Part shown: piece after piece, positions 1 through 64,000 of the stretch | How the letters are laid out: every line of letters begins with the position of its first letter | Position numbering within the stretch: the stretch's first letter is position 1 | Assembly (NCBI GenBank): GCA_016342685.1 | Contig: JAEINU010000002.1 | Span: 639,085-703,084, forward strand | DNA from: Bacteroidales bacterium | Lineage (GTDB): Bacteria; Bacteroidota; Bacteroidia; Bacteroidales; UBA12077 | Reading direction: 5' to 3' | Length of the DNA: 64,000 nt | Translations under genes and position numbers: made by a program | The notes under the pieces: generated by a model | Told to the model about the DNA's origin: nothing | The model's database searches: none | What the model saw: only the letters and a program-made list of their open reading frames with translations

Positions 1-1901
1 AATGCATCAGATGCAACAAACGATACGTTTACTCCTGGATAGAAATAACTTCTATCATCAGTTCCTAAAGTAGATGTCCAGTCGTAACGACCTGTTAAGT
101 TTAAGAAAACATAATTTTTATAAGAGAATGTGAAATCACCATAATATCCAAAAGTTCTTTTTTGTTCTTCATTTACGAACGTTTCTGGAGTTCCAGTTCC
201 GTTAGAAATATCATAAAAACCAGGAATACTTAAGTTATTTGCTCTAATATAGTTGAAGTAGTACTTATAAGAAGTTGTAGTACCACCAACAATAGCTTTT
301 AAATTAAAGTCCTCATAAAAATCAAAGCTTCCAGTTGCAATCGCATCAGCTATATATGATTCAGTTTTATACTGAGTATCTTCAACAAAAGAACTAATAG
401 CATCCATAGAAGATTTATAATCTGCACTGTATGTTTGAGCAGCTCTCCAATTCTTACCATTACCCCAAGTATTATTCATAGATCCTCTTGCTATGAAATT
501 GATATTCTCAGTAATTTCATAGTTTATGCTAAAGTTTCCAGTTACACGATTAGAATAATCAACATTTCTGTTAGTTCCAATTGCCCAATAAGGATTTTGA
601 TAATATCCATTGTAATAGTTATCAGCATAACCATAGCTTAATGGGTCTTCCCAATTACTATATTTAGATAATGGAACATTTCCTGATGTATTTAAAACAA
701 ACCAATACAATGGACGATCTTGATGACCAATTGTACTACCAGCAACATCAGTCTTATCAGTTAAATAGTTAAATTTAACAGCCATTTCAATTTTACCAAT
801 TTTTTTACTGGCATTGATTCTTAAAGTATTTCTTCTATACTCATCATTAGGAACGATACCTTCAGTTCTTTTGTCGCCAAATGACGCATAAAACTTACTA
901 TCATCGGTTCCACCTTGCATATAGATTGTATTCGTTAGGTTACTTCCTTTTTCAAAAAAATCTAAAAGATTATTTTCTACAGGAGCATAAGGAACCATTT
1001 GATTTGCTACACCATAATCAGAAGCAAAAGAAGGTCCAATCTGACGTAATTGACCATCATAACGAGGTCCCCAGTTTGTATTTTCAATAGGGTTGTATTC
1101 ACCTTCCCAACCTGTACCATATTCGGACTGGAAGTCTGGCATATAAGCTACCTCAGTTATTGTGTAAGCTGAGTTAATACCAACAGTAAATTTATCTGCA
1201 CCTTTACCAGATTTAGTTGTAACGATAACAGCACCATTACTACCACTAGAACCGTAAAGCACAGCAGCATTTGCACCTTTAAGGATGTTAATAGTTTCAA
1301 TGTCATTTGGATTTAAATCATCAAATGCACCTGTTGAAGCAACAGAACCATCAATTACAATTAATGCACTATTACTTTTAGAGATAGAACGCATACCTCT
1401 TAATAAAATCTGGCTATTAGGATTAACACCGTTATCCTGAACGTTAATCTGCAAACCTGCAACCTTACCAGCTAAAGCTGAAGCAGCTCTGTCTGGAGAA
1501 GCTTGTAATAATTCTTCACCTGTAACTCGCTCTGTTTGATAAGCTACCTCTCTCTTTTCTCTTTTAATACCAAAAGCAGTTACTACTACTTGTTCCATTT
1601 CTAGAACATCTGCTTCCATTTGTACATCAATTACTGATTGACCATTGATAGCAACCTCTGTCTTCTTCATACCAACAAAACTGAATTCTAATACTTCAGC
1701 GCTGTTAGGTATAGTTAAAGAGTACTTACCATCTATGTCAGTAGTAGTACCAATAGTAGCGTTACCTTTTACTACAACCGATACTCCAGGTATAGATAAA
1801 CCGTCTTCAACGCCGGTTACGGTACCCGTAATTTGCATCTGTGCCGCCGCTTGAAAACCAACAAACAGCAAGAATGCAAGAAAAATTGTTACTTTTTTCA
1901 T
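1..1901 (-). CDS. SusC/RagA-family TonB-dependent outer-membrane receptor (N-terminal part)
   Basis: About 633 codons are visible and the C-terminus lies outside the window. The start ATG at 1901 opens a signal peptide (MKKVTIFLAFLLFVGFQAAA), followed by a carboxypeptidase-regulatory-like fold (ITGTVTGVEDG...PGVSVVVKG, roughly residues 24-100). A TonB plug domain follows (from about residue 110, VVVTAFGIKREKRE, then NPNDIETINILKGANAAVLYGSSGSNGAVIVTTK), and then the first strands of the beta barrel. This order is the SusC signature. Such receptors import glycans or peptides across the outer membrane together with a SusD lipoprotein, which would lie beyond the left edge. The substrate cannot be told from the sequence. 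Confidence 0.94.
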   Translation of the reverse strand, partial: MKKVTIFLAFLLFVGFQAAAQMQITGTVTGVEDGLSIPGVSVVVKGNATIGTTTDIDGKYSLTIPNSAEVLEFSFVGMKKTEVAINGQSVIDVQMEADVLEMEQVVVTAFGIKREKREVAYQTERVTGEELLQASPDRAASALAGKVAGLQINVQDNGVNPNSQILLRGMRSISKSNSALIVIDGSVASTGAFDDLNPNDIETINILKGANAAVLYGSSGSNGAVIVTTKSGKGADKFTVGINSAYTITEVAYMPDFQSEYGTGWEGEYNPIENTNWGPRYDGQLRQIGPSFASDYGVANQMVPYAPVENNLLDFFEKGSNLTNTIYMQGGTDDSKFYASFGDKRTEGIVPNDEYRRNTLRINASKKIGKIEMAVKFNYLTDKTDVAGSTIGHQDRPLYWFVLNTSGNVPLSKYSNWEDPLSYGYADNYYNGYYQNPYWAIGTNRNVDYSNRVTGNFSINYEITENINFIARGSMNNTWGNGKNWRAAQTYSADYKSSMDAISSFVEDTQYKTESYIADAIATGSFDFYEDFNLKAIVGGTTTSYKYYFNYIRANNLSIPGFYDISNGTGTPETFVNEEQKRTFGYYGDFTFSYKNYVFLNLTGRYDWTSTLGTDDRSYFYPGVNVSFVASDA

Positions 1902-2522
1902 AGATAAAAATTTTAATGGTTAATTTTTAGGAATTAATTTGATCGGAACTATATACATAATTAATTATGTCACCGTATTGTTCTCGGTGCCAAAATCGGG
2001 AAACATCGCTGTCATAATTAATTAAAATCACATAATTCTTCACAATACTCACATGGCTAAAATATTTAGAGTACACCTGAGAAAAAAATTAAATCTAGCT
2101 TAGAATCCTTTTATAGCACATATCCACACTTACGACAATCTTACGGTGTTTATAGATACATTTAAGACACATAAATATTACAGAAACACACTTTTCATAA
2201 CACTTATAGTTTATTATGTGCTTTTTGTAGACTTTTTTTATACTTTTGGATAATTTTATTTGGCGTTCATTTAATATAATTAGTTTTATTTCTTATTTTT
2301 TCTATGTTTGCAACAATATAAAAGCTATTTATTTACTATAAGTGCATTTAATTTTTTACCAATCCTTTTTTTTTTAGATTAACAATGCACTAGAAATAGA
2401 TAATATTTTATTATATCGAAATATGTTTTGAGATTCTTAATTAAACGATGAAGGGTTTTTAAACGTTTGATTAAACTCAATCATTCCTCAATGCAGTTTT
2501 TATAAATTAAAAATCAACTTAA
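1902..2522. other. Intergenic region between divergent genes, no gene seen
   Basis: This 621 bp AT-rich gap separates the leftward receptor gene from the rightward regulator gene, so it should hold both promoters. It contains a perfect 16-bp palindrome, ACATAATTAATTATGT, at 1955-1970, directly followed by a short CACCG/CGGTG hairpin (1971-1989). Both lie about 55-90 bp upstream of the receptor start and could be an operator, but this is only a guess from position. I see no small coding region with convincing features. Confidence 0.5.
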
Positions 2523-3242
2523 ATGAAAATTAAGTGTTTAATTATAGATGACGAACCATTAGCTAGGAAGCTAATTAAAAACCACTTAAGCCATTTTAAA
2601 CAATTTGAAGTAATTTCGGAATGTGAAGATGCAATTTCAGCTGCAGTTATACTTCAAAATACGGATATTGATTTGTTATTTCTTGATATCCAGATGCCTG
2701 AAATAAACGGAATTGATTTTTTAAAATCATTAGTGAAAAAACCTAAAATTATTATTACATCGGCATTTAAAGAATATGCAATCGATGGCTTTAATCTTGA
2801 TGTAATAGATTTTCTCTTAAAACCTGTTACTTTAGATCGTTTTTTTAAAGCAATCAATAAATTTCTGGAATCATCTAATTTTCAACAACCTATCAGCAGC
2901 CAACCAATAGAGAATAGCAAGAAAAATATTGATGATATTTTCATAAAAGACACTAACAAAACTTACAAAATTAACCCTTCGGAAATTCTATACATAGAAG
3001 GGATGAGAGAATATATTAAAATATATACTTTTAAAGAAAATATTATTACTAAAAGTAGTCTAAATAGTTTTATAACAAGATTACCGCAAGATCTATTTAT
3101 TCGGATTCATAAATCATTTATCATAAATATAGAAGCTGTAAGAGCATTTACGAAAACAGTTGTTGAAATTGACAACAAAAAAATCCCTGTTGGAAGAAGC
3201 TATAAAATTGTTGCTATGGACACACTAAATAATGTGAAATAA
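2523..3242 (+). CDS. LytTR-family response regulator
   Basis: This 239-residue protein has an N-terminal receiver domain (IIDDEPLARKLI, then the phospho-acceptor Asp in LLFLDIQMPEING near residue 56, Thr/Ser in IITSAF, Lys in LKPV). The C-terminal LytTR DNA-binding domain starts near residue 140 (IFIKDTNKTYKINPSEILYI) and includes FIRIHKSFIINIEAV and IPVGRSYK. It is 6 nt upstream of a LytS-type kinase gene and the two clearly form a two-component pair (AgrA/LytR style). Upon phosphorylation it should bind direct repeats in promoters. Its target is unknown. It is separate from the stand-alone LytTR proteins at 45-46 kb, which have no receiver. Confidence 0.95.
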   Translation: MKIKCLIIDDEPLARKLIKNHLSHFKQFEVISECEDAISAAVILQNTDIDLLFLDIQMPEINGIDFLKSLVKKPKIIITSAFKEYAIDGFNLDVIDFLLKPVTLDRFFKAINKFLESSNFQQPISSQPIENSKKNIDDIFIKDTNKTYKINPSEILYIEGMREYIKIYTFKENIITKSSLNSFITRLPQDLFIRIHKSFIINIEAVRAFTKTVVEIDNKKIPVGRSYKIVAMDTLNNVK

Positions 3243-3248
3243 TATTCT

Positions 3249-4328
3249 ATGAAAGATATTACTTTTAATGCAAATAGGATCGCCTTGCATCTATTGTATT
3301 GGATATGTTTTACAATCGCATTTCCCTTCTTTTATACTTTATTCTACTATTTTTCCTTTTCAACGGAATTATTAAGACTTCAGTTTATTTCATTACTATA
3401 TGAGCATATATATCTAATTCCAAGCACGTATCTTTTTACATATTATTTAATTCCTCGATTATTATTAAAAAAGAAAGTTTTAACCTTTCTAATAATATCT
3501 CCTTGTACATTAATTATACTTGCTGTTATCGATGATTTAATGAGCATTTATATTTTCATTCCAAAATACATCCCTGAAAGTCTATCTAGTTTTAAAAAAA
3601 TAGCCTTTACCCCTTCTCACATTGCTGTTGTTGGTACCATCCTATATTTTCAAATGCAATTTTTTGCTTCGGTAAAATACCTAAAAGAATATTTTAGTAG
3701 TTATTTCGAAAAGGAAAACTTAAAAAAAGAAATATCAGACACAAAACTTAGCGCCCTTACAATGCAATTGCATCCTCACTTTTTGTTTAATACATTAAAT
3801 AATATTTATTTTCTTTCTCTCGAAAGCAAAAACCCAATCTTACCAAAATCAATAGAAAGAATTTCCAGTATCTTGAGATATACATTGTATGATTGCAATA
3901 ATGCATTGACACAATTACAAAATGAAATAAAAATTATAAATGACTATATCGAATTGGAAAGAATGAGATATTCGAATATTACAATTGAATCTTCGTTCCC
4001 CAAAGATAATGAAAACACATTAATCATTCCTCTTCTGTTATTTACTTTTGTTGAGAATGCATTTAAACATGGAACAAGTAAGGCTATTAAAAATAAGTGG
4101 ATAAAAATGGACTTAAGTATTAAGAACAAAATTCTCCATTTCATTATCTGCAATAGCAAAAGTTTTAACAAAACGAGTAAACAAAATCAGAATGTTGGAA
4201 TTGGCCTTCAGAATGCAAAAAAAAGATTGGATCTATTTTATGGATCAAATAATTATACCCTAACAATTAATGACAATCTAGAAACTTTTGAAATTAATTT
4301 AAAAATTGACTTAAGACACAAGAACTAA
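3249..4328 (+). CDS. LytS/YehU-type sensor histidine kinase
   Basis: This is a 359-residue membrane kinase. The first ~150 residues hold four or five hydrophobic segments (for example LLYWICFTIAFPFFYTLFYY and FLIISPCTLIILAVI). The His_kinase family domain (PF06580 type) follows, with the phospho-accepting His in MQLHPHFLFNTLNNIY near residue 175. An HATPase domain follows with the N-box FVENAFKHG and a glycine-rich segment VGIGLQNAKKRL. It partners the LytTR regulator immediately upstream. The signal it senses is not evident, because the membrane part has no recognisable ligand domain. It ends just before a bidirectional terminator. Confidence 0.93.
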   Translation: MKDITFNANRIALHLLYWICFTIAFPFFYTLFYYFSFSTELLRLQFISLLYEHIYLIPSTYLFTYYLIPRLLLKKKVLTFLIISPCTLIILAVIDDLMSIYIFIPKYIPESLSSFKKIAFTPSHIAVVGTILYFQMQFFASVKYLKEYFSSYFEKENLKKEISDTKLSALTMQLHPHFLFNTLNNIYFLSLESKNPILPKSIERISSILRYTLYDCNNALTQLQNEIKIINDYIELERMRYSNITIESSFPKDNENTLIIPLLLFTFVENAFKHGTSKAIKNKWIKMDLSIKNKILHFIICNSKSFNKTSKQNQNVGIGLQNAKKRLDLFYGSNNYTLTINDNLETFEINLKIDLRHKN

Positions 4329-4334
4329 AAACAG

Positions 4335-4368
4335 AAAAGATCTTAATCAATTAAAAGTAAGACCTTTT
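4335..4368. terminator. Bidirectional intrinsic terminator between convergent genes
   Basis: An 11-bp stem, AAAAGATCTTA paired with TAAGACCTTTT (one A-C mismatch), encloses a 12-nt loop and is flanked by A and T tracts. It lies between the ends of the kinase gene (plus) and the dehydrogenase gene (minus), where one structure can serve both transcripts. Confidence 0.72.
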
Positions 4369-4387
4369 CCGTTAACTATATTTACAA

Positions 4388-5608
4388 TTATTCTTTCCCT
4401 GCTAAATAATCTTTCAAATACGCATATCTCTCAGTAAGCTCTCCGTCTTTTGCAATTGTTGCTCTCTTAACAATCCCTGAATCATCGCTGCCAAATAATG
4501 AAGGATAAACCTTATCTATTAGATTGGCTCCAAAATCGGAAGATGCATTTCTCGGAAGTTCTCCTGGTAAGTTATCAACCGACATTACAGTTATATTTTT
4601 AGAACTAACGAATGGAGGTTCCGCCAATCCAGTAACTGGATTATATCCAAAAAATGGTTCTGCTATTGTTGAAGCCTTTACAGTTGAAGCTATTGGACCA
4701 TCAACATCACAACTTACATCGGCAATTACAGTTATTTTGAATTCAGGATCTAAATAATCTTCTTTTGTTATGAAATTTGGAGATTTCGGATCCCAAAAAT
4801 GACATGCTATAAATATATCAGTAACTTTTGTAAATGGTTTAAAAGCCGATTCGTACTCACCTGGATGTTTGAAAAAATGATGCAAATCAAATTTCATTCC
4901 TCCTTTATGAGCTACATAATGTTCCGGATCAATTCTACAAAGAACAGGTTCGTCAAATTCTTGAGTTAGGAATTCATTAGCTGAAACTTCACGAATATTT
5001 AATTGACTTAAAGTTTCCATTGCCCCCATAGCAACACGACCTCCTCCAGTAACCAGAATTTTCTTCTTTTCAAGTTTAATCTTTTTTAAGCCAGCATACA
5101 TTTCATCCATGTCTTTACATTGATGAGCTGGTTTTAATTCAAAGTTATCAGTTCTAATACCTCTTGCTCGTAATCCATTATAAGCACCTACGATTCCTGC
5201 CCAACGACCAAATGCAACAATTCTTTGTTCATTGAAATCAGTTAAATACTCATAATCGATTAATCTTATTTTTTTCTTAATCACTTCTTGCAACAAACCA
5301 CGATTATATGGTTGCTTTTTTGCAACATGAGAGAAAAACATGTAAGTTTTATCGGCGATTAATGTTTTAGGGTCTACTTCTTTTACTCCTAATAATATTT
5401 CACATTCACTTAAATCTTCTTTCATATTTAAGTCAAGATATTGATATTCTTCATCATGATAACAGCGTATATCACTTGGTTGAACATAAATATCAACGTT
5501 AGGAAATCTTTCAGTTAATTTAACAACCTGCGATGGAGTAACAGGTACACGTTTATCTGGTGGGTTTTTTGTTTCTCGTAAAACACCAATTTGAAGCCTT
5601 TTTGCCAT
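4388..5608 (-). CDS. Saccharopine dehydrogenase-like NAD(P)-dependent oxidoreductase
   Basis: This 406-residue protein belongs to the alanine dehydrogenase/transhydrogenase/Lys1 superfamily. The N-terminal part carries IGVLRETKNPPDKRVPVTP, typical of AlaDh/PNT enzymes. A Rossmann segment near residue 200 reads ILVTGGGRVAMGAMETL, and FFGYNPVTG and VDNLPGELPRNAS match Lys1-type saccharopine dehydrogenases. Lys1 oxidatively cleaves saccharopine to lysine and 2-oxoglutarate; bacterial relatives often have unproven substrates. An in-frame extension of 17 codons upstream is possible, but the conserved N-terminus begins at MAKRLQIG, so I use the ATG at 5608. No lysine-pathway neighbour is present. 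Confidence 0.85.
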   Translation of the reverse strand: MAKRLQIGVLRETKNPPDKRVPVTPSQVVKLTERFPNVDIYVQPSDIRCYHDEEYQYLDLNMKEDLSECEILLGVKEVDPKTLIADKTYMFFSHVAKKQPYNRGLLQEVIKKKIRLIDYEYLTDFNEQRIVAFGRWAGIVGAYNGLRARGIRTDNFELKPAHQCKDMDEMYAGLKKIKLEKKKILVTGGGRVAMGAMETLSQLNIREVSANEFLTQEFDEPVLCRIDPEHYVAHKGGMKFDLHHFFKHPGEYESAFKPFTKVTDIFIACHFWDPKSPNFITKEDYLDPEFKITVIADVSCDVDGPIASTVKASTIAEPFFGYNPVTGLAEPPFVSSKNITVMSVDNLPGELPRNASSDFGANLIDKVYPSLFGSDDSGIVKRATIAKDGELTERYAYLKDYLAGKE

Positions 5609-5687
5609 ATCTAATATTTTTAATTTTAAAGAAAGTCTAAAATTAATTTTTTTTATCAAACAATAACAAAATCAACGAATCATTTTG

Positions 5688-5695
5688 TAACTTTG
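5688..5695 (+). promoter_or_regulatory. Candidate -7 promoter box (TAACTTTG) of tmRNA gene
   Basis: TAACTTTG matches the Bacteroidota -7 consensus TAnnTTTG and lies 12 nt before the mature tmRNA 5' end. No clear -33 TTG was found at the expected distance, so the assignment rests on the -7 box and position only. Confidence 0.4.
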
Positions 5696-5707
5696 CTCCT
5701 CCAATTT

Positions 5708-6107
5708 GGGGTTGTTTTGGTTTTGACGGTAAGGTAAATTGGAATATTAGCATGTCGAGCTTTGTGTTTTGGCTCGTAAATCTCAGAGCTCAACTTTATA
5801 AACGGCGAAAATAACTACGCGCTTGCTGCTTAATCTCACTCAGTGAATTAAACTTAATCCTTCATCTAGGTATGATGGACAAGCTGTTTCTCAAAAAGCC
5901 CTGTTTAGCGGCATTTTGAATATGGAGCATCGTAAAAGTTAAACTAGTGTAGTTAGCACTTCGATGGCTATGCGAAATTAAAGAAGATAAGGTTTAGTTC
6001 GGCTGCTCTTTGCCAGACTATTCTCGAAAATTAATAAAGAGATAAACATGTAGAAAATATTTTAATTTCTTATTCGGACGCGGGTTCGACTCCCGCCAGC
6101 TCCACTA
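5708..6107 (+). ncRNA. ssrA: tmRNA (transfer-messenger RNA)
   Basis: The 5' end GGGGTTG pairs with CAGCTCC at 6097-6103 to form the tRNA-like acceptor stem. The T arm appears as CGCGGGTTCGACTCCCGC close to the 3' end. After discriminator A6104 the genome reads CTA rather than CCA, so CCA would be added enzymatically. A tag reading frame GENNYALAA ending in TAA is found about 100 nt from the 5' end. The RNA rescues ribosomes stalled on broken messages, with SmpB, and marks the product for proteolysis. The length of about 400 nt fits a one-piece tmRNA. Confidence 0.95.
5804..5833 (+). other. tmRNA proteolysis-tag reading frame
   Basis: Codons GGC GAA AAT AAC TAC GCG CTT GCT GCT TAA encode GENNYALAA, the usual Bacteroidota-style tag ending in ALAA recognised by ClpXP-type proteases. 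It is inside the tmRNA, after the alanine carried by tmRNA itself. Confidence 0.93.
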
Positions 6108-6306
6108 CTAGCTCACTCTAATCTCTTTAAAGTGAGCTATTTTACTTTTCGACTAAACACTTTCTCGACAAGATTGTTAATAACTAGTAAGCGCATAGTT
6201 TCTATTATTAATAATATATACTATTTTTGACGATACTAAACTATCTGCATATGTGAATATTAAATATTCACAACTTTTATATTTGACTTAACTTAGATTA
6301 AGGAAC

Positions 6307-7935
6307 ATGACAAAACTTAAATTACAGACACTACCTAGTTTGCTGGAAAACAGCTTTGGTTTATACTCAGATAACAAGGCCTTATCGTATGTAAATCAGG
6401 AGCCCAACACGTATAAAAATCTACAAGTAGAGATTAGTAATACAATTGCATTGCTAAAAGCACAAAATATAAATAAAGGTGATAAAGTTGCCATCTTAAG
6501 TAGAAATATGCCTAATTGGGGAATTGCATTTTTTGCCATTACGTCAATTGGAGCTGTTGCGGTGCCATTACTACCTGATTTTCATGAAAATGAAATCAAA
6601 AATATTATTGAGCATTCCGAAACAAAGTCCATTTTCATATCGAAATTAATGTATCCGAAAATTGAAAATTTTACGTCTTTATTGGATTCCATTATTATAG
6701 TTGATGAGTTCGAAATATTAAAGGCTTCTAGCTCTAATAACGCTGTAACTAACCAAGAACTTTCAGAAATCCAAGAGGATGATCTTGCATCAATCATTTA
6801 TACATCGGGAACTACAGGTAAATCAAAAGGAGTAATGTTAACTCATAAAAACATTGTTTTTGATGCAATACAAGTTTTATCAATTGAACATGTAAAATCA
6901 CATCACCGATTTTTATCTATTTTACCTTTATCGCATACCTACGAAAATACATTAGGATTAGTAATTCCTATCCTTCAAGGTGCTTCTGTATATTATCTTG
7001 AAAAACCCCCTACTCCAAATGCATTGATTCCAGCAATGCAAAAAGTAGAACCAACACACATACTAAGTGTGCCTATGGTAATTGAAAAAATTTATAGAAA
7101 TAAGGTATTACCTACTTTTACAAAAAGCAAAGTTTTATCTGCATTATATAAAATACCAGTTATTCGAAAGATTTTAAACAGACTTGCTGGTAAAAAGTTA
7201 TATGAAACATTTGGAGGCAAACTTGAATTTTTTGGTATTGGAGGTGCTGCTTTAGATCCTGTTGTTGAAAAATTCTTACGTGAAGCCAAGTTTCCTTATG
7301 CTATTGGTTATGGATTAACCGAATCTGCTCCTTTACTCTCTGGTGCTAATGCAAGTACTGTAAAATATAGAGCAATAGGACCTATAATGAAAGGAATTGA
7401 GGTTAAAATAAACAATCCTGATCCCAAAACCGGAGAAGGTGAAGTGTGGGCAAAAGGAGACAATATCATGAAAGGTTATTATAAAGAACCTGAATTAACA
7501 AAAGAAGCAATTACACTAGATGGATGGTTAAAAACAGGAGATCTAGGTTATTTTGATAAAGATAACTTCTTATTTCTTAAAGGTAGAATAAAGAATATGA
7601 TTGTTGGTTCTAGTGGTGAAAATATTTATCCTGAAGAAATTGAATCAGTTATAAATAATTTCAAGTATGTTTTGGAATCTGTTGTTGTTCAGCAAAAAGG
7701 TAAACTGATAGCATTAGTTCACTTTAATACAGAAGAACTGGAAAAACAGTTTCAATATCTAAAAGAAGAAGCTGTTACATTTGCTAAAAATAAATCGGAA
7801 GAGTTAATGATCGAATTACAGGAATATGTTAACTCAAGAGTTAATAAGTTTTCAAGGATTTATGCTGTTGTTCCACAAATTATTCCGTTTGAAAAAACAG
7901 CTACACAAAAAATCAAAAGATATTTATATTATTAA
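6307..7935 (+). CDS. AMP-dependent long-chain acyl-CoA synthetase
   Basis: This 542-residue adenylate-forming enzyme activates a fatty acid with ATP and CoA. Motif A3 IYTSGTTGKSKGVMLTH (near residue 165) binds ATP phosphates. YGLTESAPLLSG is motif A5 (near 335), and TGDLGYFDKDNFLFLKGR is the A7/A8 region (near 415). The C-terminal catalytic lysine region reads EKTATQKIKRYLYY. The size suits the shorter FadD/FAA-like class; the closest neighbours have no lipid link except the SRPBCC protein. It is followed after 17 nt by the DUF2007 gene, suggesting a two-gene transcript. Substrate chain length cannot be read from the sequence. Confidence 0.93.
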   Translation: MTKLKLQTLPSLLENSFGLYSDNKALSYVNQEPNTYKNLQVEISNTIALLKAQNINKGDKVAILSRNMPNWGIAFFAITSIGAVAVPLLPDFHENEIKNIIEHSETKSIFISKLMYPKIENFTSLLDSIIIVDEFEILKASSSNNAVTNQELSEIQEDDLASIIYTSGTTGKSKGVMLTHKNIVFDAIQVLSIEHVKSHHRFLSILPLSHTYENTLGLVIPILQGASVYYLEKPPTPNALIPAMQKVEPTHILSVPMVIEKIYRNKVLPTFTKSKVLSALYKIPVIRKILNRLAGKKLYETFGGKLEFFGIGGAALDPVVEKFLREAKFPYAIGYGLTESAPLLSGANASTVKYRAIGPIMKGIEVKINNPDPKTGEGEVWAKGDNIMKGYYKEPELTKEAITLDGWLKTGDLGYFDKDNFLFLKGRIKNMIVGSSGENIYPEEIESVINNFKYVLESVVVQQKGKLIALVHFNTEELEKQFQYLKEEAVTFAKNKSEELMIELQEYVNSRVNKFSRIYAVVPQIIPFEKTATQKIKRYLYY

Positions 7936-7952
7936 TCATAGTTTTATAAGAG

Positions 7953-8195
7953 ATGACCGATAAAAATGATTTAACCTTGCTATTCACAGGTTCAGAGATT
8001 AATGCAAATGTTTTAAAGGAAATTTTAGAAGACAACCAAATATCTTCACTAGTTAGAAATGACATGAATTCTTCGAAAGCAGCTGGATTTGGTGTTAGTT
8101 TTGGTAGCGAAGCTAATTTATATGTTGCAAATAAAGATATTGAGAATGCTAAAGTACTTTTAGATCAATTCTTAAAGTCATTTGAAAATAAATAG
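7953..8195 (+). CDS. DUF2007 domain protein (putative signal-transducing protein)
   Basis: This 80-residue protein has the DUF2007 pattern: LLFTGSEINANVLKEILEDNQISSLVRND, then a short beta hairpin and LYVANKDIENAKVLLDQF. The fold is a small ferredoxin-like alpha/beta unit found in many Bacteroidota and Proteobacteria; its function is not established. It follows the acyl-CoA synthetase gene closely and is probably cotranscribed. Confidence 0.82.
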   Translation: MTDKNDLTLLFTGSEINANVLKEILEDNQISSLVRNDMNSSKAAGFGVSFGSEANLYVANKDIENAKVLLDQFLKSFENK

Positions 8196-8331
8196 CTAGT
8201 AATTACGGGAACTTCTTTTTCCTTTGTTAAATATAGTTAGTTTAGTATTCTCTACATTTAATAACTGGTATTTTTATACTCTAAAACAAAAGTCTATTTT
8301 TATTGTTACGAATCAAAACAATAATAATTAA

Positions 8332-8784
8332 ATGTATAGTATAAAGCGCAGTCAAAAAATCCCTCTTAACTTAACAAAAGCGTGGAATTTTTTCTCTAAA
8401 CCCGAAAATCTAAAATTAATCACTCCTAAAGACCTTAGTTTTAAGATACTTTTTAGATCAGATGCTGGAGAAATGTACCCTGGAATGATTGTTTCATATA
8501 CTATAAGTCCATTGTTTCATATAACATTAAAATGGACAACTGAGATAACTCAAGTAAAAGAAAACAAATACTTTATTGACAACCAAATAAATGGCCCTTA
8601 CAAAATTTGGCATCACGAACATCACTTTAAAGAAACCGAAAATGGTATTGAAATGAGAGATATCTTATTTTATGAAATGCCTTTAGGATTTATTGGTAGA
8701 TTTTTACATAAAATATTTATTAGAAAAAAAATCGAAGAAATTTTCAGCTACCGAGCTAATAAAATAAAAGAGCTTTTTGGATAA
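8332..8784 (+). CDS. SRPBCC (START-like) family protein
   Basis: A 150-residue protein with the START/Bet v 1-like pattern of cell-division-inhibitor/polyketide-cyclase relatives: KIPLNLTKAWNFFSKPENL at the start, HHEHHFKETENGIEMRDILFYEMPLG in the middle, and a basic helix at the end (FIRKKIEEIFSYRANKIKELF). The fold encloses a hydrophobic cavity, but no ligand can be named. A bidirectional terminator overlaps its last codons. Confidence 0.8.
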   Translation: MYSIKRSQKIPLNLTKAWNFFSKPENLKLITPKDLSFKILFRSDAGEMYPGMIVSYTISPLFHITLKWTTEITQVKENKYFIDNQINGPYKIWHHEHHFKETENGIEMRDILFYEMPLGFIGRFLHKIFIRKKIEEIFSYRANKIKELFG

Positions 8785-8806
8785 ACCAAAAAGCTCTTTT
8801 ATTTTA
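8765..8806. terminator. Bidirectional intrinsic terminator
   Basis: A perfect 16-bp stem (TAAAAGAGCTTTTTGG with CCAAAAAGCTCTTTTA) encloses a 5-nt loop and is followed by ATTTT. It begins inside the end of the SRPBCC gene and lies before the end of the convergent sigma factor gene, so it can end both transcripts. Confidence 0.88.
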
Positions 8807-8822
8807 ATTTTTTATAGTTAGT

Positions 8823-9326
8823 TTATTGAAAATCTTTTAAACTTTTCATTAGTTTCTTTCGAGTAAAGAATATTCTACTTTTCACTGTTCCAATTTTTAA
8901 ATCAAGTTCTTCGGCGATTTCTTTATATTTATATCCTGCTAAAAACATTTTAAAAGGATCCTTGAAGTCGTCCTGCAAACTATCAATCTGCTTAAGAATC
9001 TCCTGAGTGTTATATTCATTATCAGGCGTGCTTGAGAATGAACTATTTGACATATTAAGAAAATACATATTTTTAGTAGTATCACTATGCGTATTTTCCT
9101 TTTGCTGTTTACGATAATTATTAATGAACGTATTTTTCATAATAGTAAACGCCCATGCTTTTAGATTAGAGTATCCAATAAATTTATCTCTGTGAGACAA
9201 TGCTTTAAAATAGGTTTCCTGTAAGAGATCCTGAGCAGCTTCTTTATCAGAAGTCAAACTCATTGCGAACCTTGAAAGTTTAGTTTCTAAACTTATAAGT
9301 TGATGATTAAATTCTACTGCTGTCAT
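8823..9326 (-). CDS. ECF RNA polymerase sigma factor
   Basis: This 167-residue protein has region 2 with AAQDLLQETYFKALSHRDKF and LKAWAFTIMKNTFINNYRK, and region 4 with MFLAGYKYKEIAEELDLKIG followed by TVKSRIFFTRKKL, a helix-turn-helix that would read the -35 element. The ATG at 9326 gives the usual N-terminus; 27 upstream in-frame codons are not conserved-looking. No anti-sigma gene is adjacent, so this resembles orphan Bacteroidota ECF factors. Terminates toward a shared hairpin. Confidence 0.9.
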   Translation of the reverse strand: MTAVEFNHQLISLETKLSRFAMSLTSDKEAAQDLLQETYFKALSHRDKFIGYSNLKAWAFTIMKNTFINNYRKQQKENTHSDTTKNMYFLNMSNSSFSSTPDNEYNTQEILKQIDSLQDDFKDPFKMFLAGYKYKEIAEELDLKIGTVKSRIFFTRKKLMKSLKDFQ

Positions 9327-9556
9327 AGTTGTATGTTTTAATAATATTCTTAAACAAATATACGACAGTAAATACCTATTTAGCAAATAATTGAACTCCA
9401 CCCCCATCCAAAAAAACGCCTATTCTAAATAAGAAATAGAACAAAAAACATTGATATTTAGGCATTCTGTTACCTTTTTACCCCTAACTTCTAAATTAAA
9501 TATTAATGTCTTTTTTTTGTTTAATGATTGTGTTAACAAACTAACACTTAAATAAA

Positions 9557-9585
9557 CAAAAATCCCGCTTAAAACTAAGCAGGAT
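9557..9585 (-). terminator. Intrinsic terminator of the MerR/B12 regulator gene
   Basis: On the minus strand ATCCTGCTT pairs with AAGCGGGAT (one G-T pair), with a short AGTTTT loop and a following TTTTTG tract, 30 nt after the stop codon of the regulator gene. Confidence 0.75.
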
Positions 9586-9614
9586 AGACTATTACATTTA
9601 TATTTTTAAAATAG

Positions 9615-10493
9615 TTAATTTTTAAAATATGTCCCAATATCCAGTGGTGATGATACTTTCACAACATTTGAAGGAAAAATGGAATTTGATTCTTTAATTT
9701 GCAAACCTGTAACAAAAACTTTTTGAGACGGAAAGGTTTCCGACATTCTTTTTATGTACTTACCCACACCATTTAAATTTAATGATGATGTTATTGATAA
9801 AAATAAATAATTAGGATTCACCATACTAACAATCTGTTTAAGATCTTCAAATGGAACAGAACTTCCTAAATAATAAACCAATTTGCCTGTTTTTTTAACT
9901 AAATAATTATAAAATAATAATGCAAGTTCGTGATACTCACCTTCTGGTAAAAACATCACAACTTTTTCTACATTTTTAGAATCTGCTACATTTACATTAT
10001 CAATAGCTACCATTAACTTTTGACGAAATAAATTTGAAACAAAATGCTCATGAACCGGATTTATTGATCCCGTTTGCCATAATATTCCTATCTGGTTAAA
10101 GAAGGGGAAAATAACTTTAATTACAGCATTCTCAAAACCATCGTGCATTATATAACGAGATAGTATCTTATCAAATTTAAACTCATCCAACTCGACCATT
10201 GCAATGACTAAATTCTCAATACTACTTTCAGGGCTAGAAGTATCTGCTGACAATTCCATTACTTTATTAGACATTTCAGTATCAGAAAACTTTGCTATTT
10301 TTGAAATCTTAATGCCAAATCTATTTAATATTACAATGTTTAATAATCGCTTTAAATCATTGTCACAGTAATATCTAATATTTGTATCTGTACGATCAGG
10401 CTTTAATATTCCGTATCTTTTTTCCCAAATTCTAATTGTATGCGCTTTAATGCCCGATAATTTCTCCAATTCTTTGATAGAATAACTTGCCAT
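9615..10493 (-). CDS. MerR-family regulator with cobalamin-binding domain (CarH/LitR-like)
   Basis: This 292-residue protein has an N-terminal MerR winged helix (YSIKELEKLSGIKAHTIRIW then EKRYGILKPDRT). A helical bundle follows with a Wx9EH motif (WQTGSINPVHEH), and then a cobalamin-binding Rossmann domain with EYHELA in place of the usual ExHxxG. In CarH-type photoreceptors the Wx9EH residues cap adenosylcobalamin and make DNA release light-dependent. All these residues are present, so a B12-based light sensor is plausible, though some relatives sense B12 or nothing at all. It is monocistronic with its own terminator. Likely targets, such as photolyase or carotenoid genes, are not in the window. 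Confidence 0.9.
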   Translation of the reverse strand: MASYSIKELEKLSGIKAHTIRIWEKRYGILKPDRTDTNIRYYCDNDLKRLLNIVILNRFGIKISKIAKFSDTEMSNKVMELSADTSSPESSIENLVIAMVELDEFKFDKILSRYIMHDGFENAVIKVIFPFFNQIGILWQTGSINPVHEHFVSNLFRQKLMVAIDNVNVADSKNVEKVVMFLPEGEYHELALLFYNYLVKKTGKLVYYLGSSVPFEDLKQIVSMVNPNYLFLSITSSLNLNGVGKYIKRMSETFPSQKVFVTGLQIKESNSIFPSNVVKVSSPLDIGTYFKN

Positions 10494-10700
10494 AGTATTT
10501 TATTAATATTTCGAATTTTATCTTAGAACAACATATAGAGACAATGGTTCAAATCACTTCTGATTTTTCCCATTATAATGACCTAAGAAACAAATTGATA
10601 ATTGCGTTTAATTCTACAAATAAATATTTTTAATTCATTTTTAAAAAATCATTGATCAAAAAAAAATTATTTATTTTTATTCTATCAAAATTTATTCTAC

Positions 10701-10728
10701 AAAAAAGGAGCTGTATACAACAGCTCCT
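10701..10728 (-). terminator. Intrinsic terminator of the subtilisin gene
   Basis: Perfect 9-bp stem AGGAGCTGT/ACAGCTCCT with a 5-nt loop, followed on the minus strand by a TTTTTT tract. It lies 25 nt downstream of the S8 peptidase gene. Confidence 0.9.
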
Positions 10729-10753
10729 CAGTGATTTATATAGTTTTTTAATA

Positions 10754-11935
10754 TTAAATTGTTCCTATTGGATCTGGGTTTCCATCTGGATCACCATTTA
10801 CATACCCATCCGTCTTTGGATTTCCGTTTGTCATTAATAATATTCCGCACATGTGAGGAGCTGCCATAGAAGTTCCACTCATTGTAGCATAAGCACCACC
10901 TTTATAAGTTGAATAGATACTAACACCAGGCTCGCAAAAATCCACAGGAGGATTCCCATAATTTGAAAACGACGCAAAATAATCATTACTATCCATAGCT
11001 GAGATAGTCCAAATATTTGGTCCATTAACTCTAGCAGGAGAATGATTATTAGCATCATCAGTTTCGTTTCCTGCAGCTAATGCAAAGTAGATTCCATTTT
11101 GAGAGGCTGCATAAACAGCATCGTCTATTGGCTCATAAACACCACCACCTAAACTCATATTGACAGCGTCACCAGGTGAAGCATTAGCTCCAACAAAATC
11201 AATTCCAGCAATAATTTCGGAATATGCTCCACTTCCTCTTCTATTTAATACTTTTACCGGAACTACAGTTGCTCCAGCCGCAACTCCAATTACACCAATC
11301 TCATTATCAATAGCTGCAACTGTACCAGCGCAATGAGAACCATGTCCGTTGTCATCATCTGCTAAAGCATCTCCATTGATAAAATCGTAACCTCTGGCCA
11401 CATCAACATTAAGATCGGGATGATCTAAATCAATTCCAGTATCAATAATCCATGCTGTTTTACCAATTCCACTTCCATAACCAACACGTTCGATTCCCCA
11501 AGGAACTCCTTCTACTGGTGGCTCTGGAACAGGCTTTTTAAGAATAAACATACGATCTTGATGAACACTTTTTACTCTTGAATCTTTTTCCAATTTGAGT
11601 ACCTCGTCAGCATTCACTTTAACACTAAAGCCTTTATAAACCTCAGCATATGCATTTTTAATTTCGAAACTTGTAACACTTTTTGAACTTAATAGACTTG
11701 TAGCAAAGGATTTAATTTCTTTGATGCGCGATGCATAATCTGCCTTTGAACCTAAATCAAACTTAACTGATTCATCCAAAATAACAACATATTGGCCTTC
11801 GATGAAATTTCCATCTTCATAGCTTACTACACAATCTGTTGTTTCTGGATTTAGTACTTCTGACTCATTCTTTTGGCAACTTGTAAACATAACAATGCCA
11901 GTAACTGCAATAGCAGCAATAATCGTTTTTCTCAT
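10754..11935 (-). CDS. Subtilisin-family (S8) serine protease lipoprotein
   Basis: This 393-residue exported protease starts with a lipoprotein signal peptide (MRKTIIAAIAVTGIVMFTSC, lipobox Cys at 20). An inhibitor-I9-like propeptide covers about residues 45-135 (GQYVVILDESVKF...VKSVHQDRMF). The S8 catalytic domain has Asp in AWIIDTGIDLDHPD (near 164), His in NGHGSHCAGTVA (near 200) and Ser in MSGTSMAAPHMCG (near 353), so the triad is complete. The domain is compact, ending soon after the Ser segment. Upstream in-frame codons to 12019 look non-coding; the ATG at 11935 gives the signal peptide. A 19-bp palindrome lies about 100 bp upstream. Confidence 0.94.
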   Translation of the reverse strand: MRKTIIAAIAVTGIVMFTSCQKNESEVLNPETTDCVVSYEDGNFIEGQYVVILDESVKFDLGSKADYASRIKEIKSFATSLLSSKSVTSFEIKNAYAEVYKGFSVKVNADEVLKLEKDSRVKSVHQDRMFILKKPVPEPPVEGVPWGIERVGYGSGIGKTAWIIDTGIDLDHPDLNVDVARGYDFINGDALADDDNGHGSHCAGTVAAIDNEIGVIGVAAGATVVPVKVLNRRGSGAYSEIIAGIDFVGANASPGDAVNMSLGGGVYEPIDDAVYAASQNGIYFALAAGNETDDANNHSPARVNGPNIWTISAMDSNDYFASFSNYGNPPVDFCEPGVSIYSTYKGGAYATMSGTSMAAPHMCGILLMTNGNPKTDGYVNGDPDGNPDPIGTI

Positions 11936-12032
11936 GATAATGTGATAAAAGGTTAATAATAAATTTTTCTCACTTGCAAATAATGAAATACTTTTCACAA
12001 TAACAAATAAGAGTAACAAACAAAAACTAGCA

Positions 12033-12051
12033 CTTATTGATAATCAATAAG
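12033..12051. promoter_or_regulatory. Perfect 19-bp palindrome upstream of the protease gene
   Basis: CTTATTGAT-A-ATCAATAAG has two 9-bp perfect arms and a single central base. It lies about 100 bp upstream of the S8 gene start and about 150 bp upstream of the divergent mnmD gene. Such dyads are often repressor sites, but in AT-rich DNA chance is possible. Confidence 0.35.
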
Positions 12052-12203
12052 AACTAAAAGCCCCAAAACTTTTAATCATCATGAATTGATATGTCAACAT
12101 AGAATTGTTTTAAATTATTAATTACTTTAATTTTATTCCTTAATTAAACTAATCTAGATTAAAAATAATTAAATAGATTAAGTATTAATAATGAGATAAA
12201 TAA

Positions 12204-12875
12204 ATGACCAAAATAATTACTACAAAAGATAAATCGACCACTCTTTATACAGAAAAATTCGATGAACACTATCACTCAACCTTTGGTGCCATTAATGAAT
12301 CATTACATATATTTATTAACGAAGGCTTGCTATATAGTAATTTAAAAACGGTAAACATTTTTGAAGTTGGGTTTGGAACCGGACTAAATGCTTTTCTTAC
12401 CTATATACAAAGCCAGAAAAGCAATATAACGGTTAATTATATATGCATCGAAAAATTCCCAATTCAGAAAAATATTGCAAATCAATTAAACTATCCTGAA
12501 CTATTATCTCCAGAAAACAAAAGTATATTTAATCTGTTTCATGAATGTGAATGGAATAAGGATATTGCAATTAATGAACTTTTTACTTTCAAAAAAGTTT
12601 TAGGAGATTTTACAAAATATGATTTCGATAACAAATATGATATCATATATTTTGATGCATTTGCCCCAGAGAAACAACCAGAGTTATGGAATCTTTCAAT
12701 TTTCCAAAAAGTTTATACCGTTTTAAATAACAAAGGCATTTTAACTACATATAGCAGCAAGGGAATTGTTAAGAATAATCTTAGAGAAGCTGGTTTTATA
12801 GTTAAAAGATTAAAGGGGCCAGAAGGGAAAAGACATATCTTAAGAGCTGAAAAAACTGAAGACGAAAAATTTTAA
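12204..12875 (+). CDS. mnmD: tRNA 5-methylaminomethyl-2-thiouridine methyltransferase (MnmD)
   Basis: This 223-residue SAM-dependent methyltransferase is equivalent to the MnmC2 half of E. coli MnmC. The SAM-binding motif I reads IFEVGFGTGLNAFLT (near residue 53). The DUF752/MnmD signature YDIIYFDAFAPEKQPELWN lies near residue 150, and the C-terminus GPEGKRHILRA is typical. It completes mnm5s2U34 in the tRNA wobble position. Only the methyltransferase part is present, with no FAD oxidase domain, which is the usual arrangement in Bacteroidota (stand-alone MnmD). It precedes the FKBP gene, which appears to have its own promoter. Confidence 0.93.
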   Translation: MTKIITTKDKSTTLYTEKFDEHYHSTFGAINESLHIFINEGLLYSNLKTVNIFEVGFGTGLNAFLTYIQSQKSNITVNYICIEKFPIQKNIANQLNYPELLSPENKSIFNLFHECEWNKDIAINELFTFKKVLGDFTKYDFDNKYDIIYFDAFAPEKQPELWNLSIFQKVYTVLNNKGILTTYSSKGIVKNNLREAGFIVKRLKGPEGKRHILRAEKTEDEKF

Positions 12876-12897
12876 CTTTTTTTAAATATAATACATA

Positions 12898-12928
12898 TTG
12901 TCAATTTCAAATAAAATAAGCAACTTTG
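12898..12928 (+). promoter_or_regulatory. Candidate promoter of the FKBP gene
   Basis: TTG at 12898-12900 and CAACTTTG at 12921-12928 (7 of 8 with TAnnTTTG) are separated by 20 nt, as in Bacteroidota housekeeping promoters. The predicted start site lies about 30 nt before the ATG at 12968. Confidence 0.5.
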
Positions 12929-12967
12929 CACATCAACCATAAAAATTATTTTAAAAAGTATAATACT

Positions 12968-13696
12968 ATGAAGATTAAGAATTTACTATTGATTATTGCT
13001 GGAGCGGCAATTTTGGTTTCTTGCGAAAAAAAGGAAACTACAAAAGTTGAATTAAAAACTCAACTTGACTCTGTTACTTATGCTATTGGTGTTGATGTAG
13101 CAACATCTCTTAAGAGACAAGGATTTGAAGAAATTGACGGAGACATATTTAAAGCTGGACTTATTGAGAATTTTAATGAAGAAGAATTATTAGTTTCTCT
13201 AGAAGATGTTCAATTAATATTGCGTAAATATTTTACCAAATTGAAAGAAGAACAAGTAAAGAAAATGGAACTTAAAAAAGTTGAGAACCTAGAAGAAGGT
13301 CAAAAGTTCCTTAAAAAGAATAAGAAGAAAAAGGGTATTATTGAAACTGCAAGTGGTTTACAATACGAAATTCTTCAAGAAGGTACTGGAAAAACTCCAT
13401 CTGCGACTGATATGGTAAAATGTCATTATCATGGAACATTACTTGACGGAACTGTATTCGATAGTTCAGTAGAAAGAGATAAGCCAGCAGAATTCCAATT
13501 AAACAGAGTTATAAAAGGTTGGACAGAAGGATTGCAGTTAATGAAAGAAGGTGCTAAATATAAGTTCTATATTCCTACAGAATTAGCTTATGGAGAGAAT
13601 GTAAGACCTGGAGGTAAAGTAGGTCCTAACATGGCATTAACATTCGAAGTTGAACTTATTGAGGTAATGGGAACTCCTGAAACTCCTGCTCAATAA
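12968..13696 (+). CDS. FKBP-type peptidyl-prolyl isomerase lipoprotein
   Basis: This 242-residue protein begins with a lipoprotein signal (MKIKNLLLIIAGAAILVSC). A helical FKBP N-terminal dimerisation region follows (VTYAIGVDVATSLKRQGFEEIDGDIF), then a lysine-rich linker (KKNKKKKG). The FKBP catalytic domain (about residues 130-235) contains VKCHYHGTLLDGTVFDSS, WTEGLQLMKEGAKYKFYIP and MALTFEVELIEV. This resembles FkpA/Mip-like periplasmic foldases that speed proline isomerisation. I chose the ATG at 12968 over the upstream in-frame start at 12926 because only it exposes the signal peptide. A strong terminator follows. Confidence 0.94.
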   Translation: MKIKNLLLIIAGAAILVSCEKKETTKVELKTQLDSVTYAIGVDVATSLKRQGFEEIDGDIFKAGLIENFNEEELLVSLEDVQLILRKYFTKLKEEQVKKMELKKVENLEEGQKFLKKNKKKKGIIETASGLQYEILQEGTGKTPSATDMVKCHYHGTLLDGTVFDSSVERDKPAEFQLNRVIKGWTEGLQLMKEGAKYKFYIPTELAYGENVRPGGKVGPNMALTFEVELIEVMGTPETPAQ

Positions 13697-13713
13697 TAAT
13701 TATATAATTTATT

Positions 13714-13745
13714 AAAGCAAGCGTAATCATACGCTTGCTTTTTAT
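13714..13745 (+). terminator. Intrinsic terminator after the FKBP gene
   Basis: Perfect 11-bp stem (AAAGCAAGCGT with ACGCTTGCTTT) and a 6-nt loop run straight into a T-rich tract. Confidence 0.93.
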
Positions 13746-13769
13746 TTTGGAAAACTAATAAATCTTTAT

Positions 13770-14207
13770 ATGAAAAAAGCAGATATTATAACAGAAAAAG
13801 GTACTATGAAAGTCGAGTTCTTTGAGAATGATGCTCCAGGTACTGTTGAGAATTTTTTAAAACTATCGAAAGAAGGATTTTACGATGGATTAACTTTCCA
13901 TAGAGTAATTCCTAACTTTGTAATCCAAGGAGGATGTCCTGATGGAACAGGAATGGGTGGTCCGGGTTACAACATTAAATGTGAGTTAGATGGCGAGAAT
14001 CAATATCACGACCGCGGGGTTCTTTCAATGGCTCACGCTGGAAGAGATACTGGTGGATCTCAGTTCTTCGTTTGCCATAGCCGTGAGAACACAGCACATT
14101 TAGACAGAAATCACACTGTATTTGGAAAAGTATTTGAAGGTCTTGAAGTGATTGATGCTATACAGCAAGGTGATAAAATTGAAAAAATAGTTGTAACAGA
14201 GGAATAA
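13770..14207 (+). CDS. Cyclophilin-type peptidyl-prolyl isomerase
   Basis: This compact 145-residue cyclophilin without a signal peptide is probably cytoplasmic. It contains [22 protein letters not shown] (the Arg and Phe of the active site), [19 protein letters not shown] and [19 protein letters not shown]. It catalyses cis-trans isomerisation of prolyl bonds during folding. The gene sits 8 nt upstream of the DUF3127 gene and the two are likely one transcript. Confidence 0.95.
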
Positions 14208-14215
14208 TTTAAGGT

Positions 14216-14602
14216 ATGAGTTTCGAAATCACAGGTAAACTGATAGAAAAATACAATACTATTCAAGTTAGCGATCGTTTTAAGAAACGTGAATTTGTAA
14301 TAGAGAAAACTGAATCGAATGGTGGAATGGAATTTACCGATCATATTAAATTCCAACTAACACAAGATAGATGTAACTTGGTTGATAATATTGAAGTAAA
14401 TGCAGAAGTAAAAATTAGCTTTAATATTAGAGGTAATAAGTGGGAAAAAGAGGGGAAAGTAAATTACTTTACGAATCTAGATGCTTGGAGAATTGAAAAA
14501 GCACAGGATTTAAGTCAGAGTAATTTCCCGGGCGATATGCCTCCTCCACCCCAAATGGATAGTTTGCCTCCTGATAGTGAATCTGATGATTTGCCATTCT
14601 AA
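14216..14602 (+). CDS. DUF3127 protein
   Basis: A 128-residue protein with the DUF3127 pattern common in Bacteroidota: FEITGKLIEKYNTIQVSDRF followed by KKREFVIEK, then NIEVNAEVKISFNIRGNKWE and YFTNLDAWRIEKAQ. The strand-rich layout with a C-terminal proline-rich acidic tail (PPPPQMDSLPPDSESDDLPF) resembles single-stranded-DNA-binding OB-fold proteins, whose acidic tip recruits partners. That similarity is my inference; the family has no assigned function. Confidence 0.85.
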   Translation: MSFEITGKLIEKYNTIQVSDRFKKREFVIEKTESNGGMEFTDHIKFQLTQDRCNLVDNIEVNAEVKISFNIRGNKWEKEGKVNYFTNLDAWRIEKAQDLSQSNFPGDMPPPPQMDSLPPDSESDDLPF

Positions 14603-14608
14603 ATAAAT

Positions 14609-14641
14609 AAAAAAGGTTGTTATTAAACCTCAACTTTTTTA
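14609..14641 (+). terminator. Intrinsic terminator after the DUF3127 gene
   Basis: AAAAAGGTTG pairs with CAACTTTTTT (one G-T pair) across an 11-nt loop, ending in a T tract 7 nt after the stop codon. Confidence 0.8.
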
Positions 14642-14642
14642 T

Positions 14643-14709
14643 TGTCATATTGAGCCTGTCGAAATATCTCTAATCGTTATGAAGATTTTTCGACAAGCTC
14701 AGAATGACA
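14643..14709. repeat. Intergenic inverted repeat of the TGTCATTCTGAGCTTGTCG type
   Basis: A left arm, TGTCATATTGAGCCTGTCGA, and a right arm that reads TGTCATTCTGAGCTTGTCGA on the other strand surround a 15-20 nt spacer, forming a long imperfect hairpin of about 26 bp. Very similar palindromic units are scattered in intergenic regions of many Bacteroidota genomes (from memory). It lies between convergent genes. Its role, whether a REP/MITE-like mobile unit or an RNA structure, is unknown. Confidence 0.75.
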
Positions 14710-14725
14710 GAAATATATTTCTTCC

Positions 14726-15445
14726 CTATTTCATTTTTACTTTACAAACATCTTTATTTGCCTTATTCTTAAGAATATAATAATACACACACTCTTCAAA
14801 GCTTTTATTTACGGTAAAGATATCGTTCAGTTTTAATTCAGTGAGAAAATTTATTTCAAATTCGCTTATATTTATATTTTCTTCCGAAAAATATGAGTCT
14901 AGAATCCATCTAACATAAGTTGCATTGTTTACATGCTTATTTACATCGAGATCGCTATAATAGACTTTCCTTTTATCCAATTCTGCTAAATCACCTTGGA
15001 ATGGTACCTTTCCAAGCACTTTCGCAATAGCATTTTCTTTGAAGAAATTCTCATGAATAAAATTGAATTGCTCTAAACGCTTTGGGCGTTTTGTACTCTG
15101 ATCTAGTATTAGCCAATAACTTGTTGCTCTAGCAACAATCTTACCTTGATTAAATATCTGAAAATCGCGAATAGCAAATAAACCATCTATGCCTTTGGGC
15201 CAAGTTTTTATTTCTATATCATCTTTCCACTCGGGATATTCATTAATCTCGATATAAATTTTAGACAACACCCAAAATGCATTTTGCTTCTCTAAATCTT
15301 CAAAGCCAAATTCATTTGCTTGGGCATTTTCCCATGCACATTCTTGTAAAAGGTGAAATATTGTTGGCAAAGTTAATTTGCCGTTATGGTCTGTATCGTA
15401 AGATTTTATTTTGAAATTATAAATACCAAAAGGAAATTTTAACAT
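14726..15445 (-). CDS. Acyl-ACP thioesterase (FatA/FatB-like double hotdog)
   Basis: This 239-residue protein of the acyl-ACP thioesterase family (PF01643) releases fatty acids from acyl carrier protein. The N-terminal hotdog contains YDTDHNGKLTLPTIFHLLQE and FWVLSKIYIEINEYPEW. The second hotdog has YYSDLDVNKHVNNATYVRWI, where the Asn and His of HVNN are the catalytic region. The start codon immediately follows the stop codon of the HlyD gene with no gap, so the two are translationally coupled and this is the last gene of the exporter operon. Its link to peptide export is unexplained; it may simply share a transcript. Confidence 0.92.
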   Translation of the reverse strand: MLKFPFGIYNFKIKSYDTDHNGKLTLPTIFHLLQECAWENAQANEFGFEDLEKQNAFWVLSKIYIEINEYPEWKDDIEIKTWPKGIDGLFAIRDFQIFNQGKIVARATSYWLILDQSTKRPKRLEQFNFIHENFFKENAIAKVLGKVPFQGDLAELDKRKVYYSDLDVNKHVNNATYVRWILDSYFSEENINISEFEINFLTELKLNDIFTVNKSFEECVYYYILKNKANKDVCKVKMK

Positions 15446-16771
15446 CTAATTGTTTTTTTGCCCAAACTTAGTATTTTTCTTTAAAATAAGATTCAATGGT
15501 CGTACTATTCTTCTTAAAAGACTCAAATCTTCTGTAATAATTTCGGCACTACCATTCATTTCTTGCTTAAATTCAAGGTCTATGCCATAAAATGTGGTTA
15601 GCCCATTATTCAGCTTAATCTCAACAGTATAAAAATCATTACTTGGAGCCAGTGAAATTGAACTAACATGTCCCTGAACCATCCCAAATTCCATGTAAGG
15701 ATAATTTGCAAATTGGATATTTGCCTGTTGTCCGTTCTTAACTTTTCCTGCACCCTGAAAATTCAGTTTAACCTTTCCAATAATCTCTCCCTCATCTGCC
15801 GGAATAATCGTCATAACAGTTTCTCCTGCTATGACCGATTGATTTTCGTTCCAATATTGATTGAAAGTTACTTTACCTTCTGTAGCTGCTGTTAAAACAA
15901 ACTGATATTTCCATGTGCCAATTGCCGATTTTAGATTCTCAATGGATTCTTCGATTAATAAAGACTGATCAGATAATTGCTTTTCTTTCTGTAATTCGAG
16001 TTCTAAAATATTTTGATTTAAACTTTCTATTTGTAACTCAACATTGGTAATTGAAATCTTAATTTGCTCATAATTATATTGCTTGGAAATTAAAAGTGAC
16101 TTTGATTTTTCGACATCGGCATCGGATAATAAACCTTGAGAATGTAAGTTAGAATCTCTTTTATACTGTTTTTCAGTTAAAAAAGATTCTTCCTCCAATA
16201 AATTACTCTGAATTATAAGGTTCCTAGAATAAATATCATACTTTTTTAACTCCTGTTTGTACAAAACAATCTTTTTACTGTGATAGTCGAGTTTAAGAAT
16301 TCTATTATACTCATCGATATATTTTATAAGATTAGCATAGATAGACTGCACACTACCTAAAGTATAACCACTTTTAAAACTATTAACAATAAGATTGAAA
16401 TTATTAGGTAAAATAAAATCGTCTAATTTCAATTCAAGCTCCTTTACATCCACATATTTTGCAGGATTTTCTATTACTGCTAGCACTTGATTTTTTGACA
16501 CTAAATCATTATTTGCAACCAACAAATTTTGAATTTTACCTGTAGATTTTGTCAAAACAGGTGCTGGAGGGTTTTCTGTAGTTAATATAATCTCTGCCGA
16601 GACAATATCAGGATATCTAAAAAAAGCACTCCCAATAATTATTATACTAACAACAAAGAAAACAATAGTAATTCCCCAACGAATAATCCATTTAGGAGGG
16701 CGAGTTAATATTTCCTGTACCGTACTTGATCGCAATTCGATTCGTTCTATTTCTTCGTTTTTTAATTCCAT
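15446..16771 (-). CDS. HlyD-family membrane fusion protein of the peptide exporter
   Basis: This 441-residue adaptor has one transmembrane helix (WGITIVFFVVSIIIIGSAFF, residues ~32-52), a split biotinyl-lipoyl domain (GKIQNLLVANNDLVSKNQVLA and TAATEGKVTFNQYWNENQSV), a long alpha-hairpin coiled coil (residues ~130-285) and a C-terminal beta-barrel (GQQANIQFANYPYMEFGMVQGHV). It bridges the inner-membrane ABC exporter encoded just upstream (18 nt away) to an outer-membrane channel such as TolC, which is not in the window. The C39 transporter/HlyD pair is the usual export system for GG-leader peptides. Confidence 0.93.
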   Translation of the reverse strand: MELKNEEIERIELRSSTVQEILTRPPKWIIRWGITIVFFVVSIIIIGSAFFRYPDIVSAEIILTTENPPAPVLTKSTGKIQNLLVANNDLVSKNQVLAVIENPAKYVDVKELELKLDDFILPNNFNLIVNSFKSGYTLGSVQSIYANLIKYIDEYNRILKLDYHSKKIVLYKQELKKYDIYSRNLIIQSNLLEEESFLTEKQYKRDSNLHSQGLLSDADVEKSKSLLISKQYNYEQIKISITNVELQIESLNQNILELELQKEKQLSDQSLLIEESIENLKSAIGTWKYQFVLTAATEGKVTFNQYWNENQSVIAGETVMTIIPADEGEIIGKVKLNFQGAGKVKNGQQANIQFANYPYMEFGMVQGHVSSISLAPSNDFYTVEIKLNNGLTTFYGIDLEFKQEMNGSAEIITEDLSLLRRIVRPLNLILKKNTKFGQKNN

Positions 16772-16789
16772 AACACAAAAAGAAATTTC

Positions 16790-18991
16790 TTAGTTACCTA
16801 ATTCCAATTGATTTTTAACCAACTCGTAATACGAGCCTTTTAACTTTGTTAACTCAACATGAGTTCCCTTTTCTACAACCTTGCCCTTTTCGAGAACCAC
16901 AATTTGATCTGCATTTTTAACAGTGCTTAATCTGTGTGCAACAACAACAACAGTTTTTCCTTTAAAGAACTCATCCAGATTATCCATAATAATTCGTTCA
17001 TTGTTTGCATCTAAAGCATTTGTTGCCTCATCAAGAAATATAAATTCGGGATTTTTATATACAGCGCGTGCTATTAGTATTCTTTGCTTTTGCCCCTGAC
17101 TTAAGCCCACACCATTCTGACCAATCTTTGTATTATATCCTAGTGGTAATGATTCTATAAATTCCTGTATGTTTGCAACTTTTACCGCGTGCAATAATTT
17201 TTTTCGATCAGCAATCTCATCGGAAACTGATATATTATTGGCAATTGAATCTGAGAAAATAAAACCATCTTGCATTACAACACCACATTTATCTCTCCAC
17301 ATTCTGTTGCTAACATTATTTAAATACAAATCACCCAAATTAATCTTGCCTTTTGTTGGATTATAAAAACCGAGTAATAACTTAACCAAGGTTGTTTTAC
17401 CACTTCCGCTCGTTCCTACAATTGCAGTAATTTTCTTTTCGGGAATATTCAAATCTACGTCATCCAAAACAAATGGAGAATGCGGCCCCTCGTATTGAAA
17501 AGATAAATTCTCTAAATTCAAATCTCTATGCTCAGGAAGAATATCAATTTTAGGTTCTAAATCTGACTCCTCGTCTTCTTTTTTATGTATTTCCCCCAAA
17601 CGTTCTAAACTGATTTTTGCATCCTGTGTATCCTGCAAAAAGCTTATCATTTGATTTATTGGACTATTTAATTGCCCAATCATATATTGAACTGCCAACA
17701 TCATACCCAATGTCATGTTACCATCGATAACAGCTTTGGCGGCAATAAATGTGATAATTACATTCTTAATTTCGTTTATAAATACACCTCCCGCCTGTTG
17801 ATATTGATTTAACGACAAACTTGACATATTTACTTTAAACAACTTAGCCTGAATATTTTCCCACTCCCAACGCTTTTGTTTTTCGCAGTTATTCAGTTTT
17901 ATTTCTTGCATTCCAGTAATTAACTGAATTACATTGCTTTGATTATCGGACATTTGGGCGAAACGTCGGTTATCTATATCGCGGCGCTTTTTCATAAAAA
18001 CTAATACCCAAAATGTATACAGTGCACTACCTAACAAGAAAATGAGAAAGATATTGACATTATAAACAAGTAATACTGCTCCAAAAATTACTAAAGTGAA
18101 AAATGAAAATAGAATATTTAATGTCGATGATGTTAAGAAATTCTCGATTCGCTTATGATCTCCTATTCTTTGAATTAAATCACCAATCATTTTCGTATCA
18201 AAAAACGAAACAGGCAATTTCATAAGCTTTGTCAAGAAATCTGATATTAATGAAATATTAATTCTGGTTCCCAAATGCAGTAAAATCCAACTTCGTATAA
18301 ACTCAACCAAAGTACGCGAGAAAATCAAAACCAACTGAGCAATAATAATTAAAGTAACAAAGTTTAGATCTTGCGTGTTTATACCCTTATCGACTATGCT
18401 TTGTGTTAAAAATGGAAATATTAACTGTAATAAACTTCCTAATAGGAGACCTAGAAATAACTGTATTATTATTTTCTTGTATGGACGTAAATAGGAAAAT
18501 AAAAACTTAAATCCTGATTTATTAATTTTTTCATCCTCGGTTTGATAAAAATCGGGTGTAGGTTCCAACAGCAGACACAATCCTTTGTCTTCTCCTTCCG
18601 CTTTAGTTTTTTCCCAACCGGATAGGAATTCTTCTTTTGTAAAATTAATTAATCCTCTTGCGGGGTCGGAAACATGAACAATTATTTTTCCATTTCTTTT
18701 TTTAGTGATTTTGTATACAACTATAAAATGATTCTCGTTCCAATGAGCAATACAAGGCAAAGGAGCCTCATCTAATAACTTTTCAAAAGCGATCCTAACA
18801 CCCATTGATCGAAAACCAATTGCTTCTGCAGCATCGCTTATACCAAGCATGGAAACACCCTCACGGGTAATATAACTTTTATCTCGCAAAGTTTGCAAGG
18901 AATAGTTTTTGCCGTAATATTTTGCAATCATTCGTAAACAAGAAGGACCGCAATCCATAGCATCAAGTTGTTGAAAATAAGGAAATGGCAT
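16790..18991 (-). CDS. C39 peptidase-containing ABC transporter (leader-cleaving peptide exporter)
   Basis: This 733-residue PCAT-type exporter is complete. The N-terminal C39 cysteine peptidase has Cys13 in QLDAMDCGPSCLRMIAKYYG, His near 88 in HWNENHFIVVY, and Asp in VSDPARG, so the catalytic triad is present. The membrane domain spans about residues 165-460. The ATPase has Walker A GTSGSGKTT, Q-loop VVMQDGFIF, signature LSQGQKQRI and Walker B EFIFLDEATNALD. Such proteins cut precursor peptides after GG or GA and export the core. The three small GG/GA-type peptides in this window are obvious candidate substrates. It lies between an S41 peptidase gene and the HlyD gene. Confidence 0.96.
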   Translation of the reverse strand: MPFPYFQQLDAMDCGPSCLRMIAKYYGKNYSLQTLRDKSYITREGVSMLGISDAAEAIGFRSMGVRIAFEKLLDEAPLPCIAHWNENHFIVVYKITKKRNGKIIVHVSDPARGLINFTKEEFLSGWEKTKAEGEDKGLCLLLEPTPDFYQTEDEKINKSGFKFLFSYLRPYKKIIIQLFLGLLLGSLLQLIFPFLTQSIVDKGINTQDLNFVTLIIIAQLVLIFSRTLVEFIRSWILLHLGTRINISLISDFLTKLMKLPVSFFDTKMIGDLIQRIGDHKRIENFLTSSTLNILFSFFTLVIFGAVLLVYNVNIFLIFLLGSALYTFWVLVFMKKRRDIDNRRFAQMSDNQSNVIQLITGMQEIKLNNCEKQKRWEWENIQAKLFKVNMSSLSLNQYQQAGGVFINEIKNVIITFIAAKAVIDGNMTLGMMLAVQYMIGQLNSPINQMISFLQDTQDAKISLERLGEIHKKEDEESDLEPKIDILPEHRDLNLENLSFQYEGPHSPFVLDDVDLNIPEKKITAIVGTSGSGKTTLVKLLLGFYNPTKGKINLGDLYLNNVSNRMWRDKCGVVMQDGFIFSDSIANNISVSDEIADRKKLLHAVKVANIQEFIESLPLGYNTKIGQNGVGLSQGQKQRILIARAVYKNPEFIFLDEATNALDANNERIIMDNLDEFFKGKTVVVVAHRLSTVKNADQIVVLEKGKVVEKGTHVELTKLKGSYYELVKNQLELGN

Positions 18992-19067
18992 GTTAGTTTA
19001 TATTTTTATATTATAGATTGCCTAATTTAGATATTTTATTTTCTTATTAAAGATAAATCTTTATTAG

Positions 19068-20426
19068 CTATTTATCTTTTAATATTTCAATTGCTTTTTC
19101 TAAAACCACATCATTACTCTTAATAATATTACCAATGGTTTCATTCACAATAACATCAGGAATAACTCCGTGATTTACAAACCTTTTTCCACTGTATGGA
19201 TAACAGATTCTGCGTGTACAAATTCGGCAGTAACCACCATTAGGCAAATTCGGCACTACCAGAGGCGAACCAGTAGAACCAGCTGTTTCCTGACCAATAA
19301 ACAAAGGTCGGTCGGGTACCTCATACATATTTACAAGAAAATCTTCTGCCGCAGAGAAAGTATACCGACCAATTAATACAACAACAGGTATATCAATACG
19401 CCTAATAGAATCTGGAACTTCGATGGTATCCGGTTCTACATAATGGACTTCTCTATTCTCAAGGTATCCCTGATATTCTTCTTTCCAGTTAGAATTTGCT
19501 TTTTTTACTCCATCATTTACTCGTGTTTCCCATCCATAATTAAGAAAACTTTTCTCCTTCGATAAAAGTGATTGTAAATACCAAGCTGCATTTGTACTTC
19601 CTCCCCCATTTCTGCGCAAATCAATAATCAATCCATTTGACTCATAAATCTCAGGCAAGTATTTACTAATATCTTGAATTGCAATATTTTCGGGATAGAA
19701 ACTTCTAATATTTAAATACGAAATATCTCCTTCCAATTTTTCAAGATCAACCATCTTTCTTCTTTTAGGAAACTTCATTCCCCAATAGTCATCTTCAGGA
19801 GTTCTTGTAGCTTCCCCATTTCTAGGCAATTGTATTTTTACGGTATCGCCTGTAGTTTTAACAATTGTGGCTTTAAAATCTTTCCATTTAAGATCCTGAT
19901 GAATCTTTTGAACCCCTTGCATCCATAGATGTTGCTTTGTTGATGCTGATATGTAAGGAAATATAGAATCTTGTAAAAATCTTTTGGTCCGAACTCCTGA
20001 TATTTTAATAACCTCGGCACCAACCCACGTTGAATCTAATATTGGATCTTTTAATACCCTCACTATATAAACCTTCTCACCTACATTGCTTAAATTCATA
20101 GAAAAATAATCTTTCCACAAATAGAACTGAGATTGATCTACAACGGCGGTATGTCCATCTCCAAAAGAGGCTACAAATTGTTTCAAAACTTGATAGTATT
20201 CGAAATCATTTTTCGATTCTTGTACTTTAGGAATGTAAGTTTTGTACAAGCTATCTGGATCAAATGTAACTTGATCCATGTTTACAAAATTGTACTTGAT
20301 CTCACTCCATACCTCACTTAAATAATATATTTTATCGTTAGTACTTATACTATCGGGTATTGATTGTGCTCTACTTGTTGAAATAACTATAAATAGAAGA
20401 ACTAAAACACTATATATTCTGCTCAT
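19068..20426 (-). CDS. S41-family (C-terminal-processing-like) peptidase, secreted
   Basis: A 452-residue exported protein with signal peptide MSRIYSVLVLLFIVISTSRA. The S41 core includes LIIDLRRNGGGSTNAAWYLQSLLS, then VVLIGRYTFSAAEDFLVN with the nucleophilic Ser of the FSAAE motif, and a terminal strand GVIPDVIVNETIG. S41 enzymes degrade or trim exported proteins in the periplasm. It belongs to the exporter transcription unit (small gene, S41, C39 transporter, HlyD) and could act on exported peptide or on leader fragments, although this is only inferred from context. A second, larger S41 protein is encoded at the head of the biosynthetic unit. Confidence 0.9.
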   Translation of the reverse strand: MSRIYSVLVLLFIVISTSRAQSIPDSISTNDKIYYLSEVWSEIKYNFVNMDQVTFDPDSLYKTYIPKVQESKNDFEYYQVLKQFVASFGDGHTAVVDQSQFYLWKDYFSMNLSNVGEKVYIVRVLKDPILDSTWVGAEVIKISGVRTKRFLQDSIFPYISASTKQHLWMQGVQKIHQDLKWKDFKATIVKTTGDTVKIQLPRNGEATRTPEDDYWGMKFPKRRKMVDLEKLEGDISYLNIRSFYPENIAIQDISKYLPEIYESNGLIIDLRRNGGGSTNAAWYLQSLLSKEKSFLNYGWETRVNDGVKKANSNWKEEYQGYLENREVHYVEPDTIEVPDSIRRIDIPVVVLIGRYTFSAAEDFLVNMYEVPDRPLFIGQETAGSTGSPLVVPNLPNGGYCRICTRRICYPYSGKRFVNHGVIPDVIVNETIGNIIKSNDVVLEKAIEILKDK

Positions 20427-20523
20427 GATAATATCTTTTTAACATTCATCATTATAAACTCACTTTCTTGAAAAAATCATTTTGGTAAAACCCTCCCATT
20501 TCCAACTCCTAAATAGAACCAAT

Positions 20524-20862
20524 CTAACTCAAACCCAACTTATCTTTTAAAATTGATTCTATAAAATCAAAACGAAATCCTTTTTCAATACACTGTTGCA
20601 CAAAAATCAAAAAGGACTTATTATTATTACAATAAACAGCGCACAGCGCAGCATTGTAATAGTCAAATACACGCGGCGAATCGTAATTTTCAAATAAATC
20701 AGAATAAATCTTCAATGCACTTTTGTAATCTTGGCAAATTATAAATTCTTCTGCACTATATATACTATCAAAATATGACCCCTTACTCTGTTCTGATTTA
20801 TTAAACGGTTGTTGTATAAATAAACACCATATAGCACTTAAAAATAAAACTTTGTATATCAT
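20524..20862 (-). CDS. Small exported/anchored TPR-like protein of unknown function
   Basis: This 112-residue protein has a hydrophobic N-terminus (MIYKVLFLSAIWCLFIQQPF) that acts as a signal or anchor, then helices with TPR-like spacing (FIICQDYKSALKIYSDLF and DYYNAALCAVYCNNNKSFL). I do not recognise a named family. It is the first gene after the operator-like repeat array at 21.0 kb and so probably heads the export transcription unit. The 97-nt gap before the S41 gene shows no terminator. Confidence 0.6.
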   Translation of the reverse strand: MIYKVLFLSAIWCLFIQQPFNKSEQSKGSYFDSIYSAEEFIICQDYKSALKIYSDLFENYDSPRVFDYYNAALCAVYCNNNKSFLIFVQQCIEKGFRFDFIESILKDKLGLS

Positions 20863-20975
20863 ATTCTAAAAAACTCATTAATAAAGTATAAATAACTGAC
20901 TCTCTTTTCGAATTCTTCCATTACATTCACCACATACAAATTTATGCGTGAAATTATCACCAAAATAGAACCAGT

Positions 20976-21088
20976 CAAAGTCAAAAAGAGATAAAGAAAT
21001 AGAAATTGAACATTTCGTATAGTTTCACATCGCTTTCGTTAAGTTTTTACGCATTTCCGTTAACTATTTTTTGATTAAAGTTATCAAC
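20976..21088 (-). promoter_or_regulatory. LytTR-type operator/promoter 1 (export unit)
   Basis: On the minus strand this reads GTTGATAACTTTAATCAAAA, then three half sites AACGGAAA, AACGAAAG and TACGAAAT whose CG bases sit exactly 21 bp apart (C positions on the plus strand 21058, 21037, 21016). TGACTTTG, 7 of 8 with the -7 consensus, follows 40 nt after the last half site (20976-20983). The same block, spacing and TTTG box occur upstream of two other units at 42.6 and 44.8 kb. Direct repeats one or two helical turns apart are the known binding mode of LytTR regulators such as AgrA and ComE (21-bp period). The downstream gene starts at 20862. Confidence 0.72.
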
Positions 21089-21107
21089 CTCATCCCTCTT
21101 TATTGAA

Positions 21108-21779
21108 CTATTCGTCATTTGAACATATTTTCCACAATCTTTCTTTATGCAATTCTCTGTCGAAAGAATTTGCATAATCAGAAATTGTCTCTATCCACGC
21201 AAGATCAAGCTGTGATTTGTAGCAATTAATTAGCTTGAGTTTCTCCTGAATATCTATATCCTCCACAATTTCATTTTCCGATAAATCTCTATATATCTCC
21301 AATCTTTTGTTCAAATTGTTATCGAAAGGAAAGTATGGCATATCTTCGTATATAAGCAAGTTAAAGGTTTTTATATTTGCTATTTCGAAAGCTATTCTCT
21401 GAATTGCAATATGATCGGGGTGCATAATTCCCATCGGAAAATAAAAAGTATCTTCTGAGTTTATTTCTTTATCAATCCTATTATAGATAAGGTTATAATC
21501 ACCCTTGTCGGGCTCAGACTCACAACTTTCAAAATCCCAAAACTCTACGTTATATTTACAGCTATTTATTACCGCCTTTTCTTCTGCTTTTCGAACCTCC
21601 ATAATATTCTTACCCGAACGAATTATTTCATTATAATAATCCGACTGCGGATTTATCCAATTACTTTTAGAAAAGATGTAAATAACTTTAAGTTCCTTAC
21701 CCTTTCTAATCAAATTCAGAATGTGTCCTCCTATTGATAAAATTGCATCATCGATATGTGGAGAGAATATTACATTCAT
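21108..21779 (-). CDS. PIG-L/LmbE-family deacetylase
   Basis: This 223-residue zinc-dependent deacetylase-like protein has the first metal motif SPHIDDAILSIGGHI (family PHPDDExxGxGG; the Glu is Ala here but both Asp remain) and the second motif MGIMHPDHIAIQ (HPDH). Family members remove acetyl groups from GlcNAc-containing molecules, for example in GPI anchor, mycothiol and teicoplanin-type pathways. Coming 12 nt after a glycosyltransferase gene, it may deacetylate an amino sugar attached to the peptide. It is the last gene of the long biosynthetic unit. Confidence 0.87.
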   Translation of the reverse strand: MNVIFSPHIDDAILSIGGHILNLIRKGKELKVIYIFSKSNWINPQSDYYNEIIRSGKNIMEVRKAEEKAVINSCKYNVEFWDFESCESEPDKGDYNLIYNRIDKEINSEDTFYFPMGIMHPDHIAIQRIAFEIANIKTFNLLIYEDMPYFPFDNNLNKRLEIYRDLSENEIVEDIDIQEKLKLINCYKSQLDLAWIETISDYANSFDRELHKERLWKICSNDE

Positions 21780-21791
21780 ACTTACTTCAGC

Positions 21792-23315
21792 TTAGCTTAT
21801 TAAACTATTAATATTAGATTGTTCTAAATTAGAGACATTCTCTAATTCAATTGTATTATCTAATATAAATTCATAATCCAGAATTTCTTGTTTATCCTCT
21901 TTCTTGTAAAAAGAATATTTCTTTTCTCTTTTTTGCTTATCGAGATAACCAAAGTGCTTTAGCACAATTCCGGAATGCAATTCATTATTAACATATGGCG
22001 TTGTACTGAAATGAAGTTTATTATCGGAATAAAGTTGTAGATTTCCAACATTCCGGAACATTCTCCATCGGTAAAATACCCCAGAAAGCATTGTCCTATT
22101 TGTATCGAACATATCGGTTCTATACTGAGATTCGTTATTCCATAAGTTAACAAAATTAAAAGCGATTGTATCTATTTTAGAATTATCGACATAATCAAAA
22201 ACAGTATCAAAACGCTCGTCGAATCTTTCATCAACATCTATAAAATAAAACCATTCACAGTTAAAAAAAGAAGCCAATTTTAAAAGAATGTTTCGGTTTT
22301 CTAAATCGTTAAACTCGGTTCTTTTTTTAGAAACTTTAAGCTTAATAATATCATGATTTGCAGAAGTATAAGTACTATCTGAACTGCCATCATCCAAAAG
22401 AATAACTCCATCGCAATGATCTTTTATATGCTCTAGAAAACTTTCTATCCGCTCAATTTCGTTATATGCCGGAACCAATGCCAATGCTCGATAATTTTTA
22501 TCTAAAGAAGCTAATTGCAAGCTTGATTTACTAAAAGAGTTGAGATATGTATTGCATTGTTCTTTTTTAACTAAATATGTTTCTGTTGGATAGATTAATT
22601 TTATTATCTCTTGGTCGAGACGAATATTATTGCCCGATTTTTTTTGAGGGTATACTATTTCCTTAAGCTTTTCTGTATTTACTTTTTGAATTTGAATTTT
22701 GGTTTTTGTATTTAGATATACATTATTCGAAGTATGAATAAATGTTTTATAATTACTCAAATGCAACCGTCTTTCAATGTTTGTTAAACATAGTATAAAA
22801 TTGCTTTCATTATAGATTTCATCTTCGACAAGTAATACATCTTTTTTTCTGAATAAAAACGACCACTCTGCATCGAAATTACCAGTAATATTAAGTTCTT
22901 CCACGGAAGAACGTCCGTTATAAAAATCAGAAGAATCTATTATTTTAACAATAGATTTTTTTTCCTGTTTTAATAAAATACGAGCATTCACAAGTGCATC
23001 TACACTTGGCACAGATTGGCAAAAACAAACATTTTTCTTACTTGAATATTTACCAATATTTTTGGCAACAAATGAAATATTTATAGGATTTTCATTATCG
23101 CTTAATATAATTTTAAGATCAATAAAAGGATATTTCTTTACTAATTCTAAGGCTTCATTTTTAAGTTCGCTTGTTTCAAGCATTAAAACAAGCTCGAAAC
23201 AATTGATTTTATAGTGTTCATTTATCTTATCCAGAACTTCGGTTAGATCCTCATTATTCGTGACCAAATAAAATATAGTAATATCAATAAACTCTTTAAT
23301 TCGCTTGATTAACAT
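21792..23315 (-). CDS. Glycosyltransferase family 2-like protein with duplicated GT-A region
   Basis: In this 507-residue protein the C-terminal half (from about residue 279) is a clear GT2 domain: ALVPAYNEIERIESFLEHI, VILLDDGSSDST and the metal-binding FIDVDERFD. The N-terminal ~270 residues look like a second, degenerate GT-A fold (ITIFYLVTNNEDLTEVLDKI then NISFVAKNIGKYSSKKNVCF). A helical C-terminal tail follows. It would transfer a sugar from a nucleotide donor; sequence does not reveal which. Packed between a GT-B-like/RRE protein and a PIG-L deacetylase inside the RiPP unit, it suggests glycosylation of the peptide product. Confidence 0.83.
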   Translation of the reverse strand: MLIKRIKEFIDITIFYLVTNNEDLTEVLDKINEHYKINCFELVLMLETSELKNEALELVKKYPFIDLKIILSDNENPINISFVAKNIGKYSSKKNVCFCQSVPSVDALVNARILLKQEKKSIVKIIDSSDFYNGRSSVEELNITGNFDAEWSFLFRKKDVLLVEDEIYNESNFILCLTNIERRLHLSNYKTFIHTSNNVYLNTKTKIQIQKVNTEKLKEIVYPQKKSGNNIRLDQEIIKLIYPTETYLVKKEQCNTYLNSFSKSSLQLASLDKNYRALALVPAYNEIERIESFLEHIKDHCDGVILLDDGSSDSTYTSANHDIIKLKVSKKRTEFNDLENRNILLKLASFFNCEWFYFIDVDERFDERFDTVFDYVDNSKIDTIAFNFVNLWNNESQYRTDMFDTNRTMLSGVFYRWRMFRNVGNLQLYSDNKLHFSTTPYVNNELHSGIVLKHFGYLDKQKREKKYSFYKKEDKQEILDYEFILDNTIELENVSNLEQSNINSLIS

Positions 23316-23327
23316 ATACTTAATCGT

Positions 23328-24545
23328 TTAATTATTAGAACATTTAAAATTGGTGAGTTTTCGTTTGAACAAGTTTTTTAAAAACCCTATTAACTCATCC
23401 TCTTCCAACTCATTTTCCATTTGATATTCTTTAACTGTTTTTTGCCCATCAAACTCTTCGAGAAATTCATAAATATCTTTATCCATGGTTCCGTTAAATT
23501 TATGATAAGGCATAGATCGAAGTATTAGCTTGTCATCGTTCAGGCTTTGTGTTGTTATGGCACTACTTATGGTCGGCCTTAAACTTAAAAACAATTTATT
23601 GTCTGACATTGAACTACTTACAAGATGCTTTTCATTTAAGTAGTTCATAAAACTATTGTGAAGGCTATGTATGGTTTGTTTAACTTTATATATTAATTCG
23701 ACGCCCTCCTTTTTCCAATTAATGTCGATTAAAGAAATTAAATCGTTATAAAACACCTCTGAAAGAAACTGTTCTCCATTAACAGCACCAAGTCTTCCTT
23801 CGAAGTTATTCGAAATCAAATAATCAAAATTCTCTGCTAAAAGTAAGCCCCCATAGCCTTTTTCCCCAATTATAAAAATTGGTTTACCATAAGACAAGCA
23901 CTCGAATATTCTTTTACCCGAAGTTATTATAACATCAAAATCATGTTCTATATCTTGTAAATCAGAACTTACTATATTAATATTATCATTAAGTAAATGT
24001 TTATAATCGTCTCTATTTTCTGTTTCGCAAATTGTTAGATTGAATAAATCATGGTAATTGAAAAACTCTATAAGCTGATAAATCAATCTATAATTATCGT
24101 TGCATTTCTCGGGAACAAATAAAATATTTGGTGGTGTATTTTCGAATTTTTTGGAATCGAAACGAATTGCTAAATCCTTTTTATCAAGCAAATGAGTGTT
24201 CTCGGAATAATAAAAATTATTGAAGAATGAATTGCAGATTCCTGTTTTTTTAAATGAAAATAAAGAATCAAAAGATACAGCTCCAATAAAATTAGAGTGA
24301 TAATAAGGGCGACTATTAAAACTGTTTAATGTATTAAGAAAGATAAAAGGTTTCTCTTCAAAAATCGCAGGATTATTATTAAAAAACACATGACAATCGG
24401 TTAATAACAAAGTGCAATTATTTAAATCTATCTCGGTTTGCTTTGCTTCAAAATCATCGACTAAAATAATATCGTATATTTGATTTATTTGTTTGCAAAA
24501 GTAAACAGACAGCTCACTCCTAAGAATTGCAATTATTTTTTTCAT
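23328..24545 (-). CDS. GT-B-like protein with C-terminal PqqD/RRE-like domain
   Basis: This 405-residue protein has no firm family. Residues ~130-290 resemble the nucleotide-sugar half of GT-B glycosyltransferases or spore-maturation CgeB-like proteins (PPNILFVPEKCNDNYRLIYQ, then FDVIITSGKRIFECLSYGKP and IFIIGEKGYGGLLLAENFD). The last ~70 residues (ILRSMPYHKFNGTMDKDIYE then FLEEFDGQKTVKEYQ and DELIGFLKNLFKRKL) follow the PqqD pattern: short strands, a helix, DGxxTVxE, and a final helix. PqqD-like folds are RiPP recognition elements that bind precursor leaders. A sugar transferase carrying its own RRE would fit peptide glycosylation. Its start overlaps the preceding gene by 26 bp, so they are coupled. 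Confidence 0.6.
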   Translation of the reverse strand: MKKIIAILRSELSVYFCKQINQIYDIILVDDFEAKQTEIDLNNCTLLLTDCHVFFNNNPAIFEEKPFIFLNTLNSFNSRPYYHSNFIGAVSFDSLFSFKKTGICNSFFNNFYYSENTHLLDKKDLAIRFDSKKFENTPPNILFVPEKCNDNYRLIYQLIEFFNYHDLFNLTICETENRDDYKHLLNDNINIVSSDLQDIEHDFDVIITSGKRIFECLSYGKPIFIIGEKGYGGLLLAENFDYLISNNFEGRLGAVNGEQFLSEVFYNDLISLIDINWKKEGVELIYKVKQTIHSLHNSFMNYLNEKHLVSSSMSDNKLFLSLRPTISSAITTQSLNDDKLILRSMPYHKFNGTMDKDIYEFLEEFDGQKTVKEYQMENELEEDELIGFLKNLFKRKLTNFKCSNN

Positions 24546-25425
24546 GTTTGTATTTATTTTTTTCTTTGTAAACAGTTTTTTTAAGCTCTGAATTATAGTA
24601 TATAGTTAAGAAACTATATATCATTAATTCGTATCGCCGAGGCTCGTTATCGAAAAACCTATTGAAATGCATATGAATTATTCCCGATAAGGGAACATTC
24701 TTATCTATTTTAAGCTTAACAATAAGTTCTGATAATAATTTTTCTAAGTGATTAAAATACTTTTCTACTGTGTTTTTCATTTCTGGATCAGGAAAAATAT
24801 TTTCGACAGATGCACTCATAAAAAACTCAATATCTTTCCGATACGATCTATATTTTTGTTTTATTTGATGTTGCTGCTCATCTTTTATATTAAATTCTGT
24901 TTCAAAATAATCTCTTATTCCGGTTAGAAAGGTTAATTTCATTTCATTCGAAAAACCGCATGTGTTTAATATCTGGTCGATGTACTTTGTTGTGAATCGC
25001 CAGGCGAAATCGTTAAATTTTGAATTTTCAATCGTTCCCAAAAGAAAAATTGCTAATTCGCTGTTTAATGAAAAAATACTTTCAACCAACTCAATACTTT
25101 CTATTCCGTATCGTTCTAATTCGCGTGTATAATTCCCAAATTGAATATCCCAAATTATACCTTTATCGATGTACTCTCTTAGCAAAATTTTTATGTCTTT
25201 AATTATTTGTCCATAATCATTGGCATCGGTTAATTTTATTCGTATTCGTAAATGAAATTTAGGATCTCGATATCTTAAAAAATACCATTTCTCAATTAAT
25301 TCTTTATTTTTAAATTCCTCGATTAAGGGAAATAAATCGTTAACAAGAAAGTCATTTGCAAATAATTCACCCATATAAAGCTTTAAGCTTACCCATTCTT
25401 CTCCTGGAATATAGATTTGTTTCAT
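24520..25425 (-). CDS. Lanthipeptide dehydratase elimination domain (SpaB_C/thiopeptide-type bacteriocin protein)
   Basis: This 301-residue protein matches the C-terminal elimination domain of class I LanB dehydratases (Lant_dehydr_C family). Diagnostic features are WVSLKLYMG near the start, KWYFLRYRDPKFHLRIRI (family pattern WYFIRY.DP..HLR.R), YTRELERYGIESIEL, and FTTKYIDQILNTCGF. It removes glutamate from glutamylated Ser/Thr to give dehydroalanine or dehydrobutyrine. The gene overlaps the LanB N-terminal gene by 4 bp. Splitting of LanB into two proteins is known from pinensin-type clusters in Bacteroidota and from thiopeptides. In thiopeptide pathways a related stand-alone protein performs a cycloaddition, which cannot be excluded here. 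Confidence 0.88.
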   Translation of the reverse strand: MKQIYIPGEEWVSLKLYMGELFANDFLVNDLFPLIEEFKNKELIEKWYFLRYRDPKFHLRIRIKLTDANDYGQIIKDIKILLREYIDKGIIWDIQFGNYTRELERYGIESIELVESIFSLNSELAIFLLGTIENSKFNDFAWRFTTKYIDQILNTCGFSNEMKLTFLTGIRDYFETEFNIKDEQQHQIKQKYRSYRKDIEFFMSASVENIFPDPEMKNTVEKYFNHLEKLLSELIVKLKIDKNVPLSGIIHMHFNRFFDNEPRRYELMIYSFLTIYYNSELKKTVYKEKNKYKHEKNNCNS

Positions 25426-27602
25426 TGCTCGTGTTTCTTTTTTATGGGAATTATATACTCGTTTACGTAATCGTATTCTTGAATCATTGGATTTGTTTCG
25501 GAAAAGAGCGATTCTTTTAATAAGATTTCTTTCTTCCCCTTTATTAATGATTTTAATAAATTAAGTGAATTATCCGACTCCAGATCCAACATTAAATCAC
25601 TTTCATTTTCTGAAAAAAGAATATAACGAGGTATATGCTTTTCTTTAATGAAGTCTTCAATTTGCTTTTTATCAGATAAATTATTTAATATGTTTAATAA
25701 AATTTGTAAATCATTTTCTTTAAATCTCCATTGAGCAGGCGAAAAAACAATGTTCTGATACGATATTCGAGGTAAAAATGAAAATGTACTGAAATAATCG
25801 CCCCACATAAACTCCATACCCGTTAAATGATCTTTTCCTGATTGAAGATCGCATAAAAATCGAAAAATTGGGAATTCCGTCATCATGTAATTGTACCCTG
25901 TCGATATTTTAGGAATAATTCTTTTATTAAGTGTTTTCGATCGAAGAATTAAATCATTATTTGAATCGACACTTACCAATAAATCATTAATGTTAATATG
26001 ATTACTATTATTAGAATGTTTCGAAAGATAAGGTATCTCGTATTCTCGGGTCGAGGTTCTTAAAATAACATTCCCTATTTCCTGTGTAGGTAGATGAATA
26101 ACTTCTGCCACAATTGAATTTTCCTCTATTTGCTTCTCATGTTCGAATATCGATTTTAACAAATTGTCAATTTCTGTGTCTAAATGTGAGAATCTGGAAA
26201 TATGACCTGCTGCGGTAATGCTGCTAGCTACTTTAAATAAATATTTTTCGTTTTGAGAATCTAACACGGAAAGAAAAACTGAAAATGTGTCTGGTAATAA
26301 ATATTTTCGTTCTGTTAATTGCGCTAAATCATTATCTGTAAGTTGACATTCAATATTATTAATTAAAGGCGCCTTTGTAATTTTCTTAATAAGAAACTGA
26401 TCGATAGAACTTAATACAACATCAGATGTATTTGAACTCCAATTTATCCCTTCAAATAAAGATTCTTTCCGACTAAGGTTTCTGTTCTCATTATATCCAA
26501 CTCCTATTACAGGATCAAGAGCATCTACCAAACGTATTTCTTTATTCCCATATCTCTCTATCATTTTTTCTTTAAACGTAACTATGGGTGTACTATTTAC
26601 ACTAACCAATCTCGAAAGTACTTTAAATGCTTTTGGCAAAACATCATTAATAACAGATTTATTTAAGGTGTTTATTTCGGGTTTTATGAATAAATCTGCA
26701 TGGAATCTCTTTTCATTAAAACCATTTAACATCTTATTCATTTTATCTTCTACATTTAATAATGATGTTAAATCTTGCTTAAATCCAGAAAGTTTATTTA
26801 GCTCTGTAATAAAAGAAGTATCATGCGTAAAACGCTCTAGTTTGTATTCTTTTACTGATTCTAATAAATCATTTAAATTATCGTTTGTAACAAGCTTTAA
26901 TTTAATATCACTAATTAATATTTGACTTTTGATTAATGATTTAATGAATCCAACTGCTGCTTCTTCCTTGATTTCAGGTTCTTTAATTAGCGTATTAAAT
27001 AGCTCTTCGCTTGTAATTCCATTCGAAGCTAATCTTATAACTTTATCGAGAAATTCTGATCCCTGAAGATTGATAATATCGGAGCTTTTTCCGCTCGATC
27101 CGTATTTAATTCTTATATAACGATAATCGCCAAAAGGCAACTGATATAGGGTATTATTTGTATAATAAATGAGTTTATTGGGGCATATTAAAGATTCTTC
27201 TATCTTATTAATTATTAACTCTATAGTTTGACAAGTTAATTTTATTTTCTTATGAAAACTCTCTGTACCCTTTATTTTATATTTTGTATTATTTCCCCAA
27301 TCATTACTGCAACTGCTGCCAGCAAACAATCCGAAAGGAATTGGTTTTGTTGACAACCTTATTAGATACTTAAAAAAAGAAAATAAAATTCTTGTTTTTT
27401 CTTTTTGCTCTAGTTTATCTGAATCAAAATGCGTTAGTTTTCCGTGTAAGATAGGAGAAGCAAGATAAATACTTTCCCGAATATAAGGATCTTTAAACAG
27501 TTCGATTATCTCTTCCCAATCTAAGTTCTGAATCTTCTTATAAAATGAAAATGCGTATGCGGGCGTTCTTAATATGAAACTTTCAAATGATTGATATTTC
27601 AT
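25422..27602 (-). CDS. Lanthipeptide dehydratase glutamylation domain (LanB N-terminal part)
   Basis: A 726-residue protein of the Lant_dehydr_N type (PF04738). The N-terminus has SFILRTPAYAFSFYKKI (family F.LRTP), residues ~60-105 contain FFKYLIRLSTKPIPFGLFAG, near-diagnostic for LanB, and STGYNYMMTEFPIFRFL and PRISYQNIVFSPAQW follow later. The enzyme uses glutamyl-tRNA to glutamylate Ser/Thr of the precursor. It lies 5 nt after a YcaO gene and overlaps the elimination-domain gene. With a LanC protein in the same unit, thioether ring formation is the straightforward prediction. Confidence 0.93.
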   Translation of the reverse strand: MKYQSFESFILRTPAYAFSFYKKIQNLDWEEIIELFKDPYIRESIYLASPILHGKLTHFDSDKLEQKEKTRILFSFFKYLIRLSTKPIPFGLFAGSSCSNDWGNNTKYKIKGTESFHKKIKLTCQTIELIINKIEESLICPNKLIYYTNNTLYQLPFGDYRYIRIKYGSSGKSSDIINLQGSEFLDKVIRLASNGITSEELFNTLIKEPEIKEEAAVGFIKSLIKSQILISDIKLKLVTNDNLNDLLESVKEYKLERFTHDTSFITELNKLSGFKQDLTSLLNVEDKMNKMLNGFNEKRFHADLFIKPEINTLNKSVINDVLPKAFKVLSRLVSVNSTPIVTFKEKMIERYGNKEIRLVDALDPVIGVGYNENRNLSRKESLFEGINWSSNTSDVVLSSIDQFLIKKITKAPLINNIECQLTDNDLAQLTERKYLLPDTFSVFLSVLDSQNEKYLFKVASSITAAGHISRFSHLDTEIDNLLKSIFEHEKQIEENSIVAEVIHLPTQEIGNVILRTSTREYEIPYLSKHSNNSNHININDLLVSVDSNNDLILRSKTLNKRIIPKISTGYNYMMTEFPIFRFLCDLQSGKDHLTGMEFMWGDYFSTFSFLPRISYQNIVFSPAQWRFKENDLQILLNILNNLSDKKQIEDFIKEKHIPRYILFSENESDLMLDLESDNSLNLLKSLIKGKKEILLKESLFSETNPMIQEYDYVNEYIIPIKKKHEQ

Positions 27603-27607
27603 TCCTT

Positions 27608-29476
27608 TTAACTAATTAATTGAGCAACTAATTCCTGATTGATGATATTCTTTTTTTGCTTTGCATTAATTTTACTGCTTATTGAAGCAAGCTCAACAAT
27701 TTTGCAATCATCAATCAGACTGCAACTATAGCAATCGTAGCATTTTAATAAGCTTTTCTCATCATCAAAAAATCCATTCATGATTTTCAATTCATCTTCT
27801 AATTTGTCTATCATCTTTTTAGATAAAAACTTAGATAGTGTTTCTATTGCCATTTCATGTGACTTATTTTGAGACAAGATATCCAAGTAATCTATCAATA
27901 CTTTTTTAGACAATCGTTCTTCTTCGTTTAAAAGATTCCCATCTTGTAGATGTTCCTCCAATTGCACTTTAGATAATTCATAATTTTTGAAAGAATAAGG
28001 CAATAGATAGTTAAGCTTATTTACATCAAGCTTTTCCAATCGCTCAGGATTTATAGGTGGCAATACATCTCGAATAGAAAATGTATGAGGTGTATTTATA
28101 TTTTGAACTCTGCTAATACTATCAAAAACATCTTTCTTTTCTGTAGCGTTAAGTTTTGATATTTTATTCAAGCTGCTCAGTTTTGATGAGCTTTGTAATA
28201 GTTTTCTAAGATCATTAATATCATTGATATAATATATTTCGGATATTCCAGGAATATAAATTTGGTATGTATTAAAACCCAGATTGGAGCAATCTCTAAT
28301 GAAAATATCGTAGCCCAATTTTATAATAAGATTGGTATAATAATCAAAGTTTTCTTTCTCAGTATTAAATTGTTTCCAGTTTGGGACTGCAGATTCCGAA
28401 TTGCTAAATATTGAATTGGGCCAATGTCCCTTCCCATTAATCATATTATCGTAATATGATCTTACGATTTTATATTCCGAACTTTCTTTGCTATCCGAAC
28501 AAAATATTTGATCATTAAAACTAAAATTATTCATTTTAAATTCTACCTCGCCTTGGTACAGTTCTGTTAAACAGCGTTCCAAAGCTATAACAGGAGAAGG
28601 ATCGGCTCCAGCACAAACAAAATATTTATTCAATTTTCGATTGAGAATTACCAAAAGAATTACGGGTATTCCTATTCCCATTGAACAGTCCTTAATAATA
28701 ACCGATATGTCTTCTTCTTCTTGCAATCTGATTAATTCTTGATAAACAGCTGTTTTACTAAAATAATCAAAAGGAATACTTGGCAAACTAGGTTCATTCA
28801 TGAAAATTTGGGCAATTGCAAATCTCTCTAGACACTCACCCAAACCTTGCATTAATGCTTCATGTGGAGTATTTCCTGCGCACATTCCATTTGAAGTGCA
28901 CATCATTCTTACAAGACTATAAGGAAGAACCTGAATTTCTTGGTCGTTCACATTATATAACTGAACTCCTATATGTTTTTGGGAATGAAAATATTGTTTA
29001 ATAAAATCGCTAATTTCTTCTTGATTATTGTTTCGAAATATTTTTCTAAGGTATTTACCAAAACTTACAGCAAACAATTCTCCATCATGTAACACCTCAT
29101 CAGGAAAATATGAATAATCCAAAAGGGCATTCTGTTTTTCTAATCGTTCGTATAAATTACTATTTTCTCTTTTAGAAAAATATGCATGATGATTCCCATG
29201 AAAAACAAGTGAATTCTGTAATCGCTCCATTAATTCTCCGTATGCACTTGCCAAAGAATACTCAGGAGTAATACCTTTACCGTTGGTTCCTAAATCCTGA
29301 TTATAAAGATTGTTATTAACAATTCTTAACCGACATGAATATAAGTTCCCTTCATTATTATCGTAATGTTCTTCGATAACAGAAATGCCAATTTCATCAA
29401 GCAAATTGCGAATCTTATTAATTGTTTTTAGAGGTTTTTCTGCTTTATATTTTCTATTAATTGTTGCTTGTTCCAT
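27608..29476 (-). CDS. YcaO-domain protein 1 of 4
   Basis: A 622-residue protein related to E. coli YcaO rather than to ThiF-fused azoline synthetases. Shared marks are LGTNGKGITPEYSLASAYGE followed by LMERLQNS, NGMCAGNTPHEALMQGLGEC then LERF, and ALERCLTELYQGEVEF; these contain the Glu/Arg residues that bind ATP and magnesium. YIPGISEIYYI is the usual C-terminal core strand. A C-terminal helical region (~500-600) ends in CYDCYSCSLIDDC (CX2CX2CX5C), also present in the other three copies. YcaO enzymes phosphorylate backbone amides to form azolines, thioamides or amidines; no E1-like or TfuA partner gene is nearby. It lies between the B12 radical SAM gene and LanB. Confidence 0.9.
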   Translation of the reverse strand: MEQATINRKYKAEKPLKTINKIRNLLDEIGISVIEEHYDNNEGNLYSCRLRIVNNNLYNQDLGTNGKGITPEYSLASAYGELMERLQNSLVFHGNHHAYFSKRENSNLYERLEKQNALLDYSYFPDEVLHDGELFAVSFGKYLRKIFRNNNQEEISDFIKQYFHSQKHIGVQLYNVNDQEIQVLPYSLVRMMCTSNGMCAGNTPHEALMQGLGECLERFAIAQIFMNEPSLPSIPFDYFSKTAVYQELIRLQEEEDISVIIKDCSMGIGIPVILLVILNRKLNKYFVCAGADPSPVIALERCLTELYQGEVEFKMNNFSFNDQIFCSDSKESSEYKIVRSYYDNMINGKGHWPNSIFSNSESAVPNWKQFNTEKENFDYYTNLIIKLGYDIFIRDCSNLGFNTYQIYIPGISEIYYINDINDLRKLLQSSSKLSSLNKISKLNATEKKDVFDSISRVQNINTPHTFSIRDVLPPINPERLEKLDVNKLNYLLPYSFKNYELSKVQLEEHLQDGNLLNEEERLSKKVLIDYLDILSQNKSHEMAIETLSKFLSKKMIDKLEDELKIMNGFFDDEKSLLKCYDCYSCSLIDDCKIVELASISSKINAKQKKNIINQELVAQLIS

Positions 29477-29486
29477 TTATGTATTT

Positions 29487-31316
29487 CTAAATATTTGGGT
29501 CGATACCAATAACCGACGTAATGTACTTATGATTATCGTCTGCGAAAATCAAATAGTTTTCCATTAAGTCTTGAATAAATTCTTTTAAACCAACTAATGT
29601 TAAATCGTCAAATTTTGCCTCCAGCAGTTCAAACAACTCATCAATGGACATAACTTTTAGATCGACTTGCTTTATAATAGCAATGTGAATTGGGTCTAAT
29701 TCTAATTCGCAATAAGGCTGATTATTAACCGTTTCTTTATATATGTAATTATTGCTTTTGTCTTTTTCAATAGAATATGAGAAATTCGCGTTTAGATAAA
29801 ACTGCTGGATTTTAGAAATATCTTCCCAAACCGATTGTTTATCAGAATTTTTATGAAATCCAAAGTACGTGAACCGTTCTTTAGGATTAATTAAGTCTTT
29901 TGGTAAATACTCATAAACCTTATTGCACGTATACTCCTTTCTATCCAACTCCTGAACCTTGGTATAATACGGCGAATCTTTATATAAATAGAATGGAATA
30001 ATTTCTTGGGTAAATAGTTTTTCGGAGAGATAAAATCTCATGAAATGCATATTCTGAGAAGTTTCCCATAAATCTTCCCAGCTTTCGTCGGGAACACCTG
30101 CAATTAAATTAACTCCTAACGAAATATTTGACCTCAATGCGTGCTTAATAAAAAACAAATTATGAGCAAACCGTGTCTTTTTATTCATTTTCACTAAAAG
30201 ACGATCGGTAAGTGCTTCGTGACCAATTTGAATATCTGCAAAACCAGCCTCCGCTAGTTTCGCAATTTGTTGTTTGCTAACATCTAAATGTAAAACCTCG
30301 GCTGCAAAAACAAATTTCACTTTATATTTATTGCTTAAATCAATTAATAAGTCCAACAATATATCTAAGCGCTCTTGGTTTTTACCAATAATATCGTTGT
30401 CGGTAAATGTGAACTTACTTATTTTAAATTGAGTATAATTAAATTCTATTTCCTGAATTACATCTGCTGGATCTCTTTCGATGTATATATATCCTTTATT
30501 TAAAACACAGAATCTACATTGATTCCATTTACATCCTCTAATTGTATCCAAAGTAAGAAAAACGTTATCTACATCCGAATACTGAGAAACTAAATCACTT
30601 TGATCGGGATAAATATAATTTTCACTTTTATACACAGAATGATGTAAAAGTTGATTTTTTATATTAAGCTCTCCATCTCTAAATACTAATCCTTCTATAT
30701 CTTTAACAACTTGCTCATTTTTAATGCTATTGCATAATTTAAGCAAAGCCAGCTCACCTTCACCTCTAATGATATAATCAATTGTTTTAAAATTATGCAA
30801 CAAAGAATCTGCTAATTCAGTGTCGTCAACGCCACCAAAAATAATTATAGAGTCGGGAAGAATTTCTTTTATTGTATCTATAACAAAAAGTGCCGGAATC
30901 CATTGGTATAACTTAAAAGAAAAGCCAAAAACACATTTTTCCGACTTATGTATATATGAATTTAAAGTTTCAATTATTTTATTTTTAACTACTGTTTCTA
31001 AAGAAGAAAGATTTCTGTTGTAAATATCCTCATCCAATAATCGCAAAGAGATTTTCTGCTGATATAAGTTAATTTTCAGGCGACTAATCAATTCTAAATC
31101 TTGATATTTTACAGCAAGTAAATAATAAAAAGGAAAAAGACTTTCAAACTCTCCTTTGTTCTTGAAAAACTCTTCGAGCAAATCGTCAAAAATATAGTTC
31201 CAATAAATAATTTTTGATTGAAAGCCATTCTTTTTTAATACCGATGAAAGAACAGAATTCGCTGCTGAGCTTATTTGTGAACTTGCCGGAGGTAAATGAT
31301 TAAGTATTATTTGCAT
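29487..31316 (-). CDS. Cobalamin-binding radical SAM protein
   Basis: This 609-residue protein has an N-terminal B12-binding-like region (about 60-215: IIIFGGVDDTELADSLLHNF, DYIIRGEGELALLKL). A radical SAM domain follows with the cluster motif RGCKWNQCRFCVLNKG near residue 262; the CX4CX2C spacing differs from the usual CX3CX2C. FTFTDNDIIGKNQERLDILL, GFADIQIGHEALTDRLLVKM and GVNLIAGVPDESWEDL are typical of this superfamily. Such enzymes frequently methylate unactivated carbons of RiPPs. It sits between two YcaO genes, 10-14 nt from each, so it is certainly cotranscribed with them. Reaction and site are unknown. Confidence 0.88.
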   Translation of the reverse strand: MQIILNHLPPASSQISSAANSVLSSVLKKNGFQSKIIYWNYIFDDLLEEFFKNKGEFESLFPFYYLLAVKYQDLELISRLKINLYQQKISLRLLDEDIYNRNLSSLETVVKNKIIETLNSYIHKSEKCVFGFSFKLYQWIPALFVIDTIKEILPDSIIIFGGVDDTELADSLLHNFKTIDYIIRGEGELALLKLCNSIKNEQVVKDIEGLVFRDGELNIKNQLLHHSVYKSENYIYPDQSDLVSQYSDVDNVFLTLDTIRGCKWNQCRFCVLNKGYIYIERDPADVIQEIEFNYTQFKISKFTFTDNDIIGKNQERLDILLDLLIDLSNKYKVKFVFAAEVLHLDVSKQQIAKLAEAGFADIQIGHEALTDRLLVKMNKKTRFAHNLFFIKHALRSNISLGVNLIAGVPDESWEDLWETSQNMHFMRFYLSEKLFTQEIIPFYLYKDSPYYTKVQELDRKEYTCNKVYEYLPKDLINPKERFTYFGFHKNSDKQSVWEDISKIQQFYLNANFSYSIEKDKSNNYIYKETVNNQPYCELELDPIHIAIIKQVDLKVMSIDELFELLEAKFDDLTLVGLKEFIQDLMENYLIFADDNHKYITSVIGIDPNI

Positions 31317-31330
31317 GCTATTATAATAAA

Positions 31331-33175
31331 TTATACATAAACTTTACTAAACAACTTTGACAAATTCATTTGATCGAGGGTGTTAGTATAATTCCTTTGT
31401 CTGATTCTACCTGCAATTTCCATAACATCAAAGTATTTACACGATTCTTTTATCTCGCATGAAGCACAATCAAAACAATCTGGAACCGGGAAATACTGAA
31501 AAATATTATCTGGATTGGCAAAATCTTCGATAACCTCAAAAGCTTCATCACCATGATAAAAAGGTAGCTGTTTCAGTATTTTTTCGCTATCAAATTCATC
31601 TAATAGCATCCTTAAATAAGTTCGTACAGTAAAATAATATGTGTATTCTTCTCTCCTACTATCGTGTATTGTATCAATAAATTCGCATATTGAGCTGTAA
31701 CTTTTACTTATATCACCAAATCTATAGTACAACATCACTTTAAAAATACTCGGTAAAAGTTCTTCTAGCTCTTCACTAATATTATACAAAAAGAATTGTG
31801 AGGGGTTAAACTCGCTATGCATCTCAGACAATTCAATTCTTTCGATACAATGAATTAATTCTTCCTGCTTTTTAGTTTCTAGACTTTTAATTTTTAATAA
31901 ATTATCAACTCCATTAAAAAGATTCATTGAATTAATGCGCTCTTCGGAATTAGAAAACACATAATTAAGTTCGCTCATTCCCGGAATGTAAACGTAAAAG
32001 GCCGGAAAATCGAGGAAAGAATTATCACGAATATAAATTTGAAATCCTTTTTTAATAATAAATTCTGATAAGCTTAGTAGATCTTCTGAACTGTTCAGAG
32101 CATCACTCTGATAATACCTTTTAAACTCATAACTTACATTAGTATTGAAAATACTTTTTGGATAATAGCCTGACCCATCAATAATTGTTTTATAGTAGTT
32201 ATCAATTCGATCCTTTTTTGTTTTGAAAGGATCAATACTTAAAGAGAAATCGCAGTTTGTTGGAGAATTACCTGCCCCCTGATAAATTTCGGTCAAACAT
32301 CTTTCTACTGCAATTGCAGGATTAGTATCTGCTCCAAGCTTGAATTTATATTTTAAAGTTTCCTGATTAATCATTAAGACTCCAATAACAGGCCAACCTT
32401 CTCCTAAAGAACAATCTTTAACAATTATCTTGTAAGGATAATCTTGTTCTAATTTCACAATATCATCATAAATCTTTGATCCCTTAAAATAACCTAAAGG
32501 AATATCCGGTGGAGTAATATCATGAAAATAAATTTGCTTAATAACATGCCTTTCCAATATCTCGCATGTACCTTGAACCAAAGCTTCTTCGTACGTATTG
32601 CCTGCACACATTCCATTTGTAGAACAAAAATGAGAAATCATTGAAATTGGAAGTTGTTCAATTTTATCCTTGTTTACATTATAAAATGGGACAGATAATA
32701 TGTTAGAATCTTTAAGATCTTTATTCAATAGTTGTAAAAGATTAACCTCATCTTCCGTATTAAAAATCCCTCTAAAAACATCTGGTACTTTATCGAATAA
32801 TTCACTTAGTGCATTATATGCCTCATCGGGAATATATGTAAATTGCACATTGTTCGATTTTAAGGATGTGTTTTCTGATTCCTTCCCAAAAGCATAATGC
32901 GTATTTGCAAACAAACCATAATTCTGTATTCTCTCCATTAACTCGCCATATGCACTTGCCAATGATAGCTCCGGAGTCATTCCTTTTCCATTTGTTCCAA
33001 TGTTTAACTTTCCCAGATTATCGTTTTCTATTCTTAATCGAGATGAATAAAAATGATTGCTCTCCGAAAAATAATGTGTTTCAGTAGTAAAAATATCTAG
33101 CGTTTCTAAGATATTTCTTATTCTATTTATGGTGTGTAAAGGTTCGGCGTCTTTGTATGGTTTGTTTATTGCCAT
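31331..33175 (-). CDS. YcaO-domain protein 2 of 4
   Basis: This 614-residue paralogue opens with KPYKDAEPLHTINRIRNILE, as in copies 1 and 4. It keeps the ATP-site motifs GTNGKGMTPELSLASAYGEL/MERIQN, NGMCAGNTYEEALVQGTCEI/LERHV and AVERCLTEIYQGAGN. The C-terminal tail carries CFDCASCEIKESC with the same CX2CX2CX5C spacing. All acidic positions expected for ATP/Mg binding are present, so it should be catalytically competent. It lies between the divergent copy 3 gene and the B12 radical SAM gene, with 12-14 nt gaps. Confidence 0.9.
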   Translation of the reverse strand: MAINKPYKDAEPLHTINRIRNILETLDIFTTETHYFSESNHFYSSRLRIENDNLGKLNIGTNGKGMTPELSLASAYGELMERIQNYGLFANTHYAFGKESENTSLKSNNVQFTYIPDEAYNALSELFDKVPDVFRGIFNTEDEVNLLQLLNKDLKDSNILSVPFYNVNKDKIEQLPISMISHFCSTNGMCAGNTYEEALVQGTCEILERHVIKQIYFHDITPPDIPLGYFKGSKIYDDIVKLEQDYPYKIIVKDCSLGEGWPVIGVLMINQETLKYKFKLGADTNPAIAVERCLTEIYQGAGNSPTNCDFSLSIDPFKTKKDRIDNYYKTIIDGSGYYPKSIFNTNVSYEFKRYYQSDALNSSEDLLSLSEFIIKKGFQIYIRDNSFLDFPAFYVYIPGMSELNYVFSNSEERINSMNLFNGVDNLLKIKSLETKKQEELIHCIERIELSEMHSEFNPSQFFLYNISEELEELLPSIFKVMLYYRFGDISKSYSSICEFIDTIHDSRREEYTYYFTVRTYLRMLLDEFDSEKILKQLPFYHGDEAFEVIEDFANPDNIFQYFPVPDCFDCASCEIKESCKYFDVMEIAGRIRQRNYTNTLDQMNLSKLFSKVYV

Positions 33176-33187
33176 TTTGTAAGTTTT

Positions 33188-34954
33188 TTAATTTCTTAGA
33201 TTTGAATAACTATTTTGAATGCTCCAATAAACTTTCATTGCATCAAACAAATGACAGTTTTCTTCTGCTGGACAAACAGAACAATTATAACAAGTGGGTA
33301 TTTTAAAAATATTTTTAGGCAAGATTTTCTCAATGAAAATATCTCGAATCAACATAATATCTTCAGCACAGTAATATTTTATAAGTAATTCTGTTGTTTG
33401 ATTTATACTATTCCCTTTATTAATTGACTGAGTAAAATCCAGAAATACTATTGGTGAGGGCAATTCTTTAATGAACTTTGAAGAACCGTTCTTCTTTATG
33501 AATTCATAAAAAAACAATTCTGCATGCACATAATTCTGATTTGTAATACTAATTAATGCTTTAACGATTAATAGATCTAAAGATAAAAAAGAATTGTTAT
33601 TTTGATATAAATAAGCCAATCGAAAATCATCTTCGTAAAGCTCGTCGCCATTTATATTTGTACTGAAACTTAAGTTCCGAATTCCCTTATGAAATAAGTT
33701 TGCAGCAGAATTTAGTTTTTCTTGGGTAGACCAATAATCGTGTATGTTAGTGCGAAAAACTATTTCGCTCATTGTAGGAATATAAACATAAAAAGACATC
33801 ATCTCATTCGATGAAACATCTCTAATATACACCTCTTTTTCAGGCAATAATGAATCAATTAAATAAGATAATTGTTCTTTTGCCAAAGTTGAATTTATGA
33901 AGTTCTCTTCAATTAGTAAGTTCTCTGGTTTGGAATCAAAAATATAAGAAGGCCATTTTCCAGAACCATCGGTGATAGATCTAAAATATTCTTTTTTTAC
34001 TATAATATCCTCATCAAAATCAATTGAATTAAATTTATCGGATCGGTCAATTTTAAATACTTTTACTAAGCCTCTTTCTAACGCAGTTTCAAAATGAGGA
34101 TGGCAACTTACCGAAAAAGCATAAGTATTATTGTTTCTGTTTATTATCAAAGTTCCAACTATGGGTAATTTAGTTTTAAAAGAGCAATCGAAAAAACGAA
34201 TCGAATAATTATTCATTTCAAGCTCCTTTATTTTATTATATACTTTTAAGAAATGATATTTTTCTCTTGCAATAGTCTCTAACCCTTCTTCTTCAAAATA
34301 TATTCGCCATATCGAATGCTTTTCGATTACTTCGCTAATCCCTCTTATTAATGCATCGGCTTTTGTTTTGCCCGAACACATTCCATTTACAGATGAGAAA
34401 TTTTGCATTATAGCTAAAGGCAATTGTACTATGCTGGAATCCGAAGTCTTAATAAAATCCTGAACTTCTACCTTATTAGTTTTATACTTGCTTTCAATAA
34501 GCTCTTCTAGATCATCTACTTCCTTAATACCAAAAATAGTTTGAAGGATATTGACACCATCACAACTTAGTTTGTCTATACTTGTTAATCTTTTGGTTTT
34601 GTTATTTGACTGAATTAAATCAATTCCAACTTCTTTTATCTTACCCTGAAATTTTTCATCCTTAAATTTCCATAAATTTCGAACATCTTCAAAAAGATGG
34701 CTTCCACCAAAGAAACTATTATTCTGAATCCTTTCTACCAACTCTCCGTAAGCACTTAATAAGGCATCTAGGTATTTTGTGCCATTGCCATTGCAATTTA
34801 ATCCTAAATTCCTAAGTCCAATATTTCCAAATTCAACATTCGCAGAATGAAATAATGAATGTTCTGATGTAATATCAGTTTCGATAATAACTAACCCTAA
34901 TCGATTAAAAAACGATCGCAATCTATAAAGCTCATTTAAAGAAGATGTACTCAT
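33188..34954 (-). CDS. YcaO-domain protein 3 of 4, divergent and possibly catalytically impaired
   Basis: This 588-residue paralogue lies directly downstream of the precursor peptide gene. It retains LDALLSAYGELVERIQN and NGMCSGKTKADALIRG but shows three departures from the other copies. The NGKG loop is NGNGTK. The ER pair after the GxxE helix is EK (SEVIEKHSIWRI). The ALERxxTE segment reads ALERGLVKVFKI, so its second Glu is lost. The C-terminal CYNCSVCPAEENC keeps the common CX2CX2CX5C motif. Loss of a metal/ATP ligand suggests a scaffold, leader-binding or regulatory partner for the active copies; this is inference. It starts 58 nt after the precursor stop. Confidence 0.87.
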   Translation of the reverse strand: MSTSSLNELYRLRSFFNRLGLVIIETDITSEHSLFHSANVEFGNIGLRNLGLNCNGNGTKYLDALLSAYGELVERIQNNSFFGGSHLFEDVRNLWKFKDEKFQGKIKEVGIDLIQSNNKTKRLTSIDKLSCDGVNILQTIFGIKEVDDLEELIESKYKTNKVEVQDFIKTSDSSIVQLPLAIMQNFSSVNGMCSGKTKADALIRGISEVIEKHSIWRIYFEEEGLETIAREKYHFLKVYNKIKELEMNNYSIRFFDCSFKTKLPIVGTLIINRNNNTYAFSVSCHPHFETALERGLVKVFKIDRSDKFNSIDFDEDIIVKKEYFRSITDGSGKWPSYIFDSKPENLLIEENFINSTLAKEQLSYLIDSLLPEKEVYIRDVSSNEMMSFYVYIPTMSEIVFRTNIHDYWSTQEKLNSAANLFHKGIRNLSFSTNINGDELYEDDFRLAYLYQNNNSFLSLDLLIVKALISITNQNYVHAELFFYEFIKKNGSSKFIKELPSPIVFLDFTQSINKGNSINQTTELLIKYYCAEDIMLIRDIFIEKILPKNIFKIPTCYNCSVCPAEENCHLFDAMKVYWSIQNSYSNLRN

Positions 34955-35012
34955 ATCTATAAATTGGGAGGAGTTTTATTATTTACTGTCTAGGTTAATA
35001 AAAAATAAATGT

Positions 35013-35189
35013 TTATTCGAAGCTACTTGCAACACTAAGTTTTGTTGCTGGCACACAGTAACTATGAACTCTCATTGCAGATGTAGTATTATAACATCCT
35101 GCAGCTGCACCTTTTACTTGTTCTTGTTCTAAATTTGTTAACGCTTCTGTTGAAATCTCTAACTTTTTGTTTAATTGTTTTCTTTTCAT
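35013..35189 (-). CDS. Candidate lanthipeptide/YcaO RiPP precursor peptide (58 aa)
   Basis: This short gene lies between lanC and YcaO 3 on the same strand. The N-terminal part MKRKQLNKKLEIST and EALTNLEQEQVKGA match the leader style of Bacteroidota class I lanthipeptides (KKLxLxKxTLxxLxxxQxxxVxGG), ending in a GA cleavage motif at 27-28. The core AAGCYNTTSAMRVHSYCVPA followed by TKLSVASSFE has two Cys (32, 45) and eight Ser/Thr after position 31, enough for two thioether rings plus residual dehydro residues. C39 peptidases accept GA as well as GG. No other small gene in the biosynthetic unit fits, so this is the best substrate candidate. ATG at 35189, stop TAA at 35013. Confidence 0.85.
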   Translation of the reverse strand: MKRKQLNKKLEISTEALTNLEQEQVKGAAAGCYNTTSAMRVHSYCVPATKLSVASSFE

Positions 35190-35219
35190 AATTTTAGATT
35201 TAAAAATTAATAAATTATA

Positions 35220-35276
35220 CTGCTTCTTGTGTTAAGCAGATTGTGTTAAACAGTCTATAAAAGACTCCTCCCAATA
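35220..35276 (-). promoter_or_regulatory. Structured leader region of the precursor mRNA
   Basis: The 126-nt gap between lanC and the precursor gene contains two small hairpins on the minus strand: AGTCT-N5-AGACT (35252-35266) and CTGCTT-N8-AAGCAG (35220-35239). It also holds a 14-bp-spaced direct repeat of TTAACACAA (35227-35236, 35241-35250). These could be processing or translation-control structures that raise precursor yield relative to the enzymes. No TAnnTTTG box was found, so a separate promoter is not established. Confidence 0.4.
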
Positions 35277-35315
35277 TTTTATTTCTTGTTTATATTTTTG
35301 TTTTCTTCTGTATTT

Positions 35316-36506
35316 TTAATTTAGCAATAAGCATTCATCCCAATCTATATTTTCTGAATGCAACATCGATAGTATCGTTAACCCCGTGCCTGCTATGCCA
35401 TTTAATATATTTATTGATTTTGTCCACCCTTGTTCACCTACATGGAATAAATACCCAGCATATGTATTGTTATGTTTTGCCATTTTTAGGGTTTTATCAA
35501 ACCAATACAAACTTGTTTCCAGGTATGATTCTATTTGGGTGCGACAATAAGCTTTATAATATATGTGTGAAAATCCAGCCGTCCCATGACACAAACAGGT
35601 ATCTATAATATTTTCTAGTTTTAGATCTTTACGCCTTGCAGTTTTACTTAAAAGTTTGTTTCCCATATTAAGTAACTGCTCACTTCCTGTATCCAACCCT
35701 GAGTTCAGGAAACCTATCCCAGCGCCCAAATCTCCATGACACCAAGCTAATCTTCCAATTTCATTATCTATAGTTTTAGATTTAATCCAGTTTGGAAGCA
35801 GAGAATTTTTCGAGAATTGTTTTTCTATTGTATCAGAATAAAAATTACTTACCTCCTCTAAATTCTTAATATATTTGTTATCTATAAGTTCTTGATTTAT
35901 TAGTTTAGAGGTCACTCTCACGATACCAGACATTCCGTGAGCTAAACCAAAACAATACATTTCGGAATTATCGTTAAAATCAATCGACTTCCACTTTAAG
36001 GTCTTATTATTGGATTCTGCTTTTTCGAATAGTTTATTAACAAAATGCCCCAATTCTTTTTCATCCTTACTTTGAATAAAAGGCATCATGTAACCAATAG
36101 CGCCAGACATTAATTCATAATTATTATGATGAAGCGCAGTGTCTGCGTTACTCAATAAAATATGCCTTGTTGAATTAAGTATCGAGTCACTTTTTTCGAA
36201 TACATTCTTGTTAATTAGATACTCCACTAACCATACAATTCCTGCCAATCCATTGAAGAAGTAAGTATCCATTCTCGACTTGCCTATTTTTTCAACCTCC
36301 TCATATACAATATCAATACAAATATCAATATATTCGTCTTTATTAGTGTATCTGTAAAGCCAATAATAAAATAATGCGATCCCAGATTTACCATCCAGAA
36401 CTCCAACCCTATCATATTTAGGTATATTTATTCGAATAGCATTTTCTATTTCGAAAAGCTTTTGCTCCATTGCTTCGGATAAATATTTAGGAATTAGATG
36501 GCTCAT
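35316..36506 (-). CDS. Lanthionine synthetase C-like cyclase (LanC)
   Basis: A 396-residue LanC-family protein with the barrel signatures GKSGIALFYYWLYRY, FNGLAGIVWLVEYL, FGLAHGMSGIVRV and LNGIAGTGLTIL. Zinc ligands are present: Cys near 253 in RLAWCHGDLGAG, and Cys-His near 304 in TCLCHGTAGF. LanC joins cysteine thiols to dehydrated Ser/Thr, forming lanthionine or methyllanthionine rings. It directly precedes the precursor gene and follows a radical SAM gene by 3 nt. Presence of LanC argues that at least part of the chemistry is lanthipeptide, not thiopeptide. Confidence 0.95.
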   Translation of the reverse strand: MSHLIPKYLSEAMEQKLFEIENAIRINIPKYDRVGVLDGKSGIALFYYWLYRYTNKDEYIDICIDIVYEEVEKIGKSRMDTYFFNGLAGIVWLVEYLINKNVFEKSDSILNSTRHILLSNADTALHHNNYELMSGAIGYMMPFIQSKDEKELGHFVNKLFEKAESNNKTLKWKSIDFNDNSEMYCFGLAHGMSGIVRVTSKLINQELIDNKYIKNLEEVSNFYSDTIEKQFSKNSLLPNWIKSKTIDNEIGRLAWCHGDLGAGIGFLNSGLDTGSEQLLNMGNKLLSKTARRKDLKLENIIDTCLCHGTAGFSHIYYKAYCRTQIESYLETSLYWFDKTLKMAKHNNTYAGYLFHVGEQGWTKSINILNGIAGTGLTILSMLHSENIDWDECLLLN

Positions 36507-36509
36507 TAA

Positions 36510-37451
36510 TTAGGCTTCTTTAAATATTAAACAACCACATTTTCTATTTTTGTCTTTGATTAAACATTTACCACAGGCAGATAGCATATTGTTTTTATAT
36601 AGCTTATTGTCGAGTTCGTTTACGAAGAATCTATACAACTGATTAAAATTCTTCAAATCACGAATATCTACGTACTCACCAATGTTTTTACATCTAAAAG
36701 CCTGCATATCTGGTGTAAATACTATACTGGGTTCACAAACAAAATTGTAAATATTTCCTTGCTGCATATTGGAACTATAAGCCATTGTCCGAATGTCCTC
36801 GGCATTTAAGAAACATAAGGGTATATTACCGCATTCGTTTTGAGTAACAATATCTTTTTCAAGACCAAAATTGATTAAACTTATTGCCTTGTCCTTTATC
36901 TTGGTATAATATTCCTCTATTTGCTTATCTGTCCATTCTTTACAATCCACATTCAATCCCAATTCCCATGATATTCTTTTCAATTTTGATTCAGAAATAA
37001 TCTCAAAAAGGCTATCCATGTCAGTGTCTTGCTCAATTATTACCTTCCCTTTAATGACTTTTCCTTTTGCTTTAAGCAGGCTAATATTTTCCAGTAAAAT
37101 GTCTTTTTTATTACTGTACTGTGTTGTTGTATTTAACATTACAGTATAAGAACCCCTATTGAATTTTTCAATCAAAAAATCTATCTGTTTTTTATTATAA
37201 AGTAGATGGGTTTCCATTATAAAATGTAAATCCTCATTTCTATTAACAATTTCAAGAATCTTATCGAATTGTGGATGTAACATCGGATCTCCTCCTCCGA
37301 GGATCAGAAACCTATTTCCTTTTACAAAATCCAGCATGTATACAAAATCTTCAATAGAAACATGCAATTGATTCTCTAATTCTGACTCACAACTAAAACA
37401 ATTGGAGCATGAAAATCCGCAATAATTAGTTATTTGAATTTTATTAATCAT
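36510..37451 (-). CDS. Radical SAM protein A with C-terminal Cys cluster
   Basis: A 313-residue radical SAM enzyme with the cluster motif CGFSCSNC (CX3CX2C) at residues ~11-18 and the SAM-binding segment FLILGGGDPMLHP. The C-terminal CGKCLIKDKNRKCGC looks like a reduced SPASM/twitch auxiliary-cluster site. It is a paralogue of the following protein: both share a segment of type IPLCxLNxExxRxxAxSS and an RCxxxxEY(E)VD-like strand. Overlap of 4 bp with the upstream gene and a 3-nt gap to lanC indicate tight coupling. Such enzymes install C-C, C-S or epimerised residues in RiPPs; which one applies here cannot be told. Confidence 0.85.
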   Translation of the reverse strand: MINKIQITNYCGFSCSNCFSCESELENQLHVSIEDFVYMLDFVKGNRFLILGGGDPMLHPQFDKILEIVNRNEDLHFIMETHLLYNKKQIDFLIEKFNRGSYTVMLNTTTQYSNKKDILLENISLLKAKGKVIKGKVIIEQDTDMDSLFEIISESKLKRISWELGLNVDCKEWTDKQIEEYYTKIKDKAISLINFGLEKDIVTQNECGNIPLCFLNAEDIRTMAYSSNMQQGNIYNFVCEPSIVFTPDMQAFRCKNIGEYVDIRDLKNFNQLYRFFVNELDNKLYKNNMLSACGKCLIKDKNRKCGCLIFKEA

Positions 37452-38404
37452 ACTATTTTTGTAATTGGTTCTTTAAATTTTAGGCAGGCACAACTTTTTG
37501 ACCTATAATGAAATGACTTACAGTCTTTACAATCTTCAAATAATGTAACGCCATTAAATTTATCATCTACAGCTCTAGTAAAATGATCCGACAACTCTTC
37601 GACGTCTTTAAAATCCTCAAGGTCAACTTCATATTCACTAAATGCAAAACATCTGATAACTTTAAGATTTGGTAGAATGTCGATTACGGTTTCACAAACA
37701 GATGTCTTTAGATTCAATTCAGATGAAAAAGCAAATACACGCAGTTCTTCATCATTTAATAAACACAATGGAATGTTGTTGCAATCTACATGAGGAATTA
37801 ATTCGTTTTCGAGACATGCCTTTAGAAATCTCAAAATCATATCTTTATTGTCGAGATAATAATTCCGAACATCTATTTCTGCCTTTAATTCTGTATTAGG
37901 AACAACTAATGACCATCTAATGTATTTTAATCCATTTTCCTTACTTGCCTTAATTATATAATCGAAATCCTGATCCTTTTTATAAAAATTTATTCCCAAT
38001 GTAATTTCAGCATGATCTCTAAGTTCTTTAATATTATTATTCATAATATCCATTACTTTTGTACCTCTGAAATCATTATAATTAATAAGCATCTTTAGAT
38101 TGGAAGTTTTAGAGTACTCTAACAACCTATCATGCTGCTTTCTTTTAAAAACACCATTTGTAAATAACATTATGGAGTTAATAAAATTTTGCTGATCAAT
38201 TTTATCTATTATCTCATTAAAGTTAGGATGCAAAGTTGGTTCTCCACCAATAAGATTGATGGTTTCAAGGTTTGATCGCTTTGCAAATTCAATAACTTTA
38301 TGAAATGATTGCAAAGACATATTTATACGATCTTTTTCCAATACATGATTGGCAAAGCAATATTCGCAGGTTAAATTACAATAATTGTTAAGCAGTATAT
38401 TCAC
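37448..38404 (-). CDS. Radical SAM protein B with C-terminal Cys cluster
   Basis: A 318-residue radical SAM protein with YCNLTCEYCFANHV (CX3CX2C) beginning at residue 9, INLIGGEPTLHPNF for SAM binding, and a C-terminal CKDCKSFHYRSKSCAC that parallels protein A. The start codon is GTG at 38404, inside the last codons of YcaO 4 (17-bp overlap), and no upstream ATG in this frame gives the conserved N-terminus. Together with protein A it may form a heterodimer or a sequential pair acting on the same peptide. Unlike many RiPP radical SAM enzymes it lacks an N-terminal RRE domain, so leader recognition may be borrowed from another protein. Confidence 0.85.
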   Translation of the reverse strand: MNILLNNYCNLTCEYCFANHVLEKDRINMSLQSFHKVIEFAKRSNLETINLIGGEPTLHPNFNEIIDKIDQQNFINSIMLFTNGVFKRKQHDRLLEYSKTSNLKMLINYNDFRGTKVMDIMNNNIKELRDHAEITLGINFYKKDQDFDYIIKASKENGLKYIRWSLVVPNTELKAEIDVRNYYLDNKDMILRFLKACLENELIPHVDCNNIPLCLLNDEELRVFAFSSELNLKTSVCETVIDILPNLKVIRCFAFSEYEVDLEDFKDVEELSDHFTRAVDDKFNGVTLFEDCKDCKSFHYRSKSCACLKFKEPITKIV

Positions 38405-40226
38405 AACATTCTTCTTTTAATTGATACATAAATCCATTTAATTTTTCTTGATCTATACTTGCTTCTCTAATCTTTTGAGAAAATTTCTGAGAAATATCTA
38501 CCAAGCCATTTAATGAGCATTTTTGTTTCACAACACAGGTATTGCAGTTGGGACATGAAGGCAAATCAAAGTGCTGAAAAATATTAGAAGGCTCCGACAT
38601 ATCCTCAAAAACTTCATCAACCAATTCCGAAGTATACACCTTATATAACAGTTTGCATATACTGTGTTCTTGGATATTTTGATGTTTAAGCGACACTAAA
38701 TCGCGAATACATAAATAATAAGCATTTAATTCTTCCTCAGAAATGCCAGATTCACTTAAATAGCGATTAATATAAATAGAAGCTTTTCCATAGTCTTCTA
38801 TTCGATAATACAACAAGAATAGAAAAAGCTCATTATTTAAATCAGTTCCTATTTCATCGCTAATATTTTTAAAAAACAGTGAAATATTAAAAGGAATAAA
38901 TGGTTCTGGATCTTTTACCAGATTATCGAGTATTTCGGCAAGCCCCTGCACCTTTTCTTTATCGTATCCGTTTATATTCTTTAGCACGGGAATATTCTTC
39001 ATAAATTCTTTTTGACGCACTGCATATTTTTCTGGATCTGTAATTACGTATTCGCTCATACCCGGTATAAATACATTAAAAGAAGGGAACCCTAAGAATG
39101 AGACATCTCTTATAAATATTTTCCTTTTATTCTCTTCTAACAAATCCAATAAGTATTTCAAATCTTTCTCGTCCGATTCAGAATCTATATAATCAAAACC
39201 CTTAAATTCCTTTTTCGAAGGCAAGAATATACTGTTAGGCCATTTCCCTCGAGCAAAATCGTTCGTATAAACATAGTTCTGTGCTTTAAGAGTAGATCGA
39301 TCGTAAAATCCGTCCTCTTTAAATGGGTCTATTCCAATATGTGTAAAATGTGCAAAATTTCTTCCATCTTGAAAAACCTCTGTAAAACATCTTTCTAAAG
39401 CTGTTACCGGAGAAGGATCTGAACCTAATTGAAATGAGTATTTATTGTTTGTTCTATCTATTAAAATTACTCCTATAACAGGTAATTTTTCTCCAATTGA
39501 ACAATCCTTTATAATAACACTTATGTTTTTTTCCGATTCAAGATATTTTATCCGATCATAAATCTCAAAATCTTTAAAATAATCGATTGGGATATCGGGT
39601 AAACGATATTCATTTTTATAGATTTCTCGAATGGCATAGCGCTCAATTATTTCACACACTCCATGTATAATTGCCTCATTATTATTATTTCCCGCACAAT
39701 TTCCATTGTACATATTAATAAAATTCTCGGTAATACCTACGGGTAGATAATGAATGGTATCGGCAAGAATATCAAAATATGGTAAAGTTAAAATCTTATC
39801 ACCATAAATATTCAATATACTCTTTTCTAAGTCTGATTCATTGCTTGTTTGAAATATTGATGATAGAATTTCAAGATTATTCGCAACAATCTCTTTTAAT
39901 GAAAAATACTTCTCGTCGGGAGCATGTGAATATTTTCTATCTTCAGCTAAAGGGATTAACAGATTGTTTTGGAGTCTTTCAATTAACTCACCATAACCAC
40001 TTGCTAAAGCATATTTCTTATCCTGCCCTTTACCTCCTGCTGAATAATTAGGAAATTGTTTAAACCCAACGCGACAATACCAAAAACTCATATCGTTATT
40101 TTCATGCGAATTATATAAGTCTTCAAAAGTTTCTAATCCTAAGTCTTCCAGAATTGTTTTGCACCACTTTATGGTTTCCTCGGGCATAATAGCCTTATAA
40201 GGTTTACTCCTTTTTAATTTTTGCAT
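38388..40226 (-). CDS. YcaO-domain protein 4 of 4
   Basis: A 612-residue YcaO paralogue with KPYKAIMPEETIKWCKTILE at the start, SAGGKGQDKKYALASGYGEL then IERLQNN, NGNCAGNNNNEAIIHGVCEI then IERYAIREI, and ALERCFTEVFQDGRN. The Glu/Arg ATP-site residues are kept. CPNCNTCVVKQKC near the end has the common CX2CX2CX5C spacing. It is located near the head of the biosynthetic unit, right after the large S41 gene (6 nt) and away from the other three copies, which suggests a distinct role or older duplication. Confidence 0.89.
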   Translation of the reverse strand: MQKLKRSKPYKAIMPEETIKWCKTILEDLGLETFEDLYNSHENNDMSFWYCRVGFKQFPNYSAGGKGQDKKYALASGYGELIERLQNNLLIPLAEDRKYSHAPDEKYFSLKEIVANNLEILSSIFQTSNESDLEKSILNIYGDKILTLPYFDILADTIHYLPVGITENFINMYNGNCAGNNNNEAIIHGVCEIIERYAIREIYKNEYRLPDIPIDYFKDFEIYDRIKYLESEKNISVIIKDCSIGEKLPVIGVILIDRTNNKYSFQLGSDPSPVTALERCFTEVFQDGRNFAHFTHIGIDPFKEDGFYDRSTLKAQNYVYTNDFARGKWPNSIFLPSKKEFKGFDYIDSESDEKDLKYLLDLLEENKRKIFIRDVSFLGFPSFNVFIPGMSEYVITDPEKYAVRQKEFMKNIPVLKNINGYDKEKVQGLAEILDNLVKDPEPFIPFNISLFFKNISDEIGTDLNNELFLFLLYYRIEDYGKASIYINRYLSESGISEEELNAYYLCIRDLVSLKHQNIQEHSICKLLYKVYTSELVDEVFEDMSEPSNIFQHFDLPSCPNCNTCVVKQKCSLNGLVDISQKFSQKIREASIDQEKLNGFMYQLKEECCEYTA

Positions 40227-40232
40227 ATTACT

Positions 40233-42485
40233 TTATTGTTTCCTTAATACTTCCAATCCTTTAGTAAGGATTTCATCCTCATTCCTCTTTACTCCTTCAG
40301 CTGTGCGGGACACCACAACATCGGGTATAATTCCTATACCTTGGAATACATCTCCATTTCCAAATTGTATACGCTGACCTGTAAATGATGTCTCTCCTCC
40401 ACCAGGTAAATGAATTTTTGCAATCTCGCCATCGGTACCTTGTGTTTGCTCTCCAACAAAAATTGTATTTGGCAAAGCTTTTAAAGCAATGGCAATATCT
40501 TCGGGACGACTAATCATTGTTTTATCTATCAATACAACAATTGGTTTATTGTATGAAAAAGATGTGTCTGGAACAATTTCAGTAATTTCTATTTGTTTAA
40601 TATTTGAGTTTTGTGCTGAAACTATAGGCACTTCATCAATTCGTGCATTTATTTTTTCAGAACAGAGCATTTGTAAGAATTTCCCATAATCAGCTGTAGG
40701 ATAAGAGTTACGAAGATCAATTACTAAACCTTCTGTATTTTTCATGCTCAGCAATTTTGTTTCAAGCTCAGAAGCCTCTGTTATCAAAGCCAAATTAAGA
40801 TATCCTATATTGCTTTTAAATATTTTGTGAGCATCTCTATTTTCACCAAATCCCATAAACTGAAAAATATATGTAGTACGAGGCAACTCAATATTCCTTT
40901 GCTTTTTTCCATCGCTAATTCCTAGTTTCATTAAGCTTCCAGAAGCTCCAATAAAATAACCAGGATTAATTACGGTTGCAATAAGGCCTTGTTTATTACT
41001 CGAAGAAATTTTCCGTTTCTCTTTTTCTAGGATTTCACTAATTGATAATCCATCAATTGATAATAGCTCATCGCCAATATTGATATCGGCGTTTATAGAA
41101 CTGTCTATTCCTGTCACTAAAACCTTACCATCAATCCATTCGAAGTTTATAGGTGTAACAAAGATCTTTGAATAGTCTAAAATTGATGGATGAAAAGTAG
41201 ATACATGAGAATCATTTAAACAAGACATCATCTCCTGAATTAACTCGTAATATTCTTTATCAGATTTTGTTTTTTGTGCTGACACTAAATACTTTTCCAA
41301 AGAACTCTCCCAATTTGTTGTTAACAAATCTTTATATACATAAAAGTACTTTACTATAGTCCATGTTTTTATTACTCCCAATATTTTCTCTTCCTGTGTA
41401 ATCTCTTTATTAGAAGAACTATATTTAGAAGGCAATATTTCAAATGGAAATTGCCTAATTTCATTTAGAACTTTAGGTTCCGATTGAATAAATTTCAGAA
41501 TTCTTTCGTTATTAATAACTGAAGATTCGGAATTGAATGGAAAATCTGAAACTGATTCATTAATTAATGAACCCGGATTTAAAATAAATTCAAGATTCTC
41601 GAATTGGTACTTCTTAAATAAGGAAAACTGAGAATTAAAGATCTTCCCTGAATTCTCATTAATAACAAAAGAATTTGATCTTGTCAACTTTAAGTCATTA
41701 AGAAGAGAATGGTAGTATGAAAGGAAACTATTGTTTGTTACAAAGTATACGGGTCTTTCAATGGTAACAAATTCATTAAATTTAAATTCAGGAAGGTATT
41801 GCATCATTTCTTGAGAATACTCCTTAAATGGTTTTAGCTTCCCATTATCTTTTAATTGCTTATCGTTACTTGCTAGTTTCCACCTTTGTTCATAAAACCA
41901 CCAATCATTATACTCATCCCATCCGAAATGCTCACGAGTAACGTTTAAGCCTAAAGTGATTGGCTCTGATATAATCATTGAAATTAAATAATCGAAAAAT
42001 GTATTTGTATGCGCATCAATAGCTAGTTCATTTTGAATTCGCAAATCTATTACTAATGACTTATCCGAACTTCTGTCAACAACTGCTTTGTTGAAATAGT
42101 CTAAACTGCCAACATCCGAAAGCATCTCTTCTGTAATCTTAATATAATCGAATAAATTATTTAATTCAATTAGATTTCTTTCTTTCTTTTCATCACCATA
42201 TGTACTTTGAACACAAGTAAATGGATCCTCTAAGCTAGATAGTAATGAGGAATTTATTGCTTTAATAAATTCTTTATCTGTATTTATACTTTTTATTTGC
42301 GGTAAAAATTCAACAAGTTGTTTTTCCCATTCAACACTTCTATCCATTCTTATAATTGATGGATGAAAAAGATATGTTTCTCCCCAAATAGTAGAAATGG
42401 TTTTTAATTTTTTTATATCGTAATTCTGAGCCTTGGCAGAATGTATTAATAGAATACAAAAAAATGTAATAAAATATTTTTTCAT
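40233..42485 (-). CDS. Large S41-family peptidase, secreted
   Basis: A 750-residue exported protein with signal peptide MKKYFITFFCILLIHSAKA. A C-terminal S41 domain contains GLVIDLRNSYPTADYGKFLQ, IVVLIDKTMISRPEDIAIAL with the presumed nucleophilic Ser, GEQTQGTDGEIAKIHLPGGG, and the end strand GIIPDVVVSRTAEG. The N-terminal ~330 residues look like a second S41-like unit without the Ser motif. A PDZ-like part (VTGIDSSINADINIGDELLS) lies in the middle. It heads the biosynthetic unit behind the operator at 42.6 kb and is likely coregulated with it. Its target may be the exported peptide or a self-protection substrate. Confidence 0.85.
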   Translation of the reverse strand: MKKYFITFFCILLIHSAKAQNYDIKKLKTISTIWGETYLFHPSIIRMDRSVEWEKQLVEFLPQIKSINTDKEFIKAINSSLLSSLEDPFTCVQSTYGDEKKERNLIELNNLFDYIKITEEMLSDVGSLDYFNKAVVDRSSDKSLVIDLRIQNELAIDAHTNTFFDYLISMIISEPITLGLNVTREHFGWDEYNDWWFYEQRWKLASNDKQLKDNGKLKPFKEYSQEMMQYLPEFKFNEFVTIERPVYFVTNNSFLSYYHSLLNDLKLTRSNSFVINENSGKIFNSQFSLFKKYQFENLEFILNPGSLINESVSDFPFNSESSVINNERILKFIQSEPKVLNEIRQFPFEILPSKYSSSNKEITQEEKILGVIKTWTIVKYFYVYKDLLTTNWESSLEKYLVSAQKTKSDKEYYELIQEMMSCLNDSHVSTFHPSILDYSKIFVTPINFEWIDGKVLVTGIDSSINADINIGDELLSIDGLSISEILEKEKRKISSSNKQGLIATVINPGYFIGASGSLMKLGISDGKKQRNIELPRTTYIFQFMGFGENRDAHKIFKSNIGYLNLALITEASELETKLLSMKNTEGLVIDLRNSYPTADYGKFLQMLCSEKINARIDEVPIVSAQNSNIKQIEITEIVPDTSFSYNKPIVVLIDKTMISRPEDIAIALKALPNTIFVGEQTQGTDGEIAKIHLPGGGETSFTGQRIQFGNGDVFQGIGIIPDVVVSRTAEGVKRNEDEILTKGLEVLRKQ

Positions 42486-42566
42486 TATTTTACTATAAGC
42501 TTTAGGTTATATATTAGAATGTCCCTGTATAAAGGAGCATGAAAATAATTACAAAACATGAGCTCA

Positions 42567-42680
42567 CAAAATTCTAAAAATGTGTTAGAATTAAGAATTA
42601 GACATTTAGTAAAAGATTTGAACACTTGCGTTTATGTCTTGTCACTTTCCGTATGTTTTTTTTTGATTAAAGTTTTCAAC
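42567..42680 (-). promoter_or_regulatory. LytTR-type operator/promoter 2 (biosynthetic unit)
   Basis: The minus-strand order is GTTGAAAACTTTAATCAAAA, then half sites TACGGAAAG and AACGCAAGT plus a degenerate TACTAAATG, with the equivalent bases at plus-strand 42650, 42629 and 42608, each 21 bp apart. GAATTTTG follows 41 nt after the last site (42567-42574). The distance from the TTGATTAAAG block to the first half site is 13 bp, as in operators 1 and 3. It lies 80-195 bp upstream of the S41 start at 42485 and would control the whole 21-kb unit below. Confidence 0.7.
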
Positions 42681-42740
42681 AGAAGAAGAAAATCTTGATA
42701 AAATATTTATCAAAATAATTTTTAGCAAATACTTTAGTGC

Positions 42741-42792
42741 ATTCTTAACTTAATCTTCTAGTATATCATCAATAAAATATAATAGATCCATT
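42741..42792 (-). repeat. Duplicated copy of the VKOR gene 3' end
   Basis: About 52 bp here nearly match 43094-43144, which is the last codons and stop of the VKOR-thioredoxin gene; the two copies differ at only a few bases. The peptide gene lies between the copies. It is best explained as the leftover of a tandem duplication or insertion of a VKOR-end/peptide unit. Confidence 0.85.
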
Positions 42793-42799
42793 TAAACAA

Positions 42800-42828
42800 A
42801 TAGAGATAAGGAGGCTTTTCAACCTCCT
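42800..42828 (-). terminator. Hairpin terminator after the GG-leader peptide gene
   Basis: On the minus strand AGGAGG pairs with CCTCCT around TTGAAAAG, followed by a T-rich tract (TATCTCTATTTGTTT). It lies 14 nt after the stop codon of the 54-residue peptide gene. Confidence 0.65.
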
Positions 42829-42841
42829 CAAAAATCTTGGC

Positions 42842-43006
42842 TTATGCATGAGGTGTCGGATCCCAACATACACCAGCAGGAGCACAAACTAAAACTCCAG
42901 GACAATCCTCATCTGTCTCACATGGATATGCTTTTCCACCATTTATTGTTCTTTGTTCTGTTTTACTAAGCATTTTAGCTCCTTCTAATTTTTTTAAATC
43001 TCTCAT
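42842..43006 (-). CDS. GG-leader peptide with four evenly spaced cysteines (54 aa)
   Basis: The leader MRDLKKLEGAKMLSKTEQRT/INGG is the common Bacteroidota bacteriocin-like type (KLxGxKxLSKxEQxxINGG), with a double-glycine site at 23-24. The core of 30 residues begins KAYPCETDEDCPGVLVCAPA and continues GVCWDPTPHA; its Cys residues 29, 35, 41 and 47 have CX5CX5CX5C spacing. The VKOR-thioredoxin gene 95 nt upstream suggests that these form disulfides, with cleavage and export by the C39 transporter at 16.8-19.0 kb. It shows no lanthipeptide leader box. It could be a bacteriocin, a signal peptide or a small toxin. Confidence 0.83.
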   Translation of the reverse strand: MRDLKKLEGAKMLSKTEQRTINGGKAYPCETDEDCPGVLVCAPAGVCWDPTPHA

Positions 43007-43093
43007 TTTCTTAAAATTTTGGGTTAATTATTCTTGAACATTTTAAAACCGTCAAGTTTTCAGTTTACTTTTCGCGAAAAATATTTTTAGTCC

Positions 43094-43144
43094 ATTCTAA
43101 CTTAATCTTCAAGTATATCATCAATAAAATATAATAGATCCATT
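43094..43144 (-). repeat. Original copy of the VKOR 3'-end repeat
   Basis: This is the coding copy of the repeat described at 42741-42792; it includes the last ~14 codons (MDLLYFIDDILED) and the stop of the VKOR gene. Confidence 0.85.
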
Positions 43145-44670
43145 CTATTATATTCTTTTGGGAAAGGCCTTTCATTAACAATTATCTCAGGTGTAAAATT
43201 GATTTTCTTCTTTAGACACCATTGTTTTTCAATATTTAAAACCTTAATGTATTCGGGTTCGTAAACCTCACCCCATTTTGTTAGCCATTTATCGGGTGTT
43301 AATTTTCCATATATGTCATGCATTGCTTGTAAGCATAGTTCTTTATTAACATTAAAAAGATCAATTAACTTTAATGCTATTAGCGTATCATAACTTTTCC
43401 TATCAAGGTGTATGTTAAATCTAATAGTCAAGCTTATTTCATTATTATTTAGCTTTAATATTTCCTCAAATAAATGATGAACTTCTTTACAATGTCCACA
43501 TAGAGGATTGGTTACTATAATGATTTTCAATTTCCCCTTAAGATTTCCAAAAGATATTTCACTTATTTCGTCGACTTTTGTATCGATTTGATTTGATTTA
43601 GCATTTAATGCTTCATATATAAAATAATTTCGCTTAAACTTAGCGAACTCCAATTTTATATTTTTTAACTCACTCTCCTTCTTAAGTTTAGGCAAAAAGG
43701 ATTGCCAAAATCCAGTAACAACTAAAAAACAACATACAACTACAAATGCTTCTTGTAAACTATATTCTGCAAATAAATTTGTTAAATCAGCATAATAAAG
43801 AGATCCTGCTTGCAACCATAAAATCAAAATAATACTTAAACAAAGAGTACACCACTTCTTCACAACAAAATATTGATATAATATTGAGTAAAATGTAAAT
43901 GGAATTGCCAAAAGTGAAATTGCTATTATAAGATTGCAGGAATTATTATCTGATAATAATATCCAAGAAAGAATTAAGGAAACAAAATAGATTATTCCTA
44001 TATCACTAAAATTAAGGAAATTAAAAAACTTAGACCCTTTTGATTTCAAGACATCATCACAATTGATCTTTTCTATGTTTCCTGAACAAAATTTATCGGC
44101 TACTATAGAATCAAAACCCAGTTCATGTTTTATAATTACAACACTCATTCCCAAACCTACAAGTGAAAGTATAAAGTGTAATACGTGAAATGATTCAGGT
44201 TTATTTATTACAAATAAACCAACAACTGCAATTAAAGCAAAAAACACAAAAGCCTGTTTTAACCAAATTGCGCAAGACCCTTTGGTTTTTTTATATTCTT
44301 TATCTTTTTCAATAACAACTAATACACCTGTCCATAAAATCATAAAATCTTTTATACTTATGGATTCTGATTTATTATTATAATATAAAATTACATTTTG
44401 GACTTTCAAAGACACCAAAACTATCTCATCTATACTTTTATTTTTGATATGTGCTATAAATGATTCTGGTAAATGTTTTATTAATTCTTCCGTTTTTGGA
44501 ACTTCGAGTGCAACATTTTCAACTTTAAAATGATCTAAAACTCCTGTTAAAGAATGTAAACTTGGATAAGATGGGTGACTTAATAACTGAAATTTAAGTT
44601 CACTCTCATTCACCTTAATATCATACTTTTTAAGAAGTTTTTGCAATATAAAAAACAATGAATTTTTCAA
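43102..44670 (-). CDS. VKOR-thioredoxin fusion with degenerate C39-like N-terminal domain
   Basis: This is a 522-residue membrane protein. Residues ~1-135 resemble C39 peptidase-like domains (LLSHPSYPSLHSLTGVLDHF, ...DFMILWTGVLVVIE) but lack the catalytic Cys, so binding rather than cutting is likely. A vitamin K epoxide reductase domain follows, with Cys pairs near 193/202 (CSGNIEKINC) and in KKWCTLC near 271, and five membrane segments. The C-terminal thioredoxin fold has VTNPLCGHCKEVHHLF (CGHC near 391). It should oxidise cysteines to disulfides outside the membrane. Start is TTG at 44670: an in-frame TAG lies just upstream and no ATG occurs before the conserved segment. Its neighbour, the four-Cys peptide, is the likely client. 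Confidence 0.9.
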   Translation of the reverse strand: MKNSLFFILQKLLKKYDIKVNESELKFQLLSHPSYPSLHSLTGVLDHFKVENVALEVPKTEELIKHLPESFIAHIKNKSIDEIVLVSLKVQNVILYYNNKSESISIKDFMILWTGVLVVIEKDKEYKKTKGSCAIWLKQAFVFFALIAVVGLFVINKPESFHVLHFILSLVGLGMSVVIIKHELGFDSIVADKFCSGNIEKINCDDVLKSKGSKFFNFLNFSDIGIIYFVSLILSWILLSDNNSCNLIIAISLLAIPFTFYSILYQYFVVKKWCTLCLSIILILWLQAGSLYYADLTNLFAEYSLQEAFVVVCCFLVVTGFWQSFLPKLKKESELKNIKLEFAKFKRNYFIYEALNAKSNQIDTKVDEISEISFGNLKGKLKIIIVTNPLCGHCKEVHHLFEEILKLNNNEISLTIRFNIHLDRKSYDTLIALKLIDLFNVNKELCLQAMHDIYGKLTPDKWLTKWGEVYEPEYIKVLNIEKQWCLKKKINFTPEIIVNERPFPKEYNRMDLLYFIDDILED

Positions 44671-44730
44671 AACTTTTTCTTTCTAATTATTATAAGTAAA
44701 ACTTGAAATTAGAAACATTTATTACTATTA

Positions 44731-44844
44731 CAAAATGGCTGTTAGGTAATCAAAGCTTTAAAAAGCATTTGCGTATAATAAAAAAGTATTTGCGTATCCT
44801 GCATTTTATTTTTCGTACTATATTTTTTGACTAAACTTATTAAC
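44731..44844 (-). promoter_or_regulatory. LytTR-type operator/promoter 3 (VKOR/peptide unit)
   Basis: The minus strand reads GTTAATAAGTTTAGTCAAAA, then three half sites TACGAAAAA, TACGCAAAT and TACGCAAAT whose cytosines are at plus-strand 44814, 44793 and 44772, exactly 21 bp apart. CCATTTTG follows (44731-44738), 41 nt after the last site. It is the most regular of the three copies. The missing TA of the -7 box and the absence of a -33 TTG suit an activator-dependent promoter. It drives the gene beginning at 44670. Confidence 0.75.
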
Positions 44845-44856
44845 AAGCTCCTATAC

Positions 44857-44890
44857 AAAAAAACCTCGACAAATTAAATTTATCGAGGTT
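44857..44890 (-). terminator. Intrinsic terminator of the LytTR gene cluster
   Basis: On the minus strand the 8-bp stem AACCTCGA/TCGAGGTT encloses a 13-nt loop and is followed by a TTTTTT tract, 28 nt after the LytTR 1 stop. It isolates the regulator unit from the VKOR operator directly downstream. Confidence 0.9.
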
Positions 44891-44918
44891 TCTGAATGTA
44901 AGATGGCAAATTATGTAA

Positions 44919-45287
44919 TTACCAAAAGTCAAATTTGTTTTTAACAAATTCTATAAAATCTTTATATTTCCTGTGAGCAATTTTCAGTTCTATTCCGTCA
45001 TGAAGTAACACGGATTTCTCCGCATTTACATTTATTCCCTGCAAAAAATCCACATTAATAATTATGGATTTATGTATTTTAAAAAACTTTTCATCTGGGA
45101 GCTTCTCTTCAATCTGCGTTAGACATTTCTTCACCAAATATTCTTCACCTTCGCAACAATATGTTTTTGTCTTTCGTCCGACTGACTCCAAATAAACAAT
45201 TTCGCGAAGTTTTTTTACATGCAATAAATTATCGTTGTTTGAATTAACTATTATCTTCTTATCGATCATATAATTTGTCGAAATCAT
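44919..45287 (-). CDS. Stand-alone LytTR DNA-binding protein 1
   Basis: A 122-residue protein consisting only of a LytTR domain, with no receiver or membrane part. Typical segments are KKLREIVYLESVGRKTKTYC, FFKIHKSIIINVDFLQGINV and SVLLHDGIELKIAHRKYKDF. It is the last and most canonical of three tandem LytTR genes. Such proteins bind promoter direct repeats. Without a receiver, phosphorylation control is unlikely, and activity is perhaps set by abundance or by a partner protein, as in streptococcal LytTR regulatory systems. Confidence 0.9.
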   Translation of the reverse strand: MISTNYMIDKKIIVNSNNDNLLHVKKLREIVYLESVGRKTKTYCCEGEEYLVKKCLTQIEEKLPDEKFFKIHKSIIINVDFLQGINVNAEKSVLLHDGIELKIAHRKYKDFIEFVKNKFDFW

Positions 45288-45321
45288 TTTTAATAAAAAA
45301 AACCGGGTGTCGTAATTAGTA

Positions 45322-45654
45322 TTAAACGCAATATCTGTTTCTCAAGAACCATTTCAATTCTGGATATCTTTTAAAATCAAGCTCTAACTCTATTCCATTA
45401 TGGAGTAGAACATTCTTATTTGAGCTAACTCGAATTTTTTTAAGATGATCAATATTAACAATAAATGACTCACTAATTCTGAAAAATTTCTGAAGAGGAA
45501 GCTTTTCTTGTATAAGATCTAAATCATTTTCAATTAATTTCTCCTCCCCATTTGAATAATAAGCCATTGAAAAATTACCTATTGATTTTAAATAAATAAT
45601 TGGCTTAACATCCGTAAGACCCTCTAATTTACTACTAATTGCTACGCTTTCCAT
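45322..45654 (-). CDS. Stand-alone LytTR DNA-binding protein 2
   Basis: A 110-residue LytTR-only protein (VKPIIYLKSIGNFSMAYYSN, FFRISESFIVNIDHLKKIRV, VLLHNGIELELDFKRYPEL), clearly paralogous to copy 1 (both have VLLHxGIEL). It lies 34 nt upstream of copy 1, with a stable hairpin in front of it. It may form heterodimers with its neighbours. The three half sites per operator and three LytTR proteins invite a one-to-one reading, which is speculation. Confidence 0.89.
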   Translation of the reverse strand: MESVAISSKLEGLTDVKPIIYLKSIGNFSMAYYSNGEEKLIENDLDLIQEKLPLQKFFRISESFIVNIDHLKKIRVSSNKNVLLHNGIELELDFKRYPELKWFLRNRYCV

Positions 45655-45682
45655 ACTTCATCATTTATAAGGTTAACAATTT

Positions 45683-45713
45683 ACCATCTCCAGGATTTTA
45701 ACATGGAGATGGT
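45683..45713 (-). terminator. Hairpin between LytTR 3 and LytTR 2
   Basis: A perfect 9-bp stem ACCATCTCC/GGAGATGGT with a 13-nt loop occupies the 91-nt gap. No T tract follows on the minus strand, so it may act as an mRNA-processing or attenuation element rather than a full terminator. Confidence 0.5.
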
Positions 45714-45745
45714 ACTAACTAAACTAACAATAACAAACCTTTATT

Positions 45746-46099
45746 CTAAACTAACTCATGTAACTCATATACTTCGCGAAGATTTTCAAATAACTCTTCG
45801 CGTTTATTGTAATTTACAAATATCTCTTTCCCGTTTTCCATTATTACTTTAGAAGCATTAGATGGGAAAACCACCTGAATACATTTCAAATTAACAAGTA
45901 ATCGATTATTAAATTTAAAGAAACCTTGTTCCAGCAAAACGTATTCTATTTCTTGCATTGTAAGTAATAACTCTATGGTTTGATTATTTATTAAGGTAAC
46001 TCTAGTAAATTGAAGACTAGATTCAATATATAATATTTTATTGCAATCTATAGTTGTTTTACCATTCTCTGTTAGTACATTTATGTTATAACTATTCAT
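45746..46099 (-). CDS. Stand-alone LytTR DNA-binding protein 3 (divergent)
   Basis: A 117-residue LytTR-like protein (INVLTENGKTTIDCNKILYI, GFFKFNNRLLVNLKCIQVVF, VIMENGKEIFVNYNKREELF). The usual R-I-H-x-S-x-I-V-N segment is FKFNNRLLVN and the SRR segment is NYNK, so DNA contact residues are altered. It may bind a different site or modulate copies 1 and 2. It begins 27 nt after the kinase-like gene and is probably cotranscribed with it. Confidence 0.8.
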   Translation of the reverse strand: MNSYNINVLTENGKTTIDCNKILYIESSLQFTRVTLINNQTIELLLTMQEIEYVLLEQGFFKFNNRLLVNLKCIQVVFPSNASKVIMENGKEIFVNYNKREELFENLREVYELHELV

Positions 46100-46126
46100 A
46101 TCTCACAGGTATTTATATTAACTATT

Positions 46127-46870
46127 TTACTTATTAAATTTTATTGGTATACAAAAAGAATATTCTTGCTTCTCAGAGTTGGTGCATAATTTACCTTGCA
46201 TCCTTTCAACAGCTTCAGACAATACTTTGAAATTAAAAAAATCAAAAGAATCATTATCAGCAGCAGAATATAAGTCAGGTTCATTTGCTAAGTCATCAAG
46301 ATTTAATTTCTCGGCTGTTGGTCTTATGAAAACACTCACACTAATGTCATCAATAATTCTATATCCTAATTCATATTCATTTATCGGATATTTTTTACTT
46401 ACGATATTTACAAGTCTTTGAATTGCTTTTTTAAACAAAATAGAATCTGTTTCCAATTCAAGGTCTTTAACTTTAGAATCCCAAACCAACATTAAACTTA
46501 TGTCAGTATCATTATTTTCAATTTTATGATTGTAAAAATCTTCGGTATAATCCCAGATTAATTCATTTAAATCACAAGATTTAATTCTTACTTTGTAATT
46601 ATCTGCTTCGAATTGCGAGAGGTCCATCAAATTATCGACAAACTGCATTAATAAGTTACCACCATTTAAAATTCCTTGGATGTATTTCATTTGCTTGTGA
46701 TTCACAAGTTCTTTTAAAACTAACAACTTAGAAAATCCCATAATAGCATTTAATGGAGTTCTTATCCCATGCGATATGTGAGAAAGAAAGCTTAAACGTT
46801 CATATTCGTATTTTTCAACGTTTTTTTCTTTCAGACTTATGCTACTTGCATTTTTAATACTATTTTTCAT
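46127..46870 (-). CDS. Soluble HisKA protein with degraded ATPase domain
   Basis: This 247-residue protein lacks membrane segments and sensor domain. The dimerisation/phospho-acceptor helix is intact (LSFLSHISHGIRTPLNAIMG then FSKL). The following region keeps the general size of an HATPase domain (to CIPIKFNK), but the N-box, the DxGxG loop and the GxGLGL loop are missing. It therefore probably cannot autophosphorylate by itself and may accept phosphate from another kinase, act as phosphatase, or sequester LytTR proteins. It leads the LytTR tandem genes. Confidence 0.75.
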   Translation of the reverse strand: MKNSIKNASSISLKEKNVEKYEYERLSFLSHISHGIRTPLNAIMGFSKLLVLKELVNHKQMKYIQGILNGGNLLMQFVDNLMDLSQFEADNYKVRIKSCDLNELIWDYTEDFYNHKIENNDTDISLMLVWDSKVKDLELETDSILFKKAIQRLVNIVSKKYPINEYELGYRIIDDISVSVFIRPTAEKLNLDDLANEPDLYSAADNDSFDFFNFKVLSEAVERMQGKLCTNSEKQEYSFCIPIKFNK

Positions 46871-47034
46871 CTGCTAAACTTTATTATTTATATTCAGATG
46901 ATTCCAAAAGTTTTTAAACTTTTCTTATTGAATGAGTGGGGCTCTCTTCGATAGAAATAAGAACATGAATCAAGTCCATATTTCGCATTGCTTTATCGAG
47001 TCTCAATCGGATTCATCCATTTTTATCAAATAGA

Positions 47035-47787
47035 TCAATTCTCAATATCTCTTAACACTTTATTCGCCTTATCTGTATAAGTGCTTTGTTCATTAATTAA
47101 TTCTTTTAGTAAATATACAGCGTCATTGTCACTTCCTGTTTTAATATAACACATTGACAAATACCACTTTGCTTGTTCTATAAACAAATTGTCGTTATTT
47201 ACAATTATCTTACTAAAGGATGTACTTGCTTTTTGATATTTTTCCTCTTCCATATAACTTATACCAGTATATAATTTTACTGACATGTCATCACCATGCG
47301 AACTCACAACTTCTTCAAAAAGAACTAAAGCATTTTCAAAGTCTCTATCTTCATAACGTTCTAAGGCTTTGAGCAGAATACGATCAACTTCTGTATTGCC
47401 AGATCTATATGTCACGGTTGCATCGTACGGAGCATAGTATTTTTCATACACAGCGTTATTATCAAGATCTGGATGAGCCAACTTCTGAACAATTCCACCT
47501 GTTGCAACTAATAATGCAATTGAAGCTGCAGCGTAATAAACTTTACGTTTTGCAAATACCGTAGGAATCCTACGAACTTTCGTTTCCTCCTCATTGTACA
47601 TATAATTCATAGTTTCACGAAGCGCAATTACATCATCTTCTTTTATTGAGTTGTTTATTTCTAAACTCAAATTATAATTGTGCTTTATATCATCGTCGGT
47701 TGAAAGCAACTTCTCAAAATTAATTAGCTCGGAGCCTTCTAATTCACCATCGATGTATTTTTCAATTACCTCAAAATTATCCATCAT
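47035..47787 (-). CDS. Anti-sigma-like membrane protein with TPR repeats
   Basis: A 250-residue protein. The N-terminal ~75 residues (EKYIDGELEGSELINFEKLL, STDDDIKHNYNLSLEINNSI) are anti-sigma-like. One transmembrane helix follows (KVYYAAASIALLVATGGIVQ, ~88-107), then three TPR units (ALVLFEEVVSSHGDDMSVKL, QAKWYLSMCYIKTGSDNDAV). It is a paralogue of the protein encoded at 51.4-52.1 kb, which sits beside its own ECF sigma gene; here no sigma gene is adjacent. It might partner that sigma factor too, or be a leftover. It is followed on the same strand by the kinase-like gene, 164 nt away. Confidence 0.75.
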   Translation of the reverse strand: MMDNFEVIEKYIDGELEGSELINFEKLLSTDDDIKHNYNLSLEINNSIKEDDVIALRETMNYMYNEEETKVRRIPTVFAKRKVYYAAASIALLVATGGIVQKLAHPDLDNNAVYEKYYAPYDATVTYRSGNTEVDRILLKALERYEDRDFENALVLFEEVVSSHGDDMSVKLYTGISYMEEEKYQKASTSFSKIIVNNDNLFIEQAKWYLSMCYIKTGSDNDAVYLLKELINEQSTYTDKANKVLRDIEN

Positions 47788-47887
47788 TAAATTTTTTATT
47801 TTTTACCCAAACACTTGAATTGAATAATCTGTAACAGATTATTTAATAAGAGATTATAAGCTAAATTTGCATCGTTTCCGAAAGTTA

Positions 47888-47923
47888 AAATGATCGGCTC
47901 AGCTGGCACCGAGCTGATCATTT
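47888..47923 (-). terminator. Strong hairpin downstream of the peptide genes
   Basis: AAATGATCGGCTC pairs with GAGCTGATCATTT (one G-T pair) around a 10-nt loop. It lies after the peptide relic and before the anti-sigma-like gene, with modest T-richness on both sides, and could terminate the minus-strand peptide transcript. Confidence 0.6.
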
Positions 47924-47963
47924 CTGTTTTAAACGCATATTTGAATCGAAAGGGAGTACTAAT

Positions 47964-48137
47964 TTAACCATTGTTCATTTCAGGCTTATTTTTTTGGAGA
48001 TCATTAACATCTTCTTGTTCTCCATTTATTTTGATCATTGGAATAATATCAATGATACCTGAAAAATTCTTTATTCCTTTTTATTTCTTAATCCTGTAAT
48101 TACTATTTAAAGTTTTATAATTCTGAATAAATATCAT
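47964..48137 (-). pseudogene. Decayed paralogue of the proline-rich GG-leader peptide
   Basis: Translation on the minus strand gives NYKTLNSNYRIKK, then a TAA stop, then in the same frame KGIKNFSGIIDIIPMIKING and EQEDVNDLQKN. This aligns with the intact peptide upstream (MKTLRSIFRLEETKKSIGNF SG..., then GGQDEDL), sharing KTL, NFSG, ID and the QxxD pattern. The ATG, the GG pair (now NG) and frame continuity are all damaged. It shows that the peptide gene was once duplicated in tandem. The N-terminal alignment includes a one-residue gap, so the relationship is clear mainly in the NFSG-to-QED part. Confidence 0.65.
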
Positions 48138-48225
48138 CTAATGTCTTTAATCAAAAGTTCACTCTGTTTTAATTTTAGGAGTCTATTTATTAACTTCTCT
48201 TTTAATACCCCTAACCGTTAGTAAT

Positions 48226-48393
48226 CTAATTTTTTGGTGGAGGTGGAGGTGTTACAGGAATTGGAGGTGCCCATAAATCCTCATCTTGTCCGCCTCTAAC
48301 AGTTAACATCGAATTAAAATCTATATTACCTGAAAAATTACCGATTGATTTTTTTGTTTCTTCTAATCTAAAAATGCTCCTTAATGTTTTCAT
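48226..48393 (-). CDS. GG-leader proline-rich small peptide (55 aa)
   Basis: Minus-strand frame with ATG at 48393 and stop TAG at 48226. MKTLRSIFRLEETKKSIGNF continues to a GG pair at residues 34-35 (SMLTVRGG), typical of C39-processed precursors. The predicted 20-residue product QDEDLWAPPIPVTPPPPPKN is acidic then proline-rich, with no Cys. A damaged paralogue lies 89 nt downstream. It might be an exported signal peptide sensed by the regulators at 44.9-46.9 kb, or another bacteriocin; neither is shown. No enzyme gene is immediately adjacent. Confidence 0.7.
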   Translation of the reverse strand: MKTLRSIFRLEETKKSIGNFSGNIDFNSMLTVRGGQDEDLWAPPIPVTPPPPPKN

Positions 48394-48604
48394 AGTATTT
48401 ATTTTTTATATTTTATTTTTATTTTTTATCTGCTTTCAACTATTAATTCCTGAAATCAGAAAAAGGTGACCCCCATTTCTTATTTTTTTTTAAAAAATAA
48501 TAATATAAAAATTATTAAATACTGACCTTGTGATATTTAGACTTGGTATTTTTTTTAAACTTTTTCCGTTTTTTTGAGTATAAATTGAATATAGGTTGGA
48601 AATT

Positions 48605-51397
48605 ATGCATTTTAAAAATATATATTTTATACTATTAATTATAATCTCGGGAATTAATAATTCATTTGGGCAAGACTCATCTGCTGCCTATACGAACAAT
48701 TCAATAGGTAAAGCAAAAAATTACTATAATTTGGGCCTGTCGTTTGGTAAGCACGGAGAATTAGATAGTGCTCTATTTTATACAAAAAATGCAATAACTT
48801 TATATGAAAATATAGGAATAAAAAATAAAATACAGCTAGCATATTCTTATCAGAACCTTGGAATAATAAATAAAATTTTAGGCAGGTATAACGAAGCTAT
48901 AAACTGTTACGATAAAGCCGAGGCTATTTATAAATTAGAAAAGCAACAATCTCTCCTTGCTTTTATTTATGGTAATAAGGCCAATATATTCTATATACAA
49001 CAAGATTATAAGAAAGCACAAGCTTATCATAATCGGGCAATAGAAATATTTATTACGGACTCAATTAATTTCAGAAATCAATTAGCATCTTCTTTAAATA
49101 ATTTAGCAAACGTCTATAGAAAAAAAACAGAATACCAGAAGGCAATACAGAATTACAAAAAAAGTTTAAAATTAAAAGCAAAAAAAAATTCATATATAAC
49201 CTATGGTAACCTTGCAATGTGTTATCAAAATATAAATAATACCAAATCGGCAAATAATTATTATAAGCTTGCAATTAAAACAGCTAAAGAAAATAATCCA
49301 AGCACCAGCATTCATATTGCTCAACAACTTATGTATTATTCTATTTTCTTGGGAATTGAAAATAAAACAGTACTAGCAAAATCATATTTTCAAGAAGCCT
49401 TGTCAATTTACAAGGACAATTTTGGAGAAAAACATCCTGATGTATCTACATGTTATAATGCTCTGGGAGAATACTATTTAAATCAAAATAGAATTGATAG
49501 TTCTTTGCATTATTTTCAAAAATCATTAATCTCAATTTCAAACGAATTTAATGCAACGAACTTTGATCAAAATCCTAAATTAACAGCTGTTTTTTCTAAA
49601 ACACACTTACTAAATTCGCTTAAAAATAAAGCCAATGCATTATCGCAAAGGGCATTTAAAAATTCTGATATTGAATCCTATAAACTAAGCTTATTGACTT
49701 ATGAAAAAGTTGTTGCGGTTTTTAATGAAATAAGATCGGGCTATATAAGCGAAGAAAGTAAACTGTTTTTAGCCGAGAATGAATTTGAAACCTTCTCAAA
49801 TGCATTAAAAACAAGTTACGAACTGTATAATTTAACTGGCAATAAAAAATATTTAGAAAAAGCATTTACATATAGCGAATCTGGAAAATCGGCAATTTTG
49901 AATGAATCGATGAAGAACACAAATGCCTTAAATATAGCTGGTATTCCCGATTCTTTATTAACACGAGAAAAGCAATTAGAAAAAAGTATTTGGACATACG
50001 AAGAATTAATTTACGAGGAAATAAAACTAAGAAATCCAAATCAAAAAAATCTTAGCTTCTGGAACAAATACTTATTTGAAGAAAAACAAAAATATTCGAC
50101 TCTTTTAGATTATCTTGAAAACAATTTCAGAGATTATCACAACTTTAAACATCATAATAATTCTATAACAGTTTCTGATTTACAAGAAAAAATATCCAAA
50201 AATGAAACAGTTATAGAGTTTTTCATTTCGGACAATAATATCTACACTTTTTTAATAAATAGAACGGAAGTCGATTTATATAAAACTATTATAGATTCAT
50301 CATTTAACTTTCATGTTAACAAGGTTATTCAGGCAATATCTAATAATAACTTTGCTCATCATGGATATAAAGATTTTGCTCAATTTCAGGAATCATCCTA
50401 TTTTGTATACGATTTATTATTTAATCGTTTAAAGGGAGAGATTCAATCAAATGATTTAATAATAATTCCAGATGGCATTTTGGCTTATTTGCCTTTCGAG
50501 GTGCTAATTACAGATAATAAGGAGTTTAAACAAATAAATTATAAAAAATTACCTTTCTTTATTTTCAGTAACACAATCAGTTATTATCATTCGGCTACTT
50601 TCATTATCAATAATAATCATTCAAAAACAGCACCAAAAAGCATAGGTGCCTTTGCCCCTTCTTACGAACAAATAGAAGATATTCAAACAAGTATGTTCTC
50701 GACCAGACAACAATATCGAGAAAAATTATACCCTTTGAAGGGAATAACAGATGAGGTTAATAAAGTTACAGAATTAATAAATGGAGATAAATACTTAAAT
50801 AAAGATGCCAGCGAATCTAATTTTAAGAAAGTTGCACATAACTATGATATTTTACATCTAGCGATGCACACAATTATGGACGATCAGAATCCAATGTATT
50901 CTAAAATGGCATTTACACAAACCAACGATAGTATAGAGGATGGATTTCTAAACACCTACGAACTTTATAACATGAAACTGAATAGTCGAATGGCTGTATT
51001 AAGTTCATGTAATAGTGGAACAGGCAAAATGCAACGCGGCGAAGGTGTAATGAGCATGGCTAGAGGTTTTATTTATTCCGGTTGCCCTTCAATTATCATG
51101 ACCCTTTGGTCTGTCGAAGACAAATCCGGAGTTAAGTTAATGACCAATTTTTACGAGAATCTGATAAAAGGGAAATCAAAATCTGAGGCACTTAGATTAT
51201 CTAAAATAAAATTTATTGAAGATGCAGATCAACTAAGAGCTCATCCTTACTTTTGGTCTGGGTATGTTGTTATTGGCAATAACAGCGCCTTATTTAAGTC
51301 CAGAGCTAAAGTTATGGCACTACTTTCCATTATAGGCTTATTTCTTGCAGGAATTGCTTTCTATTTCGTTCTGAAGCATAAAAAATCAATGAAGTGA
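48605..51397 (+). CDS. TPR-CHAT protein (CHAT peptidase-like domain), exported or membrane-bound
   Basis: This 930-residue protein starts with signal peptide MHFKNIYFILLIIISGINNS. Several TPR units fill about residues 30-330 (YQNLGIINKILGRYNEAINC, LNNLANVYRKKTEYQKAIQN). The CHAT domain (~600-890) has the His in ILHLAMHTIMDDQNPM (near 755) and Cys in AVLSSCNSGTGKM (near 800), so the caspase-like dyad is present. A final transmembrane helix reads ALLSIIGLFLAGIAFYFVL. ATG at 48605 is preferred to the TTG three codons upstream. It is divergent from the peptide gene and convergent with the anti-sigma-like gene (12-bp overlap). Possible roles include envelope proteolysis or signalling. Confidence 0.9.
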   Translation: MHFKNIYFILLIIISGINNSFGQDSSAAYTNNSIGKAKNYYNLGLSFGKHGELDSALFYTKNAITLYENIGIKNKIQLAYSYQNLGIINKILGRYNEAINCYDKAEAIYKLEKQQSLLAFIYGNKANIFYIQQDYKKAQAYHNRAIEIFITDSINFRNQLASSLNNLANVYRKKTEYQKAIQNYKKSLKLKAKKNSYITYGNLAMCYQNINNTKSANNYYKLAIKTAKENNPSTSIHIAQQLMYYSIFLGIENKTVLAKSYFQEALSIYKDNFGEKHPDVSTCYNALGEYYLNQNRIDSSLHYFQKSLISISNEFNATNFDQNPKLTAVFSKTHLLNSLKNKANALSQRAFKNSDIESYKLSLLTYEKVVAVFNEIRSGYISEESKLFLAENEFETFSNALKTSYELYNLTGNKKYLEKAFTYSESGKSAILNESMKNTNALNIAGIPDSLLTREKQLEKSIWTYEELIYEEIKLRNPNQKNLSFWNKYLFEEKQKYSTLLDYLENNFRDYHNFKHHNNSITVSDLQEKISKNETVIEFFISDNNIYTFLINRTEVDLYKTIIDSSFNFHVNKVIQAISNNNFAHHGYKDFAQFQESSYFVYDLLFNRLKGEIQSNDLIIIPDGILAYLPFEVLITDNKEFKQINYKKLPFFIFSNTISYYHSATFIINNNHSKTAPKSIGAFAPSYEQIEDIQTSMFSTRQQYREKLYPLKGITDEVNKVTELINGDKYLNKDASESNFKKVAHNYDILHLAMHTIMDDQNPMYSKMAFTQTNDSIEDGFLNTYELYNMKLNSRMAVLSSCNSGTGKMQRGEGVMSMARGFIYSGCPSIIMTLWSVEDKSGVKLMTNFYENLIKGKSKSEALRLSKIKFIEDADQLRAHPYFWSGYVVIGNNSALFKSRAKVMALLSIIGLFLAGIAFYFVLKHKKSMK

Positions 51398-52135
51398 TTT
51401 AAGAATCTTTTTTGATTCGGATTTATGTACCATTTCGTTTTCAATTATCTGATTTAATAATTCAGTCGCTTTATCAAATTTTTCTTGCTTTATATAAACA
51501 AGCGCCAAGTACCAATGTGCTTGTTCCCAAAAAATATGATTATTCTTGTACAATAAATCCTTGAGTAGCTTTTCTGATTTTTTCAAATTGTTTAATTCTA
51601 TTTCACAAATGGAAGCATAAAATCGAGCCATATTGTTGGAGTAATCCATAATTAATACCTGATTAAAATAGTCTTTAGCTTCTATGTAAAATTCTTTTTC
51701 ATAAGCGTCGAAAGCATTAACCAAGGTTTTATCCTTTAAGTTTTCGTTAGATTCAGATAAGGATCTATTACACGTTAATACAGGATACTTTGAATAATAC
51801 GTATTAAAAACTTCACTAGAGGAAACTTCATTTCCAGCAAAGAAAGCCGACCATGATATAACAAACAATACTATAACAGCTGCAGCAACCGATGATAATA
51901 CAAATGGATTTCTATGTAATTTTTTAGCCTTGGTTTCTGGCAAACTAATTTCACTTAAAGTATTCCTAAGATCAAGAATATCGGATTCGGAAATAGCTTC
52001 GTTAATAGCTCTTCTAAGTACAAACTCCTTCATCAATTCAGGGTCATTTTTAAGATGTTCTTCAAAATCTATTTTTTCCCTAACTGATAACTCTCCTTCT
52101 AAATATGCCTCTATTAATTCAATCATATGCGTCAT
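51386..52135 (-). CDS. Anti-sigma-like membrane protein with TPR repeats (sigma partner)
   Basis: This 249-residue protein opens MTHMIELIEAYLEGELSVRE and has a zinc-less anti-sigma-like N-terminus, a membrane helix (SSVAAAVIVLFVISWSAFFA) and periplasmic TPR units (AKDYFNQVLIMDYSNNMARF, EQAHWYLALVYIKQEKFDKA). The ATG at 52135 overlaps the TGA of the sigma gene (TGATG), which indicates translational coupling and a functional pair. The 47.0-47.8 kb gene is its paralogue. Confidence 0.82.
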   Translation of the reverse strand: MTHMIELIEAYLEGELSVREKIDFEEHLKNDPELMKEFVLRRAINEAISESDILDLRNTLSEISLPETKAKKLHRNPFVLSSVAAAVIVLFVISWSAFFAGNEVSSSEVFNTYYSKYPVLTCNRSLSESNENLKDKTLVNAFDAYEKEFYIEAKDYFNQVLIMDYSNNMARFYASICEIELNNLKKSEKLLKDLLYKNNHIFWEQAHWYLALVYIKQEKFDKATELLNQIIENEMVHKSESKKILKSLH

Positions 52136-52710
52136 CACCACTTAGTAAATTTTGGATCACTTTTAATATATCTTATAAGCTGCTCTTTACATTTGTATTT
52201 TTTACGCTTTACAAACTGAACACTTTCTATCCCCATTATTTCGGCTATTTCCTTTAAAGAAACCTTTTCCAGAAATAGTTTCATTATTTTTTGACAATCG
52301 GTACTTAATCTTTTAAAATGTGTTTGATATAATTTATATTGTTCATTTTGTTCGTATTCATCAACTGAAACATCTTCCACTACCTCATATTCGGCATATA
52401 TGTTCTGATTATTATTATCTTCTTTCTTTTTAGATAATTGTTTCATCCAAATAAATCGACAAACAGAGTATATATATGATTTAAACGAAGAAGTTAATTC
52501 AAATGTTCCGTTTTTTATCTTACGATAGGTGATTATGATACCTTCCTGAAAAACATCTTTGGCGTCTTGTTCGCATCCACTATTATCGAGAATAAAACGC
52601 TTAATTGTAGGGAAATAATCAGCATACAACTGTTTTAACACAGTTTTATCCTGATTACGAATACCTTCTATAAGATTTTTGCGTTGAAAGGTGCTCAATT
52701 TATATAGCAA
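52135..52710 (-). CDS. ECF RNA polymerase sigma factor
   Basis: A 191-residue sigma factor: region 2 has YADYFPTIKRFILDNSGCEQ, DAKDVFQEGIIITYRKIKNG and SFKSYIYSVCRFIWMKQLSK; region 4 has LFLEKVSLKEIAEIMGIESV then QFVKRKKYKCKEQL. Only TTG starts are possible in this frame before the conserved part (52710 or 52698); a TAG lies upstream. It is directly coupled to the TPR anti-sigma-like gene. It probably responds to an envelope signal. Confidence 0.88.
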   Translation of the reverse strand: MLYKLSTFQRKNLIEGIRNQDKTVLKQLYADYFPTIKRFILDNSGCEQDAKDVFQEGIIITYRKIKNGTFELTSSFKSYIYSVCRFIWMKQLSKKKEDNNNQNIYAEYEVVEDVSVDEYEQNEQYKLYQTHFKRLSTDCQKIMKLFLEKVSLKEIAEIMGIESVQFVKRKKYKCKEQLIRYIKSDPKFTKW

Positions 52711-52756
52711 TTTGTTAAACTAATTCCGTCAAATCTAAAGATTAGTTATCAAAACT

Positions 52757-52787
52757 AAAAAAAAAAAGATCGTACATCTATACGACC
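52757..52787 (-). terminator. Intrinsic terminator after the second sigma operon
   Basis: On the minus strand GGTCGTA pairs with TACGATC (one G-T pair) around 6 nt, followed by a run of ten T. It lies 26 nt downstream of the small membrane protein gene. Confidence 0.85.
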
Positions 52788-52812
52788 TTCAGTTTAAATA
52801 GTTCCAGTTTAG

Positions 52813-53229
52813 CTAAATTGAATATAAATACTTAACAATCGTCTTATCCATAACTACCAAAAAAACAACCCCTAACAAGGCCACAAAAATATAAGGAGAG
52901 AAACTTAATTCGTTAAATAAATTTGAGAAAAAATCTGTAAAAATTTTAAAACGTTCTGGTTCACCAATCACGTTCGTACTCGTATCAAGATTAAATCCAT
53001 TTCGCACATAATAATAAACAGAATATCCAACAGCCATAATAGCTACAGCAATAAATAACCAAAAATTACTTCGTTTATCATCTTTGGAAATAAAACTAAG
53101 CTTAACAGAAGGATCCTTAAGTATTTGACTCATTACGTTCTTTGTAAAGTCGACGGACGGCTCACCTATCTGGCTCATTTTAACTAACTTATGCATATAA
53201 GTGTCTATGTCTAATTTATTATTGTTCAT
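52813..53229 (-). CDS. Small membrane protein, probable anti-sigma partner
   Basis: A 138-residue protein with a cytoplasmic N-terminus of ~55 residues (MHKLVKMSQIGEPSVDFTKN) and two transmembrane helices (FWLFIAVAIMAVGYSVYYYV and FSPYIFVALLGVVFLVVMDK). It begins with ATG overlapping the sigma gene stop by 4 bp. The position and architecture suggest that it holds the sigma factor at the membrane; no zinc-binding anti-sigma motif is visible, so this remains inference. Confidence 0.7.
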   Translation of the reverse strand: MNNNKLDIDTYMHKLVKMSQIGEPSVDFTKNVMSQILKDPSVKLSFISKDDKRSNFWLFIAVAIMAVGYSVYYYVRNGFNLDTSTNVIGEPERFKIFTDFFSNLFNELSFSPYIFVALLGVVFLVVMDKTIVKYLYSI

Positions 53230-53795
53230 AATATTGTTGTTACTTCTTCTTTTAAAATAACTTTTAATTCATTGTAAAACCTTTTTCTTGCTCGAAACAA
53301 TTTTACTTTAACATTAGAGATTGAGAATCCTGTTATTTCGCTAATTTCTTCAATTGAACTTTCATTCAAATAATACATTGTTATTAAAAAAGCATCTTCT
53401 TCTCTGAGATTTTCAATTACTTGATTTATATATTTTTTTTGCTCGTTTCTTTTTAATTCGTTAATAGCATTATAACTTGAAATCACATCGCTATCAACAA
53501 TAGTGCCGCTCTCAATATTAGTTATTTCTATTTGTTTTTTTCTTAATCTTGAAATTGCTCCATTATATGTAATACGATATAGCCAAGTTGAAAATTTTGA
53601 TTCAAATTTAAACTCTTTTAGTGAATTGTAAGCTTTAACAAATGTATCCTGAGACAATTCTTCCGCATCTTCAGAATTTTTTAACATTCGCAGAGCAATA
53701 GTGAACACAAGGTTTTTGTGTTTGTCCACCAACAAACTAAAAGCATTTACATCGCCATTTAATATTCTATCGATATAATATTTATCTTCCTTCAA
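53226..53795 (-). CDS. ECF RNA polymerase sigma factor (RpoE-like)
   Basis: A 189-residue sigma-70 family protein with region 2 (LVDKHKNLVFTIALRMLKNS, EDAEELSQDTFVKAYNSLKE, FSTWLYRITYNGAISRLRKK) and region 4 (YYLNESSIEEISEITGFSIS, NVKVKLFRARKRFYNEL). The start codon is TTG at 53795 (MKEDKYYIDRIL). It is coupled to the small membrane protein gene. A typical envelope-stress ECF factor; its signal and targets are not shown. Confidence 0.93.
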   Translation of the reverse strand: MKEDKYYIDRILNGDVNAFSLLVDKHKNLVFTIALRMLKNSEDAEELSQDTFVKAYNSLKEFKFESKFSTWLYRITYNGAISRLRKKQIEITNIESGTIVDSDVISSYNAINELKRNEQKKYINQVIENLREEDAFLITMYYLNESSIEEISEITGFSISNVKVKLFRARKRFYNELKVILKEEVTTIL

Positions 53796-53948
53796 TCCTG
53801 TATTTTTAAGGTATGACGCAAAAACTATTATCAGGTTACAAAATTTTATTAAAAACTACAATTTACATCTTTTTCAAATCAAAGTGTAACCAGATTAGAA
53901 AACATGGCGTCATAGCAATAAAACAATGTTAAATTAAAACAAATTATT

Positions 53949-54275
53949 ATGGACTTTGAATTTTTAATCGGAATAGCTTTTTTCGCAGCAGTTTATGGAA
54001 TATTTCATTTATATGTTAGAAGAAAGGAAAGATTGGCTTTAATAGAGAAAGGTCAAACAGCAGCTATATTTAATAGCGAATCGAATGTTTCTCCAAGTTT
54101 AAAATATGGCATTTTCTTTATTGGAATTGCAATTGGATTCTTAATGGGAGAAATACTTAGCGAATACACTCATTTAAATGACGAGATTGCATATTTATCA
54201 ATGATTTTCTTGTTTGGAGGTATTGGATTGGTAACCTACTACTTTATTGCTAAAAAACATAAAAGAAAAGAATAA
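53949..54275 (+). CDS. DUF6249-type small membrane protein
   Basis: A 108-residue protein with three hydrophobic segments (LIGIAFFAAVYGIFHLYV, YGIFFIGIAIGFLMGEIL, IFLFGGIGLVTYYFI). The pattern RRKERLALIEKGQTA after the first helix is typical of DUF6249 proteins in Bacteroidota. The gene is divergent from the sigma gene and could be one of its targets, a common arrangement. Function unknown. Confidence 0.78.
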   Translation: MDFEFLIGIAFFAAVYGIFHLYVRRKERLALIEKGQTAAIFNSESNVSPSLKYGIFFIGIAIGFLMGEILSEYTHLNDEIAYLSMIFLFGGIGLVTYYFIAKKHKRKE

Positions 54276-54284
54276 TCAAGATTT

Positions 54285-54325
54285 AAAAAAAAGATCCGAA
54301 ACATACCGTTTCGGATCTTTTTTTT
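54285..54325. terminator. Bidirectional intrinsic terminator
   Basis: A perfect 18-bp stem (AAAAAAAAGATCCGAAAC with its complement) around a 5-nt loop has A and T runs on both sides. It separates the convergent DUF6249 and M64 peptidase genes. Confidence 0.95.
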
Positions 54326-54341
54326 CTACCACCAAATCAAA

Positions 54342-55613
54342 TCATTCTGATTTAAACAATATCATTTTACTGATAGCTTCTTGACATACTGGGCAAAAAC
54401 CATCAGGTTTGTTACTCTTCATTCTACAATCCATATATGGACTATACATATCCTTATTTACATATCCCCCTCCTTCGAAAACACCAACAGTACTCTCATA
54501 TTCACTGTCACGTGGTGTAGGAACTGGTGTTTTTTTATCAATCATTTTTTCCCATTTATTATTAAAATCAACCAATGTAGTTAAATTAGGTTGCCATGGT
54601 TCAATTTTTAAGTTGAAAAAATCGTTGTATGAGGTTGAGGAATTATAATACTCATCGCCTAATCCTGCAAACGAATGTCCAAATTCGTGAATAAAAACCT
54701 TATTAGTATGAATGTTATCGACACTAGAAATACAATAATGATTGTAAACTCCACCACCTCCGTATTTTTCTGTATTTACTAAAATACAAATATCGTCGTA
54801 TGGAACAACAGACGCAGCATCTCTCACACTAAAAACATCCATTGTTGTTAAATATCGTTCGCTATCGAATGTATAAAAATTGCTATTCAATGCCGTTTTT
54901 TTATAAATAGATTTTCCGGGAATATCAGTTCCTGAATCTTCGGAAATAGATTTTACCAACCAAATATTGAAATGAGATTTATATTTATCGAAAGGCTTTA
55001 TTGTAAACATATAATCGATTAAGCTCTGTGCATCTTCTTCAAATTTTCCCATTTCTTCTTTTGTATAACCCTCGGCAAGAAAAACCAAATCGACCTTATT
55101 TGCAGGATCTCCATTATCGAGTTTCTTTTCAAATTCGAATTTTACTGTTTCCGGATTAATAAAATAATCACTTGGATTAATATCTGTTTCGAATATCAGT
55201 TCAAACTGTCCTTCGTAATTTCGACTATATAATTTTAATTGAATTTCATCTTTAGGATATGGTAAAGTAACTGTTTGCATAAAACTTTTTTTAACTTTTT
55301 CAGCTTCAGCAGTTGTTTGCCACTCTTCGAACATCGTGCAAAAACCTCTCGAAAAAATAAGTTGATTACTTTCTTTATGAATTACTTCATACTTGTATTC
55401 TCCATAATTTAGGTCGTCTAATAAGTTTACTTTACTCCCTCCCCAAAAAGGCTCCTTTTTTAAATTATCTAAATAGATTGTTTCCGAATTTGCATCACCA
55501 GCAAAAATAAAATCGACCCGTAAAGAATTCTGTGTAAAATATTTATCATAATCTTCCTTTGAGGTAGCAGAAATGCTAATAAGTGAAATTAAAAGTATAG
55601 TTATGTATCTCAT
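54342..55613 (-). CDS. M64-family zinc metallopeptidase, secreted
   Basis: This 423-residue protein has signal peptide MRYITILLISLISISATS. An N-terminal beta domain (~30-150) is followed by the M64 catalytic domain. The zinc site reads KVFIHEFGHSFAGLGDEYYN (HEFGH near 307 with a downstream Asp ligand), matching the IgA-peptidase M64 family. DLVFLAEGYTKEEMGKFEED and YSPYMDCRMKSN are other family marks. Family members in Bacteroidota are exported peptidases of broad or unknown specificity. Confidence 0.92.
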   Translation of the reverse strand: MRYITILLISLISISATSKEDYDKYFTQNSLRVDFIFAGDANSETIYLDNLKKEPFWGGSKVNLLDDLNYGEYKYEVIHKESNQLIFSRGFCTMFEEWQTTAEAEKVKKSFMQTVTLPYPKDEIQLKLYSRNYEGQFELIFETDINPSDYFINPETVKFEFEKKLDNGDPANKVDLVFLAEGYTKEEMGKFEEDAQSLIDYMFTIKPFDKYKSHFNIWLVKSISEDSGTDIPGKSIYKKTALNSNFYTFDSERYLTTMDVFSVRDAASVVPYDDICILVNTEKYGGGGVYNHYCISSVDNIHTNKVFIHEFGHSFAGLGDEYYNSSTSYNDFFNLKIEPWQPNLTTLVDFNNKWEKMIDKKTPVPTPRDSEYESTVGVFEGGGYVNKDMYSPYMDCRMKSNKPDGFCPVCQEAISKMILFKSE

Positions 55614-55682
55614 AATTTTTTTTGAATTAATTTAGTTGTTAAATTTACGTTCTTTGTAAAAATCAAAACACAAATATAGACT

Positions 55683-56948
55683 ATGAATTCGAACTTTGGA
55701 TTAATCTTAAAAGAATGGTTTTTGAAATTAGGAATGTCTGATTATCTTGCAACATTAACAAAATCGAGCATTATAATCCTGTTAATCATACTATTATCAT
55801 TCTTATCTTATTTAATTACAAATAAAATTCTATTTAGAATAATTCACAATTTAGTTAAACGCACAAAATACACTTGGGATGATATTATATTTCAACCTAA
55901 AGTTTTAAGAAGGATTTCTCAAATTATACCCGCAATAATAATATATTATTTTGCAAAAACAGGACTGATTGATTTTCCAAAAGCCGCTTCTATGGTACAA
56001 TCAGCAGCGTACATTTATATGATATTTGTTGGAATGCTAATTATTGATGCTTTTTTAAACTCACTGCACGATGCATATCAAACATTACCTATTTCGAATG
56101 AACGGCCAATTAAAGGATACATTCAAAGTATAAAAATAATTATATATGCCTTTGGAATTATTTTTATTTTATCAGTTATTCTGGGAAAATCACCTGGAGC
56201 CTTATTTGCAAGTTTAGGTGCTATTGCTGCCATATTGATTTTAGTTTTTAAAGATACAATTCTTGGATTTGTTTCCGGCATTCAACTGTCTGCTAATCAA
56301 ATGGTAAAACCAGGAGACTGGATTAGCATGCCAAGTAAAAATGCAGATGGCACGGTAATGGAAATAACCTTGAATACTGTTAAAGTTCAAAACTTCGATA
56401 AAACAATTGTTACTATTCCTACTTATGCTTTAATTTCAGAATCGTTCCAAAATTGGAAGGGAATGGAAGAATCTGGAGGAAGAAGAATTGCAAGATCACT
56501 GTTTATAGACTTAAAAAGTGTGAAATTCTGTGATCACGAAATGCTAGAAAAATTTAAAAAGATAAAACTGATACAGAAGTATATTATTGAGAAACAAACT
56601 GATATTGAGAAATACAACTCAGAATTAGAAATTGACGATAACGACAAGGTGAGCAGAAGAAATCTGACTAATATTGGCGTTTTTAGAAAATACATTGAAA
56701 CCTATCTTAATAATCATCCTAAAATTTTTGGATCAAATCCCAATTACACTCTTATTGTAAGACACTTACAACCAACAGAAAATGGTTTGCCAATTCAAAT
56801 TTATGCATTTAGTAAAGATCAGGCTTGGGAAAAGTATGAGCAAGTACAAGCCGACATTTTTGATCATATATTTGCTGTTGTACCTGAATTTGAATTAAGA
56901 GTTTTTCAAAATCCAACTGGTGATGATTTTAAAAGAATATCAATCTAA
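55683..56948 (+). CDS. MscS-family mechanosensitive channel (YbdG-like)
   Basis: In this 421-residue protein four or five hydrophobic helices precede the pore helix region GALFASLGAIAAILILVFKD. The MscS beta domain follows (GFVSGIQLSANQMVKPGDWI, GTVMEITLNTVKVQNFDKTI, VTIPTYALISESFQNW). The extra C-terminal insertion and total length match the YbdG/MscM branch rather than small MscS. It opens under membrane tension during osmotic downshift. Confidence 0.93.
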   Translation: MNSNFGLILKEWFLKLGMSDYLATLTKSSIIILLIILLSFLSYLITNKILFRIIHNLVKRTKYTWDDIIFQPKVLRRISQIIPAIIIYYFAKTGLIDFPKAASMVQSAAYIYMIFVGMLIIDAFLNSLHDAYQTLPISNERPIKGYIQSIKIIIYAFGIIFILSVILGKSPGALFASLGAIAAILILVFKDTILGFVSGIQLSANQMVKPGDWISMPSKNADGTVMEITLNTVKVQNFDKTIVTIPTYALISESFQNWKGMEESGGRRIARSLFIDLKSVKFCDHEMLEKFKKIKLIQKYIIEKQTDIEKYNSELEIDDNDKVSRRNLTNIGVFRKYIETYLNNHPKIFGSNPNYTLIVRHLQPTENGLPIQIYAFSKDQAWEKYEQVQADIFDHIFAVVPEFELRVFQNPTGDDFKRISI

Positions 56949-56958
56949 AGTTATTATA

Positions 56959-57297
56959 ATGAAGAAGTTAATTTTCATATTAATCTGTTTAACATTCTCG
57001 TTTTCAAAATTATATTCACAGAAAATTTATTCTGTATCAAATGATTATCAGGCAGATGTTAAGGTTTTTGTTACCGACCATGATTACCAAGCAGATTTAT
57101 TAGTTTATAAAGTTAGTTACGACTACCAAGCTAAGAATAATACCGGATTATGGTATTTTACGGATTATGATTATCAAGCCGCTAAAAAAATATATTTTAC
57201 CAAATACGATTATCAGGCAGATCTTAAAATTTACTTTGTTAATTACGATTATCAAGCCAAATGGAGAAATACTGAAAAGAAACATTTACTCTTTTAA
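56959..57297 (+). CDS. DUF6150-type tandem-repeat exported protein
   Basis: This 112-residue protein has signal peptide MKKLIFILICLTFSFSKLYS. It then has about seven units of 13-20 residues each containing (D/N)DYQA, as in VTDHDYQADLLVYKVSYDYQ and TKYDYQADLKIYFVNYDYQA. Each unit alternates Tyr/Val strands, suggesting a beta-solenoid or sheet. ATG at 56959 is chosen because the upstream codons to 56920 overlap the channel gene and hide the signal peptide. Function unknown. It starts 10 nt after the channel gene. Confidence 0.82.
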   Translation: MKKLIFILICLTFSFSKLYSQKIYSVSNDYQADVKVFVTDHDYQADLLVYKVSYDYQAKNNTGLWYFTDYDYQAAKKIYFTKYDYQADLKIYFVNYDYQAKWRNTEKKHLLF

Positions 57298-57342
57298 CCC
57301 GTATAGTTTATTAAGCGTTCAAACCCCCGAGAATTTTACCGT

Positions 57343-58557
57343 ATGTCGATACTGAATTTTAGAAATTCATTCAAACAAAAATTAACTCCCACAAATAAGG
57401 AAGAAGAAGATTGCAATGTCTTAACTGAACAAACTTCCGATAATAACATCAACGATTTAAAGAATTCACAAGCTGAAAATAAGGTTTTAATAAAAAAAAT
57501 TGCCAGCTTAGAAAAAGCCCAAGATATCATTTTCGAACAATTTCGTGAATTGGAATTACAACGTGTCGACATTGACAAACAACAAAAAAAGCTCGAAGAA
57601 ACAAACGAAAAATTCAGAGAAAGAACAATTGAACTTTTTGGCAAAATGATTGATCTAAAAAAAGCAAAAAAGACAATTAGTTTGCAAAATGATAAACTGG
57701 AACATCAACAAAAAGAAATCGAGAAACATCAAATAATAATAGAAAAAACAAGTCAGAAAAATAGGGAGAGAACCATTGAACTTTTTGGCAAGATGATTGA
57801 TCTAAAAAAAGCCAAGAAAACAATTAGTTTACAAAATGAAGAACTCGAAAAACACAGAAAACAGCTTCGTGAATTAAATGCCAGTAAAGACAAATTCTTT
57901 TCAATAATTGCACACGACTTGAGAAATCCAATTGCTGGCTTTTTAAATCTTACTGATGTTTTATCGTCGAATTTTGAGGTTTTTTCGGAAAAGGAAAGTA
58001 AAGATTTTATTGATGTTATGAACCAAGCATCGAAACAGTTATATAATTTACTCGAAAATCTTTTACAATGGTCAAGATCGCAAACCGGAAATATTCCTTT
58101 CGAACCAAAACATACTTCGATTAAAAAAATGGTTAATGATACCCTTGACGCTTTACTTGTAAATATTGAAAACAAACAATTAAAAATTAATGTTAAGTTA
58201 GAAGATATAGAAGCTTATATCGACGAAAATATGATTACAACTGTAATCCGAAATTTACTAAGTAATGCCATTAAGTTTTCACCAATCGGAGAAACCATCA
58301 GTATTAGATCGAACCAAAATGAATCCTCCATAAGTATTTCTATAACCGATAATGGAGTAGGAATGAAAAAAGCTGATCAAGAAAAACTTTTTAAGATAGA
58401 TGCGCATTTAACAACTCCAGGCACTTCAGATGAAAAAGGTTCGGGATTAGGTTTAATACTTTGTAAAGAATTTATCGAGAAAAATAAAGGTATTATCCAT
58501 ATTGAAAGTGAATTAAATAAAGGATCTTCGTTTACCTTTACCATGCCAAAAAACTAA
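57343..58557 (+). CDS. Soluble coiled-coil sensor histidine kinase
   Basis: This 404-residue kinase has no membrane segment. Residues ~30-185 are a long coiled coil that includes a 49-residue duplication. HisKA follows (DKFFSIIAHDLRNPIAGFLN). The HATPase domain has NLLSNAIKFSPIG (N-box), ITDNGVGMKKAD and EKGSGLGLILCKEF, all intact. It therefore should be active. Input may come through the coiled coil from a partner; no receiver is fused and none lies adjacent. The next kinase (58.7-60.4 kb) has a very similar catalytic core. Confidence 0.92.
   Translation: MSILNFRNSFKQKLTPTNKEEEDCNVLTEQTSDNNINDLKNSQAENKVLIKKIASLEKAQDIIFEQFRELELQRVDIDKQQKKLEETNEKFRERTIELFGKMIDLKKAKKTISLQNDKLEHQQKEIEKHQIIIEKTSQKNRERTIELFGKMIDLKKAKKTISLQNEELEKHRKQLRELNASKDKFFSIIAHDLRNPIAGFLNLTDVLSSNFEVFSEKESKDFIDVMNQASKQLYNLLENLLQWSRSQTGNIPFEPKHTSIKKMVNDTLDALLVNIENKQLKINVKLEDIEAYIDENMITTVIRNLLSNAIKFSPIGETISIRSNQNESSISISITDNGVGMKKADQEKLFKIDAHLTTPGTSDEKGSGLGLILCKEFIEKNKGIIHIESELNKGSSFTFTMPKN
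57616..57839 (+). repeat. In-frame 147-bp-period duplication in the kinase coiled coil
   Basis: Two ~75-bp copies (57616-57692 and 57766-57839) encode ERTIELFGKMIDLKKAKKTI followed by SLQN, nearly identically, with a period of 147 bp (49 codons). The high DNA identity indicates a recent internal duplication that lengthened the coiled coil by a whole number of residues. Confidence 0.85.
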
Positions 58558-58651
58558 TAAATCCTTCTAAAGTTTAACATCCAAAACTTCTGATAGTTTT
58601 AGATTAATTCATATCTTTAACTCCATATAAATATTTTGGCAAATATTCTAA

Positions 58652-60415
58652 ATGAATAGATTTTTTACGATATTAGGATTCCTATTGACAATTTCGTTAT
58701 TGACGTTTTCCAACAATAGTAAAACAGATAGTTTACTAGCATCTTTAAATAAGACCGAAGGTGTTGAAAAAATGGAAATTCTTCGACAAGTTACTCGCGA
58801 GTACATGAATAATTCTGTGGAAGACGCAATTAAATATGCAAGTCAGTTACTTACATTAGCAGACGAGGAAGGCAATTTAAAATATAAAGATCTGGCCTGT
58901 TCCTTCTTAGGAGAACTCTACTTCTATTTTGACGATATTGATAAATCAATAGAATACTTCGAAAACTATCTTGAAACAAATGTACAACAGGAAGATATTG
59001 ACGGTATTGCGACTGCTTACAACAATTTAGGTATAGTATACAGATATATTGAGAAATACGAACAATCCATTGAATATTATATTAAAAGCCTAAATATTAA
59101 AGAAGAATTAAACGATTCTACTGGTATTTGCAACACATTAAACAATATTGGTGTTTTGTATTTTCATATGAAAGATTATTATAAAGCTTTAGATTATTAT
59201 AAACGTTCTTATGAAATTGAGAAAGCTTTAAATAATAGATCAGGAATTGCAACGTCTTTGCTAAATATTGGTGAAGTATACAGTGTTCTTAATAAATACG
59301 ATAAGGCTTTAAGTCATTTTCAACGAAGCATTGAAATTTGTAAAAACATTAACGATCAATATACCTTAGAGATTAATTATAAATGTTTATATGATATGTA
59401 TAAACAGAAAATTGAATTTCAGAAAGCATTATATTATTTCGAACTTTTTACCGATCTAAAAAAAGAAAGATTAGATCAAGAAACAAAAAAAGAAATTGCA
59501 GAATTAGAAATTCAATATGAATCGAACGAAAAACAAAAAGAAATTGAGCTTCTAAATAAACAAAACGAATTTAATCAAAAGATTATCATAATCCTTTCTT
59601 TAGCTTTTTTTGTATTTATAGTTTTATTAATTCTACTTTATATACAAAGCCGATCGAAGAAAAAAGCATTTAAACTACTTTCAATCAAGAATGATAAAAT
59701 TACTGAACAAAGTAAGATTCTCGATAATTTAAATACCACAAAAGATAAATTCTTTTCAATTATTTCACATGATTTAAAGGGTGCTATTGGAGGTTTCTTA
59801 ACACAAACTGAATTTTTAGCCGAAGATTTTAACAATCAGCAGCCAAACGACATGCACGATTTACTAAAGAAAATGAATTTATCGTCGAAACAATTGTATT
59901 TATTACTTGAAAATCTTCTTGAATGGTCCAGAACTCAAACAGAAAGTATAAAACCAAATCCTGAAAAATTTAACTTAAAAGAATTAGTTGATGGTATATT
60001 GCTAATATTTAAAACAAAATTGCAAGAAAAAAATATTAAAGTTAATGTTTACATATCTGATGAAACGACTGTATTTGCTGATTTTAATATGATTAGTACC
60101 GTTTTCCGAAATCTTATTCTAAATGCCATAAAATTCTCGTATCCAGATTCAAGTTTTGAAATATCATCAGAAATAGATTTACCAAATGTTCAAATTAAAA
60201 TTAAAGACCAGGGTGTTGGGATCTCAGAAAAAAATATTCAGAAACTTTTCGATATTAGCCAAAGCTTCTCCAATCCAGGAACAAATAGAGAAAAAGGCTC
60301 AGGTTTAGGTCTGATTATCTGCAAAGAATTTATCGAAACCAATGGTGGAGAAATATGGGTTGAAAGCAAACTTAAAACAGGATCATCATTTATATTTACT
60401 CTAAAACTTGCCTAG
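58652..60415 (+). CDS. TPR-containing sensor histidine kinase
   Basis: This 587-residue protein has signal peptide MNRFFTILGFLLTISLLTFS and an exported TPR sensor (~30-285, e.g. TAYNNLGIVYRYIEKYEQSI, CNTLNNIGVLYFHMKDYYKA, SLLNIGEVYSVLNKYDKALS). A coiled coil and one transmembrane helix follow (IIIILSLAFFVFIVLLILLY), and then HisKA (DKFFSIISHDLKGAIGGFLT) and HATPase (NLILNAIKFSY, DQGVGIS, EKGSGLGLIICKEF). Complete and probably active. It has no adjacent response regulator. Confidence 0.93.
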   Translation: MNRFFTILGFLLTISLLTFSNNSKTDSLLASLNKTEGVEKMEILRQVTREYMNNSVEDAIKYASQLLTLADEEGNLKYKDLACSFLGELYFYFDDIDKSIEYFENYLETNVQQEDIDGIATAYNNLGIVYRYIEKYEQSIEYYIKSLNIKEELNDSTGICNTLNNIGVLYFHMKDYYKALDYYKRSYEIEKALNNRSGIATSLLNIGEVYSVLNKYDKALSHFQRSIEICKNINDQYTLEINYKCLYDMYKQKIEFQKALYYFELFTDLKKERLDQETKKEIAELEIQYESNEKQKEIELLNKQNEFNQKIIIILSLAFFVFIVLLILLYIQSRSKKKAFKLLSIKNDKITEQSKILDNLNTTKDKFFSIISHDLKGAIGGFLTQTEFLAEDFNNQQPNDMHDLLKKMNLSSKQLYLLLENLLEWSRTQTESIKPNPEKFNLKELVDGILLIFKTKLQEKNIKVNVYISDETTVFADFNMISTVFRNLILNAIKFSYPDSSFEISSEIDLPNVQIKIKDQGVGISEKNIQKLFDISQSFSNPGTNREKGSGLGLIICKEFIETNGGEIWVESKLKTGSSFIFTLKLA

Positions 60416-60524
60416 CCTCTTTTGCCAAGCGATTAAACAATTCTGTTACTTTATTAAATCATTCTTTTTATGTAATTTCATTCTTCAATTATTTTTGATT
60501 TAATAATCCAGAGAAAAATTACAG

Positions 60525-62888
60525 ATGCTAAAACACTACATTTTATTTTCCATAAGAAAAATACATAAACAGAAATTTTACTCCATTTTCAATACACTAG
60601 GATTAAGCATTGGTTTATCATTATCATTTTTAATATTGCTATTTATTATAAATCAAACAGGTTTTGATAAACAACATACTAAAAAAGACAGCATCTACAG
60701 ATTACTTTGCAATTATCATCCCGAAGGTTCCGAATCAAATTACGCATTATCTTATTGGGAAGAAGAGGTTATTACTAAATTAAACGATGAATATCCCGAG
60801 GTTCAGAAAATAGCCAGCCTATATCGATTTTTTAGTAAAATCACAGTAATGAACCATACTTTTCTACAAGAAGAACCTAATGTAATAATTACTGAATCTG
60901 AAATAACAGACATTTTCACTTTCCCAGTAATTAAAGGTGATCCAAGCGATTTACTAACCGACGATTATAATGTTTTAATTACCGAATCTAAATCAAAAAT
61001 ATATTTTGGAAATCAAAATCCTATTGGAGAAATTTTAACATTAAAAACAACGCAAGACACCATTCTATTAAAAGTAAAAGCAATTATTAAAGATTTTCCA
61101 GAAAATTCAACTTTAAAACCCGATTTCATCATACGGGTAAAAGATTGTTATAAAAAGCTTAGCAATGTATTTCCAGAGGAAACTTATTTATTAATTAATC
61201 CCGATGCAGATATTGACAAGATGCAAAATAAGATGCCTGAATTTCGATATGATTTCGGTACAATAATGATAAGCAAATACGCATTACAATCATTTAATGA
61301 CATCTATTTCAGATCTGATTTTCTCAACTACAATCCAAAAAAAGAAGGCAATATCGAACATATTTATATCTTATCGATTATTGCTTTAATTATATTTTTA
61401 GTCTCAATTAACTATTATATAATATATTCCATTTTCGATACTAAAACATTAATAAAAGATATTGCCATAAAAAAAACATTAGGTGCTTCAATAAAAAACA
61501 TTAGAACCGAGCAATTAATTAGCTCTCTTATTTACCTATCGACAAACGTAATAATTGCTTTGTTTGTTACCTATTTACTTATTCCTATATGGAATAAATT
61601 CTTCGAGGTTAATTTATATCCAACAATTTATGAAAATTACAAATTTATAGCAGCCGTAGTTGTAATTTTACTTTTTGCTTCGTTCTCATCTGGCGGATAC
61701 ATTACTTTTTATATCTCTAGATTAAATCCCTTTGAGCTATTTCATTCATCGTTTATCTCAATAAAAAGTATTGGTTTCCTGCAGAAAGCTATACTTACAT
61801 TTCAGATTATTTTATTTATAGGACTTTTAAGTTTTTCGATTACCATTAGAAAACAATTAAACTATGCATCGATAAAAGATTCTGGTTTTGATATTGAAAA
61901 TCTTTTACAAATTGATTTCACGAAAAAAGAGCTAAAAGAATTTTATTTCCCTTTTGTTGATGAGATCAAGAAGCTCCCATTTGTTGAAAATGTTTCAGGT
62001 GCATATTTTCCAATCCCCAATAATCGTATGATGAAGAAGCATGTACCAAAATATAAGAATACCGATCAGAATGTTATTCTAAATTTATTATTTGCAGATA
62101 AAAATTACTTCAGAACGATGAAAATTGACCTTAGGAAAAATTATTTAAATGATAATCTCTTCCGAAATAAAAAGGCTATAATTATTAATGAAGCTGCTGC
62201 TCAACAATTAGGAATTAACAAAGGTACACCTATGCCCGTTTGTCTATCTGAAGAACGAGCAATAATTATAGAAGAAATTTGTAATAATTTTGATATTCAA
62301 GGCATAAAGCAAAAGTCAGAACCTTTAGGTATTCAATTATCAGAATCTGAACATAAATTCTTATTTGTTAGATTAAAAACTGATCAACAAATCGAAGCTC
62401 TCAACTCAATAAAAACTAAATATAAGAATATAACAAAGGGTCAAATACTATCAGCAGCGTTTGTTAAAGACAATATCAAACAGTTTTATAAGTCAGATTA
62501 CAAACTACTTAAAGCAATACAAACAGGAACTTTCTTAACAATATTAATATCATTTATTAGTTTAATAAACGTTTATCTTTTAAGTTTAAAATCGAGAACA
62601 AAAGAATTACTTCTAAGAAAATTTTCAGGAGCTAACGAATTTTATATCAACATTCTATTTATAAAAGATCAATTAAAAATTCTATTTTTAGCATTAATAA
62701 TAAGTATTCCTATATCTGTCTGGCTAATTAATAAATGGTTAAACAACTACGCTCAGCATATTAATGTTTCCAGTAAAACCTTTATAATCTCAATAATTCT
62801 AGCGTTTATATGTATGAGCTTTGCATCACTTATAAGCACTAGAATAATTTACAGAAAGAGTATATTATCAAACTTAAATAAGCCTTAA
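60525..62888 (+). CDS. FtsX/MacB-type ABC transporter permease
   Basis: A 787-residue permease without an ATPase domain. It has two halves, each with a periplasmic MacB-PCD-like domain and membrane helices: the N-terminal helix FNTLGLSIGLSLSFLILLFI, a middle group (IYILSIIALIIFLVSINYYI, IAIKKTLGASIKNIRTEQLI) and the C-terminal group (LLLRKFSGANEFYINILFIK). The KKTLGAS motif is the FtsX coupling region. The partner ATPase gene is not in the window. In Bacteroidota such 780-800 residue permeases are common and of unknown substrate. Confidence 0.9.
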   Translation: MLKHYILFSIRKIHKQKFYSIFNTLGLSIGLSLSFLILLFIINQTGFDKQHTKKDSIYRLLCNYHPEGSESNYALSYWEEEVITKLNDEYPEVQKIASLYRFFSKITVMNHTFLQEEPNVIITESEITDIFTFPVIKGDPSDLLTDDYNVLITESKSKIYFGNQNPIGEILTLKTTQDTILLKVKAIIKDFPENSTLKPDFIIRVKDCYKKLSNVFPEETYLLINPDADIDKMQNKMPEFRYDFGTIMISKYALQSFNDIYFRSDFLNYNPKKEGNIEHIYILSIIALIIFLVSINYYIIYSIFDTKTLIKDIAIKKTLGASIKNIRTEQLISSLIYLSTNVIIALFVTYLLIPIWNKFFEVNLYPTIYENYKFIAAVVVILLFASFSSGGYITFYISRLNPFELFHSSFISIKSIGFLQKAILTFQIILFIGLLSFSITIRKQLNYASIKDSGFDIENLLQIDFTKKELKEFYFPFVDEIKKLPFVENVSGAYFPIPNNRMMKKHVPKYKNTDQNVILNLLFADKNYFRTMKIDLRKNYLNDNLFRNKKAIIINEAAAQQLGINKGTPMPVCLSEERAIIIEEICNNFDIQGIKQKSEPLGIQLSESEHKFLFVRLKTDQQIEALNSIKTKYKNITKGQILSAAFVKDNIKQFYKSDYKLLKAIQTGTFLTILISFISLINVYLLSLKSRTKELLLRKFSGANEFYINILFIKDQLKILFLALIISIPISVWLINKWLNNYAQHINVSSKTFIISIILAFICMSFASLISTRIIYRKSILSNLNKP

Positions 62889-62895
62889 AGTCGAT

Positions 62896-63645
62896 TTAGT
62901 TTATTCTTTGCTTAACAGCTTCGTAAATTAATATAGATGCTGCTACAGAAACATTTAATGATTCTATTTCTCCTAGTATTGGAATTTTAACCATCTGATC
63001 GGCAATTCGTAAATATTCCATATCAACACCCTTATCTTCTGCACCCATTAATATAGCAGTTGGAATTGAAAAGTCGGTTTTATAATACATATCGGTTGCC
63101 TTTTCCGTTGCAGCCACAATCTGGATTCCACTCTCTTGTAAAAACTTAATAGTTGCTGTTAAACTTTTAACCCTACAAACAGGGATGTTTAAAAGAGCTC
63201 CAGCAGATGTTTTAACAGCATCGCCAGATATTTGAGCCGATCCTTTTTCTGGAATAATAATAGCATCTGCACCTGCACACTCAGCGGTTCGTGTTATTGC
63301 ACCAAAATTCCGCACATCAGTAACTTTATCTAAAACAACAAATAAAGGGTTTCTCCCTCTCTCATATAACGACGGGAGTATATTCTCTATGTTCTGAAAT
63401 TCGATTGGAGAAATGAAAGCAAGTACTCCTTGATGATTTTTCATCGTTACTCGATTAATTCTCTCATTAGGAACATATTGAAAAGGAATTTGAAACTCTC
63501 TTACTAAAGGCATTAGCTCCTGAATTAACTCCCCTTTTAAACCACTCCGAATCATTAACTTATCTATCTGCTTACCAGAATTAATTGCCTCAATAATTGC
63601 TCTTATTCCAAATATAAAATCCTTCTTTTCTTTCATCCTAATCAT
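62896..63645 (-). CDS. rlmB: 23S rRNA (guanosine-2'-O)-methyltransferase RlmB
   Basis: A 249-residue SpoU-family protein. The N-terminal L30e-like substrate-binding domain (IFGIRAIIEAINSGKQIDKL, MIRSGLKGELIQELM) precedes the knotted SAM-binding domain: DKVTDVRNFGAITRTAECAG, PTAILMGAEDKGVD and SLNVSVAASILIYEAVKQRI. These are motifs 1-3 of SpoU enzymes. It methylates a conserved guanosine in 23S rRNA. ATG at 63645 overlaps the stop of the preceding gene (ATGA); the ATG three codons later is an alternative. Confidence 0.93.
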   Translation of the reverse strand: MIRMKEKKDFIFGIRAIIEAINSGKQIDKLMIRSGLKGELIQELMPLVREFQIPFQYVPNERINRVTMKNHQGVLAFISPIEFQNIENILPSLYERGRNPLFVVLDKVTDVRNFGAITRTAECAGADAIIIPEKGSAQISGDAVKTSAGALLNIPVCRVKSLTATIKFLQESGIQIVAATEKATDMYYKTDFSIPTAILMGAEDKGVDMEYLRIADQMVKIPILGEIESLNVSVAASILIYEAVKQRIN

Positions 63646-64000
63646 TTTTGATAATAAATAATTTCACCATTTTTCCACAATCTTATGGTTGAATCCCAAC
63701 CTGAATCTTTTATTTTATCTCGTTTTAGTATATAATGATTTAAACTAAATGTATTTTCGTAATAGCTAAATGTAAAACTTATTCCTGGTCCTAAATCAAC
63801 CGGAGCATAAATCCATTTTTCTTCATTGTCCGATTTAAAAATGTAATCTGGCAATCCGTAAATAATATATATCATTCCACGATCGGTTTGCCAACCTTCT
63901 ACAAAAGATGTAAAATATTGGTTAGCATATTCGACCCGCTTATAAAATATTTTTACTAAATCTCTTGATCTTTCAATATTACTTACCTTACTAAGCCAGA
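63642..64000 (-). CDS. GWxTD-domain protein (C-terminal part)
   Basis: The frame is open to the window edge and ends at 63642. The part seen, about 119 residues, contains KRVEYANQYFTSFVEGWQTD and RGMIYIIYGLPDYIF, the hallmark of the Bacteroidota GWxTD domain, followed by WDSTIRLWKNGEIIYYQK. Full-length proteins are usually 400-500 residues, exported, and of unknown function. It overlaps the rlmB start, so the two genes are coupled. Confidence 0.88.
   Translation of the reverse strand, partial: WLSKVSNIERSRDLVKIFYKRVEYANQYFTSFVEGWQTDRGMIYIIYGLPDYIFKSDNEEKWIYAPVDLGPGISFTFSYYENTFSLNHYILKRDKIKDSGWDSTIRLWKNGEIIYYQK

Follow-up and report, generated by a model that had tools for sequence, protein, structure and literature searches.

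The 25,927 bp cargo island found within the window, a stretch of 64,000 nucleotides of a Bacteroidales genome, encodes what is, on balance, probably a single hybrid RiPP with lanthionine, YcaO backbone changes (amidines being favoured), radical modification and perhaps a sugar. A single product with several modifications had been proposed in a sequence-only reading. This is supported because one operon holds one lanthipeptide-type precursor; it is weakened by the altered state of one YcaO and by one sugar enzyme that could not be confirmed. One gene set here joins two peptide-modifying enzyme systems that are rarely linked in Bacteroidota, and in several sister species the same chromosomal slot has other peptide-modifying genes or none. 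If the reading is correct, thioether and backbone-amide chemistry would be combined on one peptide.

Table 1. Features of the island and its flanks, with positions in the window
Feature	Position	Strand	Basis or remark
HlyD and C39 ABC export pair, common to the genus	15446..18991	-	C39 ABC at 16790-18991
Cargo island, 25,927 bp	18992..44918	.	between C39 ABC and LytTR block
S41 peptidase	19068..20426	-	PF03572
PIG-L type deacetylase	21108..21779	-	PF02585 46.8 bits, cut-off 28.2
Family 2 glycosyltransferase (GT2)	21792..23315	-	PF00535 28.6 bits, cut-off 23.3
Protein earlier labelled glycosyltransferase-like	23328..24545	-	over no family cut-off
LanB-C, elimination part of split LanB	24520..25425	-	PF14028 191 bits; TIGR03891 177.6, cut-off 48.45
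LanB-N, glutamylation part of split LanB	25422..27602	-	PF04738 330.1 bits; solved matches 9g04, NisB
YcaO1	27608..29476	-	PF02624; checked ATP/Mg-site residues intact; C-terminal CxxCxxCx5C
B12-type radical SAM protein, CX4CX2C	29487..31316	-	TIGR03975 175.9 bits, cut-off 281.85
YcaO2	31331..33175	-	PF02624; checked ATP/Mg-site residues intact
YcaO3, divergent	33188..34954	-	ATP/Mg-site residues changed
lanA, 58 aa, sole precursor gene of the operon	35013..35189	-	leader match, composition
LanC cyclase	35316..36506	-	PF05147 138.4 bits; motifs AHGMSG, WCHG, CHGTAG
Radical SAM protein a, CX3CX2C	36510..37451	-	PF04055; 30% identical to b
Radical SAM protein b, CX3CX2C	37448..38404	-	PF04055
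YcaO4	38388..40226	-	PF02624; checked ATP/Mg-site residues intact
S41 peptidase, operon gene 1	40233..42485	-	PF03572; ends 6 nt before YcaO4
Four-Cys peptide with double-glycine leader, adjoining VKOR	42842..43006	-	leader and Cys content
VKOR with C39-like and thioredoxin-like parts	43102..44670	-	59.6 and 31.1 bits (VKOR, C39), above cut-offs
Three LytTR proteins, HisKA protein, TPR-like protein	44919..47787	-	TPR just below Pfam cut-off
Double-glycine peptide, acidic residues and LWAPP end (LWPP-type)	48226..48393	-	counterparts in 13 sister genomes

The operon comprises 15 co-directional genes on the minus strand (21108-42485), from an S41 peptidase to PIG-L, and 12 of its 14 gene junctions overlap or are shorter than 15 nt. 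Besides the split LanB and LanC it encodes four YcaO, three radical SAM proteins (one B12-type, two small), GT2 and PIG-L. The split LanB, LanC and four YcaO recognized in the sequence-only reading, and likewise its PIG-L, VKOR and C39 exporter, have family matches above the cut-offs, and its three radical SAM proteins are borne out by PF04055 (33.8-52.0 bits, cut-off 29.5). The range it delimited, 14726-48393, does hold a cluster, but one in which 25.9 kb of cargo is mixed with flanking genes that occur throughout the genus. Neither lanA nor the island character of the locus had been named. The S41 peptidase at the head of the operon has an N-terminus that, judged by eye, resembles a signal sequence, and an S41 gene is likewise upstream of YcaO at another locus (L103). 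A promoter pattern scan gave 2 matches against 6.75 expected and is uninformative.

The dehydratase domains of LanB and the zinc-ligand motifs of LanC are those of class I lanthipeptide systems, the residues of WCHG and CHGTAG in LanC being presumed to be the zinc ligands. The LanA leader, MKRKQLNKKLEIS...VKG, scores 21.4 bits against the class I lanthipeptide leader family NF038153, just below the cut-off of 22. It is followed by a Ser/Thr-rich core with two Cys (residues 32 and 45) and eight Ser/Thr past residue 31. The expected cleavage site is KG-A instead of GG, and the C-terminus is SSFE, not the Ile-Thr-Phe of Itf-type precursors. Four Ser/Thr separate Cys32 from Cys45; none precede Cys32 in the expected core, therefore Cys32 would either form a ring in the reverse direction or be used otherwise. 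lanA gave a single match in its own genome at E <= 1, and a second precursor was looked for within the operon and not found. The inverted repeat flanking lanA is only suggestive, since 21 of 100 random windows also contain a comparable one.

All four YcaO match PF02624 at 99-172 bits (cut-off 25.7). YcaO1, YcaO2 and YcaO4 retain K9, E75, E78, R79, N187, E191, E199, E202, R203, R286 and E290 (E. coli numbering). YcaO3 is missing K9 and has the changes N187K, E191D, R203K and E290K, being alone among 100 alignment rows in having R203K or E290K. Because these ATP/Mg-site residues are lost, YcaO3 is probably a non-catalytic partner. The same losses would fit a YcaO set that is decaying or redundant, consisting of old duplicates without separate roles, as would the AU test, run with 27 selected rows, which does not reject a single clade of the four (p 0.133); that result establishes neither local duplication nor separate acquisition. 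Decay is nevertheless quite improbable, as YcaO1, YcaO2 and YcaO4, about 29-34% identical to one another, keep their site residues, and none of the four reading frames is truncated. The divergence is old yet the sites are retained, which argues for separate roles.

All four YcaO have the C-terminal CxxCxxCx5C tail, which may bind an Fe-S-type cluster; 71 of 89 relatives show a related version of it. All four thus have the YcaO fold with a Cys-rich Fe-S-type tail that characterizes Itf-type systems, and the predicted structure of YcaO2 (mean pLDDT 86.4) has E. coli YcaO (4q86) as its closest fold. A 47-row set in the tree (SH-aLRT 99) includes the four YcaO and that of locus L077, where YcaO, C39 ABC and radical SAM genes adjoin a peptide ending WTITF. 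ItfB is described as an amidine-forming YcaO (PMC11002830, PMC10352776), fused to an Fe-S-recognition domain and acting with a precursor that ends Ile-Thr-Phe (PMC11002830). The YcaO type found here would be equated with ItfB through clade and neighbour peptide rather than through comparison with the ItfB sequence. Amidines are favoured because the YcaO sit in a Cys-tailed clade shared with a locus that has an Itf-like precursor.

Installation of thioamides or azolines by these YcaO is a possible, less favoured chemistry; it disputes only the amidines and overlaps with the hybrid product. It would be consistent with the Ser/Thr-rich, two-Cys core of LanA and with the closest solved fold, E. 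coli YcaO being reported to thioamidate ribosomal protein uL16 (PMC13063428). However, a Cys tail is absent from the Klebsiella protein homologous to E. coli YcaO, the proteins are not SagD-type YcaO of azole RiPPs (TIGR03604, 41-60 bits against a cut-off of 219.25), and the matches listed for the operon proteins include neither TfuA nor a ThiF-type partner nor an azoline dehydrogenase. The scores against NF040716, the S12/uL16 accessory YcaO, are 111-205 bits where over 700 are needed.

The B12-type radical SAM protein is likely to be a RiPP C-methyltransferase, judging from its TIGR03975 match, which covers nearly all of the protein though below the cut-off. The B12-binding domain with which it had been credited is matched in part only (17.3 bits, cut-off 32.1), while its radical SAM assignment stands. 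The CX4CX2C spacing is identical in the B12-type protein of another locus (L051). Radical SAM protein b has the YydG peptide epimerase as its best solved match, a weak one (E 5.7e-7). The two small proteins had been called SPASM-like, a label that is withdrawn here: the Pfam SPASM domain typical of Itf-type radical SAM enzymes was found in none of the three radical SAM proteins, and SPASM-named NCBIfam models match the small ones weakly, over the radical SAM core. Two glycosyltransferase-like proteins had also been listed, of which GT2 is upheld. The other (23328-24545) has no family and no meaningful solved-structure match (best E 0.92), and in 295 genomes of the class its matches, besides itself, are six short weak ones (E 1.9e-5 to 6.3e-4). 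A structure predicted from its one sequence was unusable (mean pLDDT 31.9).

Slot lengths in the 13 genomes with both sides readable are 82-275 bp in 8 sister genomes, which are without cargo, and 3.3-25.9 kb in 5. The cargo described here was found in none of the related genomes examined. That of four sister genomes also has radical SAM, LanB/LanC or VKOR genes. The LytTR/HisKA block is common to the genus; its LytTR genes number between one and three. The island itself comprises at least two modules, the large operon and the VKOR with its four-Cys peptide, which is probably a separate module. Two sister genomes have proteins 52% and 54% identical to the VKOR, and G010 and G006 also pair VKOR with double-glycine Cys peptides.

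LanB and YcaO are rarely linked. In a phylum sample of 395 genomes, YcaO was found in 20 and LanB in 35, linked in this genome only, and no LanB was found in the 78 loci surrounding the nearest YcaO relatives, which suggests that the lanthipeptide and YcaO halves are not normally partners. The control for the latter search had 17 stretches from 13 places, some overlapping and mostly fetched using LanB-N itself; LanB-N was recovered in all 17 by construction, LanB-C in 16 and LanC in 9, many stretches being short. LanC was absent from the 78 loci in a first search. A deeper profile gave three matches (L078, where Pfam is below the cut-off; L105, a LanM; and L121, E 8.3e-4), therefore absence is claimed for LanB only. 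The combination had been thought to have no known counterpart, and in these samples its rarity holds; the enzyme families assigned here are known, and what appears new is their combination and the slot.

The operon could instead serve at least two independent pathways, LanB/LanC turning LanA into a plain lanthipeptide and the YcaO/radical SAM proteins acting on the four-Cys peptide, the LWPP-type peptide or a peptide encoded elsewhere. This would explain the linkage of YcaO and LanB in no other genome examined, the modular island, and the LanB-LanB-LanC set without YcaO at the same slot of a sister genome (L042). It is unlikely, as lanA and lanC are embedded within the YcaO/radical SAM block with -17 to 126 nt between genes, the operon yielded no further precursor, and the LWPP-type and Cys-rich peptides are present in sister genomes whose slot yielded no YcaO.

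For the single hybrid product, LanB-N and LanB-C would dehydrate Ser/Thr of LanA through glutamylation and then elimination, and LanC would form at least one (methyl)lanthionine ring. YcaO1, YcaO2 and YcaO4 would use ATP to activate backbone amides, with ammonia or an amine as the most likely nucleophile, giving amidines; YcaO3 may hold the precursor as one half of a heterodimer. Carbon would be methylated by the B12 enzyme and a further change introduced by the two small radical SAM proteins, while GT2 and PIG-L may attach an amino sugar that has been deacetylated. Leader cleavage and export would fall to the C39 ABC/HlyD pair, the S41 peptidases may complete maturation of the product, and production is likely to be coupled to the LytTR/HisKA block and the LWPP-type peptide. 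A new RiPP class is a more doubtful proposition, requiring jointly lanthionine, several backbone amidines whose sites are selected by three separate active YcaO with a non-catalytic fourth, radical and sugar changes, and an exchangeable slot at which the genus replaces entire modification sets while a single exporter and a signalling peptide stay in place. The locus would allow site selection to be studied on one substrate, with three YcaO paralogues that look active and an apparent pseudo-YcaO, and differing modification sets beside a constant exporter would make modular RiPP pathway assembly testable in one genus.

Among known systems, pinensin-type class I lanthipeptides share the split LanB and LanC in Bacteroidota. 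To our knowledge the pinensin cluster is without the four YcaO and three radical SAM proteins present here, and thiopeptides and goadsporin are without LanC. The pinensin-type leader motif, given as LxLxKx5L (PMC7268733), is approached by LanA with LxIxTx5L. Lanthionine-type dehydratases are described together with YcaO in thiopeptides, goadsporin and dehydrazoles (PMC10676384, PMC7268733). Thiopeptides and goadsporin share the split LanB with YcaO, but their chemistry is described as azole formation with a dehydrogenase (PMC10676384), for which there is no match here. In the dehydrazoles (carnazolamide, characterized from a Chryseobacterium) one peptide is likewise modified by a dehydratase, a YcaO and a radical SAM enzyme, but the dehydratase is described as LanM-type and devoid of a zinc site, the single YcaO is accompanied by a dehydrogenase, and the leader is nitrile-hydratase-like (PMC10676384). 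The Itf pathway of Bacteroides thetaiotaomicron (ItfB, ItfD) shares the Fe-S-recognition-fused YcaO, radical SAM and C39 exporter; it differs in the Ile-Thr-Phe precursor end and in the one YcaO described, LanB and LanC going unmentioned in the available portions of the sources (PMC11002830, PMC10352776). Locus L105, from a Desulfoscipio geothermicus MAG, has two Cys-tailed YcaO, a B12-type radical SAM protein and a lanthionine synthetase consecutively, LanM adjoining the two related YcaO, but differs, as we read it, in that its synthetase is of class II and its precursors are Nif11-like.

The sequence-only reading of this stretch (G000:C23:639085-703084 by genome search, in a 4.77 Mb genome of 54 contigs) as an unusual multi-enzyme RiPP cluster is borne out. 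With families assigned by profile search, the minus strand carries fifteen co-oriented genes as a one-direction operon that starts with S41b (42485), ends with PIG-L (21108) and includes lanA. Twelve of the 14 junctions overlap or are shorter than 15 nt; the remaining two, of 126 and 58 nt, flank lanA on its two sides. The cluster is genuine and unusual and merits expression; from it we infer the chemistry of the product.

The genus set comprised 20 genomes, own included. A counterpart of the C39 ABC protein, 85–89% identical, is present in 15 of the 19 others, with no match found in G001, G002, G005 and G009, which are 71–79% complete. A slot is bounded on one side by the C39 ABC gene and, where covered, those for HlyD and a thioesterase (the thioesterase missing in G017); its other side, as far as covered, has genes for LytTR, HisKA and TPR-like proteins. 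This slot was read in 13 genomes, 8 short and 5 filled; G008, G014, G011 and the four without a C39 ABC match are outside this count. In the short slots (G003, G004, G007, G013, G015, G017, G018 and G019) the nearest LytTR gene is 82–275 bp from the C39 ABC gene. In G011 there are extra genes at the C39 ABC gene, where the contig ends. Between G012 and the window, the C39 ABC, HlyD and thioesterase proteins are 86%, 61% and 62% identical, while LanB and LanC are 29–33% identical. On this comparison the exporter is resident and the modification genes differ. At E <= 1e-60 the CHAT protein is matched in 18 of the 20 genomes, own included, some of the matches being only distant paralogues or fragments. 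Apart from a tmRNA, no tRNA gene was found within the 64-kb window.

Next to the TPR-like gene and the LytTR and HisKA genes lies a double-glycine peptide whose end consists of acidic residues and LWPP or a variant of it. Fourteen such peptides, from 14 genus genomes including own, were aligned, the set having been picked by a pattern requiring an acidic, LWPP-like end; in G003 the W is absent, and G012 has LWPD. With these neighbours, C39 ABC may export the peptide as a signal. Peptide and TPR-like, HisKA and LytTR genes together have the look of a resident signalling set that uses this exporter.

Features of the window, the slot in related genomes and compared YcaO loci
Feature	Position	Strand	Size	Content or observation
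tmRNA gene	5708-6107			Tag GENNYALAA
Operon protein	23328-24545		405 aa	Matches no family or solved structure; no clear homologue among 295 genomes of its class
RNA fold around lanA	34955-35315	minus		z -4.64; 0/100 shuffles as stable
Inverted repeat ATTGGGAGGAGT	34963-34977, 35261-35275			Encloses lanA; like repeat somewhere in 21/100 random windows, so suggestive only
lanA	35013-35189	minus		Encodes MKRKQLNKKLEISTEALTNLEQEQVKG then AAAGCYNTTSAMRVHSYCVPATKLSVASSFE
LytTR/HisKA block	44919-47787
Double-glycine peptide	48226-48393
CHAT protein	48596-51397
Slot, G016			3.3 kb	Radical SAM, one unknown, double-glycine peptide
Slot, G006			4.8 kb	VKOR, Cys-rich double-glycine peptides, one unknown
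Slot, G010			6.1 kb	VKOR, double-glycine peptides, SPASM radical SAM, CAAX-type protease
Slot, G012			22.3 kb	LanB-LanB-LanC, a radical SAM and more
Slot, window (G000)			25.9 kb
Locus L078 (Prevotellaceae MAG)	9956-21778			YcaO, outer-membrane protein, radical SAM, B12-type radical SAM-like protein; also weak LanC-like piece, GT2, C39 ABC 62% identical to window's
Locus L105	8128-16976			Two YcaO, B12-type radical SAM, LanM (DUF4135 + LanC domain) in a row

YcaO2, YcaO3 and YcaO4 are 34%, 24% and 29% identical to YcaO1. All four have a C-terminal CxxCxxCx5C, and 71 of the 89 YcaO open frames from 78 related loci carry a similar one (last gap 4–7); the proteins of Klebsiella, Catenovulum and Azoarcus lack it, as do five of family f135. 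The E. coli-type ATP/Mg-site positions were mapped via the Klebsiella protein. In a 100-row alignment these residues are intact in YcaO1, YcaO2 and YcaO4 except for S16T and S184C, the commonest letters in the YcaO set. YcaO3 is an apparent pseudo-YcaO, with K9 missing and N187K, E191D, R203K and E290K, of which R203K and E290K occur in it alone among the 100 rows. The f135 YcaOs (L034, L035, L036, L044 and L045) have N187, E191 and R286 changed in the alignment, and each adjoins a gene weakly matching the B12-type radical SAM protein; these may also be non-catalytic, or have different ATP binding. The AlphaFold model of YcaO2 (32 sequences, mean pLDDT 86.4) has E. coli YcaO as its best structural match (4q86, E 1.9e-26, TM 0.71). 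A quick tree of the 100 rows places the four inside a 47-row set (SH-aLRT 99), not grouped together and with YcaO3 on a very long branch; a single clade was not rejected (p 0.133, 27 chosen rows).

Across 395 genomes of the phylum, PF02624 is found in 20 and PF04738 in 35 (E <= 1e-5). Both occur in G000 and G312, on different contigs in the latter, leaving one genome in 395 with the pair linked. Among 147 relatives, YcaO is present in 6 (E <= 0.001) and LanB-N in 14 (E <= 1e-10), with both in G000 and G106; in the G106 draft they are on different contigs, which does not prove non-linkage. Of 266 confirmed stretches, the 80 best yielded 78 loci that surround the nearest YcaO relatives; only 35 of these loci are at least 20 kb. 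The 78 loci contain no LanB match at E <= 0.01 with profiles from control stretches, and at most two YcaO each, a number reached in 11. LanC profiles gave three matches: L078, under the Pfam cut-off; L121, weak; and L105, where the matching protein is a full LanM with two YcaO and a B12-type radical SAM next to it. Among the genomes and loci examined, the window alone combines split LanB with four YcaO, but this type of YcaO is found with lanthionine enzymes elsewhere too, since the LanM of L105 adjoins two YcaO.

LanA scores 21.4 bits against the class I lanthipeptide leader model (cut-off 22), and similar leaders are present in LanB stretches L041 and L042. In its own genome it matches only itself at E <= 1. 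Its expected core has no Ser/Thr before Cys32 and four between Cys32 and Cys45, therefore a ring of the usual direction is possible with Cys45 only. Cys32 would be left to enter a reversed ring, form an azoline or take part in a radical link.

The favoured YcaO product is an amidine. In Bacteroides, the YcaO ItfB, which is fused to an Fe-S-recognition domain, introduces a backbone amidine into its precursor, whose end is Ile-Thr-Phe; ItfD joins Trp to Ile (PMC11002830, PMC10352776). Locus L077, whose YcaO falls in the 47-row set with the four, carries in a row genes for YcaO, a small peptide with the end WTITF, C39 ABC and radical SAM; the proposed link to ItfB is via this clade and locus. A thioamide is a rival because E. 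coli YcaO makes the thioamide in uL16 (PMC13063428). Installation of a thioamide or azoline instead is possible though the less probable, and this reading overlaps with the best explanation, a hybrid product.

Many unrelated candidate precursor families lie near this YcaO subfamily (L046-L123). Candidate ends include DETGRPVL (L085, L091), CGLGCxGIVG (L053, L081), WCDRC/WCDHC...APLD (L070, L071, L092, L094) and GGTLQEIIVTP-like sequences (L068, L074, L079); others read as Nif11-like by us (L104, L105, L107, L118).

At the level of titles and abstract openings, among the matches listed, no cluster of this make-up is described. The assigned families are already known. Dehydratases of the lanthionine type occur together with YcaO in thiopeptide, goadsporin and dehydrazole pathways (PMC7268733, PMC10676384). 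A dehydratase, a YcaO and a radical SAM enzyme on one peptide are reported from a Chryseobacterium (PMC10676384), and a cluster with three ycaO genes is mentioned (PMC8120280). Within the scope of these searches, three things are new beside these: the way the enzymes are combined, an apparent pseudo-YcaO, and a slot whose cargo is exchangeable.
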